Position numbers and translations under genes: made by a program. Below, piece by piece: positions 1 to 64,000 of a stretch of 64,000 bases of DNA. The stretch is taken from positions 1,426,001 to 1,490,000 of the forward strand of contig NZ_CP036164.1 of assembly GCF_004295485.1 (NCBI RefSeq). Reading direction: 5' to 3'. This stretch comes from Janibacter limosus. GTDB taxonomy: Bacteria; Actinomycetota; Actinomycetes; Actinomycetales; Dermatophilaceae. How positions within the stretch are numbered: position 1 is the first letter of the stretch; each line of letters opens with the position of its first letter. The notes beneath the pieces were generated by a model. The model did not search any database, had not been told where the DNA came from, and saw only the letters and a list, made by a program, of their open reading frames with translations.

Positions 1-166
1 GTACCTCACCAGCCTGCGCCTGAACTACGGCATCCAGACCTCGTTGACCGTGCAGGACGAGCTCACGCTCCCCAGTGCCGTCAACGTCAGCACGAGGGAG
101 GCCACGGTCGTCCCGGACGGCACCGAGCCACCCCTCGTGAAGCCACTGAAGAAGGAGACCTCGTGA
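1..166 (+). CDS. DUF881 family protein, C-terminal fragment
   Basis: The window opens inside this gene; the last 54 residues are readable from base 2 and end ...KPLKKETS. They include the phrase LRLNYGIQTSLTVQDELTLP, like the C-terminus of DUF881 (YlxW/YlxX-type) membrane-anchored proteins. The stop overlaps the next start as GTGA. The partner arrangement DUF881-sbp-DUF881 is the conserved actinobacterial one, which supports the family call more than the short sequence does. Function in the family is not established; a role near division or envelope has been suggested from context. Confidence 0.7.
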   Translation, partial: YLTSLRLNYGIQTSLTVQDELTLPSAVNVSTREATVVPDGTEPPLVKPLKKETS

Positions 167-495
167 TCCCCGCCCTGGGACTCGTGGCCGGCATCGTGCT
201 CGGTCTCGTCCTGCAGCCGGACGTACCGGTGTGGCTGCAGCCGTACCTGCCGATCGCGGTGATCGCCGCCCTCGACGCCGTCTTCGGCGCGGTGCGGGCC
301 ACTCTCGACGGGATCTTCGACGACAAGGTCTTCGTCGTCAGCTTCCTGTCCAACGTGGTCGTGGCCGCCTTCATCGTCTTCCTGGGCGACCAGCTCGGCG
401 TCGGCTCGCAGCTCTCGACGGGCGTCGTGGTCGTCCTCGGCGTCCGCATCTTCTCCAACGTCGCCTCGATCCGTCGACACCTCTTCAAGGCATGA
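163..495 (+). CDS. sbp: Small basic protein (Sbp, DUF1290)
   Basis: A 110-residue membrane protein starting at a GTG that overlaps the preceding stop by 4 nt. Hydrophobic segments lie at roughly residues 2-18, 22-45 and 60-80, with the conserved phrase LDAVFGAVRA between the second and third, typical of the small basic protein family. The C-terminus (RIFSNVASIRRHLFKA) is basic. It sits between two DUF881 genes and directly before gcvH and garA, as Rv1824 does in mycobacteria. Its stop overlaps the next ATG (ATGA), so the three genes are probably translated as one coupled unit. No biochemical activity is known to me. Confidence 0.85.
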   Translation: MIPALGLVAGIVLGLVLQPDVPVWLQPYLPIAVIAALDAVFGAVRATLDGIFDDKVFVVSFLSNVVVAAFIVFLGDQLGVGSQLSTGVVVVLGVRIFSNVASIRRHLFKA

Positions 496-1322
496 CGGAC
501 GCACGCGACCCGGACCGGCCCGAGGACCTCGAGGCGGCCACTGCGGGCACCTCGGACGCACCCGAGCCCGCGACCCAGCGGCAGGGACCGAGCCCGTGGC
601 GCAGGGTCTACCTGATGGCGCGCCCACGGGTGACGCGCGCCAACGCCTTCGCGCTGCTGCTGGCCGCCCTCCTCGGCTTCGCCATCGCGACGCAGGTGCG
701 CCAGACCCAGTCACAGGGTCTGGAGGACCTGCGTCAGGACGAGCTGGTGCGCATCCTCGACGACGTGACCCAGAACGGCGCGCGGCTCGACGACGAGATC
801 ACCGAACTGCAGTCCACCAAGGACGGCCTGGCCAACAGCGATGCCAGCTCGCCCGAGGCCATCGCGGCAGCGCAGGAGAGGGCCGACACCCTCGGCATCC
901 TGGCCGGCACAAAACGGGCCACCGGTCCGGGGATCCGGCTGAGGATCTCCGACAGCGGCGGTCAGGTCGGTGCGCCCGCCCTGCTCGACGCGGTGCAGGA
1001 GCTGCGTGACGCAGGGGCCGAGGCCATGCAGATCGGCACGGTACGGGTCGTGGCGAGCACCTGGTTCCGCGACGCGGACGGCGGTGCGATCGAGGTCGAC
1101 GGGACCCGGCTCACCGCGCCGTACGAGCTCATCGTCATCGGCGATCCCCAGACCATGAGCTCTGCGATGGAGATCCCCGGCGGCGTGTCGGAGTCGGTTC
1201 GGAGCAAGGGTGGCAAGGTGGAGATCACCGAGTTCGCGTCGATCAACGTGGAGGCGTTGCACACCGATTCATCGCCTCGTTACGCTCGGCCCGTCCCGGA
1301 GCCGACCGACGGCTCGAAGTGA
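492..1322 (+). CDS. DUF881 family membrane-anchored protein
   Basis: A 276-residue protein. The chosen ATG overlaps the sbp stop by 4 nt; an upstream extension in the same frame would run through sbp and is rejected. The N-terminal 47 residues are polar and charged, one membrane helix follows at about 51-67, then a coiled-coil-like stretch (about 68-110, QSQGLEDLRQDELVRILDDV) and the extracytoplasmic DUF881 domain (about 130-265), with GPGIRLRISD and LRDAGAEAMQIGTVRVVASTW. This is the second DUF881 copy flanking sbp. Topology suggests a short cytoplasmic tail and a large outer domain. Function unknown. Confidence 0.85.
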   Translation: MTDARDPDRPEDLEAATAGTSDAPEPATQRQGPSPWRRVYLMARPRVTRANAFALLLAALLGFAIATQVRQTQSQGLEDLRQDELVRILDDVTQNGARLDDEITELQSTKDGLANSDASSPEAIAAAQERADTLGILAGTKRATGPGIRLRISDSGGQVGAPALLDAVQELRDAGAEAMQIGTVRVVASTWFRDADGGAIEVDGTRLTAPYELIVIGDPQTMSSAMEIPGGVSESVRSKGGKVEITEFASINVEALHTDSSPRYARPVPEPTDGSK

Positions 1323-1342
1323 ATGGATCGTTGAGGAGACAG

Positions 1343-1732
1343 ATGAGCGACGCGACCTACCCCGAGAACCTTCGGTACACCAGCGATCACGAGTGGGTCA
1401 GCGAGGCAGGCGAGGGCATCGTCCGCGTCGGCATCACCCACTACGCCCAGGAGGCCCTCGGTGACGTCGTCTACGTGAGCCTGCCCGCCGTCGGTGACAC
1501 CGTCGAGCCCGGGGACTCCTGCGGCGAGGTCGAGTCGACGAAGTCGGTCAGTGACCTCTACGCACCGCTCGGCGGCACCATCACGGCTGTCAACGACGCG
1601 CTCGAGGGAACCCCGGAGCTGGTCAACTCCGACCCCTACGAGCAGGGCTGGATGTACGAGCTGCAGCTGGCTGACGGGGCCGACACGTCGTCCTTGCTCG
1701 ATGCGGCGGCCTACCAGACCGAGATCGGCTGA
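1343..1732 (+). CDS. gcvH: Glycine cleavage system H protein
   Basis: A 129-residue lipoyl carrier protein that shuttles the aminomethyl group between the P, T and L proteins of the glycine cleavage system. The lipoyl motif ESTKSVSDLYAP is intact, with the lipoylated lysine at about K67, and the N-terminal YTSDHEWV and VGDTVEPGDSCGEVEST segments are canonical. The ATG at 1343 is preferred over an in-frame GTG at 1319 because GAGGAGA precedes it at good spacing and MSDATYPENLRYT is a normal H-protein start. gcvP lies 2.7 kb downstream behind its own riboswitch; gcvT is not in the window. Confidence 0.97.
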   Translation: MSDATYPENLRYTSDHEWVSEAGEGIVRVGITHYAQEALGDVVYVSLPAVGDTVEPGDSCGEVESTKSVSDLYAPLGGTITAVNDALEGTPELVNSDPYEQGWMYELQLADGADTSSLLDAAAYQTEIG

Positions 1733-1811
1733 GGGCCGGACCGCACCACGGCCGGCCCGCTGTCGGGCCGGTCACGTAGGCTTGACCACAGACACGAGGA
1801 GGGAGCGCTGG

Positions 1812-2264
1812 ATGAGCGGCAACGAGACCAATCGACCTGCACGACAGGACCCGGCGACACAGCAGTTCACGGGGATCGAGAGCAGCCAGCCTGCCGACCT
1901 GCCGGACTCGGACTATCACCTGACCCGCGAGGAGCAGGCGACGGTCGATGCGTTGCAGCCGTCGACGGCGCTGCTCATCGTGCTGAGGGGCCCCAACACC
2001 GGCGCCCGCTTCCTGCTCGACGACGCCGAGGTGACCACGGGCCGTGGGCCCGACAGCGACATCTTCCTCGACGACGTCACCGTCTCCCGCAAGCACGCGG
2101 TCTTCTCCCGCGAGGACCAGGGTTTCGGGGTGCGCGACGTGGGCTCGCTCAACGGCACCTATGTCAACAAGGAGCGCATCGACCAGTCGCCGCTGCGCAC
2201 CGGTGACGAGGTCCAGATCGGCAAGTTCCGCCTCGTCTACTACGCCAGCTCCTCTGCCAGCTGA
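1812..2264 (+). CDS. garA: FHA-domain regulator of central metabolism (GarA/OdhI family)
   Basis: A 150-residue protein with a disordered N-terminus and an FHA domain at about 52-145. FHA landmarks are G78-R79, S92-R-K-H95 and N114-G115. In mycobacteria GarA, and in corynebacteria OdhI, bind 2-oxoglutarate dehydrogenase and glutamate enzymes unless phosphorylated on an N-terminal threonine pair (ETTS motif). That motif is not visible here; the only nearby threonines are T16 and T20 in DPATQQFTG. The assignment rests on the FHA domain and the conserved place between gcvH and two MerR genes. A -10-like TAGGCT at 1776-1781 and a GAGGAGG ribosome site precede the ATG. Confidence 0.85.
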   Translation: MSGNETNRPARQDPATQQFTGIESSQPADLPDSDYHLTREEQATVDALQPSTALLIVLRGPNTGARFLLDDAEVTTGRGPDSDIFLDDVTVSRKHAVFSREDQGFGVRDVGSLNGTYVNKERIDQSPLRTGDEVQIGKFRLVYYASSSAS

Positions 2265-2266
2265 CC

Positions 2267-2968
2267 TTGGCTGACGACCGCATCGGTATCGGCGCCCTCA
2301 TCCGGCAGCTCGAGGGCGACTTCCCGGACGTCACGATCAGCAAGATCCGCTTCCTCGAGAGCGAGGGGCTGGTCGAGCCGGCACGGACGCCGTCGGGGTA
2401 CCGCAAGTACTCCGACGGCGACGTCGAGCGGCTGCGCTTCGTGCTGACCGCCCAGCGGGACCGCTTCTGGCCGCTGAAGGTGATCCGTGAGCGACTCGAC
2501 GCGATGGACCGCGGTCTGGCCGTGGCCGATGACGGTGAGGTCGTGCCACCACCGGCGCCCGTCGACGACTCGGGACGGCTCTCGGCACGTGCCGACCGGC
2601 CCCTACGGCTGACCGCGATCGAGCTGCAGCATGCTGCCGACATCGACACGAGCACCTTCCGTGAGCTGATCTCCTACGGCCTGCTGCCGAAGGACCGCGA
2701 GCACTTCGATGCCGACGACCTCGACGTCGCCCGCATCTGCGGCTCCCTCGTCGCCGCCGGTATCGACGTGCGGCACCTGCGTCCCTTCAAGAGCGCCGCC
2801 GAGCGCGAGCTGTCCCTGGCCGATCACGTGCTGGGCCAGCAGGGCCTGCGTGGCCGGGGCGCCGACGCTGGAGGCGTCGACGACGAGTCGGTCCGACGGA
2901 TGGTGCTCGAGGGTTGTCTCGACCTGCACATCGCTCTCGTGCGCCGTGTGCTGGGCTCGGCGGGGTGA
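2267..2968 (+). CDS. ftsR: MerR-type regulator, FtsR/Rv1828 family
   Basis: A 233-residue protein with a MerR-like winged-helix domain at about 7-75 (TISKIRFLESEGLVEPARTP, then SGYRKYSDGDVERLRFVL) and a second conserved domain at about 110-230 (LTAIELQHAADIDTSTFRELISYGLL). It matches the Rv1828/FtsR group; the Corynebacterium member activates ftsZ. TTG at 2267, two bases after the garA stop, is taken as start because MADDRIGIGALIRQL begins as family members do. The residues expected to contact DNA are present, with no metal-binding cysteine loop. A role in cell-division control is inference from the family. Confidence 0.8.
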   Translation: MADDRIGIGALIRQLEGDFPDVTISKIRFLESEGLVEPARTPSGYRKYSDGDVERLRFVLTAQRDRFWPLKVIRERLDAMDRGLAVADDGEVVPPPAPVDDSGRLSARADRPLRLTAIELQHAADIDTSTFRELISYGLLPKDREHFDADDLDVARICGSLVAAGIDVRHLRPFKSAAERELSLADHVLGQQGLRGRGADAGGVDDESVRRMVLEGCLDLHIALVRRVLGSAG

Positions 2969-2976
2969 GCGCGGGA

Positions 2977-2991
2977 TACGGTAGGAGTGTG
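2977..2991 (+). promoter_or_regulatory. Leaderless promoter of the DUF151 nuclease gene
   Basis: TACGGT at 2977-2982 is followed by 6 nt and then GTG at 2989, so a transcript starting 7 nt after the hexamer would begin at the start codon. The AGGAG beside the GTG is too close (1 nt) to act as a normal ribosome site. Confidence 0.5.
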
Positions 2992-3477
2992 AAGCCGCTC
3001 GACGTCCTTGGTGTCCGCGTGGAGATGCCCACCTCCCAGCCGATCGTGCTCCTGCGGGAGCGCGACGGAGGTCGGCATGTCCCGATCTGGATCGGCGCGG
3101 CGGAGGCGACGGCCATCGCCTACGCGCAGGAGGGCGTCGTCCCACCCCGTCCGCTGACCCACGACCTGCTCGTCGACGTCATCGCCGCGGTCGGTCGTGA
3201 GCTCGTGACCGTGCGCATCGACGCCGTGCTCGAGGGCGTCTTCCACGCCACGCTCGTGCTCGACGACGACACCGAGATCTCGGCCCGCACCTCCGACGGT
3301 GTCGCGCTGGCGCTGCGCACCGGCGCCGAGATCGTGGCCACGGACGAGGTCCTCGACGAGGTTGGCATCGAGTCCTCCGACGAGGAGGAGGACGAGGTGG
3401 CCAAGTTCAAGGAGTTTCTCGACGAGGTCTCGCCCGAGGACTTCGACGCGCCGGACGAGGATCCGCCGGCCAGCTGA
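2989..3477 (+). CDS. Bifunctional nuclease family protein (DUF151)
   Basis: A 162-residue protein of the DUF151/BFN family, matching Rv1829 in length and place. Family phrases seen are VLLRERDGGRHVPIWIGAAEA, PRPLTHDL and SARTSDGVALALRTGAEI, followed by an acidic tail (SSDEEEDEVAKFKEFLDEVSPEDF). Plant and bacterial relatives have been described with DNase/RNase activity; the activity here is not testable from sequence. GTG 2989 gives the family N-terminus VKPLDVLGVRVE and is supported by a -10 hexamer 6 nt upstream. An alternative GTG at 2965 overlaps the ftsR stop and would add 8 residues. Confidence 0.8.
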   Translation: MKPLDVLGVRVEMPTSQPIVLLRERDGGRHVPIWIGAAEATAIAYAQEGVVPPRPLTHDLLVDVIAAVGRELVTVRIDAVLEGVFHATLVLDDDTEISARTSDGVALALRTGAEIVATDEVLDEVGIESSDEEEDEVAKFKEFLDEVSPEDFDAPDEDPPAS

Positions 3478-3533
3478 GGGCCCACCGCGACCCGATCGTT
3501 ACCGACATCTTCGTGACCGCTCGGCGAGGATGT

Positions 3534-3562
3534 TTGACGCCCCCCTCGGCGCGCCGTAGCGT
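3534..3562 (+). promoter_or_regulatory. Sigma-70-type promoter of the second MerR gene
   Basis: TTGACG at 3534-3539 and TAGCGT at 3557-3562 are separated by exactly 17 bp, the best -35/-10 pair I found in the window. Expected transcription start is about 3569, giving a leader of about 70 nt before GTG 3640. Confidence 0.65.
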
Positions 3563-3568
3563 CGAAGA

Positions 3569-3639
3569 CACACCGGTACGACACCGGTGTGATTCCCATC
3601 CGACCGGGCTGGGACCGACGGTGAAGTGGGGAGGGCGCA
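3569..3639 (+). promoter_or_regulatory. Structured 5' leader of the MerR gene
   Basis: The leader begins with a perfect 9-bp inverted repeat (arms 3569-3577 and 3583-3591, CACACCGGT/ACCGGTGTG, 5-nt loop). A second possible stem follows, TCCCA (3594-3598) with TGGGA (3610-3614), and then a GGGGAGGG ribosome site. The stretch GGTGTGATTCCC...ACGGTGAAG faintly resembles part of a cobalamin-riboswitch core, but the rest of that fold is absent. It could instead be an operator for the MerR protein itself. I cannot choose between these. Confidence 0.4.
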
Positions 3640-4215
3640 GTGGACGCCACCAACGACGAGGGCAGGACTCCGGTCCGCACCCAGGGCGTGCTGTTCGACG
3701 ACGATCTGCCCGAGCTCTCCGACGACATCGGCTACCGGGGGCCGGCTGCCTGCAGCGCGGCCGGCATCACCTACCGACAGCTCGACTACTGGGCCCGCAC
3801 CGGGCTCGTCCAACCGTCCGTGCGCGGCGCTGCGGGTTCCGGCAGCCAGCGCCTCTACGGCTTCCGCGACATCCTCGTGCTCAAGGTGGTCAAGCGGCTC
3901 CTCGACACGGGGGTCTCCCTGCAGCAGATCCGCGTCGCCATCAACCACCTCCGCGAGCGTGGCGTCGAGGACCTGGCCCAGATCACCCTGATGAGTGACG
4001 GCGCCAGCGTCTACGAGTGCACGTCCGCCGACGAGGTCATCGACCTCGTCCAGGGCGGCCAAGGTGTCTTCGGCATCGCGGTCGGCCGGGTCTGGCGCGA
4101 GGTCGAGGGCTCCCTGCTCGAGATCCCGAGCGAGCGGATGGCCCCTGAGGACTCGGCTCCCACCGAGCTGCCCGGCGACGAGCTGTCGGCCCGCCGCCGC
4201 GCCCGCCTCGCCTGA
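3640..4215 (+). CDS. MerR-family transcriptional regulator (Rv1830-like)
   Basis: A 191-residue protein. The acidic N-terminus (GVLFDDDLPELSDDIGYRGP) precedes a MerR helix-turn-helix at about 45-110 (CSAAGITYRQLDYWARTGLV, QRLYGFRDILVLKVVKRLLD). The C-terminal domain contains VYECTSADEVIDLVQGGQGV and FGIAVGRVWREVEG. It corresponds to the second MerR gene after garA in mycobacteria, linked there to growth regulation. GTG 3640 has GGGGAGGG upstream. It has its own promoter and a structured leader, and lies directly before the glycine riboswitch and gcvP, which it may or may not control. Confidence 0.85.
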   Translation: MDATNDEGRTPVRTQGVLFDDDLPELSDDIGYRGPAACSAAGITYRQLDYWARTGLVQPSVRGAAGSGSQRLYGFRDILVLKVVKRLLDTGVSLQQIRVAINHLRERGVEDLAQITLMSDGASVYECTSADEVIDLVQGGQGVFGIAVGRVWREVEGSLLEIPSERMAPEDSAPTELPGDELSARRRARLA

Positions 4216-4240
4216 CGCTCTGCGCCGCGCTAGGCGCTGA

Positions 4241-4345
4241 TAGCCTTGAGCCCGCTGCTCACCCCACGGGGGAGAGTCCTCGCGTACTGCGCGAGGCGCC
4301 GAAGGGGCAAATCTCCCCGGAACCTCTCAGGCGCCAGGACCTCGT
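4241..4345 (+). promoter_or_regulatory. Glycine riboswitch with upstream -10 element
   Basis: TAGCCT at 4241-4246 is a plausible -10. From about 4266 the sequence shows the glycine aptamer signature: GGGGGAGAGTCC, a variable stem (CTCGCG...GCGAGG), GCGCCGAAGGGGCAA, then CCCCGGAACCTCTCAGGCGCC. One full aptamer is present; the following segment (about 4333-4365) lacks a second GGGCAA core and could only supply the short helix seen in singlet glycine riboswitches. It sits just upstream of gcvP, so glycine-dependent control of glycine degradation is the established reading. Confidence 0.93.
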
Positions 4346-4423
4346 GGATCAGGCACTTCTGAAGCGTTGACCGTGACAGAAGGGGAGGCTGACCGTGTGT
4401 CCACCCACGCCCAAGGGAGCCTC

Positions 4424-7321
<2,898 letters not shown>

Positions 7322-7329
7322 TCGTCATA

Positions 7330-7409
7330 CCTGCCTGCCAGCCGGTCCCGGGTGGCAGGCAGGCACACCGCCCCCGTCCACGAGCGTCTGCTCGTGGACG
7401 GGGGCGGTG
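7330..7409. terminator. Two-hairpin bidirectional terminator, gcvP/sbcC
   Basis: Hairpin 1 has perfect 11-bp arms at 7330-7340 and 7353-7363. Hairpin 2 has perfect 20-bp arms at 7366-7385 and 7390-7409 with a 4-nt loop. There is no long T-run on either strand, as is usual in actinobacteria. The site separates the convergent genes gcvP and sbcC. Confidence 0.85.
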
Positions 7410-7436
7410 GTCGTTGCCGGGTGAAGGGGGGAGTGG

Positions 7437-10400
7437 TCAGGCTGCGTCGGTGGCGTCGTCGCCGGCGCCCTCGACGTGGATGGTCGAACCATGCTGGCTC
7501 TTGTCGACCCGCACCCTCGTGGTGATGCGGGTGCGCATCTCGGCCACGTGGCTGACGACGCCCACGGTCCGCCCGCCGTCACGCAACCGGTCCAGGACGT
7601 CGAGCACCTGCTCGAGGCTGTCCTGGTCGAGGCTGCCGAAGCCCTCGTCGACGAAGAGGGTCCCGAACTCCTGGCCACCGGACTCCTCGCGGATGGCGTC
7701 GGCGAGCCCGAGGGCCAACGCGAGCGAGGTGGTGAAGGACTCGCCACCCGACAGGGTGTTGGTGGGGCGCTCCCGCCCGGTCCACAGGTCGCGGACCAGC
7801 AGTCCGAGGCCTCCTCGTCGCTGACCCCGCGCCGACGCGTCGTCGTGCGCCAGCTCGAACCGTCCGTCGGCCATGACACCCAGCCGGTGGTTGGCGAGCT
7901 CGACGATCCGCTCGAGGCGAGCGGCGAGGACGTAGGTCGACAGCCGCATCCGCTTGTCGTTGTCGCTGCTGGTGCCCGTGACCAGGTCGGCCATCCGCCG
8001 GACGACGGCAGCCTCCTCGGCCGCCGGTCCGAGGGTGACGCACTCGGCCCGGATGTGACCGGCGATCCGATCGAGCTGCCGCTGGGTCGCCTGGGCTGTC
8101 GCCTGATGTTGCCCGGCCTCGTCGGCCCGGATCCGCGCTGACCGCGCCGCCGCTGTCAGGGACTCGACATCAGGTGCGTCGGTGGCCAGGGCCGCCACGA
8201 CGTCGGCCTCCTCGAGGACGGCGGTGGCGGCGCTCAACCGGCGTTGGTGGTCCTCGACCTCGGTCTGCAGGGCAGTCATCTCGTGTCGCTCGCGGGTCGC
8301 GGCCATGACGGACGCGACATCGTCGAAGTCGTGCCTGTCGAGCGCCGCGTCGAGCAGGGACGACGCCTCGTCGTGTGTCACGGTCGCGCGGGCCAGCGTG
8401 CTCGTCGCCCCGACGAGCTCCTCGACGAGCGCGATGCTCTCGTGGTGGTGACGCACGGTGGCCGTCAGCTCACGGGCTGGGTCGACACCGTCGCCATCGT
8501 CGAGGTCGCTGGGCAGAGCCTGGTGCGTCGCTCGGCTGGACCCGACATCGGTGCAGGGACAGGTGGCCGTGTGCTCGTCCAGCAGTCCGCGCAGTCGTTG
8601 CAGCGTGCTGGCCCGGTGCTCGGCGATCTGCTCGTGACGGGCGCTCAGGGCGGTGAGACCCGCCTCGATGGTGTGGACCGCCTGCTCGGCCTGCGCAACG
8701 GCAGCAGTCCGCGTGATCACGAGACGAGCGACCTCGTCGGCTCGTGCCGTCACCCGCGAGAGATCGTCGTGCTGCTGGGTCAGCGCTGCGTGACGGGCGC
8801 TCTCGTCTCCCGACACGGTCTCGTCGTCGGCCACCGAGGCAGAGCCGTCGGCGGTCGTCCCCTCGAGCTCCTCGCCCGTGCCCTCGTCGAGCAGCTGGGC
8901 GATCTCGGCTCGCAGGACGTCGAGGCGGGAGGTGGCCGCGGCACGCACCTGCGCGGCCCGCTCGTGGTCCTGCGCGGCTGTCGCGACCGACTGCTCCGCG
9001 GTCCTGATCTCCTCGGGGGTGACCACCCGGGCGGCCTGCGCCGGCTGCGGGTGCGTCGTGGACCCGCACACCGAGCAGGCGTCGCCGTCGTGCAGCTGTG
9101 CGGCCAGCTCGCCGGCCATGTTGTCCAGACGCGCGGTCACGAGGTCCTGCACGGCCGCGCGCAGGTCCTGGACGTGCTCACGCAGCGACTGGGCGGCATC
9201 GGTGGCCTCGCGCACCTCGGCGGCCGCCTGCCGCAGACGGGCGCGGGTCTCGATGACCCGGGTGAGCGTGCGCAGCTGGGGGGCCAGCTCGTCCGTCCGA
9301 GCTCGGGCGCGGTCGATCTCGAGCTGCTGCAGTGCTGCGTCGTCGGCCTGCTCACCTGCCGAGAGGACGGCGTCGCGTGCGCTCTCGAGGAGCTCGGTCT
9401 GCTCGGCGATCTGCCGGGTGACTCGCGGCGACTCGGCTGCCAGTCGGGTCAGTGCCTCGGCATCGTGCTGGGCCCGGCTGATCAGCACGTCGTGCTCGTG
9501 GGCCGCGGCCACCCACGCCTCGGGCTCGATCTCGCGCAGCGGCTCGGGGAGCGAGCCGACGACGCGTGCTCGCTCGGCGACGGCAGCAGCCCGCGCGGTC
9601 GAGGACCGGGTGTGCGCGTCCACCAGGGGGAGGACCTGTGCAGCGGCATGGGCGCCCTGCAGGGTCGCCCGGCTCGACGCGTGCTGGGGCGCCTCCTCCT
9701 CGAGCAGGACCAGCGCGCGCCGGGCCGCGCCCCCCCGAGCGCGCAGCTCGACGGCCCGACGGGCCTGCGTCAGTGCGGCGGCTGCCCGGGCGTCGGCCTG
9801 CTGGGCCTCGTCGACCCGGGCCATCACCTCGGCCGCATGGGTGTCGAGCACCGCCGCGACCGCGTCCAGGGCGAGCGTGAGGGGTGCGGGGGAGAGCTGC
9901 GACCACGGGAGGTCCGGCTCGGGCAGGTCGACGTCGACCGAGGAGAGCAGCTCGACGAGGTGGGCCACGTGACTGCCCAGACGGGTCCGCGACTCCTTGA
10001 GCGCGGCCTCGACCTGCTGCCTGCGCTCGACCAGGTGGCTCTCGATGCCGGTGTACTCCGTGATGTCGAAGAGTCGCTCGAGGACCTCACGCCGCTCCTC
10101 GTCGCTGGCCCGCAGGAAGGCGGAGAAGTCGCCTTGGGGGAGCATCACGACCCGCCGGAACTGGTCCAGCCCCATCCCGAGCTGGTCGTCGAGCAGCCGC
10201 GCGCTCTCGTCGATGCGGGTGCTCAGGGTGGTCCACGAGTGCCCGGTGAGCTCCTCGAGCAGGACGCCGGCGGGCTCGGTGGTGGTGCCGGTGCCGCGCT
10301 TCTTGGGACGCTCGTGCGCGGGGTGACGACGGATGCGCAGTCGACGGCCGGCCAGGGTCAGCTCGAGCTCGACGCGGGTCGGCGTGGCCTCCTCGGCGTG

Positions 10401-10604
10401 CTGGCTGCGCAGGCTCGTCGAGAGGCGGTCCCCGGGGACGTTGGCGTACAGCGCGAAGCAGATCGCGTCGAGGAGGCTCGTCTTGCCGGCGCCCGTGGCG
10501 CCGTGGATGAGGAAGAGACCCGAGGAGCTGATCTGCTCGAGGTCGAGGTCGATGGTCCCGGCGAAGGGACCGAAGGCCGTGGCCGTCAGACGGTGCAGCC
10601 TCAT
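7437..10604 (-). CDS. sbcC: Exonuclease SbcC (SMC-like ATPase)
   Basis: A 1055-residue Rad50/SbcC-type ATPase that works with SbcD to process hairpins and protein-blocked DNA ends. The N-terminus MRLHRLTATAFGPFAGTIDL leads to Walker A GATGAGKTS (about 35-43). Long coiled coils flank a central zinc hook CSVC at about residue 510. The C-terminal lobe has the signature LSGGESF and Walker B LFVDEGFGSLD. The ATG overlaps the sbcD stop by 4 nt, so the pair is translationally coupled. Confidence 0.97.
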   Translation of the reverse strand: MRLHRLTATAFGPFAGTIDLDLEQISSSGLFLIHGATGAGKTSLLDAICFALYANVPGDRLSTSLRSQHAEEATPTRVELELTLAGRRLRIRRHPAHERPKKRGTGTTTEPAGVLLEELTGHSWTTLSTRIDESARLLDDQLGMGLDQFRRVVMLPQGDFSAFLRASDEERREVLERLFDITEYTGIESHLVERRQQVEAALKESRTRLGSHVAHLVELLSSVDVDLPEPDLPWSQLSPAPLTLALDAVAAVLDTHAAEVMARVDEAQQADARAAAALTQARRAVELRARGGAARRALVLLEEEAPQHASSRATLQGAHAAAQVLPLVDAHTRSSTARAAAVAERARVVGSLPEPLREIEPEAWVAAAHEHDVLISRAQHDAEALTRLAAESPRVTRQIAEQTELLESARDAVLSAGEQADDAALQQLEIDRARARTDELAPQLRTLTRVIETRARLRQAAAEVREATDAAQSLREHVQDLRAAVQDLVTARLDNMAGELAAQLHDGDACSVCGSTTHPQPAQAARVVTPEEIRTAEQSVATAAQDHERAAQVRAAATSRLDVLRAEIAQLLDEGTGEELEGTTADGSASVADDETVSGDESARHAALTQQHDDLSRVTARADEVARLVITRTAAVAQAEQAVHTIEAGLTALSARHEQIAEHRASTLQRLRGLLDEHTATCPCTDVGSSRATHQALPSDLDDGDGVDPARELTATVRHHHESIALVEELVGATSTLARATVTHDEASSLLDAALDRHDFDDVASVMAATRERHEMTALQTEVEDHQRRLSAATAVLEEADVVAALATDAPDVESLTAAARSARIRADEAGQHQATAQATQRQLDRIAGHIRAECVTLGPAAEEAAVVRRMADLVTGTSSDNDKRMRLSTYVLAARLERIVELANHRLGVMADGRFELAHDDASARGQRRGGLGLLVRDLWTGRERPTNTLSGGESFTTSLALALGLADAIREESGGQEFGTLFVDEGFGSLDQDSLEQVLDVLDRLRDGGRTVGVVSHVAEMRTRITTRVRVDKSQHGSTIHVEGAGDDATDAA

Positions 10605-11776
10605 GCTGCGCCCCGACGCCTGCTGCGCCCCGCGTCCTCGGCTCGGTCCTGACGACGCCGCCCGGCCTCGAGCGCGCTCTGCAGCAGGTCGCGCTCGGCC
10701 TCGTCGGCCGCGGCACCGTGACGCACGTCGGTGACGAAGTCGCAGCAGACCTCCAACGGCTCGCGACGATCGATGCGCGAGGCATAGCTGCGCACCGCCT
10801 GCACCCGGCCGGTCGGGTCGAAGCGCAGCTGGAGCAGGTGGGGGAAGCGCTGGTGCAGCCGCTCGAGCGCGCCGACGGGCCGGACCGGGTCGGTCAGGGT
10901 GACCTGGACCCAGCTCGTCTCTGCGCCGTCGTGCTCACGGCTGTCGAGGATGTCGTCGAGGTCGCCCCTCAGGACGGCCAGCTCGCGGTGGACGGGAGCG
11001 GCGACCTGCTCGGTGCGGGCCTTGCCGTCGGGGTCGAGCGTGAGCAGGACGGAGCCCTTGGTGTGGCCCACCTCGCTGAAGGACATCGCGACGGGGGAGC
11101 CGCTGTAGCGCACGGTCTCGCTCACCTGCTGGGGCCGGTGCAGGTGGCCGAGCGCCCCGTAGGCGACCCCGTCGAAGGTGCTCGCCGGGACCATGGCGAC
11201 CCCACCGGCGGTGATGTCGCGCTCGGAGTCGCTGGCGGCGCCCCCGCTGGCGAAGCAGTGGGCCATGGCGACGGTGCGCGGACCGCGTCCAGCGGCATCT
11301 GCTCGCACCCGGTCCATGGCGGCGGCGAGGACGCCCGAGTGCGAGCGCTCGGTGGCGCCCAGCGCATCGGTGACCGAGCTCGCGGCCGGCTCGAGATAGG
11401 GGATCGGGTAGATCGCGGCGTCGTCGACGAGCACCGGCTGGCCGATGCTGCGGGCATCGGAGCGGATGTGCAGCCCGGCGCGGGAGAGCAGGTCGGCGGC
11501 GAACCCCAGCCGGATCGCGGAGTCGTGGTTGCCGCTGGAGAGGATGACCCGGGCGCCGGCGTCGATGAGTCGCGTCGCGGCCTCGGAGAGCAGCCGGACC
11601 GCGTCCGGTGCGGGCAGGGCACGGTCGTAGACGTCACCGGACACGAGGACCGCATCGACCCCCTCGCTGCGCACGGTCTCCACGAGGTGGTCCACGTACT
11701 CCGCCTGGGCACCGAGCAGACCCACCCCGTGGAAGGAGCGGCCCAGGTGCCAGTCGGAGGTGTGGATCAGCTTCAT
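10601..11776 (-). CDS. sbcD: Exonuclease SbcD (Mre11-type phosphoesterase)
   Basis: A 391-residue calcineurin-like nuclease, partner of SbcC. Metal-binding motifs are in order: HTSDWHLGR (D8, H10), VSGDVYDRA, SSGNHDS, AHCF and YGALGHLHRPQ. The C-terminal capping region (about 280-390) is charged and ends in a basic tail (RRRQDRAEDAGRSRRRGAA). No ribosome site is seen; instead a TAGCGT hexamer lies 6 nt before the ATG, indicating a leaderless transcript that continues into sbcC. Confidence 0.97.
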   Translation of the reverse strand: MKLIHTSDWHLGRSFHGVGLLGAQAEYVDHLVETVRSEGVDAVLVSGDVYDRALPAPDAVRLLSEAATRLIDAGARVILSSGNHDSAIRLGFAADLLSRAGLHIRSDARSIGQPVLVDDAAIYPIPYLEPAASSVTDALGATERSHSGVLAAAMDRVRADAAGRGPRTVAMAHCFASGGAASDSERDITAGGVAMVPASTFDGVAYGALGHLHRPQQVSETVRYSGSPVAMSFSEVGHTKGSVLLTLDPDGKARTEQVAAPVHRELAVLRGDLDDILDSREHDGAETSWVQVTLTDPVRPVGALERLHQRFPHLLQLRFDPTGRVQAVRSYASRIDRREPLEVCCDFVTDVRHGAAADEAERDLLQSALEAGRRRQDRAEDAGRSRRRGAA

Positions 11777-11788
11777 GCCCCCACGCTA
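11774..11788 (-). promoter_or_regulatory. Leaderless promoter of sbcDC
   Basis: Reading the minus strand, TAGCGT (11788-11783) is followed by GGGGGC and then ATG at 11776. The 6-nt gap places the transcription start at the start codon. Confidence 0.55.
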
Positions 11789-11818
11789 TGAGGGGGCACC
11801 GACAACGAGCCGGTGCGA

Positions 11819-11871
11819 CACCCCCTTCGCCCGACGAAGGGGGTGGGACGGCCCCCTGCGCCGTCCCACCC
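11819..11871 (-). terminator. Overlapping terminator hairpins after the ABC permease gene
   Basis: A 12-bp perfect hairpin (arms 11841-11852 and 11860-11871) lies about 18 nt past the stop of the permease gene on the minus strand. A second, 11-bp hairpin (arms 11819-11829 and 11835-11845; CACCCCCTTCG with its complement) overlaps it by 5 nt, so the two are mutually exclusive. The second stem carries the over-represented CGAAGGGGG motif in both orientations. Confidence 0.75.
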
Positions 11872-11888
11872 CCCGGATCGGTGGCCGC

Positions 11889-14363
11889 CTACTCGACGGC
11901 GAGGGCCTGCGCCGGCGCGACCTTGGTGGCCCGGTGCGCAGGCAGGACCGAGGCAAGGAGCCCGGCGAGGACCGCCACGAGCGCCACGGCGGCCAGCTGT
12001 CCCCACGGCAGCGTCGGTGAGACGGCCATGAACTCGCCGAAGAGGCTGCGCACGCCGGCCACGCCGTAGGCGACCCCGAGTGCGGTCCCGAGCACGACGC
12101 CGACGAGGGACAGCAGGACCGCCTCGATGGCGAGCATCGCCCGCAGCTGCCCGCGGGTGAGTCCCAGCGCACGCAGGAGCGCCGACTCGCGGGTGCGCTC
12201 GATGACGCTCAGCGAGAGGGTGTTGGCGATACCGACGACGGCGATGACGACCGATATGGCCAGCAGCGCGAGGACGACCGCGAGCGCGATGTCGAGTGCC
12301 TGCATGTTGGCGGCCCGCACGGGTGCCGCACCGCTGACCTGGCCCTCGTCGATGCTCCCGGCCAGCTCCTTGACCCCGTCGAGGGTCGCGGTGGCGTCTG
12401 CCCCGTCGGTGAACCTCGCCAGGAGTGCCGTCGTCGCCGGCTGGTGCTCGACCTCCGCGAGGGTCGCGGGAGTCACGAGCCAGGCCACGTCGAAGTCTCC
12501 AGCCACAGTCACCCGGGCCCGGGTGCGCCCGTCGGGTCCTTGCAGGATGACCTCGTCACCCGGGCGGATCCCGCTGGAGCCAGCAGCCTCCTCGGAGACG
12601 ACGACGCTCCCGTCGGTGACCGTGGGCACGGCGGTGGGGTCACGGACGACGTCACGCAGCCCCTCGGGCACCGCCGAGAGCATCGGCCGGGCCGAGGAAG
12701 AGCCCCAGCTGGCGTCCACGGTCGTCCCGCTCAGCGTGGCGGTGGCGGCGACGCCGTCCGTGGACCGGATGGCCGAGGCCGTCGCACCGGGGATGGCGCT
12801 GCCCTGCACCACGACGTCGACCGGGTACCGCGCGTTGACGAAGTCCGTGACCGCGGTGCGCGTCGTCGCGGCGCCGACCGCCGTCATCGTCACGAGAGTG
12901 ACCCCGACGAGCAGGGCAGAGGCGGTGGCCGCGGCCCGCGCCGGGTTGCGCACCGCGTTGTCGATGGCCAACCGGCCTGCTGGGCCGAAGGGTCGTGCGG
13001 CCACCAGGCCGATGGCACGGGCGGCCCAGGGCACGAGGACGCTGCCGGCCATGATCACGCCGGTGAAGGACACGAGTCCACCGACCACCCCGACGAGGAC
13101 GGACGGAAGGGAGCCGGCCACCACGAGCGCAGCGGCACCGGCGGCGACGAGGACGAGCCCGAGCGCGATGCGCACCCGGCCGCCACGACTGGTCGCGGTG
13201 ATCGCGGCGTCCGGCCGCAGTGCCGCGAGCGGAGCCACCCGGGATGACCGGACAACCGGCGGCAGCGCGGCGACGAGCACGACGAGCACTCCGACGACGA
13301 CAGGCACTGCGACGGCTCGCACCGGCACGGTGAAGACCAGGTCGGGCAGTGCGTCGCCGGCCAGCGCGCCTCCGGCCCGCGTGAGTCCCCAGGCCATCGC
13401 GATGCCCGTGATGACCCCCACCACCGAGAAGAGGACGCCGACGACGAGCGACTCGGCGAGAGCGGACCGGATGACCTGACCTCGGGTGGCGCCCACGGCC
13501 CGCAGCATCGCGGTCTCCCTGGCCCGGCGGGCCAGCAGGATCGAGAAGGTGTTGGCGATGACGATCGCGGAGACGAAGAGCGCGATGACCGCGAAGGCGA
13601 GGAAGAAGACCGCGAGGAAGTCGGTGCCTCCGGTGAACTCGGTGACCTTGTCGTCCGCGTGCTGGGTGGCGGTGACGACGGTGACGTCGACCCCCTTCGC
13701 CTCGAGGGCGGTGCGGATGGCGGCGGTGCTGGCCTCCTCGTCAGTGGCGGAGACGACGTCGATCTCCGCCCACCCCTTCGCCCCGGTCAGGCGGGTGACC
13801 CCGTCGGGCGTCGCGAAGACGGCTGGCGTGCCGCCGCCGTAGCGTGGGTCGCCAGCGACGTCGAGAATCCCGACGACCGTGGCCCGCACCGGTCCGGCGG
13901 ACCCGCCGGACGCGGCCGTGACGGGCACGGTGTCGCCCACCTCGAGCTGGCTGCCGGCCGCCACTGTCGCGGACAGGGCCACCTCGGTGGCTGCGCGCGG
14001 AGCCCGTCCCTCGAGCACGGGGTGTGGCGAGGTGGTCGACTCGGTGGTGACCATCGCGTAGGACTCACCGGTGGAGGTGCGCAGCAGGCCGGAGCCGGTC
14101 CGTACCGGGTCGACCGCTCGGACGCCGGCCACCTCCTCGACCTGATGGGCGACGGCGGCGGGGATGGTGTCGGCTCCTCGGGCGACGACCACGGAGGCAT
14201 AGGGCTCGTACTGGCCGGCCACGGACTGCCGGATCGAGGAGCTCATCGTGCCGGTGAGCACGAGCGTGGCAGCCATGAAGGCGATGCCGAGCACGACCGC
14301 GAGACCGGGCGCGAGGTACTGGCGCGACTGGTGGCGCAGCGAGGCGAGGGAGAGGGAGAGCAT
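11889..14363 (-). CDS. ABC transporter permease, FtsX/MacB family
   Basis: An 824-residue permease with the duplicated FtsX layout: a first TM helix near residues 20-40, an extracytoplasmic domain (about 45-235), three TM helices (about 250-370), a middle TM pair (about 400-450), a second outer domain, and a final set of three helices (about 690-810). The phrases RRARETAMLRAVGATRGQV and ERTRESALLRALGLTRGQL are the two conserved cytoplasmic loops after each FtsX core. The gene starts 2 nt after the ATPase stop. The substrate is unknown; such exporters move lipids, peptides or lipoproteins. Confidence 0.93.
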   Translation of the reverse strand: MLSLSLASLRHQSRQYLAPGLAVVLGIAFMAATLVLTGTMSSSIRQSVAGQYEPYASVVVARGADTIPAAVAHQVEEVAGVRAVDPVRTGSGLLRTSTGESYAMVTTESTTSPHPVLEGRAPRAATEVALSATVAAGSQLEVGDTVPVTAASGGSAGPVRATVVGILDVAGDPRYGGGTPAVFATPDGVTRLTGAKGWAEIDVVSATDEEASTAAIRTALEAKGVDVTVVTATQHADDKVTEFTGGTDFLAVFFLAFAVIALFVSAIVIANTFSILLARRARETAMLRAVGATRGQVIRSALAESLVVGVLFSVVGVITGIAMAWGLTRAGGALAGDALPDLVFTVPVRAVAVPVVVGVLVVLVAALPPVVRSSRVAPLAALRPDAAITATSRGGRVRIALGLVLVAAGAAALVVAGSLPSVLVGVVGGLVSFTGVIMAGSVLVPWAARAIGLVAARPFGPAGRLAIDNAVRNPARAAATASALLVGVTLVTMTAVGAATTRTAVTDFVNARYPVDVVVQGSAIPGATASAIRSTDGVAATATLSGTTVDASWGSSSARPMLSAVPEGLRDVVRDPTAVPTVTDGSVVVSEEAAGSSGIRPGDEVILQGPDGRTRARVTVAGDFDVAWLVTPATLAEVEHQPATTALLARFTDGADATATLDGVKELAGSIDEGQVSGAAPVRAANMQALDIALAVVLALLAISVVIAVVGIANTLSLSVIERTRESALLRALGLTRGQLRAMLAIEAVLLSLVGVVLGTALGVAYGVAGVRSLFGEFMAVSPTLPWGQLAAVALVAVLAGLLASVLPAHRATKVAPAQALAVE

Positions 14364-14365
14364 CG

Positions 14366-15136
14366 TCAGTCACCCAAACCCTTCATGGCTGCCAGGACGG
14401 AGTCCTCGGTCGGGTCGAGCAGCTCGCCGGCCAGCTGTCCATCGGCCAGCAGCAGGATCCGGTCGGCGTAGGACGCCGCCCGCGGGTCGTGGGTCACCAT
14501 GACGATCGTCTGACCGAGCTCACGGACGCTGGTGCGCAGGAAGGACAGCATCTGCGTGGAGGAGCGGGAGTCCAGCGCACCCGTGGGCTCGTCGGCGAAG
14601 AGGACGTCCGGTGCGGTGATCAACGCCCGAGCCATGGCGACTCGTTGTTGCTGGCCACCGGAGAGCTCACTCGGGCGGTGACTCAGCCGGTCGTCGATCC
14701 CGAGGATCCCGGTGATGTGGGCAAGGCGCTCGGCATCGACGGAGCGACCGGCGAGGGTGAGGGGCAGCACGATGTTCTGCCGCGCGGTGAGCATCGGCAG
14801 CAGGTTGAAGGACTGGAAGACGAAGCCGATGCGCTCGCGTCGCAGGAGTGTCAGCGCCTTGTCGGAGAGCCGGGTCAGGTCGGTGTCGCCGACGAGGACC
14901 TGGCCGCTCGTGGGTGTCTCGAGGCCGGCCAGGCAGTGCATGAGGGTCGACTTGCCGGACCCGGACGGGCCCATGATCGCGGTGAAGCGACCGGCCTCGA
15001 TGCTCACGTCGACCGCATCCAGAGCGGTGACGCCGGCTCCCTTCGCCCCGAATGTCTTGGTCAGGGCGATGGCGCGGGCAGCGATGGTCGGTGGTGGCGT
15101 GGTCGGGTGCGGTGCGTGCTGGGTGGTTGTCGTCAT
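14366..15136 (-). CDS. ABC transporter ATP-binding protein (MacB/LolD type)
   Basis: A 256-residue ATPase. Walker A is GPSGSGKST (about 56-64), the signature [15 protein letters not shown], and Walker [14 protein letters not shown] followed by the H-loop [11 protein letters not shown] 15136 is preferred because the frame upstream lacks family similarity and AAGGTGG lies upstream of this codon. It is followed after 2 nt by the FtsX permease and preceded by the response regulator gene with a gap of 76 nt, so kinase, regulator, ATPase and permease probably form one functional unit. Confidence 0.95.
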
Positions 15137-15212
15137 GCCCACCACCTTCGCCGCGGAGGGGTGCGCGCACATCGGTCCCCGGTCTGGTCCTGAAGCCTTG
15201 CGAGAGAGGCGA

Positions 15213-15911
15213 CTACGACCTGGGTCGTACGTCCACGAGACCGCTCTCGTAGGCCAGCAGCACCATCTGGACCCGGTCACGCAGCTGGGCCTTGGACAGG
15301 ATGCGTCCGATGTGGGTCTTGACGGTCGCCTCGGCGAGGAAGAGCTCGGCAGCGATCTCCCCGTTGGTCAGGCCCCTGGCCACCGCGGTGAGCACCTCGA
15401 CCTCGCGAGCGGTGAGGTCGGCCAGGCGGGGGTGCGCGTCGTTGACCGCCCTGGACGGCGCGGACGAAGGCGAGGTCCCCGGGCCATGCGTGAAGTGCTC
15501 GATGAGCCGACGGGTCGTGCTCGGGGCGATCACCGAGTCTCCGGCGTGGACCGCCCGGATCGCGGCGAGCAGCTCCTCCGGCCCCGCGTCCTTGAGCATG
15601 AACCCGGAGGCGCCGGCCCGCAGTGCCGCGTGCGCGTACTCGTCGAGGTCGAAGGTCGTCAGGACGATGACCCGGGGTGACTCAGGGCGGGCGCACAGCG
15701 CCTCGGTCGCAGCCACGCCATCCATGCGCGGCATGCGGATGTCCATCAGTACGACATCAGCCGGTGTCGTGCTCAACAGATCGAGAGCAGCGACGCCGTC
15801 GCCCGCCTCGCCGACGACGCTCATGTCGGTCTGCGCGTCGAGCACCATGCGGAAGCCGGCGCGCACGAGGGCCTGGTCGTCGACGAGGACCAGGCGGATG
15901 GGCTCACTCAT
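15213..15911 (-). CDS. NarL/LuxR-family response regulator
   Basis: A 232-residue regulator. The receiver domain (about 5-120) has the acidic pair D11-D12, phosphoacceptor D57 in VVLMDIRMP, T85 in VLTTFD and K107 in FMLKDAG. The C-terminal LuxR helix-turn-helix (about 165-225) reads LTAREVEVLTAVARGLTNGEI and ATVKTHIGRILSKAQLRDRV. Its start overlaps the kinase stop by 4 nt. It likely controls the ABC transporter downstream. An inverted repeat at its 3' end could be its own target. Confidence 0.96.
   Translation of the reverse strand: MSEPIRLVLVDDQALVRAGFRMVLDAQTDMSVVGEAGDGVAALDLLSTTPADVVLMDIRMPRMDGVAATEALCARPESPRVIVLTTFDLDEYAHAALRAGASGFMLKDAGPEELLAAIRAVHAGDSVIAPSTTRRLIEHFTHGPGTSPSSAPSRAVNDAHPRLADLTAREVEVLTAVARGLTNGEIAAELFLAEATVKTHIGRILSKAQLRDRVQMVLLAYESGLVDVRPRS
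15214..15229. repeat. Inverted repeat before the ABC operon, candidate operator
   Basis: A perfect 7-bp inverted repeat with a 2-nt spacer, TACGACC-tg-GGTCGTA, covers the last codons of the response regulator gene, about 80 bp upstream of the ATPase start. Its size and symmetry suit a NarL-type dimer, but no binding evidence is available here. Confidence 0.35.
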
Positions 15912-17149
15912 CGGGGCACCTCGTGGTCGAAGGGAAGAGCAGCGGTGACGAGGTAGCCGCCACCGCTGGCCGGGCCGGCCGTCATCGTCCCACCGACGCT
16001 GACGGCACGCTCGCGCATCCCGATCAGGCCGTGCCCGTTGCCGTCGTCGCTCGCCGCGGCGCCTCGCCCGTCATCGCGCACCTGTACCTGCAGCCCGCGG
16101 GCGACCTCGAGGAGGACCCGCACCCGGGCACCGGGACCGGCGTGCTTGATGACATTGGTCAGCGACTCCTGGACGATCCGGTAGGCCGCCAGGCCGACCT
16201 CGCGGGGCACGGTCGCCGGGTCGGGGCTCCCTTCGAGCCGGACGTCGATACCGGTCGCGGCCACCCGCTCCACGAGGTGGGGCAGCTCGGCCAGTCCCTC
16301 GGTCGGGGCGTAGTCGAGGCCGGGGTCGCCTCCCTCGCCCTCGGTGCGCAGCACCCCCACCAGCCGACGCGTCTCGGCCAGTGCCTCGCGCGCGGTCGTC
16401 CCGATGGTGGTGAGCGCTGCCCGGGCCTGCTCCCGGTCGAAGTCGGGGGAGTGGGTCGCGGAGTACGCGGCGCCATCCGACTGGACGACGACGACGCTGA
16501 GGGAGTGCGCGACGATGTCGTGCATCTCGCGGGCGATGCGGGTGCGCTCGTCCTGGGCCGCGAGGCGGGCTCGCTGGTCGCGGTCTCGGCGCAGGGCGTC
16601 GTTCTGCTCCTGCAGACGGGAGACCAGCTCCCGGCGCTTGCGGGTGAGGTCGCCCCACAGCCAGCACACGAGCGCCAGCCCGCTGTACATGAGCGCGGAG
16701 AAGACCAACGCCGTCAGGGGAGTGTCCTCGTAGCCGTCCCAGTCGATGATGGCGAGTGGGCCCGCCACCGTGGCGGCAACCAGGGCGACCTGCCGCACGC
16801 GCCGGTGCCGGGAGTAGGCGGCCACGGCGTACGCGGACATCAGGGCCGAGACGTTCGAGGGCAGGGGATCGCTGGCGACGAGGAGCTGCAGGAGGTGGCC
16901 CGCCGCGATGATGCCGAAGGAGATCTCGGGACGAGTTCGGCGCCACGCCAGCGGCAGCAGCTGGACCGTGGTCACCGTGACCATCCAGAAGGCCTCACGG
17001 CCGTCCATCGACGACACTGCCGTGACGAAGCCGAAGAGCACCCAGAGCCCGAGCGCCAGGAACGCGTCGACAAGCCCTCGGTGCGCCCGGAACCAGTCCT
17101 GCACCCGGGCGAAGGGAGCCGGGGACGAGGGCGCAGGGGCAGGCATCAC
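15908..17149 (-). CDS. Sensor histidine kinase (NarL-partner, HisKA_3 type)
   Basis: About 413 residues. Four to five membrane helices lie in the first 165 residues (AFLALGLWVLFGFVTAVSS; ISFGIIAAGHLLQLLV; VALVAATVAGPLAII; FSALMYSGLALVCWLW), then a coiled-coil linker and the HisKA_3 helix EDERTRIAREMHDIVAHSL-type motif (here DERTRIAREMHDIVAHSLSV, phospho-His at about 210). The HATPase domain follows, with VRDDGRG and GHGLIGMRERA. GTG 17149 is chosen over ATG 17146 because TACGCT lies exactly 6 nt upstream. Longer in-frame starts (for example 17185) are possible. No large extracellular sensor domain is seen. Confidence 0.93.
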   Translation of the reverse strand: MMPAPAPSSPAPFARVQDWFRAHRGLVDAFLALGLWVLFGFVTAVSSMDGREAFWMVTVTTVQLLPLAWRRTRPEISFGIIAAGHLLQLLVASDPLPSNVSALMSAYAVAAYSRHRRVRQVALVAATVAGPLAIIDWDGYEDTPLTALVFSALMYSGLALVCWLWGDLTRKRRELVSRLQEQNDALRRDRDQRARLAAQDERTRIAREMHDIVAHSLSVVVVQSDGAAYSATHSPDFDREQARAALTTIGTTAREALAETRRLVGVLRTEGEGGDPGLDYAPTEGLAELPHLVERVAATGIDVRLEGSPDPATVPREVGLAAYRIVQESLTNVIKHAGPGARVRVLLEVARGLQVQVRDDGRGAAASDDGNGHGLIGMRERAVSVGGTMTAGPASGGGYLVTAALPFDHEVPR

Positions 17150-17161
17150 CCGGCGAGCGTA
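17147..17161 (-). promoter_or_regulatory. Leaderless promoter of the kinase-regulator operon
   Basis: On the minus strand TACGCT (17161-17156) is followed by CGCCGG and GTG at 17149, so the transcript would start at the codon chosen for the kinase. Confidence 0.5.
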
Positions 17162-17266
17162 GGCATGACGAAGGGGGCCGCGCATCCGACCACGGTCTGA
17201 TCCTCGCCACGGACCCGACCCGTGGGTAGATTCATCGTCACCAGTCGCTCGGCAAGAGGTGGAGTC

Positions 17267-18748
17267 ATGGGCAAGGAAGTCACCGCGCAGAGCTACTCGC
17301 GCGAGGAGCGCCAGCGCTATCGCGAGAAGGTCCGGCAGAACCTCGACGTCTTCGAGCGGATGCTCACCGAGCGCGCCTTCGACGACGAGGTGCCGCTCAC
17401 CGGCATCGAGATCGAGCTCAACCTCGTCGACGAGGACCAGCAGCCCGCCTTCGTCAACGACGAGGTGCTGGAGGCCATCGCCGACCCCGACTACCAGACC
17501 GAGCTCGCGCAGTTCAACATCGAGCTCAACGTCGCACCGCGTCCGCTGCCCGGTGACTCCGCGCTCCAGCTCGAGGAGAGCCTGCGCACCTCGCTCAACC
17601 GCGCCGAGGGCAAGGCGCAGGAGGCGGGCGCGAGCATCCTGCAGGTCGGGATCCTGCCGACGATCCGGCCCGAGCACTTCCAGGGTGAGTGGATCAGTGC
17701 CAACAACCGGTACACCGCCCTCAACGACTCGATCTTCGTCGCCCGCGGCGAGGACATCGTCATCGACATCGAGGGTCCGACGGGGGAGCGGCTGCACACC
17801 TTCGCCGACTCGATCGCCCCCGAGTCGGCCTGCACCTCGGTCCAGCTGCACCTCCAGGTCGGACCGGGGCAGTTCGCCGACCACTGGAACGCCGCCCAGG
17901 TGATCTCGGCGCCCCAGATCGCGCTCGCCGCCAACTCACCCTTCTTCTTCGGTCGCCGCCTGCACGCCGAGACCCGGATCGCGCTCTTCAGCCAGGCCAC
18001 GGACACCCGCCCGATCGAGTTGAAGAACCAGGGCGTGCGGCCGCGGGTCTTCTTCGGCGAGCGCTGGATCACCTCGATCTTCGACCTCTTCGAGGAAAAC
18101 GTGCGCTACTTCCCGGCGCTCCTCGCAGAGGCCACCGAGGAGGACCCCGTCGCGGTGCTCGACGCCGGTGGGACGCCCGAGCTGGGGGAGCTCAACCTGC
18201 ACAACGGCACGGTCTACCGGTGGAACCGTCCGATCTACGACCCCGGTGACGGCCGTCCCCACGTCCGCGTCGAGAACCGCGTCCTGCCGGCCGGACCGAC
18301 GATCATCGACACGCTCGCCAATGCCGCCTTCTACTACGGCACGGTGCGCATGCTCGCCAACGAGGACCGACCCATCTGGACCCAGATGTCCTTCCCCGCT
18401 GCACAGGCGAACTTCGAGGCGGCGGCCCGCGACGGGATCAACGCCCGCCTCTACTGGCCCGGCCTGGGGGAGCTCGGTGCCGACGAGCTGACCGTGCGGC
18501 ACCTGCTCCCGATGGCCAGACGCGGACTGGAGGACTGGGGTGTCTCCGACGCCGTCATCACCCGCTACCTCGACGTCATCGAGGGCCGCTGCACCACGGG
18601 TGTCAACGGCGCCGTGTGGCAGACGGAGTGCGTGCGTCGACTCGAGGACGGTGGTCTCGACCGGGCAGCGGCGTTGGCGCAGATGACGCGGCTGTACTCC
18701 GAGCACATGCACCGCAACGACCCCGTGCACACGTGGCCGCTGCCCTGA
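17267..18748 (+). CDS. Glutamate-cysteine ligase family protein (GCS2-like)
   Basis: A 493-residue protein of the carboxylate-amine/GCS2 superfamily. The N-terminal catalytic block TGIEIELNLVDED and FNIELNVAPRPL are the glutamate/metal-binding strands; later VENRVLPAGPTIIDTLANAAFYYG and HLLPMARRGLEDWGV are typical of long actinobacterial members. It is distinct from the shorter EgtA/YbdK forms, and its exact substrate is not established. ATG 17267 has AGAGGTGGAG upstream. A -10-like TAGATT at 17227-17232 suggests a leader of about 30 nt. It is divergent from the kinase gene. Confidence 0.8.
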   Translation: MGKEVTAQSYSREERQRYREKVRQNLDVFERMLTERAFDDEVPLTGIEIELNLVDEDQQPAFVNDEVLEAIADPDYQTELAQFNIELNVAPRPLPGDSALQLEESLRTSLNRAEGKAQEAGASILQVGILPTIRPEHFQGEWISANNRYTALNDSIFVARGEDIVIDIEGPTGERLHTFADSIAPESACTSVQLHLQVGPGQFADHWNAAQVISAPQIALAANSPFFFGRRLHAETRIALFSQATDTRPIELKNQGVRPRVFFGERWITSIFDLFEENVRYFPALLAEATEEDPVAVLDAGGTPELGELNLHNGTVYRWNRPIYDPGDGRPHVRVENRVLPAGPTIIDTLANAAFYYGTVRMLANEDRPIWTQMSFPAAQANFEAAARDGINARLYWPGLGELGADELTVRHLLPMARRGLEDWGVSDAVITRYLDVIEGRCTTGVNGAVWQTECVRRLEDGGLDRAAALAQMTRLYSEHMHRNDPVHTWPLP

Positions 18749-18754
18749 GGCGGG

Positions 18755-19351
18755 TCAGCAGTTCCAGCTGATGATGCACGGGTCCTCGCGATGGTGGCCC
18801 AGGACCGCGAGCCGCGACGCGTCCAGCGTCAGCTGGGCGCCAAACCTGGGTTCGGTGCGCAACCACACCGAGCCCAGGATGCGTGAGGTGTGCCCGTGCC
18901 CGACAAGGACGACGTCACCCCGGGCCAGATGCGGCTGCACCCGTGCGATGACGCGGGAGGCCCTCGCCGCCACCTCCTCGACGCTCTCGCCGGGTGTCTT
19001 CCCGGGGATCACACCGTCGCGGAAGACGTCCCAGTCGGTGCCGGTCTCGGCCCGGATGTCGGCGGTCGATCTGCCTTCGTACCCGCCGTAGTCCCACTCC
19101 CGCAGGTCCTCGTCGACCTGTGCTGCGAGACCAGCCAGCTCGGCGGTGACCCTGGCCCGCTCGAGACCAGAGGTCAGGACGAGCACGATGTCGAGGTCCA
19201 GCGCGGCGAGCCGGTCTGCGGCCTCGGTCGCCTGGGCCCGGCCACGCTCGGTGAGCGGCAGGTCCGTGGTGCCCGTGTGGCGCCCATCGCGGCTCCACTG
19301 AGTCTCACCGTGTCGAAGGAGGATGAGTCGTCCGGCGGGGATGTCAGGCAT
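18755..19351 (-). CDS. Histidine phosphatase family protein (phosphoglycerate mutase-like)
   Basis: A 198-residue enzyme of the histidine phosphatase superfamily. The catalytic RHG motif is LILLRHGETQWS (about 9-20); a second conserved arginine lies in SGLERARVTAELAG, the acid in EWDYGGYEG, and the second histidine in VVLVGHGHTSRIL. The substrate cannot be read from sequence; such proteins include CobC-like and broad sugar-phosphate phosphatases. TAGTCT lies 6 nt upstream of the ATG. It converges on the GCS2 gene with a 6-nt gap. Confidence 0.9.
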   Translation of the reverse strand: MPDIPAGRLILLRHGETQWSRDGRHTGTTDLPLTERGRAQATEAADRLAALDLDIVLVLTSGLERARVTAELAGLAAQVDEDLREWDYGGYEGRSTADIRAETGTDWDVFRDGVIPGKTPGESVEEVAARASRVIARVQPHLARGDVVLVGHGHTSRILGSVWLRTEPRFGAQLTLDASRLAVLGHHREDPCIISWNC

Positions 19352-19363
19352 GAGTTGAGACTA
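19349..19363 (-). promoter_or_regulatory. Leaderless promoter of the histidine phosphatase gene
   Basis: TAGTCT (19363-19358 on the minus strand), CAACTC, then ATG at 19351. The gap is 6 nt and no ribosome site is present. Confidence 0.5.
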
Positions 19364-19434
19364 GTGCGGCAGGGTCTGCGAGGATCGGCCCGAGGGTCCG
19401 CTGAGGATCCGCACACCCCGACGCGGAGGTAGGC

Positions 19435-19890
19435 ATGACGAGTGACGAGACGACCGGCGGAAGCGGCCCCGGGCACCGCAGCGTGGAGCTGACGCGCCTG
19501 GCCCTCGGGCGCTACGAGTTGCACAACGCGCGTGGCGGCACGATCACCATCGGCGACGGCTCGACCGACGACTTCACCCCGGTCGAGCTCCTTCTCGCCG
19601 CGCTGGCCGGATGCAGCTCGGTCGACGTGGACCACATCACCTCACGTCGGGCCGAGCCGGACTCCTTCGTCGTCGTCGCCCAGGGGGAAAAGGCGTCGAC
19701 GCCGCAGGACGGCAACCACATGACCGACCTCGAGCTGACCTTCCGCATCGGCTTCCCCGAGGGCGAAGGGGGCGACGCCGCGCGAGCAGCCTTCCCCCGG
19801 TCGGTCGCCCAGTCCCGCGACCGCCTGTGCACGGTCTCGCGGACCGTCCAGATCGGCACCCCGGTCGAGATGTCGGCAGAGGACGCCTGA
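19435..19890 (+). CDS. OsmC family protein
   Basis: A 151-residue OsmC/Ohr-superfamily protein. The first conserved cysteine is in AALAGCSSVDVDHI (C60) and the second in SRDRLCTVSRT (about C134), preceded by FTPVELLLAAL, all typical of peroxide- or hydroperoxide-reducing members. GGAGG sits upstream of the ATG. It is followed after 6 nt by a flavin monooxygenase gene, so the two may be co-expressed in a redox role; that link is inference. Confidence 0.9.
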   Translation: MTSDETTGGSGPGHRSVELTRLALGRYELHNARGGTITIGDGSTDDFTPVELLLAALAGCSSVDVDHITSRRAEPDSFVVVAQGEKASTPQDGNHMTDLELTFRIGFPEGEGGDAARAAFPRSVAQSRDRLCTVSRTVQIGTPVEMSAEDA

Positions 19891-19896
19891 GCCTGC

Positions 19897-20955
19897 ATGC
19901 GCCATGACGTCGACGTCGCGGTCGTCGGGGGTGGTCAGGCGGGGCTCGTGACCGCCTACCACCTGCGCAGGCTCGGCATCGAGCACGTCGTCCTCGACGA
20001 GCAGCGGGAGCCGGGAGGGGCCTGGCAGGCCACCTGGCCCTCACTTCGCCTCTTCTCGCCGGCGGCGTACTCCTCCCTCCACGGGCGGCCCATGCCACCT
20101 CACCCCGACATCTTCCCGCCCGTCGACCACGTGATCGCCTACCTGCGCGCCTACGAGGAGCACTACGGACTGGCGGTCGAGCGCCCCGTCACCGTCCGCG
20201 AGGTGCGCTCGGCGCCCGACGCGCTCACGGTGGTCACCGACCGTGGCGACCTGCGCGCCCGCCATGTCGTCAACACGACCGGCACGTGGTCGGCTCCCTT
20301 CGTGCCCCTCGTGGAGGGACAGGCCAGCTTCGCCGGCCGCCAGCTGCACAGCGCCCACTACCGCGGGCCCGCCGACTTCGCCGGGCAGCGGGTCGCCGTG
20401 GTGGGTGGCGGCAACTCGGGCGTGCAGATCGTGGCCGACCTCGTGGGGGTCACCGAGCGCGTCTCCCTCGTGTCGGCCCGACGGCTGCGCTTCCTCCCCG
20501 ACGACGTCGACGGGAGGCACCTCTTCGACCGGGCGACCGCCCGGCAGCGAACGCCCGATCCCCGCGACCTGGAGGCGGAGTTCGTCGGCAACATCGTCGC
20601 GTTGCCCCGGGTCCGCGAGGCACGGGCCCAGGGCGCCCTTCGTCTCCGGGCGATGTTCGACCGGATCGTGCCGGAGGGTGCCGTGATCGGCCGCGACCGG
20701 CTCGATCTCGACGCGATCCTCTGGTGCACCGGGTTCCGCCCGGCCCTGCGCCACCTGCGCTCGCTGAGGTTGCGCACCTCCGACGGCTACCCGGAGGTCG
20801 TCGACAACCGGTCGGTGAAGGACCCGCGGGTCTCCTTCGTCGGGTACGGCGACTGGACGGGTCCGGCGTCGGCGACGCTGATCGGGGTCGGGCGCACCGC
20901 CAAAGCCCTTGCGGCAGCCATCGCGGCCGACCGCGGGTCGAGTCAGCCCGCCTGA
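19897..20955 (+). CDS. Flavin-containing monooxygenase-like oxidoreductase
   Basis: A 352-residue FAD/NAD(P)H enzyme of the CzcO/trkA-like group. The FAD-binding VAVVGGGQAGLVTAYHL is at about 7-23, and the NAD(P)H-binding VAVVGGGNSGVQI at about 166-178. Between them is WQATWPSLRLFSPAAYSSLHG, a phrase seen in flavin monooxygenase-like and thioredoxin-reductase-like proteins. The C-terminal ATG-like motif is WCTGFRPALRHL. Its 3' end overlaps the convergent yceI-like gene by 13 bp. Substrate unknown. Confidence 0.87.
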   Translation: MRHDVDVAVVGGGQAGLVTAYHLRRLGIEHVVLDEQREPGGAWQATWPSLRLFSPAAYSSLHGRPMPPHPDIFPPVDHVIAYLRAYEEHYGLAVERPVTVREVRSAPDALTVVTDRGDLRARHVVNTTGTWSAPFVPLVEGQASFAGRQLHSAHYRGPADFAGQRVAVVGGGNSGVQIVADLVGVTERVSLVSARRLRFLPDDVDGRHLFDRATARQRTPDPRDLEAEFVGNIVALPRVREARAQGALRLRAMFDRIVPEGAVIGRDRLDLDAILWCTGFRPALRHLRSLRLRTSDGYPEVVDNRSVKDPRVSFVGYGDWTGPASATLIGVGRTAKALAAAIAADRGSSQPA

Positions 20956-21500
20956 GCGTCCTTCTTCATCGCCGAGATCTCGAACTCGAGGTCGATCTTC
21001 TCGCTGACGAGGACGCCGCCCTTGTCCATCGGCATGTTCCACTCGAGGCCGAAGTCGCGGCGTCGCACCCGGCGTGACCCCTCGAAGCCTGCGCGCAGAA
21101 CACCGAAGGCATCGACCATGACGCCGGTCATCTCGAGGGGCACGGTGATCGACTGCGTGACGTCGCGGATCGTCAGGTCGCCGGTGACGATGTAGGCACC
21201 CTCGTGGATCTCCTCGACATTGGTCCCGACGAAGGTGATCGTCGGAAACCTCTCCACGTCGAAGAAGTCGGCGCTGCGCAGGTGATCGTCACGCTGGCCG
21301 TTGCGGGTGTCGACGCTCGCCGTCTGCAGGGTGATCTGGACCGTCGAGGCGGACAGGTCCTCGAGATCAGCGGTGAACTCACCGGCGACGTCGTTGAAGG
21401 AACCCCTGACCGTGGTGATCATGGCGTGCTTGGCCGAGAAGCCGAAGCGTGAGTGGCCGGGGTCGATGACCCACGTCCCATCGAGGTCGAGCTCGGTCAT
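20943..21500 (-). CDS. YceI family protein
   Basis: A 185-residue lipocalin-like protein that in relatives binds polyisoprenoids. Family phrases are WVIDPGHSRFGFSAKHAMITTVRGSF, DDHLRSADFFDVERFPTITF and GDLTIRDVTQSITVPLEM. There is no signal peptide, so it is probably cytoplasmic, as is common for actinobacterial members. GGGGGA lies before the ATG. It overlaps the monooxygenase gene tail to tail by 13 bp. Confidence 0.93.
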   Translation of the reverse strand: MTELDLDGTWVIDPGHSRFGFSAKHAMITTVRGSFNDVAGEFTADLEDLSASTVQITLQTASVDTRNGQRDDHLRSADFFDVERFPTITFVGTNVEEIHEGAYIVTGDLTIRDVTQSITVPLEMTGVMVDAFGVLRAGFEGSRRVRRRDFGLEWNMPMDKGGVLVSEKIDLEFEISAMKKDAQAG

Positions 21501-21581
21501 GGTGGTTCCCCCGGTGGTCGGTCGATCCCTGGTCGGGTCGATGAAGGTTCAACAGATGTCTCATGCTGTCACGAGCGATCC

Positions 21582-21596
21582 TATGGTGGGTCCATG
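21582..21596 (+). promoter_or_regulatory. Leaderless promoter of the YrdC-like gene
   Basis: TATGGT at 21582-21587, GGGTCC, then ATG at 21594: a 6-nt gap with no ribosome site. Confidence 0.55.
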
Positions 21597-22214
21597 GCTA
21601 CCTTCGTGGAAGTACACCCCGACAATCCTCAGCCGCGCTCCGTGGCCCAGATCGTCGATCGGATCCGGCAGGGCGCGCTCGTCGCCTTCCCCACCGACTC
21701 CGGCTATGCGCTGGGCGGTCGGCTGGACGACCAGGAGATCAAGGACCGCATCCGCGACATCCGCCGCCTGGACGACCGGCACCACTACACGCTGCTGTGC
21801 GCGGACTTCGCCCAGCTGGGTCAGCTCGTGCACATCGACAACAGCGTCTTCCGGGCGATCAAGGCCGCCACTCCGGGTCCGTACACCTTCATCCTGCCGG
21901 CGACCAAGGAGGTGCCCAAGCGCCTGCTGCACGCCAAGAAGAAGACGGTGGGCGTGCGCATCCCCAGCCACCCGCTGTCGATGGCATTGCTCGCCGGTCT
22001 CGGTGATCCGATGCTCATCTCGACGCTGCTGCTGCCGGGCGAGGAGCAGACGCCCACCTTCGGGTGGGACGTCAAGGAGGCGCTGGACCACGTGGTGGAC
22101 ATCGTCATCGACGCCGGCGACGTCGGCACCGAGCCGACGACGGTCGTCGACCTGTCCGGCGACGAGGCGGTCATCGCCCGTCGCGGTGCAGGCGACCCCA
22201 CACCCTTCGAGTGA
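21594..22214 (+). CDS. L-threonylcarbamoyladenylate synthase-like protein (YrdC/YciO family)
   Basis: A 206-residue YrdC-fold protein. Typical phrases are GALVAFPTDSGYALGGRL, HHYTLLCADFAQL, ATPGPYTFILPAT and VGVRIPSHP. The length and the wording near the N-terminus (PTDSGYALG) fit the YciO branch better than the essential Sua5/TsaC enzyme, so the tRNA-modification role is uncertain. ATG 21594 is selected because the hexamer lies 6 nt upstream and MATFVEVHPDNPQPRS is a natural start; the frame further upstream overlaps the divergent yceI gene. Confidence 0.85.
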   Translation: MATFVEVHPDNPQPRSVAQIVDRIRQGALVAFPTDSGYALGGRLDDQEIKDRIRDIRRLDDRHHYTLLCADFAQLGQLVHIDNSVFRAIKAATPGPYTFILPATKEVPKRLLHAKKKTVGVRIPSHPLSMALLAGLGDPMLISTLLLPGEEQTPTFGWDVKEALDHVVDIVIDAGDVGTEPTTVVDLSGDEAVIARRGAGDPTPFE

Positions 22215-22218
22215 GTCG

Positions 22219-22872
22219 TCAGGCGGTGCCGGTGTAGAAGCGGTAGGTCTCGTCAGCAGCTGCCTGCGCGGTCGCCCTGTCGACGCCGGAGGCTTCGTGC
22301 GCCCGGCCCCAAGCGTCCGCGGCGGCGCGGTAGAAGGCGTGGCCCTCGTCAGTCGCCGCCCAGGCCTGCGCCTCCTGCGGAGCGAGCGAGCCGTCGACGG
22401 CTCCGAGGTGCAAGGACAGCCCGAGCAGCCCTCCGTCCCAGCCGACGCCGGTGGCGCCCGGACCATAGGTCTCCCACATGCCGTCCGGGACATCGCCCAC
22501 GCGGGCGAGGTGCTCCATCCGCACCCGGGTGCGGTCGCCGTCGGCGGTGAGCGAGACCTCGAGCCAGGAGACGGCGCCCATCATCTCCCAGGTGACGCGG
22601 TACCTCGCGGCACCGTCGGAGGGCGGCTCGCACTCGAGCACCTCGCCGCCGGCGTTGCCCTCGAGCTGGTAGCGCCCCCCGGGGCGCAGGTCGCCCGCGA
22701 TGGGCAGGAACCACCGGGCGATCCGCTCGGAGGTGGTCAGCGCCTCCCAGACATCGTCGACAGGGGAGGGGTAGGTCTGGGTCAGCGACTGCGCGCGAGC
22801 GGGCTGCCCGTCCACCTCGGTGAGTCGCAGGGTGCGCGTGACCGCGCCGATCTGGGTCGTCGTGTCCACCAT
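22219..22872 (-). CDS. SRPBCC domain protein (AHSA1-like)
   Basis: A 217-residue START/Bet v1-type protein. The AHSA1-like core (about 30-145) includes SPVDDVWEALTTSERIARWFLPIAGDLRPGG and YRVTWEMMG; the C-terminal part (LLGLSLHLGAVDG) is typical of actinobacterial members. Start and ArsR stop overlap by one base (TGATG), so it is co-translated with the ArsR gene. ArsR-SRPBCC pairs are common; ligand and role are unknown. Confidence 0.88.
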   Translation of the reverse strand: MVDTTTQIGAVTRTLRLTEVDGQPARAQSLTQTYPSPVDDVWEALTTSERIARWFLPIAGDLRPGGRYQLEGNAGGEVLECEPPSDGAARYRVTWEMMGAVSWLEVSLTADGDRTRVRMEHLARVGDVPDGMWETYGPGATGVGWDGGLLGLSLHLGAVDGSLAPQEAQAWAATDEGHAFYRAAADAWGRAHEASGVDRATAQAAADETYRFYTGTA

Positions 22873-23231
22873 CAGGTCTCCTTCGTCGGGTCGGTCCCGG
22901 TGGACCGACGTCGGGCACGTCTGCCTCGGGCGAGCTCGGTGTCGAGAGCGGCCATCCGGGGGAGCCAGAACCGGTCGAAGGCCGAGAGCCACTCGTGTGC
23001 CTCCCGGGGGCCGCTCGGGTCCACCGAGTAGAGGCGCCGGGTGCCCTCGGGCCGAACCACCGCGAAGCCGTGCTCGCGCAGCACCCGCAGGTGCCTGCTG
23101 ACACCGGGCTGGGTGATGCCGAACTCCTGGCGGATGACGTCGGACACCTCGCCAGCGCTCGACTCGCCGTCGGCGAGCAGCTCAAGGATGCGTCGCCGGA
23201 CGGGGTCGCCGAGGACGTCGAGTGCGTGCAT
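22872..23231 (-). CDS. ArsR-family transcriptional regulator
   Basis: A 119-residue winged-helix repressor: MHALDVLGDPVRRRILELLADGES, ITQPGVSRHLRVLREHGFAVV and GTRRLYSVDP. No metal-binding cysteines are present (there is no CxC), so it is likely a non-metal member of the group partnered with SRPBCC proteins. TACTGT lies 5 nt before the ATG, and an AT-rich palindrome lies just upstream, so autoregulation is likely. Confidence 0.92.
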   Translation of the reverse strand: MHALDVLGDPVRRRILELLADGESSAGEVSDVIRQEFGITQPGVSRHLRVLREHGFAVVRPEGTRRLYSVDPSGPREAHEWLSAFDRFWLPRMAALDTELARGRRARRRSTGTDPTKET

Positions 23232-23270
23232 GCGCGACAGTATTTCAGTAACTGGTTATATAACGCAAGA
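23229..23270 (-). promoter_or_regulatory. ArsR promoter with AT-rich palindromic operator
   Basis: On the minus strand TACTGT (23242-23237), CGCGC, then ATG at 23231. Just upstream is the self-complementary GTTATATAAC and the related half site CAGTTAC, in a stretch much richer in A/T than its surroundings. This is a natural place for ArsR to bind and block RNA polymerase. Inference from layout. Confidence 0.5.
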
Positions 23271-23290
23271 GTGCAGGAGGGCGAAGGGGG

Positions 23291-24484
<1,194 letters not shown>

Positions 24485-24487
24485 GCG

Positions 24488-25528
24488 TCAGCTCCAGTCC
24501 ATGATGACCTTGCCGCACTCTCCCGAGGCGGCGGTGGCGAAGGCGTCCTGCCATTGCTCAGCGGGGAAGCGGTGGGTGATGACCGACGAGATCGCCTCGC
24601 GCAGCACCGGCGAGGTCGAGAGCATCGCGCTCATCGTGTACCAGGTGTCGTACATCTCCCGCCCGTAGATCCCCTTGATGGTGATCATGTGGGTGATCAC
24701 CTTGCCCCAGTCGACGGGGTAGGCGTCCTTGGGCAGGCCGAGCATCGCGATCCGACCACCGTGGTTGAGGTGGTCGATCATGTCGGCCACGGCCGGTGGC
24801 GCACCCGACATCTCGAGCCCGACGTCGAAGCCCTCCTTCATCCCCAGCTCACGCATCGCCTCGCCGAGGTCGGACCGGCCGGCGTTGACGAGCAGGTCGG
24901 CGCCGGCTCCCTTGGCCAGCTCCAGGCGGGTGTCCGACAGGTCGGTGACGGCGATGTACCGGGCGCCGACGTGCCGGGCGACGGCCGCGGCCATGACTCC
25001 GATCGGTCCAGCGCCGGTGATGACCACGTCCTCGCCCACCAGGGGGAAGGACAGCGTCGTGTGCACGGCATTGCCCAGCGGGTCGAAGACGGCTCCGAGG
25101 TCGGGGTCGATGTCGTCACGGTGCACCCACGCGTTGTCGGCGGGGATGACGACGTGGTCGGCGAAGGCGCCGTCGCGGTTGACCCCCACACCGACCGTGT
25201 TGATGCACAGGTGGCGGCGCCCGGCGCGGCAGTTGCGGCAGGTCCCGCACACGAGGTGGCCCTCACCGGAGACCCGGTCGCCGACGACGATGCCCGTCAC
25301 GCCGGCGCCGACCTCGTCGATCTCGCCGTAGAACTCGTGGCCGATGATCTGGGGAGTGCTGGGCACCGCAGCGGCGGCCCACTCGTCCCAGCCGTGCAGG
25401 TGCAGGTCGGTGCCGCAGAGGCCGGTTCGTAGCACCCGGATCCTCACCTCGCCGTCGCCGGCGTGGGGCTCGGGGACGTCGACCAGCTCGAGGCCGGGTC
25501 CCGGTCGGGGTTTGACCAGTGCGCGCAT
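24488..25528 (-). CDS. tdh: L-threonine 3-dehydrogenase
   Basis: A 346-residue zinc alcohol dehydrogenase-type enzyme oxidising threonine to 2-amino-3-ketobutyrate. The catalytic zinc site has C38 ([16 protein letters not shown]) and H63-E64 (GHEF); the structural zinc has C94, C97, C100 and C108. The Rossmann motif is [26 protein letters not shown] precedes the ATG. First gene of the tdh-kbl operon. Confidence 0.97.
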
Positions 25529-25634
25529 AGTTCTCCTGTCGGGTCTGCGGGGGTGACCGCGGTCACGACAGTAGCGCGAAGGGGGAGTCCTCCCCGTGGT
25601 TCGCCGCGTGGCGCGTCACTACGCTGGCCGCACC

Positions 25635-25961
25635 ATGACGCACCCACCTCAGCTGCCGCCGCCGTCGCCCTTCCCGACCCAGCTCAGCCACGGGGGCGCC
25701 ACTGCTGCGCTCGTCCTCGGGATCGTGGGCCTGACCCTCGTCCCGGGCCTGGGCATCGTCGCGTGGGTCCTCGGGGCCAAGGCCCTCCAGGAGATCGATG
25801 CCAACCCCCTGGCTGGCTACACCAACCGCGAGCACGCCAAGGTCGGCAAGATCCTGGGGATCGTGGGCACGGTCTACTTCATCGGGTTGATCCTGCTCGT
25901 CTGCTGCTACTTCGGCGTCATGATCCTGGCGTTCGCCGCCACGTCGTCGTCGACCTACTGA
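25635..25961 (+). CDS. DUF4190 domain membrane protein
   Basis: A 108-residue protein. A proline-rich N-terminus (THPPQLPPPSPFPTQ) precedes two hydrophobic segments, ATAALVLGIVGLTLVPGLGIVAWVLG and VGKILGIVGTVYFIGLILLVCCYFGVMILAF. This is the usual DUF4190 arrangement in actinobacteria, where it is often found in small envelope proteins. TACGCT at 25620-25625 lies 9 nt before the ATG. Function unknown. Confidence 0.75.
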   Translation: MTHPPQLPPPSPFPTQLSHGGATAALVLGIVGLTLVPGLGIVAWVLGAKALQEIDANPLAGYTNREHAKVGKILGIVGTVYFIGLILLVCCYFGVMILAFAATSSSTY

Positions 25962-25967
25962 GGCCGG

Positions 25968-27092
25968 TCAGCCTCGCTCCAGCAGCACGATGACCTCGTG
26001 GTGGCGTGTCTGGGGAAACATGTCGAAGAGCCGGGCCCGGGTCACGCGGTATCCGGGGAGCGCATCCAGGTCGCGGGCCAGGCTGGCCGCGTTGCAGCTG
26101 GAGTAGACGACGTGGTCCGGCGCGGCCGACTCGATGGCCGCGCACAGGTCCGCCCCGATCCCACGTCGCGGCGGGTTGACGACCACCAGCTCGTGGTCGA
26201 CCCGGGTGAGCACCCTCGCGTCACCGACCTCGAAGCCCACGTCCACGCCGAGCTCGAGCGCTGAGCGTCGCGCGCTCGCGACGGCCTCGGGGGCGACCTC
26301 GACCCCGTCGACCCGTCGGGCCCGACCCGGAGCGAGAGCCGCGTTGAGGGCGAACCCGCCGACGCCGCAGTAGAGGTCGAGCACGCTCTCGGGGTCGATC
26401 TCGCTGATCCACGCGCTGGCCTGCCGGTAGAGGCCCGCGGCCACGATCGTGTTGGTCTGGAAGAAGCTGCGTGGGCGCAGGTGGAAGGTGATGTCGTCCA
26501 CGCGCATCGGCAGTGTCTCGTGCTCGCCCAGCACGATCTCGTCCTCGCCCTCGAGGACCGCCTTGTGCTCCGGCTGGATGTTGGCCGAGACCACCCTCAG
26601 CCCGGGGACGGCGGCGCGCAGCTCGTCCAACCCCCTTCGGATCCGCGGCAGCTGGCCGGGGGAGCGCAGGACGAAGCGGACCATGAGCTCCCCGTCGGGG
26701 GACCCGGTGACGATCAGGTGCTTCAGCTCGCCCTGTCGCGCCGGGACGTCGTACGGCACGAGCCCCAGATCGGCGACGACCGGCAGCAGCCGTCCGAGCC
26801 CCTCGTCGAGCGCCGGCTCGTACAACCCGCACTCGGGGAGGGCGACCCCGCGCTGCTCGGCGTCGAGGATGCCGAAGGTGGGTGCGCCCTTCGTCCCCCC
26901 GACCACGAGCTTGGCCTTGTTGCGGAACCCGGCCTCCTCACCGACGAAGGGGGGCGACCACAGCTGGTCCGCGACGTGTCGCCGGAGCACGTCCCCGACC
27001 TCGCGGCCGAGGTCGATGACCTGGCTGGCGTAGGGGACGCCCATGAGCGTGCACGAGCGGCATTCGCCGGCGTCGAAGTGGGAGCAGTTCAC
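25968..27092 (-). CDS. rlmC: 23S rRNA (uracil-C5)-methyltransferase, RlmC-like
   Basis: A 374-residue TrmA/RumB-family enzyme. The N-terminal iron-sulfur cysteines are C3, C11, C14 and C88 (MNCSHFDAGECRSC; LPECGLY), the pattern of RlmC. The SAM domain has DLYCGVGGFALNAA and VVNPPRRGIG, and the catalytic cysteine is in VYSSCNAASLARDL. The start is GTG 27092. Just upstream is a 10-codon ORF in the same frame with its own promoter, so rlmC may be translated after reinitiation. Confidence 0.92.
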   Translation of the reverse strand: MNCSHFDAGECRSCTLMGVPYASQVIDLGREVGDVLRRHVADQLWSPPFVGEEAGFRNKAKLVVGGTKGAPTFGILDAEQRGVALPECGLYEPALDEGLGRLLPVVADLGLVPYDVPARQGELKHLIVTGSPDGELMVRFVLRSPGQLPRIRRGLDELRAAVPGLRVVSANIQPEHKAVLEGEDEIVLGEHETLPMRVDDITFHLRPRSFFQTNTIVAAGLYRQASAWISEIDPESVLDLYCGVGGFALNAALAPGRARRVDGVEVAPEAVASARRSALELGVDVGFEVGDARVLTRVDHELVVVNPPRRGIGADLCAAIESAAPDHVVYSSCNAASLARDLDALPGYRVTRARLFDMFPQTRHHEVIVLLERG

Positions 27093-27095
27093 CGC

Positions 27096-27128
27096 TCAGC
27101 CATGCCATTCGCCTGCGTCCCAGTGCAT
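27096..27128 (-). CDS. Leaderless upstream ORF of 10 codons before rlmC
   Basis: ATG 27128 opens MHWDAGEWHG and a TGA, in frame with rlmC; the rlmC GTG follows one codon later. A TAGGGT hexamer lies exactly 6 nt before the ATG, so this small ORF looks like the true 5' end of the transcript. It could set rlmC translation by reinitiation or by ribosome stalling. No homologue can be judged at this size. Confidence 0.45.
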   Translation of the reverse strand: MHWDAGEWHG

Positions 27129-27140
27129 GGGATCACCCTA
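27126..27140 (-). promoter_or_regulatory. Leaderless promoter driving the upstream ORF and rlmC
   Basis: TAGGGT (27140-27135 on the minus strand), GATCCC, then ATG 27128. A weaker hexamer near rlmC GTG itself (CATGGC) lacks the final T. Confidence 0.5.
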
Positions 27141-27240
27141 ACCATCAGGAAACGGCGGTCCGTTCACTGCGCGGCGGGCGCCGAAGATGGTTACGGTCGC
27201 AGGGTAAGAAGTACCTCAGAACGTCAACCGGGAGGACATC

Positions 27241-28572
27241 ATGCAAGCGCAGAACTTCCTCAACGACATCGACTGGGCAGGGTTGCTGGGCAAGGCAGTG
27301 TCGGCCCTGGCCATCCTCGTCGTCACCTGGCTGGTGGCCATGATCGTCAAGTCGCTGATCGCCAAGCTCTCCACCAAGGTGCCCGCGCTCCAGCGTGCCG
27401 GCGCGGACGGGTCCAGCGTCGGCGCGACCCTGGGATCGATCGCGTCACTGATCATCTGGATGCTCGGACTCGTGGCCATCCTCCAGGTCCTGGGTCTCAA
27501 CCAGGTCCTCGCGCCGATCCAGGGCATGGTCGACGGGGTCCTCGGCTTCCTGCCGAACCTCATCGGCGCAGGCATCGTCTTCTTCGTCGGTGCCCTGCTC
27601 GCCAAGGTGGTGCGTCAGCTCGTCCAGACGGCGTTGGCTGCCCTGCCCTTCGACAAGTGGCTCAAGAGCGCCGGGTCCAAGGCCGGGTCCCTGCCCGGTG
27701 CACCGGCGACCGCGTCTGCCGGACCGCCCCCGCCGCCCCCCGGCCAGCCCACCGCGCCGCAGGCGCAGCACCAGGGCCAGCCGCAGCCGCCCGCCGGCTA
27801 CGGTGGCACACCTTCCGGTGGCCAGGGCGCCAGCACGTCGATCCCCAAGACCGTCGCCACGGTCGTCTACGCGCTGATCATGATCGTCGTGACCATCGCG
27901 GCCCTGCAGATCCTGGGCATCGAGTCGATCTCCCGGCCGGCGGAGCAGATGCTCCAGTCGATCTTCGACGCGATCCCGCTGATCATCGCGGCTGGCGTGA
28001 TGCTCGCCCTGGGCATCTTCATCGCCAAGTTCGCCGGCGACATCATCGAGCAGGTCCTCGACGGTGTGGGCGTCGACCGCCAGCTCGCCCAGCTCGACGT
28101 CCTGCCTGCTGGCACCAAGGTCGTCCCGGTCATCGCCAAGGTGGCGCAGATCGCGATCGTGCTCTTCTTCGCGGTCATGGCGGCGCAGCTGCTGAACTTC
28201 CCGCAGATCACGAGGTTCCTCAGCGAGGTGCTGAGCCTCGGTGGCAAGGTCATCTTCGGCGCAGCGATCATCGCTGCGGGCTTCTTCGTCGCGAACCTGC
28301 TGGCGAAGATGCTCTCCGGTGTCGGTGCGACGATCGTCAAGTACGCGACGATCGTGCTCTTCGTCGCGATGGGCCTGAAGTACATGGGCATCGCCGACTC
28401 GATCATCGAGCTCGGCTTCGGTGCCCTCGTCGTCGGTGGCGCGGCAGCAGCCGCCCTCGCCTTCGGCCTGGGTGGTCGCGACGCGGCCGCCCGTCAGCTG
28501 GACCGCCTCTCGGCCAAGGCCGAGGCGCAGCCCACGCAGGCTCCGCAGCAGGGTGACACCCAGCAGCTCTGA
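27241..28572 (+). CDS. Conserved TM-helix protein (mechanosensitive channel-like)
   Basis: A 443-residue membrane protein with repeated TM_helix units (family of CmpX/MscS-like proteins). Hydrophobic helices lie at about 18-38, 62-85, 100-122, 205-230, 245-270, 300-325, 335-360 and 370-410. A long proline- and glutamine-rich cytoplasmic linker separates the two halves at about 155-200 (GPPPPPPGQPTAPQAQHQGQ). Phrases such as LGFLPNLIGAGIVFFVGALLA repeat with ADSIIELGFGALVVGG. Whether it gates ions is not established. GGGAGGA precedes the ATG. It ends at a strong hairpin. Confidence 0.82.
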   Translation: MQAQNFLNDIDWAGLLGKAVSALAILVVTWLVAMIVKSLIAKLSTKVPALQRAGADGSSVGATLGSIASLIIWMLGLVAILQVLGLNQVLAPIQGMVDGVLGFLPNLIGAGIVFFVGALLAKVVRQLVQTALAALPFDKWLKSAGSKAGSLPGAPATASAGPPPPPPGQPTAPQAQHQGQPQPPAGYGGTPSGGQGASTSIPKTVATVVYALIMIVVTIAALQILGIESISRPAEQMLQSIFDAIPLIIAAGVMLALGIFIAKFAGDIIEQVLDGVGVDRQLAQLDVLPAGTKVVPVIAKVAQIAIVLFFAVMAAQLLNFPQITRFLSEVLSLGGKVIFGAAIIAAGFFVANLLAKMLSGVGATIVKYATIVLFVAMGLKYMGIADSIIELGFGALVVGGAAAAALAFGLGGRDAAARQLDRLSAKAEAQPTQAPQQGDTQQL

Positions 28573-28587
28573 CCAGCCGCTGGACCA

Positions 28588-28637
28588 CATGACGAAGGGT
28601 GGTACTCCCGTGATCGGGGGTACCACCCTTCGTCATG
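28588..28637. terminator. Bidirectional terminator hairpin
   Basis: Perfect 18-bp arms at 28588-28605 and 28620-28637 with a 14-nt loop that can add a short inner stem. It lies between the convergent TM-helix and acyl-CoA synthetase genes. Each arm carries the over-represented CGAAGGG motif. Confidence 0.85.
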
Positions 28638-28640
28638 CGG

Positions 28641-30269
28641 TCAGTTGTCAAGGAGCTGCTGAGCCTGCTCGCGCATCTCGATCTTGCGCACCTTGCCCGT
28701 CACCGTCATCGGGAAGGCGTCGGTGACGTGCACGTAGCGGGGGATCTTGTAGTGCGCGAGCTTGCCGCTCGCGAACTCGCGCACGCCGTCGGCGGTGAGC
28801 GTCGCAGCGCCCTCCCGCAGCACCACCCAGGCCATGAGCTCCTCGCCGTACTTGTCGTCCGGTACGCCGATGACCTGGACGTCCGCGATGTCGGGGTGGG
28901 TGTACAGGAACTCCTCGACCTCGCGCGGGTAGATGTTTTCCCCACCGCGGATGACGAGGTCCTTGATCCGACCGACGATGTTGACGTACCCGTCCTCGTC
29001 CATCGTGGCGAGGTCGCCCGTGTGCATCCAGCGTGCTGCGTCGATCGCCTCCGCGGTCTTGTCCGGCTGCTCCCAGTAGCCGAGCATCACGCTGTAGCCG
29101 CGGGTGCACAGCTCGCCGGTCTCGCCACGGGGGAGCGGGACGCCCGAGATCGCGTCGACCACCTTGGACTCGATGTGCGGCATCGAGCGACCGACGGTCT
29201 CGGTGCGTCGGGCGAGGTTGTCGTCCGTGCGGGTCATCGTCGACACCGGGGAGGTCTCCGTCATGCCGTAGCTGATGGCGACCTCGGTCATGTTCATCTG
29301 CGCCACCACGCGCTTCATCACCTCGACCGGGCAGATGGAGCCGGCCATGATGCCGGTCCGCAGCGTGCTCAGGTCGTGGTCGGCGAAGTCGGGCAGGTCG
29401 AGCTCGGCGATGAACATCGTCGGCACGCCGTAGAGCGAGGTGCAGCGCTCCTGGGCGACCGCGCGCAGCGTGGCCTCGGGGTCGAAGGAGGGCGCCGGGA
29501 TCACCATGCAGGCTCCGTGCGAGGTGGCTGCGAGGTTGCCCATGACCATGCCGAAGCAGTGGTAGAAGGGCACGGGGATGCAGATCCGGTCGGCCTCGGT
29601 GTAGTCGATCAGCTCACCGACGAAGTAGCCGTTGTTGAGGATGTTGTGGTGGCTGAGCGTGGCGCCCTTGGGGAACCCGGTCGTGCCGGACGTGTACTGG
29701 ATGTTGATCGGGTCGTCGGGCGTCAGGGAGGCCCCACGCTCGGCCAGCTGCTCGTCGGTGATGGAGGAGCCACCCGTGGCGAGCTCGTCCCAGGACGCGT
29801 CACCGATGTAGACGACCTCGCTCAGGCCGGGCAGCTCCGGGCGCGCCTCGTCGACCATGCCCCGGTAGTCCGACGTCTTGTGCGACAGCGCGCTCACGAG
29901 CATGCGCATGCCCGACTGGTTGACGACGTAGGTCAGCTCGTGGGTGCGGTAGGCCGGGTTGACGTTGACGAGGATCGCGCCCATCCGCGCGGTAGCGTAC
30001 TGCAGGATCGTCCACTCGGCGCAGTTGGGCGCCCAGATGCCGATGCGGTCGCCGGCGGCCACTCCCTTCGCCATCAGCGCCTTGGCCACGGCGTCCACGT
30101 CGGCGAGCAGCTCCGTGTAGGTCCACCGGCGTCCGCTCGGGACGTCCACGAGGGCCTCGCGGGCACCGTGGACGGCCACGGTCCGCTCGAGGTTGGCGCC
30201 GATCGTGTCGCCGAGCAGGGGCGTGTCGGAGACGCCTGACGTGTACGAAGGGAGCACGGCTGCGGTCAT
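28641..30269 (-). CDS. Acyl-CoA synthetase (AMP-forming), FadD3/medium-chain type
   Basis: A 542-residue adenylate-forming enzyme. The P-loop [18 protein letters not shown] is at about 190-207; then [30 protein letters not shown], the hinge and motif [21 protein letters not shown] and [14 protein letters not shown]. The C-terminal catalytic lysine is in [12 protein letters not shown]. It resembles AMP-binding synthetases acting on medium-chain or branched acids. ATG 30269 is preceded by AGGAGG. The gene stands alone, so the substrate is not given by context. Confidence 0.93.
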
Positions 30270-30451
30270 TCGGTTCCTCCTGGGGAGCGACTCGTTGCGT
30301 GGACTCCACGATGCCACGCGTGAGGCGTCCTGCGTCGCGCTCGGTGCGGTCGAGCTGTGCCAGGCGGCTGACCGGCGGTGTGGTGTGGATGTGCTGCCCC
30401 GGGGCGTCATTTTGCCGACTGTCTGGGCAGCGCAGGGGGTCTGTCTGCTTG
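30270..30451. other. Intergenic stretch upstream of the acyl-CoA synthetase
   Basis: With the following inverted repeat this is about 300 bp without a gene. It holds the AGGAGG ribosome site of the synthetase and no recognisable coding frame. Codon-like bias is weak in all six frames. I see no clear promoter hexamer. Confidence 0.4.
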
Positions 30452-30506
30452 CTCCGTCCGTGACTCATGAGGTGAATCAGATTCGTCCCGTGAGTCACGG
30501 ACGGAG
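30452..30506. repeat. Long perfect inverted repeat with inner palindrome
   Basis: Arms of 16 bp (30452-30467 and 30491-30506, CTCCGTCCGTGACTCA and its complement) enclose a 23-nt loop that itself contains GAATC-a-GATTC. It lies downstream of the methyltransferase remnant on the minus strand. It could be a terminator or the relic of a small mobile element; no target duplication is obvious. Confidence 0.6.
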
Positions 30507-30569
30507 GGAGCCGACACCTCGGCCCTCGTCCACCCGATGCTCGCCCGGATCGTTGCTGGGGCTGGGTGC

Positions 30570-30966
30570 TCGTCAGTGACGTCAAAGGGAACTGCCACCT
30601 GACCGGGCACCAACCGACGAAGGGGAGGGACGCCCACCTCGATGACGGAGCGCCCTCTCGGGGCCAGGTGTCGCGCGGCATTGCGGAAGCACTCGACCTG
30701 CTCCTCCTGCGTGCGCAGCTGGTCGACCATCGAAGCAGCTGGTCGACCATCGGAGCGGACAGCTCGATCCCGGTCACGGGGACCCCCTTCGCCCTGAGCG
30801 GGACACCGATCCGGCCGGTCCCGATCGCCAGCTCCAGCGCCGCCCCACCGTCGGCCAGCCGGGCCAACATCTCGACGGTGGGGCCGACGACCTCCGGGGC
30901 GAAGACTCCCTCCTCGCCGTCGTATCGCGCGGTCTGCTCGGTCGTCCACACGTCGCTGCTCGTCAT
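30570..30966 (-). pseudogene. Class I SAM methyltransferase remnant
   Basis: The frame starts well at ATG 30966 (MTSSDVWTTEQTARYDGEEG) and has a SAM-binding motif, ALELAIGTGRIGVPLRAKG, up to APMVDQL. A 20-bp tandem duplication (units at 30715-30734 and 30735-30754, 18 bp identical) then shifts the frame. Past one unit the expected sequence resumes in another frame (LRTQEEQVECFRNAARHLAP, VIEVGVPPLRRLVPGQ). Compared with the family, about 40-50 residues between motif I and EEQVECF are also missing, and homology ends after FDVTDEH. It is therefore inactive in three ways. Confidence 0.85.
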
Positions 30967-31029
30967 GCCTCCAGCAGACCAGCATCGCCTGGGCGATGAC
31001 CAGTGAATTGTTGGTCGCCGATCTCGGGC

Positions 31030-31674
31030 TCACCCGGTCGGGTCGTCGCTCCCGCGCTCGATACCGAGTGTCGCCAGCAGGTCCTCGTGCAGCTGGATCC
31101 AGCAGATGTTGAGCGACGGCACGTCGGGGGAGTCGACCCAGGAGTTCGATCCGCGCTCGGCCTTGTGCAGTGCCCTGTCGAGGCGGGGCTGGTGCAGGTC
31201 GAAGCGCTGCAGGACCCTGGTCAGTCGGTCGAGGACGGGTCGCAGGTCCTCGACCAACCCACCGAGGCGGCGCATCACTGCGTCGTCGTGTGCCGCGTCG
31301 CGGTGGTCGTTGGGTGCGAGCGGGTCCGTCGCCGTGGGCCGCAGCTGCCACTGCGTCATGACCGTGCCGATCCTGCGGTTGAGCGGGAGGAAGGCGGCGT
31401 GCGCTTCTTCGACGACGGCCCGACCACCGACAGAGTCCAGCTCGAGGGAGAGGGCGGACTCTCCCTTCGCCCGGCCGAGCTCAGTGAGGTGCCATGTCGT
31501 GCTCCCGCCGAAGGCGGACCGGCCCACCTGCCCCAGCGCTCGCGCGTCCTCGAGGGCCTCCTCGACGACCTCCGCGGGCAGGGACCTCAGGCTCGAGACC
31601 TGACCGGTGCTCGCGTGACCGAGCACGCGCAGCGTGTGGGGGACGAGGAGGTCGGGCCCGGAGTGGTGGGACAT
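31030..31674 (-). CDS. Putative winged-helix transcriptional regulator
   Basis: A 214-residue protein. The N-terminal 85 residues look like a MarR/PadR-type winged helix ([55 protein letters not shown]). The rest (about 90-214) is helical ([29 protein letters not shown]) and could be a ligand or dimer domain. I do not recognise a specific family. It is divergent from the UvrA-like gene and may control it. GATACT lies 6 nt before ATG 31674. Confidence 0.65.
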
Positions 31675-31686
31675 GTCACCAGTATC
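31672..31686 (-). promoter_or_regulatory. Leaderless promoter of the winged-helix regulator
   Basis: GATACT (31686-31681 on the minus strand), GGTGAC, then ATG at 31674: a 6-nt gap. The hexamer has G at the first position. Confidence 0.4.
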
Positions 31687-31731
31687 TGCTTGGATCGTCA
31701 GGTCCCTCCCGACCACCCCACAGGAGCGCCG

Positions 31732-34089
31732 ATGCCGCACGATGCCGACAGCCACGACCTCATCCGCGTGCAGGGAGCGAGGGAGAACAACCTCAAGGAC
31801 ATCAGCGTCGACCTGCCCAAGCGGCGCCTGACGGTCTTCACCGGGGTGTCCGGGTCGGGCAAGAGCTCGCTCGTCTTCGGCACGATCGCCGCGGAGTCAC
31901 GCCGGCTCATCGACGAGACGTACAGCGCCTTCCTGCAGGGCTTCATGCCCTCGCTCGCCCGGCCGGAGGTCGACCACCTCGAGGGCCTGACCACGGCGAT
32001 CATCGTCGACCAGGAGCGCATGGGAGCCAACCCGCGCTCGACGGTCGGCACCGCGACCGACGCCAACGCGATGCTGCGCATCCTCTTCTCCCGCCTCGGC
32101 CAGCCGCACGTCGGACCACCGACCGTCTACTCCTTCAACGTCCCCACCCGCAAGGCCAGCGGATCGATGACGACCGACAAGGGCACCCACACGGAGCGCA
32201 AGACCGTCAAGCAGCAGGTCTACCTCGGCGGCATGTGCCCGCGCTGCGAGGGCATGGGGCAGGTCAGCGACATCGATCTCACCGCGCTCTACGACGAGAC
32301 GAAGTCGCTGCGCGATGGCGCACTCACCGTCCCCGGATACTCGATGGACGGCTGGTACGGACGCCTCTTCGAGGGCATGGGCCTGCCGATGGACAAGCCG
32401 ATCGCGAAGTTCACCGACAAGCAGCGCGAGACGATGCTCTACAGCGAGCCGACGCGGATCAAGGTCGAGGGTGTCAACCTCACCTTCGAGGGGATCATCC
32501 CCAAGATCCAGAAGTCGATGCTCTCCAAGGACCCCGAGGCGATGCAGCCGCACGTGCGCCGCTTCGTCGAGCGGGCCGTGACCTTCCAGATCTGCCCCGA
32601 GTGCGAGGGCACGCGACTGACGCCCGAGGCCCGCTCGTCGAAGATCCGGGGCAAGAGCATCGCGGACCTGTGCGGCATGCAGATCAACGACCTCGCCGCG
32701 TGGGTGCGCACGCTCGACGAGCCCGGCTTCGAGCCGCTACTGAAGGGGCTGCAGCACCTGCTCGACTCCTTCACCGAGATCGGTCTGGGCTACCTCTCGC
32801 TGGACCGGCCGGCAGGGACCCTGTCCGGGGGAGAGGCGCAGCGGGCCAAGATGATCCGCCACCTCGGGTCCTCGCTCACCGATGTCACCTATGTCTTCGA
32901 CGAGCCGACGATCGGGCTGCACCCGCACGACATCGCCCGGATGAACGACCTGCTCCTGCGGCTGCGCGACAAGGGCAACACCGTCCTCGTGGTCGAGCAC
33001 AAGCCGGAGACCATCGCCATCGCCGATCATGCCGTCGACCTCGGTCCGCTGGCGGGGTCGAAGGGGGGCGAGATCGTCTTCGAGGGCACCGTCGAGGAGC
33101 TGCGTGCGAGCGACACACTCACGGGTCGCCACCTCGACCACCGGGCGGCACTCAAGGACGAGGTCCGCACTGCGACTGGCGCGCTCGAGATCCGCGGCGC
33201 CGACATCCACAACCTCAAGGACGTCGACGTCGACATCCCGCTCGGCGTGCTCGCGGTCGTGACGGGTGTGGCCGGCTCCGGCAAGAGCTCGCTCGTCCAC
33301 GGGGGCCTCGACCACCGCGACGAGGTCGTGGTCGTCGACCAGGCGGCGATCAAGGGCTCCCGTCGCAGCAACCCCGCGACCTACACCGGTCTGCTCGAGC
33401 CGGTCCGCAAGGCCTTCGCGAAGGCCAACGGCGTCAAGCCCGCGCTCTTCAGCTCGAACTCCGAGGGCGCCTGCCCGACGTGCAACGGTGCGGGGGTGAT
33501 CTTCACCGAGCTCGGGGTCATGGCGACGGTCGAGTCGCCCTGCGAGGACTGCGAGGGCCGCCGCTTCCAGGACGCGGTCCTCGAGTACGAGCTCGCCGGC
33601 AACAACATCGCCGACGTCCTCGAGATGTCGATGACCGATGCACGGGACTTCTTCGCCAAGGACGGCCCGGCACCACTGCCCGCCGCGCACAAGATCCTGG
33701 ACCGCCTCGTCGACGTCGGTCTGGGCTACCTCACGCTCGGGCAGCCGCTCACGGCACTGTCCGGCGGTGAGCGCCAGCGCCTCAAGCTCGCCGTGCACAT
33801 GGGGGACAAGGGAGAGGTCTACGTCCTCGACGAGCCGACCACCGGTCTGCACCTGGCCGATGTCGACAACCTGCTCGGCCTCCTCGACCGTCTCGTCGAC
33901 TCCGGCAAGTCAGTCATCGTCATCGAGCACCACCAGGCCGTCATGGCCCACGCCGACTGGATCATCGATCTCGGGCCCGGGGCGGGCTACGAGGGCGGCG
34001 AGGTGGTCTTCGAGGGCACGCCCGCCGACCTCGTGACCAAGGGAGCCACCCTCACCGCCCAGCACCTCGCCGACTACGTCGGGGGCTGA
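31732..34089 (+). CDS. UvrA-like ABC ATPase (short UvrA2/DrrC class)
   Basis: A 785-residue UvrA-family protein, about 150 residues shorter than UvrA of nucleotide excision repair. It has two ATPase modules: Walker [12 protein letters not shown] and signature [15 protein letters not shown] in the first, [11 protein letters not shown] and [15 protein letters not shown] in the second. Zinc-type CxxC pairs are [24 protein letters not shown] and CEDCEGRR. Short relatives include the daunorubicin-resistance protein DrrC, so a drug- or damage-tolerance role is possible. ATG 31732 has AGGAG upstream. Its last 38 bp overlap the convergent SDR gene. Confidence 0.9.
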
Positions 34090-34921
34090 CAGCTCGCTTC
34101 TTGAGCATCTTCTTCTGCGTCCTCCGGCCCTGGGCGGTCACGAGAGGGAGCGCGGCCATGCTCACGGACGGGAAGGCGTCACCCAGCCGGCAGACCGCGC
34201 CACGCCAGCCGGGGACAGCGGTGACCAGACGCGGGTTGTCGAGCACCTTGGCGACGGCCCCCACGACGTCCTCCGGCTGCAGCAGCTTGCCGGAGAAGGA
34301 CAGGGCGGCCCCGGGGTCGTCGAGCTTGTCGTGCAACATCGGCGTCCAGATCCCGTCGGGGCAGATGCAGGAGATGTCGATGTCCTTGACCTTGGCCGCC
34401 CGCAAGTCAGCGACGGCGCTCAGGCTGAACCCCATGACGGCGTGCTTGGAGGCCGCGTACGCACTCTCGCCCGGCACCGCCGAGAGGCCGGCGAGCGAGG
34501 CGATGTTGACGATGTGGCCGCCACCGGAGGATCGCATGGCGTCCACGGCTGCGAGCGTGCCGTTCATGGTGCCGAGCGCGTTGACCTCGAGGGTCAGTCG
34601 TCGCTGCTGCTCGTCGTGCTCCCAGACGGGTCCGGTGAAGAGGACACCGGCGTTGTTGACCCAGACGTCGAGGCGACCGGCCCACTCCACGACGCGGTCC
34701 CGGGCGGCGAGCACGGCGGCCTCGTCACGGACGTCGACCACCATGGCCTGCGCGCGCTCGCCGAGCTCGGCGGCTGCCATCTCGGCGGCGTCCCCGTCGA
34801 CGTCGGTGACCAGGACCTGGTACTGGCGCTTCACGAGCAGCTCGGCGATCTGCCGGCCGAGGCCACGACCTGCCCCGGTGACGACGGCGCCCGCAGGCCA
34901 ACGGTGCTCCGGCGCGCTCAT
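34052..34921 (-). CDS. Short-chain dehydrogenase/reductase
   Basis: A 289-residue SDR. The cofactor motif [17 protein letters not shown] is at about 13-29, NNAG in [13 protein letters not shown], catalytic Ser in [11 protein letters not shown], and Tyr/Lys in [11 protein letters not shown]. The start overlaps the stop of the metallo-hydrolase gene (ATGA), so the two are coupled. The basic C-terminus ([16 protein letters not shown]) is encoded inside the region shared with the convergent UvrA-like gene. Confidence 0.93.
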
Positions 34922-36051
34922 CGACGGCCGCCTGTGATCGTGCCGTAGTCGATGCCGCCGTGGTTGTAGGTGGGCACGACGGGCCAGAAGCGCTTCCAGG
35001 GGGCGAGCTCGCTGGAGGGGAGGATCTGCAGCCAGCGGGGGTCGTCCTTGCACGGGTCGGCCAAGGTCTTCTCCTTGATCATCGAGTCGTACTGGTCGAG
35101 CGAGTCCTCAAGGGTATTGCCGTTGGGGCAGATCTCGCGGCCGTACTGCTGGTGATAGAGCTTCACGCCCGGGATCTTGGACAGCTCCGGCTGCCAGTTG
35201 TCCAGGGCGATGCCGTTCTCGGAGGAGACCCACACGCCGTCAGGGGTGTTGACGACGAGCGAGTGGTTGCCGTCGGTGTGTCCGGGCGTCCACAGCAGCG
35301 CGACGCCGGGACCCAGCTCGATGTCGCCCTCGAAGGTCGCGAACTTCGAGCGGTCGACGCCCTCGAGGCTGCCCTCGACGTACCAGGCCCACTGCATCGG
35401 GTGCAGCGACTCCAGGGTGGCGAGCTCGCGGGAGTTCACCAGCATCTTGGCGTCGCCGAAGATCGGCTGGCGCGGAGCGCGCTCGCCGGGGATGGTCGCG
35501 GAGGACCCCAGGATCATCCGCGGGTCCTGCACGTGCAGGTGGTCGAAGGCGCAGTAGTCGATGTCCTGCGCCGTCAACCCGAGCTGGCGCAGCACGTCGT
35601 CGGGCTCGTTGTAGTAGTTGACGATGAACTTCTCGGCCCGGTTGGCGCCGGGGATCTTGTTGGTCAGCTTCTGCAGCTTGCTGAAGAAGGGAGCCTGCGC
35701 CGAGCCCTCGGGCACGGTCGGCTCGAAGACGAGCGTGCGGGCGTTCCCGTCCCAGTCGTCGTACTGGACGACCACCATGCGGTTGATGATCGGGATGAGC
35801 GGCATGTGCGGCCCGATGACCGCGGTGTTGAAGCCGTACTTGACCGGGTAGGGGGCCGAGGCGATGTCGACCGACTTCACGGCCTTGACCTGGCCCTCGG
35901 CCTTGAACCGCGCCTTGTAGGCGAGCGCCGCCTCACGCACAGCAGCGAGCCGGTCTCCGCGCGGCCAGACGTCGTGCACCCCGTCGAACTCGGGGATGGT
36001 GCGGGCGCCGATCGTCTCGACGGGCGTGGTGCTCGTGCTGGTCGTCGTCAC
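34918..36051 (-). CDS. Metallo-beta-lactamase-fold hydrolase (putative)
   Basis: A 377-residue protein. Motifs compatible with the metallo-beta-lactamase fold are YCAFDHLHVQDPRM (metal site 1 region) and ALLWTPGHTDGNHSLVVNTPDGVWVSSENGI (site 2 and the following strand), but the usual HxHxDH is reduced to DHLHVQD, so the metal set is unusual. The N-terminal 120 residues (VWPRGDRLAAVREAALAYKA, YPVKYGFNTAVIG) are not recognisable. GTG 36051 has AAGGAGG upstream. It is coupled to the SDR gene and lies next to an AraC regulator on the same strand, which may control both. Confidence 0.65.
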   Translation of the reverse strand: MTTTSTSTTPVETIGARTIPEFDGVHDVWPRGDRLAAVREAALAYKARFKAEGQVKAVKSVDIASAPYPVKYGFNTAVIGPHMPLIPIINRMVVVQYDDWDGNARTLVFEPTVPEGSAQAPFFSKLQKLTNKIPGANRAEKFIVNYYNEPDDVLRQLGLTAQDIDYCAFDHLHVQDPRMILGSSATIPGERAPRQPIFGDAKMLVNSRELATLESLHPMQWAWYVEGSLEGVDRSKFATFEGDIELGPGVALLWTPGHTDGNHSLVVNTPDGVWVSSENGIALDNWQPELSKIPGVKLYHQQYGREICPNGNTLEDSLDQYDSMIKEKTLADPCKDDPRWLQILPSSELAPWKRFWPVVPTYNHGGIDYGTITGGRR

Positions 36052-36126
36052 GTTGAGCCTCCTTGATCTCGGTGAATGGGTTTAACTGGGTCCAGCATCC
36101 CTTGCTGACCGCCCCGGCAACTTGAC

Positions 36127-37179
36127 TCAGCGCGACATCGTGGCGGGGATCTCATCGGTGGCTCGCAGCTCGCGAGGTGCTTGGCCGGTCCAGCGCCGGA
36201 CCGCCCGGCTCAGGGTGCTCTGGGCGGAGAAGCCGACCACGGTCGCGATCTGCGTCAGTCGCAGGTCGGTCGTGGTGATGAGACGAAGGGCGGTGACGCG
36301 CCGCACGTCGTCGAGCACGAGCTCGTACGTGGTCCCCTCCGCAGCAAGTGCTCGTTGCAGGGTCCGCGGGTGGGTGTCCATGAGACGAGCGACGTCGTGC
36401 AGGGCATGGCCCGTGGTCCCGACGAGCTCGGCCAGGAGGCGTCGCACCCGGACGGAGACCAGCTCGGCCGGGTCGCTGTGGTGGCGGGCGAGGTGGGCGA
36501 TGGCCAGCCCGCGAATGGCGCTGTCGGACCCCTCGAAGCGCAGGTCCATCGCGTGCCGGTCCATGCGTAGTGCGGCGACCGGGGTGTGGAACCGCACGGC
36601 CGTGCCGAAGACCTCGCTGTACCTGTCGATGGGCGACATCGGCGCGTGCGGCAGGTCGATCGACCTCATGCCGATGTCCGTGCCGACGAGAGCCGTGGCG
36701 ATGCGGAAGAGCAGTCCCATCCCGAGCTCCATCGCCTGCGGGGAGTAGGGCGACTCCTGCAGCTCCTTGCGGTAGGTGATCGCGACGACGCCCCGGACGC
36801 CGCTCGGGTCGTCCTCGACTGCGATCCGCAGGGCCGGGCTGTGCACGAAGAGGAAGCGGCTGGCGCACTCCAGGGCGGCGCTGACGGTGGGGGAGGACTC
36901 GATGGCGAGCGCCAGCGGGCCGAGGATGCTCAGGTCCTGCGCCCGGGAGAGCCGTAACCCGAAGTCGGTGCAGCCCAGCTCCCTTCCCGCGGCGTCGAGC
37001 ATGAGGTCGTGGGCCGTGATGGGGATGAGCCCGTCATCGTCGTGCAGGACGCGTGGGTCGAGCCCGAACCGTCGCAGGAGCGTGTCGGGGTCACCGCCCA
37101 GGTCACGGACCAAGGGCCCGAACCCTCGCAGGCTGGCAGCCCGGATGACGGAGATGTCGCTGGGGGCCGACCGCTGCAT
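36127..37179 (-). CDS. AraC-family transcriptional regulator
   Basis: A 350-residue regulator of the OruR/Rv1395-like group. The N-terminal ligand-binding domain (about 20-200) includes GFGPLVRDLGGDPDTLLRRFGLDP and LGPLALAIESSPTVSAAL. The AraC DNA-binding domain is at about 255-340: LHDVARLMDTHPRTLQRALAAEGTTYE and LTQIATVVGFSAQSTLSRAVRRWTG. ATG 37179 gives the normal N-terminal domain. It precedes the hydrolase-SDR pair in the same direction, separated by 75 bp. Confidence 0.93.
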   Translation of the reverse strand: MQRSAPSDISVIRAASLRGFGPLVRDLGGDPDTLLRRFGLDPRVLHDDDGLIPITAHDLMLDAAGRELGCTDFGLRLSRAQDLSILGPLALAIESSPTVSAALECASRFLFVHSPALRIAVEDDPSGVRGVVAITYRKELQESPYSPQAMELGMGLLFRIATALVGTDIGMRSIDLPHAPMSPIDRYSEVFGTAVRFHTPVAALRMDRHAMDLRFEGSDSAIRGLAIAHLARHHSDPAELVSVRVRRLLAELVGTTGHALHDVARLMDTHPRTLQRALAAEGTTYELVLDDVRRVTALRLITTTDLRLTQIATVVGFSAQSTLSRAVRRWTGQAPRELRATDEIPATMSR

Positions 37180-37204
37180 CCGCCCAGTCTGGCGCAGACC
37201 CCGG

Positions 37205-38620
37205 TCAGTGGAGGATCGAGTCCGGGTCGTAGCGACGACGAGCTGCGGCGAGCTGGTCGTAGTTGCCGGCGAAGTACCGCCTGAGCGACTGGCCCGACTC
37301 GACGTAGCCGTAGTACCCGCCCCTGCTGTGACTGCTGACGAGGTCGTGCGCGTGGGAGATCCACTCCTCGGCGGGGGCATACCCGCTGGACGATGCGACG
37401 CCCACGTACCACTGGACACTCGCGACGTGGTTGCGCCACGGGAAGGCGGTGGCGGCCATCGCCGGTGAGGCCATGGCACCGTCGAGGGGGTCGAGGATCG
37501 CCGATGCGGCCAGCCCCCGTGATGCTGCCGATCGCACCGCGCCCTCCACGGCCTGCGCAGCATCCGAGGTCATGGTGCGCACGATGTCCGACCCCGCGGA
37601 GAACCGCGTGCGCGGTGTGGTCGACCCGCCCCCCAGGTACCTGATGCCGGCCATGTGCGTCCGTGTGGTCGTGCTCGTGCTCAGCGGGGTGACGCCGACG
37701 GCTCGACGCAGGGAGGCCGCGCGGGCCGCCTCGAGCCCGACGGGGGTGACGCCGAAGACGCGCACCGAGATCGACGACCCAGCGGTGTCGACGTGCGCGT
37801 TGGCCCAGGTGTCCCGCGGCTGGTCGGCCATCCAGGCGGCCCACTGGCGCAGGACCGTCGCGGTGGAGCTGGCCGGGAAGGAGACGTTGAAGAAGCCCAT
37901 CGAGGTGGCGGGGATGGTGCGGTAGGTGAAGTCGGTGACCATCGCGGCTCCGGACCCGCCGCCACGCAGCGCCCAGAAGAGGTCGGGGTCGTGGCTGGCG
38001 TCGACCTTGCGGATGACGCCGCGCCCGTCGACGACGGTGGCGGACACCAGTCGGTCGATGGTCAGGCCGTACCGACGGCTGTCGACTCCCAGTCCTCCGA
38101 CCAGGGTCAGTCCGGACGAGCCCACGGTCGGGCAGGTCCCCGTCGGGATGGACCGCCCGTACTGGGAGATGGTGTCGTGCACCGAGTACAGATTTGCTCC
38201 GGCCTGCACCGTCACCTGGTAGCGGTCGGTCGGGAAGTAGACCTTCGCGTAGGACCGGGTGTCGATGACCAGCGTGCCCGTTAGCCTCGACGCCCCGACG
38301 TACGAGTGGCCGCCGGAGCGGCCGGTGATCGTCAGGCCGTGGTCTCGGGCGAAGGTGACGCAGGTGGAGATGTCCTGCCGGGAGAGGATCCGGGCCAGCG
38401 CTGCGGGCCGGCGGGAGTCCCATCTCGGGTCGAAGAGCGGGACCCGGCTCTCGTACCGCGTCGATCCCGGGAGCGACGCGCTTCCGGCGAGGGTGCGGTC
38501 GAGGTCGGCCCAGTCCCCGGGGCTGGGGCCGGTGACCGTGGGTGCGGCGAAGGCACTGCTGGCGGCGGCCAGGGGCAGCGCTGCCCCTGCGCCGATGACG
38601 GTTCGGCGGGAGATGTCCAT
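37205..38620 (-). CDS. Tat-exported FAD-linked oxidase (berberine-bridge type)
   Basis: A 471-residue secreted flavoenzyme. The N-terminus MDISRRTVIGAGAALPLAAASSAFA is a Tat-like signal. The FAD-binding PCMH domain has ITGRSGGHSYVGAS (H105) and TGTCPTVGSSGLTLVGGLG (C163), positions that carry bicovalently bound FAD in BBE/GOOX-type oxidases. The C-terminal BBE motif is YYGYVESGQSLRRYFAGNYDQLAAARRRYDPDSIL. Substrates in the family are sugars or alkaloids. No ribosome site is obvious. It lies on the same strand before the AraC gene. Confidence 0.9.
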   Translation of the reverse strand: MDISRRTVIGAGAALPLAAASSAFAAPTVTGPSPGDWADLDRTLAGSASLPGSTRYESRVPLFDPRWDSRRPAALARILSRQDISTCVTFARDHGLTITGRSGGHSYVGASRLTGTLVIDTRSYAKVYFPTDRYQVTVQAGANLYSVHDTISQYGRSIPTGTCPTVGSSGLTLVGGLGVDSRRYGLTIDRLVSATVVDGRGVIRKVDASHDPDLFWALRGGGSGAAMVTDFTYRTIPATSMGFFNVSFPASSTATVLRQWAAWMADQPRDTWANAHVDTAGSSISVRVFGVTPVGLEAARAASLRRAVGVTPLSTSTTTRTHMAGIRYLGGGSTTPRTRFSAGSDIVRTMTSDAAQAVEGAVRSAASRGLAASAILDPLDGAMASPAMAATAFPWRNHVASVQWYVGVASSSGYAPAEEWISHAHDLVSSHSRGGYYGYVESGQSLRRYFAGNYDQLAAARRRYDPDSILH

Positions 38621-38793
38621 GTGGAGGCAGACGTCTGCAGGCTGCACATGGTTGGGACCGTGATCCAGTCGTGGCCTCCCTTCGTGTCCACACCCTCGGG
38701 ACGCTGCCGCCCGCCACCCACAGACCGGAGCCGCACCCTGCCCGGCCTCCTTGTCGCGGACAGTCTGGGACCACGACGACGAAGGGGGACGAC

Positions 38794-39126
38794 GTGGCTG
38801 ACACGACCACGGATGAGCGGGTGCACGAGACCAACCAGGTCGAGATCACCGGGCGGGTGAGCGGCGACCCGACCGTGCGCGAGATGCCCAGCGGCGACGA
38901 GCTGGTGACGCTGCGCGTGGTCGTGAGCAGGGGAGAGGGGCAGCCGGTCGACACCATCGACTGCGCCTGCTGGAGCGCCGGTGCACGGCGCGCCGCGCTC
39001 CGCCTGGTCGACGGCACGCGGGTGCGGGTCGAAGGGAGCCTGCGTCGCCGCTTCTTCCGCACGCCCGGTGGGGCCGCCAGCCGCTACGAGGTCGAGGTCG
39101 CGCGGCTGGTGCGGGACCGTCGATGA
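38794..39126 (+). CDS. Single-stranded DNA-binding protein, short paralogue
   Basis: A 110-residue OB-fold protein: NQVEITGRVSGDPTVREMPSGDELVTLRVVVSR, DTIDCACWSAGARRAAL, GTRVRVEGSLRRRFFRT and RYEVEVARLVRDRR. It has the SSB core but no glycine-rich linker and no acidic C-terminal tip, ending instead in a basic RLVRDRR, so it should not recruit the usual SSB partners. GTG 38794 follows GAAGGGGG at good spacing; the frame upstream lacks similarity. Its stop abuts the convergent dapA-like stop. Confidence 0.85.
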   Translation: MADTTTDERVHETNQVEITGRVSGDPTVREMPSGDELVTLRVVVSRGEGQPVDTIDCACWSAGARRAALRLVDGTRVRVEGSLRRRFFRTPGGAASRYEVEVARLVRDRR

Positions 39127-40050
39127 TCAGGGGCCACCGGCACCGATGGCGTCGACGGATCCAGGACGCTGGCGCGTGAGCGCCTCGACACACAGGGCAC
39201 CGGACTCCATGAGCGGGAGCCGCACCGCTGGGTGCTCGATCACTCCCGCCGAGACGAGGGCAGCCTTGGCCGTGCACGCGGCCGGGCCGGGCTGCATCAA
39301 GGCATGGGTGAGGGGCGCAAGGGCATGGGCGATGCCTCTCGCCTCGTCGAGGTGGCCTGCAGCGACTGCCTGGATGAGTGCCGACGTCCCGCCGGGATCG
39401 ACGTTGGCGGTCACGCTCACCAGGCCGATCGCGCCCGACGCGAGATAGGGCAGGTTGAGTTGGTCGATGCCGCAGTAGTACGCCAGCCCCGTTGAACCCA
39501 TGACCTCCATGGCCTCCCACAGATCGCCCTTCGCATCCTTGACCGCGAGGATCTGCGGGTGCGAACTGAGTCGAGTGAGTGTGCTGACGGTCATCGCGGT
39601 GCCGGTGCGCGAGGGCACGTCGTACAGCATGACGGGCAGGTCGGTTGCATCTGTGATCGCCCGACAGTGAGCGATGATCCCCTCCTGTGATGGCCTGGAG
39701 TAGTACGGGGTGACGACGAGCAGCCCGTCCGCGCCGGCGTCCTCCACCTCTGCGGCAGCGATGACGGACGTGGAAGTCACGTTCGTGCCGACTCCCGCGA
39801 TGACGCGAGCGGCTCCCATCGTCCGTGCCTTGACGTGGCGTACCAGCTCCACTGTCTCAGCCAGGGTCAGCGTGGGCGCCTCACCGGTCGTTCCAGCGAC
39901 CACGATGCCGTCGCATCCGCCATCGACGAGGTGATCGACGAGCCGGCTGACGTCCTGCCAGCTCACGTCACCTGCTGAGGTCATCGGAGTGACCATTGCG
40001 GCGAGGTGAGTCCCCAGTGAGTGGGCGGCGTCGTTCGTGGGTGAGGTCAT
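39127..40050 (-). CDS. Dihydrodipicolinate synthase family aldolase
   Basis: A 307-residue DapA-family TIM barrel. Seen: VAGTTGEAPTLTLAE (dicarboxylate site TTGE), VTPYYSRPSQEGI, catalytic Tyr143 in LYDVPSRTG and Schiff-base Lys171 in AVKDAKGD. It is close in length and motifs to true DapA, but it stands apart from lysine genes and faces a divergent LysR gene. It is therefore probably an accessory N-acetylneuraminate lyase/DapA-type aldolase rather than the housekeeping enzyme. The start region has no clear ribosome site. Confidence 0.9.
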   Translation of the reverse strand: MTSPTNDAAHSLGTHLAAMVTPMTSAGDVSWQDVSRLVDHLVDGGCDGIVVAGTTGEAPTLTLAETVELVRHVKARTMGAARVIAGVGTNVTSTSVIAAAEVEDAGADGLLVVTPYYSRPSQEGIIAHCRAITDATDLPVMLYDVPSRTGTAMTVSTLTRLSSHPQILAVKDAKGDLWEAMEVMGSTGLAYYCGIDQLNLPYLASGAIGLVSVTANVDPGGTSALIQAVAAGHLDEARGIAHALAPLTHALMQPGPAACTAKAALVSAGVIEHPAVRLPLMESGALCVEALTRQRPGSVDAIGAGGP

Positions 40051-40110
40051 GGGTCAACGGTGGGGCACGCGACCACATCGGTCCAGCGATCCTTTGTGGA
40101 GTGGACTCAG

Positions 40111-40125
40111 TAGCATCTCTGCATG
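40111..40125 (+). promoter_or_regulatory. Leaderless promoter of the LysR gene
   Basis: TAGCAT at 40111-40116, CTCTGC, then ATG at 40123: a 6-nt gap. The 72-bp region shared with the divergent aldolase gene is the likely LysR binding region. Confidence 0.5.
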
Positions 40126-41043
40126 ATCGATCTGTCAGCCCTGCGCTCCCTCCAGCTGGTGGCGACGACCGGAACCCTTGCCAGGGCCGCCGGTGAGCTG
40201 GGCTACACAGCGTCAGCGGTGTCGCAGCAGATCAAGCGGCTCGAGCGGCAAGTGGGTGCACCCCTTCTCGCACCCGCCGGCAGGGGCGTGATCCTCACTC
40301 CCGCCGGCCGCGCACTTGTCGAGGCTTCCGGCGGAGTCTTCGCCGCAGTGGAGGCGGCACAGACGTCGGCGCGCTCCGTCGCCGAGGGAGTGCCGAGCGG
40401 CGTCCTGCGAGTCGTGGCCTTCTCCACCGCGATCCGCGGGCTCATCGCACCCCTGATCCCGTCGCTCAGGGCAGCTCACCCCGGGCTGAGCCTGCGGATC
40501 AGCGAGCTTGATCCACCTCAGGCGCTCGCGGCACTGGATACCGGGACCGCTGACGTGGCCTTGACCCATGACGCCGACGGCGTCCCCACCTCGGCTCCGG
40601 CGTCTGTGCGGCAGCACGTCGTCCATGTCGACATCGGTGACGTGGCGGTCCACAGAAGTCATCCTCTCGCCGGTATCCGCGCACCCATCAGCCCTGGGAT
40701 GCTCGTCGACCACGCGTGGGTGACGAGCCCTCACGGGACCGTGTGCCATCAGTGGTTCCGGCGAGTGTTCGCGCGTATCGACCACGAACCGACCGTGTGG
40801 CACGTCGCAGACGACTTCGCCACCCAGTTGGCTCTGGTGGCTGCGGAAGGAGTCATCGCCCTCGTGCCGCGACTGGCGCGTCCGGTCCTTCCCGACGACG
40901 TCGTCGTCCGCGAGGTCATCGCACCCCCGACCCGTGAGATCCGTGCCGCGTGGCGCGTCAGCTCTTCGGCCAGCCCGTCTGTCCAGGCGCTCGTGGGCGC
41001 GCTGCGGCCTGCCGAGCGCGCGTTGGGCCTAGCCAAGAGCTGA
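40123..41043 (+). CDS. LysR-family transcriptional regulator
   Basis: A 306-residue LysR protein. The helix-turn-helix is MIDLSALRSLQLVATTGTLARAAGELGYTASAVSQQIKRLER (about 1-42), followed by the effector-binding domain (about 90-295). The start is supported by a hexamer 6 nt upstream. Divergent from the dapA-like gene, the standard layout for regulation of that gene. Inducer unknown. Confidence 0.95.
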   Translation: MIDLSALRSLQLVATTGTLARAAGELGYTASAVSQQIKRLERQVGAPLLAPAGRGVILTPAGRALVEASGGVFAAVEAAQTSARSVAEGVPSGVLRVVAFSTAIRGLIAPLIPSLRAAHPGLSLRISELDPPQALAALDTGTADVALTHDADGVPTSAPASVRQHVVHVDIGDVAVHRSHPLAGIRAPISPGMLVDHAWVTSPHGTVCHQWFRRVFARIDHEPTVWHVADDFATQLALVAAEGVIALVPRLARPVLPDDVVVREVIAPPTREIRAAWRVSSSASPSVQALVGALRPAERALGLAKS

Positions 41044-41178
41044 CTCCGCCTCTCGTGGCATGCGAGTCCGGGTCGAAGGGAGTGTCGCCGCTGCTTCTGC
41101 ACAGCCGCCAGCGCCGACCGCCATCAGGTCGATGGATGCCCGACTTGTGCAGTTCGGCGGTGACGCAGCCTCCAACGC

Positions 41179-42354
41179 TCAGGCCGACGGACGCGCCGGG
41201 ATGCGGGAGGCATCGAAGCGCAGTGGACCTCTGCGGTGCGGTAGATCGGCCAGTTCTCGCACGAGGACGTGAAGGACCTCCACGACGGCCGGCTCGCCGG
41301 GGCACCGGTGACCGCGCTCGACGTTGCCGCCACCCTGTGGCACGAACTCGTAGGGTGCCGGCTCATAGCCAAGGAACCGCTCGGGTCGGAACGACCACGG
41401 GTGGTCCCACCGGGCGGGGTCATGGTTGGTCGCCACGACGTGCAGGAGCACCCGCTGGCCCCTGCGGACGTGGTGGCCGTGCCAGGAGAGGTCCTCGCGA
41501 GCCCGGGCGGCAAGCATCGGGACAAAGGGGTAGTGGCGACGGATCTCGTGGCCGAAGGCGCGGCACGACAGCGCGTCCCCGCCCGACCCCACACGCTCCA
41601 CCCAGTCGGGACGTGTCCGCAGGGCCAAGGGCACGAAGGCACCGAAGTACGCCACCGCAACCTGCGGTCGGATCAGGTTGAGCAGCTCGACGGCCGCCAC
41701 CTCGACCGGCAGGAGGCAACCCTGATCATCGACGGCCGAGGCGACGACGTTCACCGGAGCCGAGCCATCGACTCCGCGACGCGCGGCTCGCACCGCGTCC
41801 GCCGCCCACGCCTCGCACCGTCGACGGGCCAGCCGGCCCCTCAGGTACCGAGCCGGGCTGCCCAGCCCTTCCACGATGGCCGTCAGGTCACGGCTGCGAC
41901 GGATGGCGTCGACATCACCCAGACCAGCCCATCGCAGAGCCGCCACGCCGAGCACCTCGGACAAGCTGCCGAAGAGTTGCTCCGGAACCTGCTCGCCGTC
42001 CCGGTCTATCCGCTCCCGCCACGACCGGACGACCTGCTCCCGGACCGCCACCACACCGGCATCGTCCAGCGACTGCAGGTGGATCGCCTTGCGGTGCCGG
42101 TGGGCCGAACCGTCCAGGCCGTGGATGGTGCCGACGCCGAAGATCTCGTCCGACAACGGCGCAGGGACAGCTCCCTGCCTGCTCATGAGCTCCGTGTCGT
42201 AGAACAACCGTGCACCCTCGTCCCCGGCCACGAGCAGCGCGGGACGACCGAGGACCCGCACCCTGCGCGCCGCAGGACGTTCGGAGCTCTCAGCCATGAG
42301 GGGTTCGGTCAAGTACCCACGGGTGAGCAGCTGCCACGAGATCTCGGGCGTCAT
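41179..42354 (-). CDS. Cytochrome P450 of the CYP152 fatty-acid peroxygenase family
   Basis: A 391-residue P450. The heme motif is VPQGGGNVERGHRCPGE (axial C351), the form found in CYP152 rather than the usual FxxGxHxCxG. The I-helix lacks the acid-alcohol pair and instead has LLNLIRPQVAV (R229-P230), the substrate-carboxylate binding Arg-Pro of CYP152. The distal motif FGVGTIHGLDGSAHRHRK places F72 and H78 where OleT has F79 and H85; P450 BS-beta has Gln at the latter. Such enzymes use hydrogen peroxide to hydroxylate or decarboxylate fatty acids. No redox partner gene is nearby, as expected. Confidence 0.9.
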   Translation of the reverse strand: MTPEISWQLLTRGYLTEPLMAESSERPAARRVRVLGRPALLVAGDEGARLFYDTELMSRQGAVPAPLSDEIFGVGTIHGLDGSAHRHRKAIHLQSLDDAGVVAVREQVVRSWRERIDRDGEQVPEQLFGSLSEVLGVAALRWAGLGDVDAIRRSRDLTAIVEGLGSPARYLRGRLARRRCEAWAADAVRAARRGVDGSAPVNVVASAVDDQGCLLPVEVAAVELLNLIRPQVAVAYFGAFVPLALRTRPDWVERVGSGGDALSCRAFGHEIRRHYPFVPMLAARAREDLSWHGHHVRRGQRVLLHVVATNHDPARWDHPWSFRPERFLGYEPAPYEFVPQGGGNVERGHRCPGEPAVVEVLHVLVRELADLPHRRGPLRFDASRIPARPSA

Positions 42355-42425
42355 CTGCTGTGCCTACCCCCCACCACGAACCCAAAACGCGGGGCTCGTG
42401 CTTCCGCAGCAGTTGCCGGTGAACC

Positions 42426-42441
42426 TAGTGTGGCGAGCATG
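42426..42441 (+). promoter_or_regulatory. Leaderless promoter of the Imm5-like gene
   Basis: TAGTGT at 42426-42431, a 7-nt gap, then ATG 42439. It lies in the region shared with the divergent P450 gene. Confidence 0.45.
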
Positions 42442-42957
42442 ATCCTGCCCACGCTCCGGGACACACGGCTCGTCACCATCCGGCGCGGCGGGACGCTCAC
42501 CGACACCGACCACCAGCTGCTGGCGCGGTGGGCCGCCGACTGCGCCGAGCACGTGCTCGCGCTCTTCGAGCAGGACCGACCGGACGACGCTCGCCCTCGG
42601 GAGGCCGTTGCCGCCACGCGAGCATGGGCCGCAGGTGGGCTGCCGATGATGCAGGCGCGGGCCGTTGGTGGGCACGCCATGGGAGCCGCCCGGGACCTGA
42701 CCGGGCCAGCACGCTTCGCTGCCTACGCAGCCGGTCAGGCAGCCTGCGTCGGCCACGTCGCCGAGCACGATCTCGGCGCTGCCGCGTATGCCATCAAGGC
42801 CGCCGTCGCAGCCGCCCCGCACGGCGCAGGGGAGTCCGTCCGCCGCGACGAGAACGCCTGGCAGCGGGCCAAGCTGCCCGAGGCCGTGCGAGACTTGGTC
42901 CTCGAGGACCAGCGCCGACGCAACGACATCTGCTGGTCCGTCTTCGACGTCACCTGA
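42439..42957 (+). CDS. Imm5-like putative immunity protein
   Basis: A 172-residue helical protein. Phrases such as LLARWAADCAEHVLALFEQDRPDDARPREAVAATRAWAAG and ARFAAYAAGQAACVGHVAEHDLGAAAYAIKA match what I know of the Imm5 family of polymorphic-toxin immunity proteins. No toxin gene is beside it, so it is an orphan or has another role. The start is supported by a hexamer 7 nt upstream. Confidence 0.7.
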   Translation: MILPTLRDTRLVTIRRGGTLTDTDHQLLARWAADCAEHVLALFEQDRPDDARPREAVAATRAWAAGGLPMMQARAVGGHAMGAARDLTGPARFAAYAAGQAACVGHVAEHDLGAAAYAIKAAVAAAPHGAGESVRRDENAWQRAKLPEAVRDLVLEDQRRRNDICWSVFDVT

Positions 42958-43012
42958 CCGACCCTCTCGAAAATGGGTGGCGACGATCACGCGCCACTGC
43001 TGGACTCGCTGC

Positions 43013-43885
43013 ATGAGCATCCTCCTGCGCACCCCCTCGGCCGGCGAGCTCGCCGCGATCACCGAAGAGGTGGGGGAATGGCACACCGACTCAACCCCCT
43101 TCCAGCTGCACCCCGGCGACATCGGGTGGTTCGGTTGGCGTGGGGACGAGGTGACCGCCGCGGCCCTGCGGACCTGGTGGCGTGACGGGCGGCTGGTCGC
43201 AGCTGGGCTGCTCGACGGACCGGGGTTGCTCCGGCTGGCCGTGGCGCCGGCTGCCATGACGGACCCGTACGTGGCCGACGCCGTGGCGAGTGACATCGTC
43301 CATGAGGACGGTCGGGCACTACCCGCCGGCGAGGCCGATGTGGAGGCTCCGTCCGGTGCCACCCTCCGGGATGCACTTGTCACCCGCGGCTGGACATCGG
43401 GTGACGAGTGGACCCACCTTCGTCGGGATCTCTCGAGGCCGATCACCGTGCCCACCGACCTGCGGATCGAGGCCGTCGACGCGCGAAATGCGCACCTCCG
43501 CACGGACGTCCATCGCGCAGCCTTCGTCAGCGAGGCCTTCACCGACGAGCGGTGGCGTTCCGTCGCCGCCACACCCGCCTACCGCAGCGCGCGGTGTCTC
43601 GTCGGACTCGTCGGACTCGTCGGGGAAGTGCCGGCCGCCGCGATCACGGTCTGGTCGGCGGGAGAGGGGCGCCCGGGGATCATCGAGCCGATGGGCGTGA
43701 ACCCGGCACAGCGCGGGCACGGCCACGGAGTCGCCATCACCCTGGCCGGTGCTGCTGCCCTCCGGGAAATGGGGTGCTCCAGCGCGCGGGTCGGGACGCC
43801 ATCGACCAACACGGCGGCGGTGGCCACCTATGTGGCTGCCGGCTTCGAGGCGTGGGCAACCGTCGACGACCTGCGGCGCGCGTAG
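43013..43885 (+). CDS. GNAT-family acetyltransferase
   Basis: A 290-residue protein. The C-terminal half (about 150-285) is a GNAT domain: AAFVSEAFTDERWRSV, GIIEPMGVNPAQRGHGHGVAITLAGAAALREMG (acetyl-CoA loop QRGHGHG) and TNTAAVATYVAAGFEAW. The N-terminal half (GELAAITEEVGEWHTDSTPFQLHPGDIGW) may be a degenerate second GNAT unit. ATG 43013 is chosen by length; there is neither a clear ribosome site nor a hexamer at the 6-nt position, so the start is uncertain. Confidence 0.85.
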   Translation: MSILLRTPSAGELAAITEEVGEWHTDSTPFQLHPGDIGWFGWRGDEVTAAALRTWWRDGRLVAAGLLDGPGLLRLAVAPAAMTDPYVADAVASDIVHEDGRALPAGEADVEAPSGATLRDALVTRGWTSGDEWTHLRRDLSRPITVPTDLRIEAVDARNAHLRTDVHRAAFVSEAFTDERWRSVAATPAYRSARCLVGLVGLVGEVPAAAITVWSAGEGRPGIIEPMGVNPAQRGHGHGVAITLAGAAALREMGCSSARVGTPSTNTAAVATYVAAGFEAWATVDDLRRA

Positions 43886-43937
43886 AGACACCGCCCACCG
43901 GCTCGAGTACCTTGGGTGGCGAAGGGGTGTGATCCAG

Positions 43938-44174
43938 ATGACATTCACCATCCGCAACCTCGACTCCGGTGTCGAGACCCGGCTGACGGAGCTCGCGACC
44001 AGCCATGGCCGCACGATGGAGGCCGAGGCAGCCGAGATCCTCACCGCTGCGACCCGAGGGGATGCCCCGGACAGCAGTGCCGTCATGGGGCTCTACGTCT
44101 CGGCCCGGCGCGTCGTCTCCAAGGAGGCCCTGGCCCCGCCGACGCAGGTCGACTTCTGCCCTGACGGGTTCTGA
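43938..44174 (+). CDS. FitA-like ribbon-helix-helix antitoxin, orphan
   Basis: A 78-residue protein whose first 40 residues (MTFTIRNLDSGVETRLTELA, GRTMEAEAAEILTAAT) match the ribbon-helix-helix domain of FitA/VapB-type antitoxins. No PIN-domain toxin follows: the next 160 bp hold no gene, then a glyoxalase gene. GAAGGGG lies before the ATG, and TACCTT at 43906-43911 is a plausible -10. The C-terminal tail (VSARRVVSKEALAPP) is not recognisable. Confidence 0.75.
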   Translation: MTFTIRNLDSGVETRLTELATSHGRTMEAEAAEILTAATRGDAPDSSAVMGLYVSARRVVSKEALAPPTQVDFCPDGF

Positions 44175-44187
44175 GGCCGTCCGTTCT

Positions 44188-44210
44188 GCGCGTGTGTCGT
44201 GAGCACGCGC
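44188..44210 (+). terminator. Small hairpin after the orphan antitoxin gene
   Basis: Seven-base arms GCGCGTG (44188-44194) and CACGCGC (44204-44210) with a 9-nt loop lie 14 nt past the stop. A weak candidate terminator. Confidence 0.4.
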
Positions 44211-44334
44211 GTTGTCCGCAGGCCCTTGCGTCCGCTGGGCCCGAGGAGAATGCTTGGCCCACCAGTCGTCGCCGGCGTCCGCCTGCCCGATCCCCTCGCA
44301 TCACGGACCCGACCTGGTGCTCACGGAGGTCGCC

Positions 44335-44730
44335 ATGCCGTTCCCTGCCCTGACCCACGTCGCCATCACCGTCACGGACCTGGAGGCCAGCACCAGCTGG
44401 TACAGCCAGCTCTTCGGCGCCGATCCCGTCCTCGACGAGGACGAGGAGTCGGGCGCCTTCCACCATGCGGTCTTCGCTCTTGGTGGCGGCACTCTCTTCG
44501 GGATCCACACCCACACTGGTTCTACCGCCACGGGCTCTTTCGACGAGAAGCAGACCGGGCTGGACCACATCGCCTTCGCGATCGAGCGCAGCGAGCTCGA
44601 GACCTGGGTGTCCACGCTCGACCGCCTGGGCATCGCCCACAGCGGGGTCAGGGACGCGTCCTACGGGTCGGGCATCTCCTTCCGTGACCCGGACAACATC
44701 GCCCTGGAGCTCTTCGCGCCGCCGGCCTGA
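44335..44730 (+). CDS. VOC family protein (glyoxalase/dioxygenase-like)
   Basis: A 131-residue vicinal-oxygen-chelate protein: ALTHVAITVTDLEASTSWYSQLFG, FHHAVFALGGGTLFGIH, GLDHIAFAIER and GISFRDPDNIALELFAPP. Metal-ligand positions are met by H8 and by E in ALELFAPP. Broad family, substrate unknown. GGAGG lies 6 nt before ATG 44335. Confidence 0.88.
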   Translation: MPFPALTHVAITVTDLEASTSWYSQLFGADPVLDEDEESGAFHHAVFALGGGTLFGIHTHTGSTATGSFDEKQTGLDHIAFAIERSELETWVSTLDRLGIAHSGVRDASYGSGISFRDPDNIALELFAPPA

Positions 44731-44739
44731 GCGAAGGAC

Positions 44740-44754
44740 CATGATGGGCGGATG
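44740..44754 (+). promoter_or_regulatory. Leaderless promoter of the 2H phosphoesterase gene
   Basis: CATGAT at 44740-44745, GGGCGG, then ATG 44752: a 6-nt gap. The hexamer has C instead of T at position 1. Confidence 0.4.
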
Positions 44755-45318
44755 ACTCGACAGGGGAGTGGTCTGCGGACAGCGCTCGTCGTGGAGGTGC
44801 CCGAGGTCGAGCCGGCCGTGGGCGACATCCGACGCGATCTGGACCCGATGGCGGGCAGGGGAGTGCCGCCCCACGTGACGGTGCTCTTTCCCTTCGTCCC
44901 GCTCGACGAGCTCGATACCACGATCGTGGCCCGGCTCGAGTCAGTCTTCCGGCAGGCAGCACCCTTCGAGCACTGCTTTGTCGGGACCCGATGGTTTGGC
45001 GACGACGTCCTGTGGCTCGCCTCCGATGCGGACGTGCAGCTGCGCGGCCTCACCGACCTCGTCGTTGTCGAGTTCCCCGCGTGTCAGCCCTACGGTGGTG
45101 AGCACGCAGAGGTCGTGCCGCACCTGACGATCGCGGACCACGCACCACTCGATGCCATGCGCTTCGCAGCGGCCGAGGTGGGCCCACGGCTGCCGATCTG
45201 CGTGGTCACCACGTCGATCTCGCTGCTGGCCGAGCGACCGTCGGGCGACTGGACCATGGAGCGGCGCTTCGATCTAGGACGGTGCGCCGCCCAGCCCGTC
45301 GACCCGCTCGTCGACTGA
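44752..45318 (+). CDS. 2'-5' RNA ligase-like 2H phosphoesterase
   Basis: A 188-residue protein with the two HxT motifs of the 2H phosphoesterase superfamily, PHVTVLFPF (about 41-49) and PHLTIAD (about 124-130). The spacing and overall length fit LigT/YjcG-like proteins. The substrate may be a cyclic nucleotide or RNA end; not determined. The start is supported by a hexamer 6 nt upstream. Confidence 0.85.
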   Translation: MTRQGSGLRTALVVEVPEVEPAVGDIRRDLDPMAGRGVPPHVTVLFPFVPLDELDTTIVARLESVFRQAAPFEHCFVGTRWFGDDVLWLASDADVQLRGLTDLVVVEFPACQPYGGEHAEVVPHLTIADHAPLDAMRFAAAEVGPRLPICVVTTSISLLAERPSGDWTMERRFDLGRCAAQPVDPLVD

Positions 45319-45324
45319 AGCGGC

Positions 45325-45792
45325 TCACGGCCAGTGGTCGCCCTTGATGACGAAATAGGTGCCGCGGATCGTGCCGGCCAGCTTCGACTTCTGGCGGGCC
45401 CACTTGAAGGCCGCGAGCTCCTCGGGCGCGTCCATGCCCTCCGAGAGCTTGAAGCCGACAGCACGCTTGCCGCCCTCGGCGAGCGTGTAGAGGACATTGA
45501 CCGCCAGGCCGGACTCGTAGAAGACGTGCGCCCACCGGATCCTGTCGACCTCGGCCAGGCTGGCCTCGAGGGCGGGGGAGGAGATGACGATGTCACGCTC
45601 CTCGCGCAGGATCCGGGTCACCCATTCGACGATCTCCGTGGCCTGTGCTGCGGACTCGACCGTGAAGGCGTGGTCGTACTTGTTCTTGAAGTAGCGAGCC
45701 TCGTTGGCGCGCAGACCAGCGAGCGCGTCAGCCACCGGCGAGCTCTCGAGGCCTGAGGTGGAGACATCCTTGAAGTCGACGGTGTGAGCCAT
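45325..45792 (-). CDS. Conserved hypothetical protein
   Basis: A 155-residue protein that I do not recognise. It appears globular and mixed alpha-beta (ANEARYFKNKYDHAFTVESAAQATEIVEWVTRIL, RWAHVFYESGLAVNVLYTLAEGG, IRGTYFVIKGDHWP), without signal or membrane segment. Codon use is like core genes. CATGCT lies 6 nt before the ATG. It converges on the 2H phosphoesterase gene with a 6-nt gap. Confidence 0.75.
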   Translation of the reverse strand: MAHTVDFKDVSTSGLESSPVADALAGLRANEARYFKNKYDHAFTVESAAQATEIVEWVTRILREERDIVISSPALEASLAEVDRIRWAHVFYESGLAVNVLYTLAEGGKRAVGFKLSEGMDAPEELAAFKWARQKSKLAGTIRGTYFVIKGDHWP

Positions 45793-45804
45793 GCGGTCAG
45801 CATG
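45790..45804 (-). promoter_or_regulatory. Leaderless promoter of the hypothetical gene
   Basis: CATGCT (45804-45799 on the minus strand), GACCGC, then ATG 45792; 6-nt gap. Confidence 0.4.
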
Positions 45805-46193
45805 CTCAGCCCTGCTCGTCGCGGCAACTGCGCTCGTGCGTTATGTCAGGTTGTGTGCTCGTCCGTCTAGTGGAAGCACAAGAGACCTGAACAGGGAGGC
45901 GACGCCAGGTCCAGGTCGCGGGACGGGCGGCACCATCCTGCCCGGACACACCTGCGTCGCTGATGCGCGTCATTCACCAGCGGCCTGCGCGTGGAGTGCA
46001 ATCGTCGGCAACGGCTCTCAGAGGCAACCATGAGTGCGGCCGCAGGGCCCAAGAAGCGCGCCAGACGCACATTTCCTCACATCGCCGATAATCCACATTA
46101 TGTCATCTTTGTTTTGGGTGGGCCCTCCCCAGACGGCACACGCAACCTGCAACGGATGCGACAAACCATCCCCTACGAGCTGCGTCCACCCGG
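45805..46193. other. Non-coding or decayed stretch with lower GC
   Basis: About 390 bp without a gene I can support. A forward frame from 46030 (MSAAAGPKKRARRTFPHIAD) reads for about 120 codons but enters the toxin region antisense and has no family resemblance. Runs such as TCATCTTTGTTTTGGG near 46100 show base use unlike the core genes. It marks the left edge of a transferred-looking segment. Confidence 0.4.
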
Positions 46194-46506
46194 TTACGGC
46201 CTCTTGAAGAGGTCGTGGTCGCCGACGCGACGCCATCGACACCGCACCTCGCCATCGACGGTGATCAATTCACAGGTCGCTCGCCGGTCGGGACTGGAGA
46301 TTGACCACGTCATCTCCAGTACACCCGGGGCCGATCTCACGGACTTCACTCGCAACGATGCGGGCCACGGAGTCGCTGGATCCTTGTCCCAGGCCTGACA
46401 GGCGGGAGCGAACTTGTCCCGGACGACCTTCTTGCAGGCTTCCGCGTGCTCACGCTTCAATCCTTGAAAGTCGTTGTCGAACGCCGGCGTCGTCTCGAAC
46501 TTTCAC
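46194..46506 (-). pseudogene. RelE-type toxin, start frameshifted
   Basis: The frame directly after the antitoxin stop reads FETTPAFDNDFQGLKREHAE, then WPASLRVKSVRSAPGVLEMTWS and VRCRWRRVGDHDLF. This is a RelE/ParE-fold toxin in the place expected for the second gene of the operon. The natural start would be GTG 46506, overlapping the antitoxin TGA as GTGA, but it is followed by AAAG rather than AAG, putting GTG out of frame by one base. The only in-frame start is TTG 46460, which would remove the first strand (about 15 residues). Either the toxin is disabled or it needs frameshifting. Confidence 0.75.
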
Positions 46507-46811
46507 TCGCGTCCGAGGTCGTCGAGGTGACTCAGGAAGGCATCTGTGGACTCGTGAATCATCACCCGATCCGCTGCGAGGTGCTCGTCCACCTCGCGCT
46601 CGCGCTCTTGCCAACGCTCGGTCCAAAACCACTTCTGGTCTGCCGGAATCGGAAGCGCAGCACGAAGCTCGACCACGCCATCGGCGCGTTCGGTCATCTC
46701 GACCTGTGCGCCCGGCTCGTCCAGATGCAGCCGACGCCGAACGTCCGCGGGCAGAGTGATCGTGCCTCGGCGTTGGACACCGCGATACTGGTGGTTGGCT
46801 GTTGCACTCAT
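46503..46811 (-). CDS. AbrB/MazE-type antitoxin
   Basis: A 102-residue protein. The N-terminal swapped-hairpin DNA-binding domain reads YRGVQRRGTITLPADVRRRLHLDEPGAQVEMTE; the C-terminal half (WTERWQEREREVDEHLAADRVMIHESTDAFLSHLDDLGRE) is the acidic, helical toxin-neutralising tail. TAGTTT lies 6 nt before the ATG. Its stop overlaps the GTG of the toxin gene. First gene of a type II toxin-antitoxin operon. Confidence 0.85.
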   Translation of the reverse strand: MSATANHQYRGVQRRGTITLPADVRRRLHLDEPGAQVEMTERADGVVELRAALPIPADQKWFWTERWQEREREVDEHLAADRVMIHESTDAFLSHLDDLGRE

Positions 46812-46823
46812 GCGTCAAAACTA
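46809..46823 (-). promoter_or_regulatory. Leaderless promoter of the toxin-antitoxin operon
   Basis: TAGTTT (46823-46818 on the minus strand), TGACGC, then ATG 46811; 6-nt gap. The roughly 240 bp beyond it, up to the inositol monophosphatase promoter, hold no gene I can support. Confidence 0.5.
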
Positions 46824-47060
46824 GCCGTATTGCTGCCTAGCGGAAATCCCGCAGGGAGGCATGTCGACGCTGGCCTTGCCCACCTTCACTATTCGATTCC
46901 GTGCTCTGGGCTCCCCACTCCCCCGGGGTTCCAGCCCTACAAGCCGCGCCACCATGCACCGGGCAAGAGCACCTCTCGCCACGTCCGCACCATGAGGTGA
47001 CGGAGTCCCTGAGCGAGGAGTGGGAGGTCTTCCCCTTCAGCTGCTCTGAGCCCCCGCCAC

Positions 47061-47075
47061 TACTGTTGGTGCATG
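47061..47075 (+). promoter_or_regulatory. Leaderless promoter of the IMPase-like gene
   Basis: TACTGT at 47061-47066, TGGTGC, then ATG 47073; 6-nt gap. Confidence 0.55.
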
Positions 47076-47975
47076 AAATTGAGCGACGTCGACGTTGCCA
47101 TTGCCGCCGCCCGAGCAGGTGCCGACGTGGTAGCTCGCACCTACGGTGACAACCACACACTGTTCTCGAAATCATCAACCGACTTCGCGACCCAGGCCGA
47201 TATCGACGCCGAGACAGCCATCATCGACGTCCTTGCCGAGCACCGCCCGGACGACACTCGAATCGGAGAGGAACTCGGCAGGGCTGGGAACGATCGCGCC
47301 GAACGTCGATGGTTCGTGGACCCCCTCTGCGGGACTTTGAACTTCGCCGCCGGCACACCGCTCGTCGTGGTGAATGTCGCCCTCATGGCTGGCGATACCC
47401 ACCTCGCTGCCGTGGCCGCCGACCCGATCGCTCAAGAACTCTTTTGGACAGACGGCACAGGTGCCTACTGTCGCCGGAGGGACCAGGACCATGCGCTCAC
47501 CCCAACGTCGCGCTCTGGCCTCATTGACATCAACTGCGACGGACCATTGGAACAGCCGTTCGTTGGCGGCCAACTCGTCTGTGACCCTCGCCTGCGCGAA
47601 ACGTACGGCCCACGAGTCATTTCATCCACGCTCGGCGTCGCCTGGGTCGCGGCCGGTCGTCGAGCGGCATACATCTCCGACGGTCAGTTCCGAGACAACC
47701 TGCATTTCGCCGCCGGCATCGCACTCTGTCAGGCATCTGGTTGCGTGATGAGCGACCTGGACGGAAATCCACTGCATACAGATCACGGACTGATCATCTC
47801 GGCTGATCAAGAAACGCATGACCGGGTCCTCGCCATCGTCCGGCCTCATCTCCGCGCCATTCGCTCAAGGGTGCAATCACGGCCGAATACGCCGGGACGT
47901 GATCCGCGAGCTGTCCACGACGGCTGGAGCCGGCTAGACCCCAACGCTGGCGTCCGGCCGCAGTACGGCCTTTGA
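47073..47975 (+). CDS. Inositol monophosphatase family protein with altered metal site
   Basis: A 300-residue IMPase-fold protein: TDFATQADIDAETAI, IGEELG (E66/E67), WFVDPLCGTLNFAAGTP and ISDGQFRDNLHFAAGIALC. In active IMPases the second motif is DPxDGT and the last WDxxAG. Here the second Asp is Cys86, and His replaces the Asp of WDxxAG if LHFAAG is aligned with it. DPLCGT variants occur in other actinobacteria as far as I recall, so this is a subfamily and not a single mutation. Catalytic status is uncertain. Codon use is less GC-biased than the neighbours. Confidence 0.82.
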   Translation: MKLSDVDVAIAAARAGADVVARTYGDNHTLFSKSSTDFATQADIDAETAIIDVLAEHRPDDTRIGEELGRAGNDRAERRWFVDPLCGTLNFAAGTPLVVVNVALMAGDTHLAAVAADPIAQELFWTDGTGAYCRRRDQDHALTPTSRSGLIDINCDGPLEQPFVGGQLVCDPRLRETYGPRVISSTLGVAWVAAGRRAAYISDGQFRDNLHFAAGIALCQASGCVMSDLDGNPLHTDHGLIISADQETHDRVLAIVRPHLRAIRSRVQSRPNTPGRDPRAVHDGWSRLDPNAGVRPQYGL

Positions 47976-47988
47976 GAGACTGCCTCCC

Positions 47989-48549
47989 ATGGCCACCCAA
48001 TACGAGAGCATCACCGAGCCTCTCGCCTCATTCATTTCCGATCAACAGGTCTACTTCGTGGCCACTGCCGCGAGCGATGGACGAGTCAACGTCTCCCCCA
48101 AGGGGCTTGACTCCCTTCGCATCCTCACGCCCAACCGAGTGGTGTGGCTCAACGGGACAGGGAGCGGGAACGAGACGGCGGCACATGTCCTCGACTCACA
48201 CAGGATGACCCTGATGTTCTGCGCCTTCGACGGCCAGCCGCTCATCCTGCGCCTGTACGGCACTGCTCAACTGATCCACCAGGACGACACGCAAGCCTGG
48301 GAGGAACTCGTCCAGCACTTCCCCCCGATGCTCGGCGCGCGGAACATCTTCGACGTCCAGATCGACCTCGTCCAGACCTCGTGCGGCTTCGGGGTGCCGC
48401 TCTTGGACTTCCGCGAAGAACGGACGCTGATGGACCAATGGGCTGCCAACAAGGGAGCGGCCGGGCTGGAGACGTACCAGCAGGAGCGCAACCGTCACAG
48501 CATCGACGGCTTCCCCACTGGTCTGCCGACACCCCAGCGGACCGAGTAG
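47989..48549 (+). CDS. Pyridoxamine 5'-phosphate oxidase family protein
   Basis: A 186-residue split-barrel flavin-binding protein: FISDQQVYFVATAASDGRVNVSPKGLDSLRIL, VVWLNGTGSGNETAAHVLD and RMTLMFCAFDGQPLILRLYG. This is the PPOX/FMN-binding pattern of proteins of unknown substrate. It follows the IMPase-like gene after 13 nt and may be its operon partner. The short run before the ATG (GAGAGACTGCCTCCC) gives only a weak ribosome site. Confidence 0.88.
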   Translation: MATQYESITEPLASFISDQQVYFVATAASDGRVNVSPKGLDSLRILTPNRVVWLNGTGSGNETAAHVLDSHRMTLMFCAFDGQPLILRLYGTAQLIHQDDTQAWEELVQHFPPMLGARNIFDVQIDLVQTSCGFGVPLLDFREERTLMDQWAANKGAAGLETYQQERNRHSIDGFPTGLPTPQRTE

Positions 48550-48606
48550 CAGGGGCGCGCACCTCGTCGACAGGGTCCTGGCGCGCCATTGTGAGTGGGA
48601 GCGAAC

Positions 48607-49335
48607 CTAAGAGATGGCCTCCAGCACAAAGAAGATGAACCCGAGGAATCGAGTGGGGTCGGACGTGCTCGACGGCAGGAGTTCGGGCGGCGTATCGGGC
48701 GACACCGGGGGCTCGCTGATCGCCAAGATCCTCAAGCCCGCAGCGGTGAACGACTCTGACATCGCGCTCAGCGATCGGTACCAGATGGTCAGCGTGGCGG
48801 AGACGCCGTCGAAGTCGTATTCCTCCTCGTGCGGCACGGTCGCGAAGTAGTCCACCTCTGGGTACATCACGGGCGGGATGACCGGGTGGTTGACGACCAC
48901 GACCAGCCGGCCGCCGGGCTTCAGCACTCGGCGCAGCTCCGCCAGCGGCCGCGACCAGTCCTCGAGGTAGTGCAGCACGAGCACGGCCAGCGCGTCATCG
49001 AAGGCCTCGTCCTCGTACGGAAGCGGCTGAGTCAGGTCGGCCACCTGCAGATCGGCCTCGTCTCCGAGCCTCGTGCGGGCGAGCCGAATCATCGCGGGGC
49101 TCGCGTCGAATCCAGTCACGCTCGCGCCCAGCTCCTCCAGGTCGGCGAGGAGCGGTCCGGAGCCACAGCCAGCGTCCAAGATCCGACGCCCGGCGACGTC
49201 ACCGAGCAGCTCCAGCACCGCAGGCCTGGCGTACCACCTGTTGAACAGCCCGTTGTCATTCGCCCTCGCGTACGCGTCAGCGAAGGTGTCGTAGTGGTCC
49301 GGTTGTTGCTCGGCGCTCGACGTCTCGGAGGTCAT
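48607..49335 (-). CDS. Class I SAM-dependent methyltransferase
   Basis: A 242-residue methyltransferase of the Methyltransf_11 type. Motif I is ILDAGCGSGPLLADLEELG (about 55-73), motif II SVTGFDASPAMIRLAR, and further LPYEDEAFDDALAVLVLHYLEDW with LKPGGRLVVVVNHP. Substrate unknown. It is on the minus strand, 58 bp downstream of the FUSC gene's stop, and may be transcribed with it. Confidence 0.92.
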   Translation of the reverse strand: MTSETSSAEQQPDHYDTFADAYARANDNGLFNRWYARPAVLELLGDVAGRRILDAGCGSGPLLADLEELGASVTGFDASPAMIRLARTRLGDEADLQVADLTQPLPYEDEAFDDALAVLVLHYLEDWSRPLAELRRVLKPGGRLVVVVNHPVIPPVMYPEVDYFATVPHEEEYDFDGVSATLTIWYRSLSAMSESFTAAGLRILAISEPPVSPDTPPELLPSSTSDPTRFLGFIFFVLEAIS

Positions 49336-49393
49336 GGCTCGGCAGTGTGCCAGTCAAACATCAAGGTGCCGGTCCGCCGGTCGCGGTCCCCTG

Positions 49394-50437
49394 TCAGCCA
49401 CTCTTCGCCCCGAGCTCGTGCCGGATCCGTCGCAGGTCCTCCATGAGCGAGCCGATGAGGATCCAGCGCATCCCCTGCGGCGCGCTGACGTCGAGCGGCG
49501 CGGTGAGCGCGGGCGCCGTCTCGTCGAGGTCCTCCCCCACCGGGTCGGGCGTCGTCAACCGCAGCAGCCGCCGCATGTCGTGCGCTGCCCTGACCAGTTC
49601 CTCCGCGATGCCCACCACCACCGGCTCGCCCCGCACGCCGTCGTCGTAGTGGTCGACATAGGCGCGGGTCATACCGCGTGTCTGGGTGCCGACCTTGGTG
49701 ATCACCTCGAGCGCGTCACGCACGGCGCCCACGTCGTCGCGGTATCGACGAGCACGCGGGTTGAGGTGCAAGGAGTCTTCCGCGGCCTCGAGAGCCTCGA
49801 GCGCCTCGTCCCGCAGCGGGTGCAGGCGCCGCGCGTCGACGAGCAGCAGCAGTCTCCCGGGACGTGTCTTGCGCGTCACGAGCGCGTCCGCCAGCCGCTC
49901 GAGGGCCTGGGCCGTCTCCTCCCCCAGGTCCTCCAGTGCTCGACGCGCCGGCTCCAGCGCGACAGGTGGCACGAGCACCAGGTGGATCACGATGCCGATC
50001 AGTGCACCGATGATCGTCTCGACGACGCGCACGAAGGCGTAGTCCGGGGTCGACGCCCCGATGGCGAGCACGAGGAGCGCGCTGATCGCGATCTGGTTGG
50101 CCGACCCGCTCGTCAGACGTAGCGCCCACGACATCGCCAGAGCCGCCGAGACCGCGATGAGGACCACCCACGAGGCGCCGCCGAAGGCCATCCCGAGACC
50201 GGTCGCCAGCAGGACGCCGGCGACCACACCGGCGCTGCGCTCCACCCCCTTCGCCAGGGACTGGTTGAGGCTCGGCTGCACGACGAGCATCGCGGCGATG
50301 GCAGCGAAGACCGGAGGTGGACCGTCGGTGATGAGCAGATCGCAGACGACCCAGGCGAGCATCGTCGCGAGGGCCGTCTTGACCATCTGCAGCAAGGGGT
50401 CTCGCTTGGAGGCGCGCACGGCGGCGGTCAGTCGCAT
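49394..50437 (-). CDS. FUSC-family / aromatic acid exporter-like membrane protein
   Basis: A 347-residue protein. Five to six N-terminal membrane helices (about 18-165: LATMLAWVVCDLLIT, VFAAIAAMLVVQPSLNQSLAKGVERSAGVVAGVLLATGLG, IAISALLVLAIGAS, VVETIIGALIGIVIHLVLV) are followed by a helical cytoplasmic domain. This is the FUSC/ArAE half-transporter layout. TACGGT lies 6 nt before the ATG. Confidence 0.88.
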   Translation of the reverse strand: MRLTAAVRASKRDPLLQMVKTALATMLAWVVCDLLITDGPPPVFAAIAAMLVVQPSLNQSLAKGVERSAGVVAGVLLATGLGMAFGGASWVVLIAVSAALAMSWALRLTSGSANQIAISALLVLAIGASTPDYAFVRVVETIIGALIGIVIHLVLVPPVALEPARRALEDLGEETAQALERLADALVTRKTRPGRLLLLVDARRLHPLRDEALEALEAAEDSLHLNPRARRYRDDVGAVRDALEVITKVGTQTRGMTRAYVDHYDDGVRGEPVVVGIAEELVRAAHDMRRLLRLTTPDPVGEDLDETAPALTAPLDVSAPQGMRWILIGSLMEDLRRIRHELGAKSG

Positions 50438-50449
50438 GGAGCCACCGTA
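50435..50449 (-). promoter_or_regulatory. Leaderless promoter of the FUSC gene
   Basis: TACGGT (50449-50444 on the minus strand), GGCTCC, then ATG 50437; 6-nt gap. Confidence 0.55.
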
Positions 50450-50473
50450 GGCGCAGACGCGGCAGCGACGCGG

Positions 50474-50890
50474 TCACGTCCTCGAGCGCGCGGTCTCCCT
50501 CCGGTTCGCCTTCTTGATGGCGTCGACGAGCTCGTCCTTGTCCATGGTGGAGCGGCCCGGGACGTCGAGGCGTTGCGCGATCTCGTAGAGATGCTTCTTC
50601 GACGCCTTGGCGTCGACGCCCTCGGCCGTCTCCTCGTCGGTGTCACGACCGCCGGCCGCCCGGTCGTCGGAGGGTCCCGTGTGGTCCTTGGGCTCCCAGT
50701 GGTCGCCGACCTTCTCGTGGGTGTGCTTCAGCGCGGCGAAGGCCGTCTGATGGGCCCGGCGCCCCTCGCCGTACTCCTCGACCGCGGAGTCGTGGGCCTT
50801 CGCGAAGGTCTCCTGGGCCGCCTTGCCGGAGCGTTGCAATGTCTCGGGCAGCTCGTCGGTGATGACCTTGTCGCCCTTGGTCATGGGCAT
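50474..50890 (-). CDS. ChaB/Rho-N domain protein
   Basis: A 138-residue hydrophilic protein. The N-terminal part (about 8-70: ITDELPETLQRSGKAAQETFAKAHDSAVEEYGEG, AHQTAFAALKHTHEKVGDHW) is a ChaB domain. After an acidic linker, the C-terminus (about 100-130: KKHLYEIAQRLDVPGRSTMDKDELVDAIKKAN) is a Rho termination-factor N-terminal-like SAP motif. Such small proteins are common in actinobacteria and are often linked to stress; no activity is established. GGGAGAG precedes ATG 50890. Confidence 0.87.
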   Translation of the reverse strand: MPMTKGDKVITDELPETLQRSGKAAQETFAKAHDSAVEEYGEGRRAHQTAFAALKHTHEKVGDHWEPKDHTGPSDDRAAGGRDTDEETAEGVDAKASKKHLYEIAQRLDVPGRSTMDKDELVDAIKKANRRETARSRT

Positions 50891-50969
50891 GATTCTCTCC
50901 CGTCGTCAGGTGCGTCTCACTGCACTACCCACTATGGCCCCACTCACGCCCCGACCGCTCCCCCGGCGA

Positions 50970-50984
50970 TAGCCTGCCGACATG
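50970..50984 (+). promoter_or_regulatory. Leaderless promoter of the panE-like gene
   Basis: TAGCCT at 50970-50975, GCCGAC, then ATG 50982; 6-nt gap. Confidence 0.55.
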
Positions 50985-51888
50985 CCTCCACAGATCGAGT
51001 CCGTGGCCGTCGTCGGAGCCGGCGCGATGGGTGCCATGTATGCGGCACACCTGGTCGAAGGGGGTCTACGCACCGTCCTCGTCGCCTCGGGTGAACGGGC
51101 GCAGCGGTTGCGCACCGAGGGCCTGACGGTCAACGGCCGCCCCTTGGCGGCCGACGTCGCCGACCCTGCCGGTGACGAGCTGCCGCCCGTCGACCTGGCC
51201 ATCGTGGCCGTCAAGCACCACGACCTCGCGGCTGCACTCGACGACCTCGCTCCCTTCGTCGGGCCGAGCACGACCTACGTCTCGGTGCTCAACGGGCTGG
51301 ACAGCGAAGAGACCATCGCCGAGCGGTTCGGGGCCGACAGGGTGCTGCTGTGCATCGCACTCGGCATGGCTGCAGGCCGGGAGGGCAACGAGGTCACCTA
51401 CCTCTCCCCCGGCCGACTCGTCATCGGGACCAGTGCCGGGCTGGCCGACCCCTCGCGCATCGCCACCGTCGGCGCGGCACTCGACCGTGCCGGCCTGGCG
51501 TGGGAGGCGCCAGAGGACATGCAGCACGAGATGTGGTGGAAGTTCATGGTCAACACCTGCATCAACCAGGCCTCGGCCGTCCTGCGAGCGCCCTACGCGG
51601 ACTTCACCGAGCCCGGCCCCGCACGCTCCTTGATGATCGCCCTGCGCGACGAGGTCATCGCGCTCTCCTTCCCCCGCCGGAGTCCCCCTCGACGCGTCCG
51701 ACGCCGACCGCTGGGACGAGGTGCTGCGTGGCCTGCCGGGCACAGGGCAGACCTCGATGCTGCAGGACGTCCTGGCCGGGCGGCCGACGGAGGTCGACCT
51801 CTTCGCCGGTCGGGTCGTCGCGCTCGGTGAGCAGCACGGGATCCCGACGCCGTACAACCAGACGATGGCCTGGGTCCTCAGCCGGTGA
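50982..51888 (+). pseudogene. Ketopantoate reductase family gene with frameshift
   Basis: The first 225 codons are normal PanE/ApbA-like: VAVVGAGAMGAMYAAHLVEGG, DLAIVAVKHHDLAAAL, NGLDSEETIAERFG and MWWKFMVNTCINQASAVL. After ALS at about 51668 the frame becomes arginine-rich, while the +1 frame continues the family C-terminus (AGVPLDASDADRWDEV, PTEVDLFAGRVVALGEQHGI, PTPYNQTMAWVLSR). One extra C in the run at 51671-51675 explains it. As read, the protein would end at 51830 without its C-terminal substrate lid. A real mutation and a sequencing error are equally possible. Confidence 0.85.
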
Positions 51889-52331
51889 CCGCTCTGCGCG
51901 TGCCGCCGGGCCCCGGTGTCCCCCAAGGCCTCGAGGTCCCGGAGTCGGAGCTCACGGAGCAGTTCAGCCGCTCCAGCGGCCCCGGCGGGCAGGGCGTCAA
52001 CACGACCGACTCGCGCGTGCAGCTCTCCCTCGACATCGCGACGACCACGGCGCTCACCGACCGGCAGCGCGAGCGAGTCCTCGAGCGCCTCGCCGGGCGA
52101 CTCGTCGGCACGGTCCTGACCATCGACGCCTCCGAGCACCGGTCACAACGACACAACCGCAGCGCCGCCCGCGAGCGGGTCGCCTCCCTTCTGCGCGAAG
52201 CACTCTCGCCCCCTCCCCCGCCACGCCGACCCACCAAGCGCACCCGGGGGTCACAGCGCCGCCGGCTCGAGGCGAAGTCGCAACGCGGTCAGGTCAAGCG
52301 GCGCAGGGCACGGCCCTCCGACGACGCCTAG
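51885..52331 (+). CDS. arfB: ArfB/YaeJ-like ribosome-rescue factor
   Basis: A 148-residue release-factor-like protein with the GGQ peptidyl-hydrolase motif in SSGPGGQGVNTTDSRV (G34-G35-Q36) and no codon-recognition domains. The C-terminal tail is strongly basic (RRRLEAKSQRGQVKRRRAR), as required to sit in the empty mRNA channel of stalled ribosomes. GTG 51885 overlaps the restored-frame panE stop as GTGA, which itself supports the original reading frame of that gene. Confidence 0.92.
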   Translation: MTALRVPPGPGVPQGLEVPESELTEQFSRSSGPGGQGVNTTDSRVQLSLDIATTTALTDRQRERVLERLAGRLVGTVLTIDASEHRSQRHNRSAARERVASLLREALSPPPPPRRPTKRTRGSQRRRLEAKSQRGQVKRRRARPSDDA

Positions 52332-52376
52332 CCAGCCGCTGACCATCCCGTCGACGCGGCGTCGGACCGCTTCCAG

Positions 52377-52440
52377 TTGACAGGGACCCCCATCCGTTGT
52401 GGTCTGGATCACGGGACCCACGGCGCCACATCGGTGGCGC
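52377..52440 (+). promoter_or_regulatory. Promoter and leader hairpin of the APC transporter gene
   Basis: TTGACA at 52377-52382 and the weak -10 TGGTCT at 52400-52405 are spaced 17 bp. A hairpin with 7-bp arms (GCGCCAC 52423-52429, GTGGCGC 52434-52440) lies between them and the ribosome site GGGAGGAAGG. Confidence 0.45.
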
Positions 52441-52461
52441 ACCCGGGAGGAAGGCCCGCTC

Positions 52462-53838
52462 ATGTCCGTCGACATCGACAGCCCCGGGGGTCCCTCGCGG
52501 GTCAACGAGGACTCCGAGCTCAAGCAGGGCGTCACCGGACGACTGCTCTACTTCTACGTCCTGGGTGACGTCCTCGGGTCCGGGATCTACGTCCTCATCG
52601 GCTTGGTGGCCGGCGCCGTGGGAGGCGCCTTCTGGGCCGCCTTCGCCGTCGGTGTCACGGTCGCCACGATCACCGGTCTGGCCTACGCCGAGCTCGTGAC
52701 CAAGTACCCGCAGGCCGCGGGTGCCGCGCTCTACGTCAACAAGGCCTTCAAGAACAAGACGCTGACCTTCTTCATCACCTTCTGCATGCTCTCCGCGAGC
52801 TACGCCGCAGCCGGTTCGCTCGCCACGGGCTTCGCGCAGTACTTCGGTGAGGTCTGGGCGGCAGCCCCGGCCCTCGTCGTGGCCCTGGCCTTCATCGTCG
52901 GCCTGGCGATCATCAACTTCGTCGGCATCACCGAGTCGGTCGTGGCCAACATGATCATGACGTTCATCGAGATCGCCGGCCTGATCATCGTGCTCATCAT
53001 CGGAGTCGTCGCCACCTTCCAGGGCAAGGTCGACTTCTCCCGGGTCACCGAGTTCTCCACCGAGAGCAACCCGGCCCTCGGGCTCCTCGCCGGTGTGGCC
53101 CTGGCGTTCTTCGCGATGACCGGCTTCGAGAACGCCGCCAACGTCGCCGAGGAGACGCAGAACCCCCGCCGCGACTTCCCGCGCGCGCTCATCGGGGGCA
53201 TGGCGACCGCCGGCGTGCTGTACGTCCTCATCGCGGTCACTGCCGCGATCACCGTGCCCATCGAGCAGCTGGCCCAGTCCGACGCCGCGCTGCTCGAGGT
53301 CGTCAAGGCCGGCATCCTGCCCCTGTCCGTGGCGGTCCTGACGATCGTCTTCGCGATCATCGCCATGGTCGCCATCACCAACACGTGCCTGGTCTGCCTC
53401 GTGACCGAGTCGCGGATCCTCTACGGCATGGCGCGCGAGGACGTCGTCCCCGCTCCCTTCGCCAAGGTGAGCAGCCGTCAGGTGCCCTGGCTGGCCATCC
53501 TCTTCTCGGTCCTCGTGATCGCCGGCCTGCTCTTCTCGGGCGCCGACCTCGCCCAGCTGGCCAATGTCACCGTGGTCTTCACGCTGCTCATCTACGCGCT
53601 CGTCATCATCTCCGCGGTGAAGCTCGACAAGCTCGACCGCACCGAGGAAGCCTTCAGGGCACCGCGCGCCCTCCTGGCCATCGGTGTCGTCGCCAACTTC
53701 CTGATCCTCGGGTACGTCATCTGGGACGACCCCGGCTCACTCCTGTACTGCGCCGCGCTCCTGGCCGTCGGCGTGGTCCTCTTCATCGCCGAGCGACTCC
53801 TCGGCGGTGGCCGCCCCACGACCGACCTGGAGAGCTGA
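52462..53838 (+). CDS. APC-family amino acid permease
   Basis: A 458-residue transporter with about 12 membrane helices. The first helix has the APC glycine motif (VLGDVLGSGIYVLIGLVAGAVGG), and FFAMTGFENAANVAEETQNPRRDFPRALIGG is the conserved helix 6-loop 7 region. ATG 52462 follows GGGAGGAAGG. A universal stress protein gene follows after 3 nt, a pairing common for APC permeases. The transported amino acid cannot be told. Confidence 0.93.
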   Translation: MSVDIDSPGGPSRVNEDSELKQGVTGRLLYFYVLGDVLGSGIYVLIGLVAGAVGGAFWAAFAVGVTVATITGLAYAELVTKYPQAAGAALYVNKAFKNKTLTFFITFCMLSASYAAAGSLATGFAQYFGEVWAAAPALVVALAFIVGLAIINFVGITESVVANMIMTFIEIAGLIIVLIIGVVATFQGKVDFSRVTEFSTESNPALGLLAGVALAFFAMTGFENAANVAEETQNPRRDFPRALIGGMATAGVLYVLIAVTAAITVPIEQLAQSDAALLEVVKAGILPLSVAVLTIVFAIIAMVAITNTCLVCLVTESRILYGMAREDVVPAPFAKVSSRQVPWLAILFSVLVIAGLLFSGADLAQLANVTVVFTLLIYALVIISAVKLDKLDRTEEAFRAPRALLAIGVVANFLILGYVIWDDPGSLLYCAALLAVGVVLFIAERLLGGGRPTTDLES

Positions 53839-53841
53839 CCC

Positions 53842-54321
53842 ATGCACGTGCTCATCGCCACCGACGGCTCGCGACAGTCCCTGCGAGCGGCTCGCCACTT
53901 CAAGTCCTTCGCCGACCCGGCCAAGGTCTCCGAGATCATCGTGCTCGCCGTGACCCGCCCCCTGGCGAGCGTCTCCTTCGTCGACGAGATCTCCGCGGAC
54001 GCCAAGGCACCCAAGCCGCTGCTCAGCAGCTCCTTCAAGGCAGAGGCCGAGGCCGCCGTCGGCGTCATCGCCGCGGAGTTCGACGACTGGCAGGACACCA
54101 AGGTCCGGACCCGGGTGCGCAGCGGGACCCCGTCCGCCGAGATCAACCGGGCGGCCAAGGTGTCCAGCATCGAGCTGATCGTCCTCGCCAGCGGCAGCCG
54201 GGGGCTGACCGACACGGTCCTCATCGGGAGCACCGCGCAGCGCGTGCAGGCGACGGCCCCGTGCCCGGTCCTCGTCGTGCGACCGGCGCCCCGCGCACGG
54301 CGGCCCAAGAAGAAGTCCTGA
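53842..54321 (+). CDS. Universal stress protein (UspA family)
   Basis: A 159-residue single-domain Usp: MHVLIATDGSRQSLRAARHFKSF (ATP-binding start), VRTRVRSGTPSAEINRAAK, and LIVLASGSRGLTDTVLIGSTAQRVQATAPCPVLVVRP with the G2xG9xGS nucleotide motif. It lies 3 nt after the APC permease gene and 1 nt before the NAD(P)-binding gene, so it is part of a three-gene operon. Confidence 0.94.
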   Translation: MHVLIATDGSRQSLRAARHFKSFADPAKVSEIIVLAVTRPLASVSFVDEISADAKAPKPLLSSSFKAEAEAAVGVIAAEFDDWQDTKVRTRVRSGTPSAEINRAAKVSSIELIVLASGSRGLTDTVLIGSTAQRVQATAPCPVLVVRPAPRARRPKKKS

Positions 54322-54322
54322 C

Positions 54323-55066
54323 ATGCGTTTCGCAGTCGCCGGTGGTACCGGCGTCGTCGGTCGACCCGTGGTCGCCGCGGCAGAGCTGCGCGGCCACGAG
54401 GTCGTCGTCCTCTCCCGGGCGAAGGGGGTGGACCTCACCTCGTCGTCCGGCCTGGCGCGACACCTGGCCGGGGTCGACGCGGTCATCGACGTCACCTCGG
54501 TCCTGACCGTCTCGGGACCGAGGTCAGTTGCCTTCTTCGAGCGGGTCACGGGCAACCTCCTGCGCGAGGGCCACGCGGCGGGTGTGGGCCACCACGTCGC
54601 CCTGTCGATCCTCGGAGCCCGCGAGATCGACTCCGGGTACTACGCCGGCAAGCGGGCCCAGGAGCGAGCGGTCCTGGCCGACCCCACGGGCACGGTCGTG
54701 CGCGCCGCCCAGTTCCACGAGTTCGGCCTGCAGACCCTCGAGCGCACCCGCTTCGGCCCGCTCGCCCTGGTCCCGCGGATCCGCTCGCAGCCCGTCGCCA
54801 CGAGCGAGGTCGCCGACCTGCTCGTCGACGTGGCCGAGGGACGACCACTCGCAGACGGCCCCTCGATCGCCGGGCCCGACGTGCTCTCGGTCGCCGAGAT
54901 GTCGCGCCGGGTGCTCTCTGCGCAGGGTGAGCGCGTGCGCGTCGTCGAGTTCCCGATGCCCGGCACCTTCGGTCGCGGGCTGCGAGGAGACCTCCTGCTC
55001 GCCCGGCCGGACAGCAGGATCGGGGCGATCGGCTACGCACAGTGGTTGGAGACGCAGCGGGCCTGA
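54323..55066 (+). CDS. NAD(P)-binding atypical SDR (NmrA-like)
   Basis: A 247-residue protein beginning MRFAVAGGTGVVGRPVVAAAELRGHEVVVLSR, the NmrA/atypical-SDR nucleotide motif GGTGVVG. It then reads VDAVIDVTSVLTVSGPRSVAFFERVTGNLLREG and HHVALSILGAREIDSGYYAGKRAQERAVLA (YxxxK). It may be a regulator or a reductase of the SDR_a5-like type. Third gene of the permease operon. Confidence 0.88.
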   Translation: MRFAVAGGTGVVGRPVVAAAELRGHEVVVLSRAKGVDLTSSSGLARHLAGVDAVIDVTSVLTVSGPRSVAFFERVTGNLLREGHAAGVGHHVALSILGAREIDSGYYAGKRAQERAVLADPTGTVVRAAQFHEFGLQTLERTRFGPLALVPRIRSQPVATSEVADLLVDVAEGRPLADGPSIAGPDVLSVAEMSRRVLSAQGERVRVVEFPMPGTFGRGLRGDLLLARPDSRIGAIGYAQWLETQRA

Positions 55067-55082
55067 GCAGGCCGTCGAGCGG

Positions 55083-55098
55083 TAGGTTCCGGACCATG
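55083..55098 (+). promoter_or_regulatory. Leaderless promoter of the NYN gene
   Basis: TAGGTT at 55083-55088, a 7-nt gap, then ATG 55096. Confidence 0.45.
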
Positions 55099-55947
55099 GA
55101 CGCAGACACCAGCACCTCCACCCGCATCGCCGTGCTCATCGACTGCGACAACGTCTCGGCCAAGCACACGGCCGCCGTCCTGGAGGAGCTGGCGAAGTAC
55201 GGCACCCCGACGGTCAAGCGCGCCTACGGCGACTGGACGACCACGCAGCTGGGCGGCTGGAAGCCCGAGCTGCACCGCAACGCCATCCAGCCCGTGCAGC
55301 AGTTCGCCTACACGGTCGGCAAGAACTCCACCGACTCGGCGCTGATCATCGACGCGATGGACCTGCTCTGGCAGGGCAATGTCGAGGCCTTCGCCCTCGT
55401 CTCCTCGGACTCGGACTTCACCCGGCTGGCCACGCGGCTGCGGGAGTCGGGCAAGCGCGTCTACGGCCTGGGTCTGCGCAAGACGCCGGAGTCGCTGCGT
55501 CGTGCGGTCGACCAGTTCATCTTCCTCGAGCTGCTGCAGGAGCAGGCTCGTGACGAGGACGACGTCACCGACGAAGGGAGCCGCCCGACCGAGCAGGCCG
55601 ACTCCCCCGACACGACGATCAACCTGCAGTCCGCCCTGACCAAGGCGGTCAATGCCACCTCCGGGGACGACGGGTGGAGCACCCTCGGGACCGTCGGCCA
55701 GCACCTGAGCCGAGCCCAGGCGGACTTCGACCCACGTGCCTTCGGTCACCAGAAGCTGTCCACCCTCGTCGAGGAGCAGCCCTACCTGGAGACCCGCGCC
55801 GAGGGATCGCAACGACAGGTGCGCCTGCGGACCAAGGCCCGCAAGAGCGCTGCGAGAGCGGCCTCCTCACCCACGACCAAGAGCACCAGGACCACGCCCA
55901 AGGCGACCACGACCACGAAGGCGACGAAGGCCACGAGGGGCAGCTGA
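55096..55947 (+). CDS. NYN-domain RNase-like protein with LOTUS/OST-HTH domain
   Basis: A 283-residue protein. The NYN (PIN-like) domain is at about 10-160 with acidic residues in VLIDCDNVSAKH, DSALIIDAMDLLW and LVSSDSDFTRLATRLRESG. An OST-HTH/LOTUS domain at about 175-250 contains LQSALTKAVNATSGDDGWSTLGTVGQHL and LVEEQPYLETR. The tail (about 250-283) is a Lys/Thr/Ala-rich low-complexity stretch. NYN-LOTUS proteins are predicted RNA-processing enzymes; the target is unknown. Confidence 0.92.
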   Translation: MDADTSTSTRIAVLIDCDNVSAKHTAAVLEELAKYGTPTVKRAYGDWTTTQLGGWKPELHRNAIQPVQQFAYTVGKNSTDSALIIDAMDLLWQGNVEAFALVSSDSDFTRLATRLRESGKRVYGLGLRKTPESLRRAVDQFIFLELLQEQARDEDDVTDEGSRPTEQADSPDTTINLQSALTKAVNATSGDDGWSTLGTVGQHLSRAQADFDPRAFGHQKLSTLVEEQPYLETRAEGSQRQVRLRTKARKSAARAASSPTTKSTRTTPKATTTTKATKATRGS

Positions 55948-56050
55948 CCCCCTTCGTCAGATCACGCGTGGAGTGGCCCTGTGCACAGGGCCATGTACGC
56001 AGGCCCCGGACAGGCCTAAGATGTCCTCGGTCTGCTTCAGGAGAAAATTG

Positions 56051-57400
56051 ATGTTTCGTGGTACCCGCCGTCCGCACGGCACCGTTCGGGCTGTCCTCGC
56101 CCTCTGCCTCGTCGGCGCAATCGCATCGGCACCCTCCGCCATCGCGGAGCCCACCGACCCGCCCTCCTCGGCCACCACGCAGTCGACCACCCCTGCGCCC
56201 ACCGGCACCTCGACCAGCGGCAGCCCCAGCCTCGCGTGGACGCCCGACGGCACGTCACCCGTCGGTGGCAGCGACACCCCCCTGAGCGGCACCGACCTGG
56301 ACTCCCAGATCGCCGAGGCCGACCGTCTCGCAGCCGACCTGGTCAAGGACAACAAGGACATCGCGGCTGCGGTCAAGTCGCTCAAGTCCTACTCCAAGAA
56401 GGCCAACAAGCTCCTGCAGAAGAAGGCGACCGCGCGCGACGAGTACAACACCGCCAAGGACGAGGCGGACACCGCGCAGAAGGCCCTCGACACGTACAAG
56501 AGCCGACTGTCCAAGGGGCGCCAGGACCTGCGCAGCTGGGCCTTCAACACCTACACCCAGGGCGGGTACTCCGACACGGTCACGATGCTCGGGACCATCA
56601 CCGATCAGTCGAAGACCTCGGGCAACTCCGCCGGGGACCTCTCCTACCTCACCGACGAGCGCATCCGCACCGTCGACGTCGTGCGGCAGGACACCGTCAC
56701 CCAGTCGTCGCTGACCAAGAAGAAGAGCACCGCGCTGGCCAAGGCGAAGAAGGCCAAGAAGAAGGCCGACCTCGCCAAGTCGCGCGCGGACACGGTGCTC
56801 AAGGAGCGCAAGACAGCGCTGGAGGACCTGCGACGCAAGCACTCCGAGGAGCTGGCCAAGGCCGGCCCGGTGATCAACGCGCTCATCGGGCTCCCTGACG
56901 ACAAGGCCCAGGGCGCCGGCGACCGCCTGACCTCTGCCCTGAAGGATCTCGGTCAGGACGTCACCCAGTTCGAGGACGCCAAGCCGTGCTCCACCGAGAC
57001 CGGCACCTACCCCAACGGCCAGATCCCACCGGGGAGCCTGTGCCCGCTGATCGGTGCCCCCGGCGAGTCCCTGCGGCCCAAGGCTGCCGCCGCGTTCAAC
57101 TCGATGAGCAAGGCCTACCAGCGCGACACCGGCAACCTGCTGTGCGTCACCGACAGCTACCGCTCCTACGCCGAGCAGGTCATCACCAAGCAGAACAGAG
57201 GCAGCTGGGCGGCGGCACCGGGCTCGAGCAACCACGGTCTGGGCAAGGCGCTCGACCTGTGCGGGGGCGTCAACAACTTCGGTCACCCGGCACACGCGTG
57301 GATGCAGCAGAACGCACCGCTGTACGGCTGGTTCCACCCCTCGTGGGCGGCGGCCGGTGGCTCGCTCCCCGAGCCGTGGCACTGGGAGTACTCGGGCTGA
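56051..57400 (+). CDS. Secreted M15-family peptidase (D-Ala-D-Ala carboxypeptidase type)
   Basis: A 449-residue exported protein. A Sec signal (FRGTRRPHGTVRAVLALCLVGAIASAPSAIA, cut near 33) is followed by a Ser/Thr/Pro-rich linker, a long coiled coil (about 85-290, rich in KKAKKKADLAK), and the VanY/M15B domain at about 310-449. Zinc motifs are SSNHGLGKALDLCGG (H, D) and EPWHWEYSG (H). Coiled coil plus peptidoglycan hydrolase resembles division-associated hydrolases. ATG 56051 follows CAGGAGA; TAAGAT at 56017-56022 is a likely -10. Confidence 0.92.
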   Translation: MFRGTRRPHGTVRAVLALCLVGAIASAPSAIAEPTDPPSSATTQSTTPAPTGTSTSGSPSLAWTPDGTSPVGGSDTPLSGTDLDSQIAEADRLAADLVKDNKDIAAAVKSLKSYSKKANKLLQKKATARDEYNTAKDEADTAQKALDTYKSRLSKGRQDLRSWAFNTYTQGGYSDTVTMLGTITDQSKTSGNSAGDLSYLTDERIRTVDVVRQDTVTQSSLTKKKSTALAKAKKAKKKADLAKSRADTVLKERKTALEDLRRKHSEELAKAGPVINALIGLPDDKAQGAGDRLTSALKDLGQDVTQFEDAKPCSTETGTYPNGQIPPGSLCPLIGAPGESLRPKAAAAFNSMSKAYQRDTGNLLCVTDSYRSYAEQVITKQNRGSWAAAPGSSNHGLGKALDLCGGVNNFGHPAHAWMQQNAPLYGWFHPSWAAAGGSLPEPWHWEYSG

Positions 57401-57420
57401 TCCGCCCCCCGCGAGCCGGG

Positions 57421-58776
57421 TCAGCCGGCCTGGCTGCCCACCTGCTGCTCGGGGGTCTTGACCGGGATGAGCACGGCCAGCCCGGCGACGAGGACGAGCG
57501 CGATCCCGAGGATGCCCCAGTACTGGGTGTTGGTCTCGCCGGTCACCACTGAGCCGATCCAGATGAAGAGGCCGAAGGCAGCGGGCGCCAGGAAGGACAC
57601 GACCCGGCCGGTGGTCGCGTAGAGACCGAAGATCTCGCCGCCCTGCCCCTCGGGGATGACCCGGGCGAGGAAGCTGCGCGAGGACGCCTGCGCCGGTCCG
57701 ACGAAGGCGGTCATCGCCAGACCCAGGGTCCAGAAGACCGTCTTGCCGCCGTCGTGGAGGACGAAGATCCCCAGCCCGAGCGCGGTCAGTGCGACGAGCG
57801 AGATGAGGATGACCCGCTTGGGGCCCAGCACGTCGTCGAGCAGGCCGAAGAGCATCGTCGCGATGCCGGCCACGATGTTGGCCACGGCGCCGAAGATGAT
57901 GACCTCCCCGGCGGACAGGCCGAAGGTGCCGGCCGCCAGGATCGCGCCGAAGGCGAAGACCCCGGCAAGCCCGTCACGGAAGAGCGCAGAGGCACCGAGG
58001 AAGAAGACGGTGTGCCGCGACTGGCCCCACAGGCGACGCAGCGAGTCCCACACGAGCTTGTAGGAGTCGACGACGCCGATCCGCGGCACGGCCTCCTTGG
58101 GGGTGTCCTTCAGCACGAAGAAGGCGGGCAGGGTGAACAGCAGGATCCACACGCCGCAGACGATCATCGAGACCCGGATGTCCAGGCCCGCGTCACCGGT
58201 CACGCCGAAGAGGCCCACGTCGGGCTGGATGAAGAGGAAGTAGATGAGCAGCAGGACGAGGATGCCGCCGAGGTAGCCCATCCCCCAGCCGAAGCCGGAG
58301 ACCCGACCCACGTTGCGCGGGGAGGCCACCTGCTCGATCGAGGCGTTGTAGTTGACGCTGGCGATCTCGGAGATGATCGACCCGGCGCCGAGCAGGACCA
58401 GCCCCACGACGAGGAATGCCGGCTCGGGCCGGACGAAGAACAGCGCGGCCGAGATGGCGGCGAGGATCCAGGTCTGGATGCGCAGGTTGCGCACGCCCCG
58501 GCCGGACCGGTCGGAGTTCTGCCCCAGCACCGGCGCCAGCAGCGCCACGAGCAGGCCGGAAACCGCGGTGGAGATCGCCAGTGCCGTGGAGGTCGTGTTG
58601 GTGGAGCCGAAGCTCTCGCTCGTCAGGTACACCGCGAAGACGAAGGTCGTGATGACCGTGTTGAAGGGTTGGGAACCCCAGTCCCACATGGCCCAGCCGA
58701 GGATCCGGCTGAGGCCCCCCTGGCCCTCGGCACGCAGGGCGGTGGTCGGCTCCGCAGGCCTCGTCACGTCGGTCAC
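57421..58776 (-). CDS. MFS transporter, UMF1/Atg22-like
   Basis: A 451-residue permease with 12 predicted helices, of the UMF1 type: AMWDWGSQPFNTVITTFVFAVYLTSESFG, RKxx-free loops, SVNYNASIEQVASPRNVGRVSGFGWGMGYLGGILVLLLIYF, and PEGQGGEIFGLYATTGRVVSFLAPAAFGLF. The first-helix phrase YDWGSSAY-like (here WDWGSQPF) is diagnostic. GTG 58776 is chosen because TAGCCT lies exactly 6 nt upstream. The substrate is unknown. Confidence 0.92.
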   Translation of the reverse strand: MTDVTRPAEPTTALRAEGQGGLSRILGWAMWDWGSQPFNTVITTFVFAVYLTSESFGSTNTTSTALAISTAVSGLLVALLAPVLGQNSDRSGRGVRNLRIQTWILAAISAALFFVRPEPAFLVVGLVLLGAGSIISEIASVNYNASIEQVASPRNVGRVSGFGWGMGYLGGILVLLLIYFLFIQPDVGLFGVTGDAGLDIRVSMIVCGVWILLFTLPAFFVLKDTPKEAVPRIGVVDSYKLVWDSLRRLWGQSRHTVFFLGASALFRDGLAGVFAFGAILAAGTFGLSAGEVIIFGAVANIVAGIATMLFGLLDDVLGPKRVILISLVALTALGLGIFVLHDGGKTVFWTLGLAMTAFVGPAQASSRSFLARVIPEGQGGEIFGLYATTGRVVSFLAPAAFGLFIWIGSVVTGETNTQYWGILGIALVLVAGLAVLIPVKTPEQQVGSQAG

Positions 58777-58788
58777 GTGGTGAGGCTA
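58774..58788 (-). promoter_or_regulatory. Leaderless promoter of the MFS gene
   Basis: TAGCCT (58788-58783 on the minus strand), CACCAC, then GTG 58776; 6-nt gap. Confidence 0.55.
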
Positions 58789-58937
58789 TCGCCCCGTCCT
58801 CGGGTCGAGGTGCGCGACACGGCCTCGACGCGCTATCCTGTGGGGTCGCCCCAGCCGTTGACCCGTGAGCATCGCGGACAGAGCCGCTCACGCGGAGGTC
58901 TGGCGGGGGCCGCTGCACCGCAATGACGCGAGCAGCA

Positions 58938-58963
58938 GGAACATCCGACGCACCTACGGCGTT
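58938..58963 (+). promoter_or_regulatory. SigR/SigH-type ECF promoter before rbpA
   Basis: GGAAC at 58938-58942 and GTT at 58961-58963 are separated by 18 bp, matching the GGAAY-N18-GTT consensus of the thiol-stress sigma factors SigR (Streptomyces) and SigH (mycobacteria). rbpA is an established SigR target in Streptomyces. The leader would be about 60 nt. A second, sigma-70-like hexamer (TATCCT) lies near 58835. Confidence 0.65.
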
Positions 58964-59028
58964 ATGGCACATGAGACGTCTGCGCGCAGGGGCGCAGGCA
59001 TCGCGAGAGCAATCAGGAGATACGCAAC

Positions 59029-59385
59029 ATGGCAGAGCGCACGCTGCGCGGGACGCGCATGGTCAGCTTCAGCATGGAGACGACGGACAACGTCGTCCCC
59101 AGCGACCGTCAGATCACGGCCTACGCCTGTGAGGACGGCCACAAGACCGAGCTGCCCTTCTCCGTCGAGGCAGACATCCCCAGCACCTGGGAGTGCCGCT
59201 GCGGCAAGCTCGGCAAGCTCGTCGACGGACCCGAGCCCGAGCTCAAGCCCGTCAAGCACGTGCGTACCCACTGGGACATGCTGCTCGAGCGTCGCTCCAT
59301 CCCCGAGCTCGAGGAGCTCCTCGAGGAGCGCCTCGCGCTCCTGCGCGCCAAGCGTGGCGAGAAGCCCCGCAAGCGCAGCGCCTGA
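59029..59385 (+). CDS. rbpA: RNA polymerase-binding protein RbpA
   Basis: A 118-residue actinobacterial RNA polymerase factor that stabilises open complexes with the principal sigma. The N-terminal tail is MAERTLRGTRMVSFSMETTDNV; the central core has ITAYACEDGHKTELPFSVEADIPSTWECRCG (Cys pair in WECRCG), and the basic linker and sigma-interacting helix lie in VRTHWDMLLERRSIPELEELLEERLALLRAKRG. AGGAGA precedes the ATG. It is divergent in role from the convergent fxsA-ppm-lnt genes, an order known in other actinobacteria. Confidence 0.98.
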   Translation: MAERTLRGTRMVSFSMETTDNVVPSDRQITAYACEDGHKTELPFSVEADIPSTWECRCGKLGKLVDGPEPELKPVKHVRTHWDMLLERRSIPELEELLEERLALLRAKRGEKPRKRSA

Positions 59386-59399
59386 GACACGGCCGACGC

Positions 59400-59446
59400 A
59401 CGAAGGGGGCGCCCCCACTGATCACCGGTGGGGGCGCCCCCTTCGT
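59400..59446. terminator. Bidirectional terminator rbpA/fxsA
   Basis: Perfect 19-bp arms (59400-59418 and 59428-59446) with a 9-nt loop between convergent genes. The stem ends carry CGAAGGGGG in both orientations. The last stem base touches the fxsA stop codon. Confidence 0.88.
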
Positions 59447-59949
59447 CAGTCGTCGACGATCTCACCCTCGACGACATCGCCGTCGTTGCCGGGGCGGTCA
59501 CGGGTGCGACGCACCCGCGCCTCCCCCGGGGCCACGGACATGCCGGCGGCGAGCAGACGCCGGGCCACGAGCGCCTCGAGACCGATCCGCGCCACCGGCC
59601 GGGTGAGGGGCAGCACGAAGACGAGGCCCACGACGGCCGAGACGAACCCGGGCAGGGTGAGCAGGACGCCGCCGACGAAGACGAGCACGGCGTCGGCGAT
59701 CTCCCGGCTGGGCATCTGACCGCTGCGCAGGGCGGTGCGCAGCGCCTGCCAGGTCCGTCGGCCCTCACGGCGCAGCAACCACGCGCCGAGCGCGGAGAGC
59801 GCGATCACGAGCAGGAGCGTCGGCCAGAAGCCGATCCAGCGGCCGACCGCGATGAGGACGGCCACCTCGAGGACCACCCACAGCACCAGGGCAAGGGGCA
59901 CCAGCGCCAGCCTGCGGCGGCGCCGTCGTGGGGCAGGTCCGTGGATCAC
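59446..59949 (-). CDS. fxsA: FxsA-family membrane protein
   Basis: A 167-residue protein with the FxsA core: LVPLALVLWVVLEVAVLIAVGRWIGFWPTLLLVIALSALGAWLLRREG and ADAVLVFVGGVLLTLPGFVSAVVGLVFVLPLTRPVAR, three to four membrane helices. The E. coli homologue modifies F-exclusion of phage T7; the actinobacterial role is unknown. Overlaps the ppm stop by 4 nt, so it is the last gene of lnt-ppm-fxsA. Confidence 0.92.
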   Translation of the reverse strand: MIHGPAPRRRRRRLALVPLALVLWVVLEVAVLIAVGRWIGFWPTLLLVIALSALGAWLLRREGRRTWQALRTALRSGQMPSREIADAVLVFVGGVLLTLPGFVSAVVGLVFVLPLTRPVARIGLEALVARRLLAAGMSVAPGEARVRRTRDRPGNDGDVVEGEIVDD

Positions 59950-60731
59950 AGTCGGTGCCAGGTCGGCTCTCGGTCGAGGAGTCGCTGCAGCTGTCCTCGG
60001 CGGTGCGCCAGACCCCAGCGCGTGATGCGCGACATCGACTCGCGGACGACGTCGCCGTCCATCTTGGAGTCGCCGATCTCACGCTCGACGAAGGTGATCG
60101 GCACCTCGACGACCGTGAGTCCAGCGCGCACGGTCCGCACCGTCAGGTCGGTCTGGAAGACATAGCCCGCGCTCTCGACCTTGTCCAGACCGATCGTGCG
60201 CAGCGTCTCGGCGCGGTAGACGCGGTATCCGGCCGTCGCGTCGTTGACCGACATCCCGAGGATGACCTTGATGTAGAGGTTGCCGGCCATGCTGATCGCC
60301 TTGCGATCCAGCGGCCAGTTGACGATCTTGCCCCCGCGCACGTAGCGCGAGCCGATGACCAGGTCGGCGTCTGCCGCGACCTCGAGCATGCTGGGCAGGT
60401 GCTCCGGGCGGTGCGACCCGTCAGCGTCCATCTCGACGACGGCGTCGTATCCCCGCTCGAGGGCCCACGTGAAGCCGGCGAGGTAGGCGGCGCCCAAGCC
60501 CTCCTTGCCCTGCCGGTGCAGGACCTGGACGTGATCATCGCTGGCTGCCAGCTCGTCGGCGATGTCACCGGTGCCGTCGGGCGAGTTGTCGTCGAGGACC
60601 ACGACGTCGGCGCTGGGCACCGCGGCCCGCACCCGCTCGACGACCAGCGGCAGGTTGTCACGCTCGTTGTAGGTCGGGATGAGCACGGCGACCCGCTCGA
60701 TCAGCGGACGCGGCTGGGTGGAGTCAGGCAC
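59946..60731 (-). CDS. ppm: Polyprenol monophosphomannose synthase
   Basis: A 261-residue GT2 glycosyltransferase that makes polyprenyl-phosphate-mannose, the donor for mannosylated lipids and proteins. Seen: VAVLIPTYNERDNLPLVVERV, VVVLDDNSPDGTGDIAD, VEMDADGSHRPEHLP (metal DAD) and IGSRYVRGG. Mycobacterial Ppm1 is fused to an Lnt-like domain; here the two are separate genes overlapping by 8 bp. Confidence 0.95.
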   Translation of the reverse strand: MPDSTQPRPLIERVAVLIPTYNERDNLPLVVERVRAAVPSADVVVLDDNSPDGTGDIADELAASDDHVQVLHRQGKEGLGAAYLAGFTWALERGYDAVVEMDADGSHRPEHLPSMLEVAADADLVIGSRYVRGGKIVNWPLDRKAISMAGNLYIKVILGMSVNDATAGYRVYRAETLRTIGLDKVESAGYVFQTDLTVRTVRAGLTVVEVPITFVEREIGDSKMDGDVVRESMSRITRWGLAHRRGQLQRLLDREPTWHRL

Positions 60732-62307
60732 CGGTGGAGGCTTCCTCGATCTGGGCGGTGGAGCGGTCGTCGGTCGACCGGGACTCGACCCTACCCGTCC
60801 GGGATCGACGCAGCCGCCACGCCACGGCGATCAGCAGCAGAAGCGCGCTGCCCCACTCGACCCACGGTCCGAGACGGTCCGAGATCGTCAGGCCGCTGCG
60901 CAGCACGACGTTGTCGACTGGTTGGGCAGCGGTGAAGAGCTCGGTGGTCGGAGTGCTCGACCCGTCAGGGTTGATGAACCCCGAGACCCCGACGGTGGAG
61001 ACGTGCGCCACGCTGCGACCGTGCTCGATGGCCCGGATCCGCGAGATGGCGTACTGCTGCGTCGACTCGGCGGAGTACCCGAAGGTCGCGTTGTTGGTCT
61101 GCACGACGAGGAGGCTGGGCACTCCCTTCGCCTCGGCGTCCTTGACCGCCGAGCGCATCAGGCCGTCGTAGGCCACCTCGAAGCAGATCGTCGGTACTGC
61201 GGTGAAGTCACCCTCTCGGCCCTGCACCGGGAAGGCGACGTTGCGGTCGCCCTTGGCGAACCCGACCCGCACCAGGTCCACCTTGGAGCTGAAGAGCCGG
61301 TAGAACTCACGGTTGGGTACGTACTCGGCGAAGGGGACGGGGTGCTGCTTGACGTAGCGCTGCGGCTCTCCCCCACCCGGCTCGTACAGCAGTGAGGCAT
61401 TGGACACCGCTGGCGCCGGCTCGTCGAGTATCGCGCCGATGATGATGGGTATGTCGACCGCGGCCAGAGCGCGCTGGACCTGCTCCTTGGCATCATCATT
61501 GCGCAGCGGGTCGATGTCGGAGGAGTTCTCCGGCCAGATGACCAGGTCGAGGTCGTCGTACCGCTCTGCCAAGGCCTCGGTGCCGGCGACATGGTTGTCC
61601 AGGACCTTGCGCCGCTCCGCGTTGAAGTCCAGCCCGGCACGGGGCACGTTGCCCTGCACGAGGCCGATCCTGGCCGTGGACTCACCGCTGGTGGGCACGG
61701 GAACGGCGAAGGCACCCAGACCCGACACGAGGGCCACCACGACGGCGACGACGGGCAGGCGTCGGGTCACCGCGAGCAGGACGAGCGGTACGGCGATCAG
61801 GGCCACGACGAAGGTGATGAGCGGTGCTCCCCCGATCGCGGCCCATTGGGCGAAGGGGGTGTCGGCCTGGGAGAAGGCGATCCGCGCCCAGGGGAAGCCG
61901 CCGTAGGGCAGGCTCCCCCGGATCCACTCCTGAAGCACCCACAGCACGGGGATGAGCAGTGCAGCCGGAAGCAGCCGACCCGCTCGCAGGAGGGGACGCT
62001 GCACCACCGCCAGCACCGCGCCCATCGCGGCCAGGTAGAGACCCTCGGTGAGGGCCAGGGCGAACCAGGGGAACTTGCCGACGAAGATGCCCGACCAGCT
62101 GAGGGTCGGAAGGAAGCAGGCGACGCCGGCGACCAGTCCCAGCAGGGCGCCCGTGCGCGGCGACACGTCCCACATCGAGATGCCCACGAGGGCGACGCCG
62201 ACGATCGCGAGGTAGGCGAGGTTGTTGTCGGGGAAGGACAGCCACAGGCACAGGCCGCCGGCCAGGGCCAGCAGCAGCCGTGCGGGCAGCCGCTCGATCA
62301 CTCCCAT
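60724..62307 (-). CDS. lnt: Apolipoprotein N-acyltransferase
   Basis: A 527-residue enzyme acylating the N-terminal cysteine of lipoproteins. About 7 N-terminal membrane helices (LLLALAGGLCLWLSFPDNNLAYLA, WVLQEWIRGSLPYGGFPW) precede the nitrilase domain (about 220-480). The catalytic residues are E in LVIWPENSSDID, K in the RYVKQHPVPFAEYVP region and C in PTICFEVAYDGLMR; a final helix anchors the C-terminus. The start overlaps the lrp-like gene by 10 bp; ppm overlaps its end. Confidence 0.95.
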   Translation of the reverse strand: MGVIERLPARLLLALAGGLCLWLSFPDNNLAYLAIVGVALVGISMWDVSPRTGALLGLVAGVACFLPTLSWSGIFVGKFPWFALALTEGLYLAAMGAVLAVVQRPLLRAGRLLPAALLIPVLWVLQEWIRGSLPYGGFPWARIAFSQADTPFAQWAAIGGAPLITFVVALIAVPLVLLAVTRRLPVVAVVVALVSGLGAFAVPVPTSGESTARIGLVQGNVPRAGLDFNAERRKVLDNHVAGTEALAERYDDLDLVIWPENSSDIDPLRNDDAKEQVQRALAAVDIPIIIGAILDEPAPAVSNASLLYEPGGGEPQRYVKQHPVPFAEYVPNREFYRLFSSKVDLVRVGFAKGDRNVAFPVQGREGDFTAVPTICFEVAYDGLMRSAVKDAEAKGVPSLLVVQTNNATFGYSAESTQQYAISRIRAIEHGRSVAHVSTVGVSGFINPDGSSTPTTELFTAAQPVDNVVLRSGLTISDRLGPWVEWGSALLLLIAVAWRLRRSRTGRVESRSTDDRSTAQIEEASTGA

Positions 62308-62720
62308 GCGGTGCTCAGCACGACGGTGGTGCGGGTTGAGACCCCGCCGCGGTTGCGGACCCGGCCCAGCAGCTCCTCGAGGGCCTGGGGAGTGCTCACC
62401 CGCACGCGGAGCAGGTAGTTGGCGTCACCGGCGACGGAGTAGCAGGCATCGATCTCCTCGATGCCCTGCAGGCGGTCCGGCACGTCGTCGGGGGCGCTGG
62501 GATCGAGCGGCGCGACCGCGATGAAGGCGGTGAGGGGCGTGCCCATCGAGGCGGGATCCACGACCGCGGTGTAGCTCGTGATCGCTCCGCGCTCCTCCAG
62601 GCGCCGCACCCGCTGGTGCACTGCAGAGGTGGACAATCCGATCGCCTTGCCCAAGTCGGTGTAGCTCATCCGCCCGTCGTCGCGCAGGAGGTCGATGATG
62701 CGTCGATCTGCCGCTTCCAT
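62298..62720 (-). CDS. Lrp/AsnC-family transcriptional regulator
   Basis: A 140-residue regulator. The helix-turn-helix at about 4-60 reads DRRIIDLLRDDGRMSYTDLGKAIGLSTSAVHQRVRRLEERG; the RAM ligand domain at about 65-138 includes IAVAPLDPSAPDDV and ACYSVAGDANYLLRVRV. ATG 62720 has TATGGT 6 nt upstream. Its 3' end overlaps lnt by 10 bp, so it heads the lnt-ppm-fxsA operon. Confidence 0.95.
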   Translation of the reverse strand: MEAADRRIIDLLRDDGRMSYTDLGKAIGLSTSAVHQRVRRLEERGAITSYTAVVDPASMGTPLTAFIAVAPLDPSAPDDVPDRLQGIEEIDACYSVAGDANYLLRVRVSTPQALEELLGRVRNRGGVSTRTTVVLSTAWE

Positions 62721-62732
62721 GGGTGAACCATA
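62718..62732 (-). promoter_or_regulatory. Leaderless promoter of the lrp-like gene
   Basis: TATGGT (62732-62727 on the minus strand), TCACCC, then ATG 62720; 6-nt gap. It is back to back with the exonuclease promoter only 14 bp away. Confidence 0.55.
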
Positions 62733-62745
62733 GGCGACGGACCCG

Positions 62746-62761
62746 TAAGGTCGGGCCCATG
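62746..62761 (+). promoter_or_regulatory. Leaderless promoter of the 5'-3' exonuclease gene
   Basis: TAAGGT at 62746-62751, a 7-nt gap, then ATG 62759. The 38-bp divergent region is too short for normal leaders on both sides. Confidence 0.5.
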
Positions 62762-63694
62762 TCCGACTTGGCACGCGACCGCCTGCTCCTGCTCGACTCC
62801 GCCTCGCTGTACTTCCGTGCCTTCTACGGGGTACCTGAGCGGGCGCCGGTGCCCTCCGGTCTGCCGACCAACGCCGTTGCCGGCTTCCTCGACATGCTCG
62901 CCACCCTCGTCACGCGATACCGGCCCACGCACGTCGTGGCCTGCTGGGACGACGACTGGCGGCCGCAGTGGCGCGTCGACGCCATCCCCACCTACAAGGC
63001 CCACCGGGTCGCCGAGGACACCGCCGACGGTGAGGAGGTCCCCGACGAGCTGTCCCCGCAGGTGCCGGTCATCGTCGACGCGCTCGAGGCGATCGGCATC
63101 GCGCGCGTCGGGGCGGCCCACTACGAGGCCGATGACGTCATCGGCACCTATGCCATGCGCTACCGCGACGTGATGCCGGTCGACATCGTCACCGGCGACC
63201 GCGACCTCTTCCAGCTCGTCGACGACGCCTCGGCCACCCGCGTGCTCTACACGGCCCGCGGCGGGGTGCGCGACCCCGACGTCGTCACCCAGGCCTTCCT
63301 CGAGAGCAAGTACGGGGTGACCACCGGCGATGCCTATGCCGACATGGCCGCGATGCGCGGGGACACCAGCGACGGGTTGCCGGGAGTCAAGGGGATCGGC
63401 GACAAGACGGCCGCGACCCTCATCCGGGACTTCGGCTCGCTGGCGGGTGTGCGCGCGGCCCTCGCCGCCGGCGACCCGACGATCAAGGGAGCGCGCCGCC
63501 TGCGGCTCGAGGAAGCCAGCGACTACCTCGACGTCGCTCCGCTCGTCGTGCGGGTCGCCCACGACGTGCCGGTCGGTAACGGCGACATCCGACTCCCTTC
63601 GGACATCGTCGACCCGGCAGCGATGAGCCGGCTGGCCGTGGAGCACGGCCTGACCTCAGCCTTCGACCGGGTCGCCACCGCCCTGCGCTCCTGA
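62759..63694 (+). CDS. 5'-3' exonuclease (PolA N-terminal-type)
   Basis: A 311-residue FEN-type nuclease: LLLLDSASLYFRAFYGVP, HVVACWDDDWRPQWRVDAIPTYKAHR, HYEADDVIGTYAMRY, VDIVTGDRDLFQLVDD, then the helix-hairpin-helix DTSDGLPGVKGIGDKTAATLIRDFGSL. The acidic metal residues (D, EADD, GDRD) are present. It is a stand-alone homologue of the polymerase I exonuclease domain, as found next to helY in mycobacteria, and probably acts on flaps or RNA primers. Confidence 0.95.
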   Translation: MSDLARDRLLLLDSASLYFRAFYGVPERAPVPSGLPTNAVAGFLDMLATLVTRYRPTHVVACWDDDWRPQWRVDAIPTYKAHRVAEDTADGEEVPDELSPQVPVIVDALEAIGIARVGAAHYEADDVIGTYAMRYRDVMPVDIVTGDRDLFQLVDDASATRVLYTARGGVRDPDVVTQAFLESKYGVTTGDAYADMAAMRGDTSDGLPGVKGIGDKTAATLIRDFGSLAGVRAALAAGDPTIKGARRLRLEEASDYLDVAPLVVRVAHDVPVGNGDIRLPSDIVDPAAMSRLAVEHGLTSAFDRVATALRS

Positions 63695-63704
63695 CCCCGT
63701 CCCC

Positions 63705-63830
63705 CAGGTCCGCATTTCCTTAAGGTCGTGCGCTCTCAGGTGCGCATTTCCTTAAGGTCGTGCGCTCTCAGGTGCGCATTTCCTTAAGGTCGTGCGCTCT
63801 GGTGCGCATTTCCTCAAGGTCGTGCGAAGG
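63705..63830. repeat. 32-bp tandem repeat, about four copies
   Basis: Three almost identical 32-bp units at 63705-63736, 63737-63768 and 63769-63800, then a diverged 30-nt fourth (63801-63830). Each contains CGCATTTCCTTAAGGTCGTG with an inner palindrome CCTTAAGG (CCTCAAGG in copy 4). The block is AT-richer than its surroundings and fills the gap between the convergent exonuclease and helY genes. There is no spacer variation, so it is not CRISPR. Confidence 0.9.
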
Positions 63831-63834
63831 GAGG

Positions 63835-64000
63835 TCAGTCCAGCCGGTCGGCGGCGACGACCCCGCGCCTCACCTTGTCGACGGCCGCACGGGCCACGCC
63901 GCGCAGGTGCGGCTCGGGGGCCGCGTCGCCGACCTGGTCGAGCAGGTCGACGACCTGCTTGCAGCGGCGCACGAAGTCACCGGCGGTGAGGTCCGACCCG
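63835..64000 (-). CDS. helY: HelY-type DEAD/DEAH helicase, C-terminal fragment
   Basis: The last 54 residues of a gene running off the window: GSDLTAGDFVRRCKQVVDLLDQ and VARAAVDKVRRGVVAADRLD. This is the C-terminal signature (AGDFVRxxKQxxDLLDQ) of Ski2/HelY RNA helicases. Its neighbour, the 5'-3' exonuclease, is the same as in mycobacteria. The rest cannot be judged. Confidence 0.85.
   Translation of the reverse strand, partial: GSDLTAGDFVRRCKQVVDLLDQVGDAAPEPHLRGVARAAVDKVRRGVVAADRLD

What the first reader, a model, noticed from the sequence alone, without database searches (positions are those of the whole stretch)
10562..63833. Over-represented, strand-unbiased motif CGAAGGGRGY
Seen: about 55 copies of CGAAGGG on both strands (about 27 plus, 28 minus) against roughly 15 expected at 70 percent GC, and 10 exact CGAAGGGAGC against about 0.3 expected. 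Copies fall in different reading frames (AKGA, VEGS/LEGS, APF, LPS) and force codons that appear rare here (GAA, GCT, CCT), so protein sequence does not explain them. The motif also forms the ends of terminator stems at 11819, 28588 and 59400, as uptake sequences do in Neisseria and Pasteurellaceae. Few or none occur in 4.4-10.5 kb and in the low-GC segment at 45.8-47.9 kb. Possible roles: Chi-like site, DNA-uptake signal, or nucleoid/segregation protein site; the lack of local strand bias argues against a simple KOPS.
Basis: partly seen in the sequence, partly recalled or inferred. Interest (0 to 1): 0.78.

Follow-up and report, generated by a model that had tools for sequence, protein, structure and literature searches.

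The report
Likely DNA-uptake tags in Janibacter
A short DNA word is repeated about 1,350 times in this actinobacterium, and many of its relatives carry a different word in the same way, which looks like a self-recognition tag for taking up DNA, a kind of system so far described only in two families of distantly related bacteria.

Summary
The genome is a Janibacter (Actinomycetota). It occurs 1,350 times in 3.55 Mb (668 forward, 682 reverse) against 3 for the reversed pattern. Inside genes it is 6 to 8 times above the stricter codon-preserving null, outside gene times denser, often as inverted pairs, without strand bias over 21 stretches. All 16 genomes of the genus searched and both of one other genus have the excess; 129 other relatives do not. 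Many other genera of the family carry a different non-palindromic word instead: GTATGMCG in 39 of 89 family genomes; GGATGCCG in a few more and in three genomes of another family. No family genome has both GTATGMCG and GRCGAAGGGRG in excess. This is the genomic signature of DNA uptake sequence dialects, described so far only in Neisseriaceae and Pasteurellaceae. ComEA, ComEC and Tad/Flp pilus genes are present, but untagged relatives have ComEC and such ATPases too. Chi and KOPS are contradicted by strand symmetry. Uptake itself and the receptor are unproven.

The parts
11821..11829 (-). CGAAGGGRG site, full GRCGAAGGGRG, left arm of hairpin
11835..11843 (+). CGAAGGGRG site, full GRCGAAGGGRG, right arm of hairpin
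13691..13699 (-). site, full 11-mer, in gene call 11889-14363(-)
15037..15045 (-). site, full 11-mer, in gene call
16227..16235 (-). site, 9-mer only, in gene call
17110..17118 (+). site, full 11-mer, intergenic or gene edge
17169..17177 (+). site, full 11-mer, intergenic or edge
19764..19772 (+). site, full 11-mer, in gene call
20294..20302 (-). site, 9-mer only, in gene call
23282..23290 (+). site, full 11-mer, intergenic or edge
23980..23988 (-). site, full 11-mer, in gene call 23291-24484(-), the query
25577..25585 (+). site, 9-mer only, intergenic or edge
26631..26639 (-). site, 9-mer only, in gene call
26945..26953 (+). site, full 11-mer, in gene call
28585..28640 (.). hairpin between genes with CGAAGGG at both stem ends (CGAAGGGTGG, not the full motif)
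30062..30070 (-). site, full 11-mer, in gene call
30246..30254 (+). site, 9-mer only, in gene call
30783..30791 (-). site, full 11-mer, intergenic or edge
31461..31469 (-). site, full 11-mer, in gene call
33059..33067 (+). site, 9-mer only, in gene call
38676..38684 (-). site, 9-mer only, intergenic or edge
38780..38788 (+). site, full 11-mer, intergenic or edge
39030..39038 (+). site, 9-mer only, in gene call
41074..41082 (+). site, 9-mer only, intergenic or edge
48111..48119 (-). site, 9-mer only, in gene call
50245..50253 (-). site, full 11-mer, in gene call
51056..51064 (+). site, 9-mer only, in gene call
51250..51258 (-). site, full 11-mer, in gene call
53453..53461 (-). site, full 11-mer, in gene call
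54420..54428 (+). site, full 11-mer, in gene call
55572..55580 (+). site, full 11-mer, in gene call
55948..55956 (-). site, full 11-mer, intergenic or edge
59401..59409 (+). site, 9-mer only, left arm of hairpin
59437..59445 (-). site, full 11-mer, right arm of hairpin
61122..61130 (-). site, full 11-mer, in gene call
61851..61859 (+). site, full 11-mer, in gene call
63593..63601 (-). site, 9-mer only, in gene call
63825..63833 (+). site, 9-mer only, intergenic or edge

Best explanation
GRCGAAGGGRG is a DNA uptake sequence: a self-recognition tag that makes Janibacter prefer kin DNA during natural transformation. Proposed steps: a surface receptor, probably a minor pilin of the Tad/Flp pilus, binds the tagged double-stranded DNA (inferred). 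Pilus retraction brings it to ComEA and ComEC, which pass one strand inside, where RecA recombines it into the chromosome (inferred from known systems). Tagged alleles are taken up more often than untagged ones, so tags accumulate all over the genome in both orientations by molecular drive, wherever protein and RNA function tolerate them, above all between genes and in hairpin stems (the distribution is shown, the cause inferred). Relatives carry other tags (GTATGMCG, GGATGCCG and probably more), i.e. dialects. The Janibacter lineage seems to have exchanged the family's tag for an unrelated one.
For: Copy number and sharpness: 1,350 copies against 3 for the reversed motif; core CGAAGGG nearly invariant, flanks GR and RG preferred. 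Not protein-driven: 231 against 36.9 under a codon- and context-preserving null. Strand-symmetric: 155 forward, 153 reverse in 21 stretches. Density 2.19 per kb outside or at the edge of gene calls against 0.54 inside. Of 32 close pairs, 17 are converging inverted pairs; inverted pairs are reported in all DUS-bearing Neisseriaceae genomes (PMC3630211, passage). Sites are kept between species of the genus: 65 of 123 aligned sites against about 33.5 expected from GC-matched 9-mers, and 50 of 81 against 21.0 at a second locus. Dialects: GTATGMCG 1,079-4,748 copies in 39 of 89 family genomes, balanced on both strands, denser outside genes and in inverted pairs; GGATGCCG 3,816-3,949 in three genomes of two genera. 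0 of 89 family genomes combine GTATGMCG excess with the Janibacter motif. comEA-comEC and three Tad-type ATPase clusters in the genome; [quoted passage not shown]
Against: No experiment. No paper holding both 'Janibacter' and 'natural transformation' is in the library searched, and no receptor was found. ComEC is in 82 of 88 and a T2SSE-family ATPase (PF00437) over the cut-off in 142 of 144 relatives searched, also in genomes without a recognised tag, so the machinery does not separate tagged from untagged. Density is not lower in genes of atypical codon use. Neither intragenic bias reported for known uptake sequences (PMC2346458, abstract) is seen: one orientation favoured in genes (here 115 sense, 116 antisense), and, for Pasteurellaceae, bias to gene ends (flat here). 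The Janibacter motif shares no core with GTATGCCG, whereas the Neisseriaceae dialects share CTG. In one relative (G003) sites are kept no better than background, 2 of 13. The exclusion of the two dialects may rest on a single event, as the carriers of GRCGAAGGGRG form one clade in the CarB, ComEC and ComEA trees. In two GTATGMCG genomes (G030, G077) the excess over the reversed control is only about 2.5-fold.
Confidence: 0.74

Rival explanations
1. A Chi-like recombination site read by RecBCD, AddAB or AdnAB at broken ends.
For: Many copies of a short asymmetric GC-rich word; Chi differs between bacteria (recalled).
Against: Known Chi sites are biased to the leading strand (recalled); here no placement of origin and terminus (arcs of 7-14 of 21 stretches) gives more than 53.9% leading, the mean of random data being 55.7%. 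Chi has no evident reason to pair into hairpins or to be 4 times denser outside genes.
Confidence: 0.05
2. A segregation or replication-termination signal (KOPS-like site for FtsK; the core resembles KOPS GGGNAGGG and the B. subtilis GAGAAGGG, both recalled).
For: Seven of eight letters of GCGAAGGG agree with these (recalled) consensus words.
Against: KOPS must point along each replichore; over all placements there is no bias. GAGAAGGG itself occurs 12 + 12 times and GGGNAGGG 67 + 51 times in 464 kb.
Confidence: 0.02
3. A highly iterated element of another kind, like cyanobacterial HIP1: a site of an orphan methyltransferase, a nucleoid protein or a repair system, which spreads for reasons unrelated to uptake.
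For: HIP1 is found in high frequency in cyanobacteria and linked to methyltransferases (PMC4390886, start of abstract in a search listing). No uptake data exist here.
Against: HIP1 is palindromic, these words are not. Inverted pairs and different words in related genera are the DUS pattern.
Confidence: 0.14
4. A dispersed mobile repeat (REP or MITE-like) of which the motif is a part.
For: Stem-loops occur.
Against: Little similarity beyond the 11 bases in 486 aligned copies of CGAAGGG; 231 of 308 CGAAGGGRG copies lie inside gene calls.
Confidence: 0.02
5. By-product of protein sequence, codon usage or composition.
For: High GC; density is lower in 2-kb windows under 69% GC (33 sites in 46 windows against 272 in 186).
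Against: Codon- and context-preserving null gives 36.9 against 231; copies in both orientations and mainly in two of three frames, with rare codons GAA, GCT, CCT.
Confidence: 0.01

Closest known systems
DUS of Neisseriaceae (PMC3630211: abstract, the section on dialects and passages seen)
   Same: Short non-palindromic word in about 900-6,000 copies, inverted pairs linked to terminators, different dialects in related genera, at times two dialects in one genome (here G058), few near-misses (there 21% more hits with one mismatch allowed in K. oralis).
   Different: Actinobacteria, Tad/Flp-type rather than type IVa pilus genes, no ComP-like receptor found here, motif unrelated, no functional test yet; the Janibacter word shares no core with the family's other words.
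USS of Pasteurellaceae (AAGTGCGGT, ACAAGCGGT types; PMC12616744, passages)
   Same: Same genomic signature, two word types in one family.
   Different: USS sites are biased to gene ends (PMC2346458, abstract); here the 10 bins along genes are flat.
Natural transformation of Micrococcus luteus (PMC4322843, passages; PMC6370729, passages)
   Same: An actinobacterium (same order, recalled) with comEA/comEC homologues and two tad clusters needed for transformation.
   Different: The paper's main text has 0 occurrences of 'uptake sequence'.
HIP1 of cyanobacteria (PMC4390886, search listing only)
   Same: Highly iterated octamer.
   Different: Palindromic; linked to methyltransferases.

Membership tests
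DNA uptake sequence (DUS/USS) | Short non-palindromic word, hundreds to thousands of copies, far above chance | tested here: met
   1,350 against 3; codon null on 464 kb
DNA uptake sequence (DUS/USS) | Both orientations, without replichore bias | tested here: met
DNA uptake sequence (DUS/USS) | Intergenic enrichment and inverted pairs able to form hairpins | tested here: met
   GTATGMCG. For GGATGCCG only 4 close pairs were seen, 2 inverted, 2 tandem
DNA uptake sequence (DUS/USS) | Shared by close relatives, with dialects in the wider family | tested here: met
   66 genome-wide; on samples
DNA uptake sequence (DUS/USS) | Dialects of a family share an inner core | tested here: inconclusive
   GTATGACG, GGATGCCG, GTATGCGG and GAATGCCG are each one change from GTATGCCG; GRCGAAGGGRG is not related to them
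DNA uptake sequence (DUS/USS) | Competence machinery encoded | tested here: met
   ComEC, ComEA with SLBB and HHH domains, TadA, DUF4244 (Flp-like), TadE; it does not discriminate tagged from untagged relatives
DNA uptake sequence (DUS/USS) | Reported correlate, not defining: one orientation favoured in reading frames; in Pasteurellaceae also bias to gene ends | tested here: not met
   115 sense, 116 antisense; flat along genes
DNA uptake sequence (DUS/USS) | Depleted in foreign DNA | tested here: inconclusive
   no trend with codon typicality; lower density in low-GC windows; one 10.4-kb empty stretch holds a phage-type integrase (L123)
DNA uptake sequence (DUS/USS) | Motif raises uptake and transformation; specific receptor | not testable with these tools
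   needs bench work
Chi site | Leading-strand bias | tested here: not met
KOPS / SRS | Oriented from origin to terminus on each arm | tested here: not met
HIP1-like element | Palindrome | tested here: not met
   the sequences themselves

The most novel reading that the evidence does not exclude
A third, independently evolved system of DNA uptake sequences, the first in Gram-positive bacteria: an actinobacterial family (and at least one other family of its order) in which a Tad/Flp-type competence pilus reads lineage-specific tags of 8 to 11 bases, with three dialects counted genome-wide and several more suggested by samples, and in which the Janibacter lineage replaced the ancestral tag completely by an unrelated one.
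Probability: 0.68. Interest if true: 0.93.

Novelty: new variant of a known kind. Interest (0 to 1): 0.86.

Why it matters
[quoted passage not shown] An actinobacterial case with several dialects would suggest that uptake tags evolved a third time, on different pilus machinery and in cells without an outer membrane. It would make old questions testable in new material: how a tag and its receptor change together, whether tags spread by drive alone, and whether they act as species barriers. In practice it might tell how to transform poorly tractable actinobacteria, by adding the right tag.

Tried and rejected
Chi and KOPS: rejected by strand symmetry. Codon or protein cause: rejected. Repeat element: rejected by nearly flat flanks. 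Islands as tag-free zones: no trend with codon typicality, though low-GC windows are poorer. I saw no dnaA among the first five gene calls of the contig by eye, so replichores were tested over all origin placements instead. Spacing of sites is about random (coefficient of variation near 1).

ComEC as the carrier of specificity: the ComEC tree puts all its 14 rows with GRCGAAGGGRG in one clade (support 100), while the neighbouring LeuS puts G052 (genus g38) beside tag-poor G016 (support 99). I first took this as transfer of the competence genes with the tag. CarB then also grouped G052 with the genus (support 97). PyrG does not decide: G052 is 87% identical to G001, G004 and G015 and 86% to G016, whose score lies above that of several members of the genus. 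The query protein is only 72% identical between G000 and G052. So the place of g38 is open and I make no claim from it. A look at pilins of one tad cluster in eight genomes (by regular expressions, several not found) showed a conserved Flp and gave no receptor.

Papers: nine searches. Two gave no paper. Of the others I saw the listings, some in part only (20 of 108, 93 and 35; 6 of 9; 8 of 67). None of the listed titles reports uptake sequences in actinobacteria. A 2023 paper says none have been reported for mycobacterial species (PMC10526031, passage). Most subscription papers are not held, so this does not prove absence in print.
Full report
Identity and observation. The window is bases 1,426,001-1,490,000 of a single 3,545,254-base contig. 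The protein encoded at 23291-24484(-) is 96% identical to one from Janibacter sp. Soil728 and 93-94% to those of J. limosus and J. anophelis, so I take the genus, g1 in the searches, to be Janibacter: Intrasporangiaceae, Micrococcales, Actinomycetota. CGAAGGG occurs 56 times in the window against 10.0 in shuffles, CGAAGGGRGY 30 times against 0.72, and the latter 665 + 667 times in the genome against 12 + 7 for the reversed pattern.

The motif. I fetched 20 spread 20-kb stretches, which with the window make 464 kb. The profile around 486 copies of CGAAGGG shows information at -2 (G 66%), -1 (A or G 70%), +7 (A or G 81%) and +8 (G 74%), C of the core being 0, and little further out. The motif is therefore GRCGAAGGGRG: 170 copies in 464 kb against 4.7 expected from a third-order Markov model, 1,350 in the genome against 3 for its reverse. 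Single changes in the seven core bases bring the count close to background: 90 in sum, against a mean of 61 (sd 21) for 25 permuted cores and 28 for the reversed motif. Changes in the flanks are better tolerated. Such sharpness is not foreign to DUS: in Kingella oralis allowing one mismatch added 21% (PMC3630211, section on dialects).

Not protein, not strand. My own gene caller (hexamer model, 458 calls, 92% coding) is simple, so gene borders are approximate. Shuffling synonymous codons while keeping neighbouring bases gave 36.9 (sd 4.3; 30 shuffles) CGAAGGGRG against 231 observed, and 15.1 (sd 3.2) GRCGAAGGGRG against 122; the looser shuffle gave 28.7 and 11.0 (40 shuffles). Copies lie 115 times on the gene's strand and 116 times on the other. 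Density is 0.54 per kb in gene calls and 2.19 per kb outside or at their edge. In 21 stretches there are 155 forward and 153 reverse copies; over all placements of origin and terminus tried the best leading fraction is 0.539, below the mean of random data (0.557). Of 32 neighbouring pairs within 80 bases, 17 converge (+-), 6 diverge, 9 are tandem. Low-GC windows are poorer in sites: 33 in 46 two-kb windows under 69% GC, 272 in 186 others; genes of atypical codon use are not.

Conservation. At the locus of 23291-24484, 65 of 123 site alignments in 11 other genomes of the genus keep the motif, against 33.5 expected from GC-matched 9-mers at the same distance (sums mine; a change within R counts as kept). 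It is not uniform: 8 of 11 in G009, 2 of 13 in G003. At the comEC locus it is 50 of 81 in 12 genomes, against 21.0 (the locus of G008 was not used). The rows are related, so these are not independent trials. Outside the genus, left out of the sums: G052 2 of 4 and 0 of 6, G022 0 of 1, G050 0 of 1, G047 0 of 5, G016 0 of 4. G052 has the excess, so there most sites have turned over.

Distribution. Of 147 genomes searched, the 16 of the genus have 632-1,432 CGAAGGGRGY and the two of genus g38 have 926 and 702; the other 129 have 6-95. In 396 genomes drawn across the phylum, none but G000 has more than 72 GRCGAAGGGRG (no other genome of the genus or of g38 is in that draw). Named public records agree: 10, 5, 9 and 2 copies in L031-L034 (Janibacter, 5-21 kb) and 0 in L035, L036, L037, L044 and L049.

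Dialects. A word search in loci of other genomes (5-46 kb each) gave a variant of GTATGCCG as the top octamer in 17 of 32 other family genomes: GTATGCCG itself or shifted by a base, GTATGACG, GAATGCCG, GTATGCGG, GTATGGCG or GGATGCCG (one search lists variants); more sequence from seven genomes confirmed GGATGCCG and GTATGCGG and suggested GTACGCC. The same search ranks CGAAGGG words first in most Janibacter samples, not in G001 and G002. Genome-wide, GTATGMCG has 1,079-4,748 copies in 39 of 89 family genomes (30 of 53 genera), nearly equal on both strands, for example 2,386 + 2,362 in G022 (reversed control 419 there; controls are raised in these genomes, and in G030 and G077 the excess is only about 2.5-fold). 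L035, an Intrasporangiaceae MAG, has 24 in 19 kb. The 18 genomes with GRCGAAGGGRG have 18-69. None of 58 genomes of other families is raised. In 298 kb of 11 carrier genomes the word is 137 forward, 128 reverse, 1.43 per kb outside genes against 0.82 inside, and 11 of 16 close pairs are inverted as CGGCATAC...GTATGCCG. GGATGCCG reaches 3,816, 3,949 and 3,838 copies in G031, G041 and G078 and 2,195 in G058 (which also has 1,235 GTATGMCG); in the other family f19 it reaches 4,491, 4,128 and 1,548 (G124, G139, G108). It has 1,336 in G016 but 614 in G067 of the same genus. Elsewhere it is mostly 1 to 4 times its reversed control, up to 6.6 times in some GTATGMCG genomes, so modest ratios mean little. 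Within one genus the word can be present or absent (G040 1,122, G083 41 GTATGMCG). Of the family genomes, 32 of 89 have neither 500 GTATGMCG nor the GRCGAAGGGRG excess; G031, G041 and G078 of these clearly have GGATGCCG, G016 perhaps.

Machinery. The genome encodes ComEA (SLBB and helix-hairpin-helix) and ComEC side by side at about 1.908-1.911 Mb and three clusters with TadA-type ATPases at 286, 709 and 722 kb, with DUF4244 (Flp-like), TadE and Rv3654c-like minor pilins. [quoted passage not shown] But ComEC is in 82 of 88 and a T2SSE-family ATPase over the cut-off in 142 of 144 genomes searched, tagged or not.

Trees. In ComEC (48 rows, 14 carriers) and CarB (30 rows, 16 carriers) the carriers of GRCGAAGGGRG are one clade (SH-aLRT 100 and 97), in ComEA (46 rows, 13 carriers) likewise with 90. 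LeuS (40 rows) puts G052 beside G016, and PyrG identity does not decide. The second g38 genome is in no tree. One origin of the Janibacter tag is the simplest reading; transfer between genera is not excluded. The tag then replaced, or arose after the loss of, a GTATGCCG-like tag.

Reading. A sharp, non-palindromic word in more than a thousand copies, on both strands, dense outside genes and in hairpin stems, conserved among close relatives and exchanged for another word in more distant ones: this is the pattern of DUS and USS, and I know of no other kind of element with all of it. A receptor that selects DNA at the cell surface explains why the word is everywhere, why orientation does not matter and why words differ between lineages. 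The missing step is any experiment. A paper of October 2025 names Neisseriaceae and Pasteurellaceae as the only families with this ability (PMC12616744, passage), and among the listings of nine literature searches I saw no actinobacterial case.

Noticed in passing
G108, G124, G139 (family f19, other than the window's family): GGATGCCG in 1,548, 4,491 and 4,128 copies, strand-balanced: a second family of the order with an uptake-like word.
   Followed up: no
G040 and G083 (same genus g26): 1,122 against 41 copies of GTATGMCG: loss or change of the word within a genus.
   Followed up: no
G058: Two related words together, 1,235 GTATGMCG and 2,195 GGATGCCG, like Simonsiella muelleri with two DUS dialects (PMC3630211).
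   Followed up: no
L111:13605, L127:576, L127:13101, L027-L030: Repeat units with CTCCTTAAGG, mostly spaced 31 bases apart, in several places of the genome.
   Followed up: no
L142, L143 (G009); L114, L117, L119, L122, L124, L125 (G000): Palindrome CCCTAGGG over-represented: 3 sites in 40 kb of G009, 6 in 464 kb of G000 (one search counts each twice).
   Followed up: no
L123:35-10461: 10.4-kb stretch without a CGAAGGGRG site, with a phage-type integrase and a DsbD-like gene: perhaps an acquired element.
   Followed up: partly
window 1-11820: Longest stretch without CGAAGGGRG in the sample (11.8 kb), over genes that include sbcC and sbcD; unexplained.
   Followed up: partly
G052 LeuS (L160:11262-14162): LeuS of g38 groups with G016 (support 99), against CarB and ComEC: likely transfer of one or the other.
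   Followed up: partly
G032 (L196): Its word GTATGCCGTC shares ATGCCGTC with the Neisseria DUS ATGCCGTCTGAA (12-mer recalled; its 10-mer GCCGTCTGAA is in PMC6370729); probably chance.
   Followed up: no
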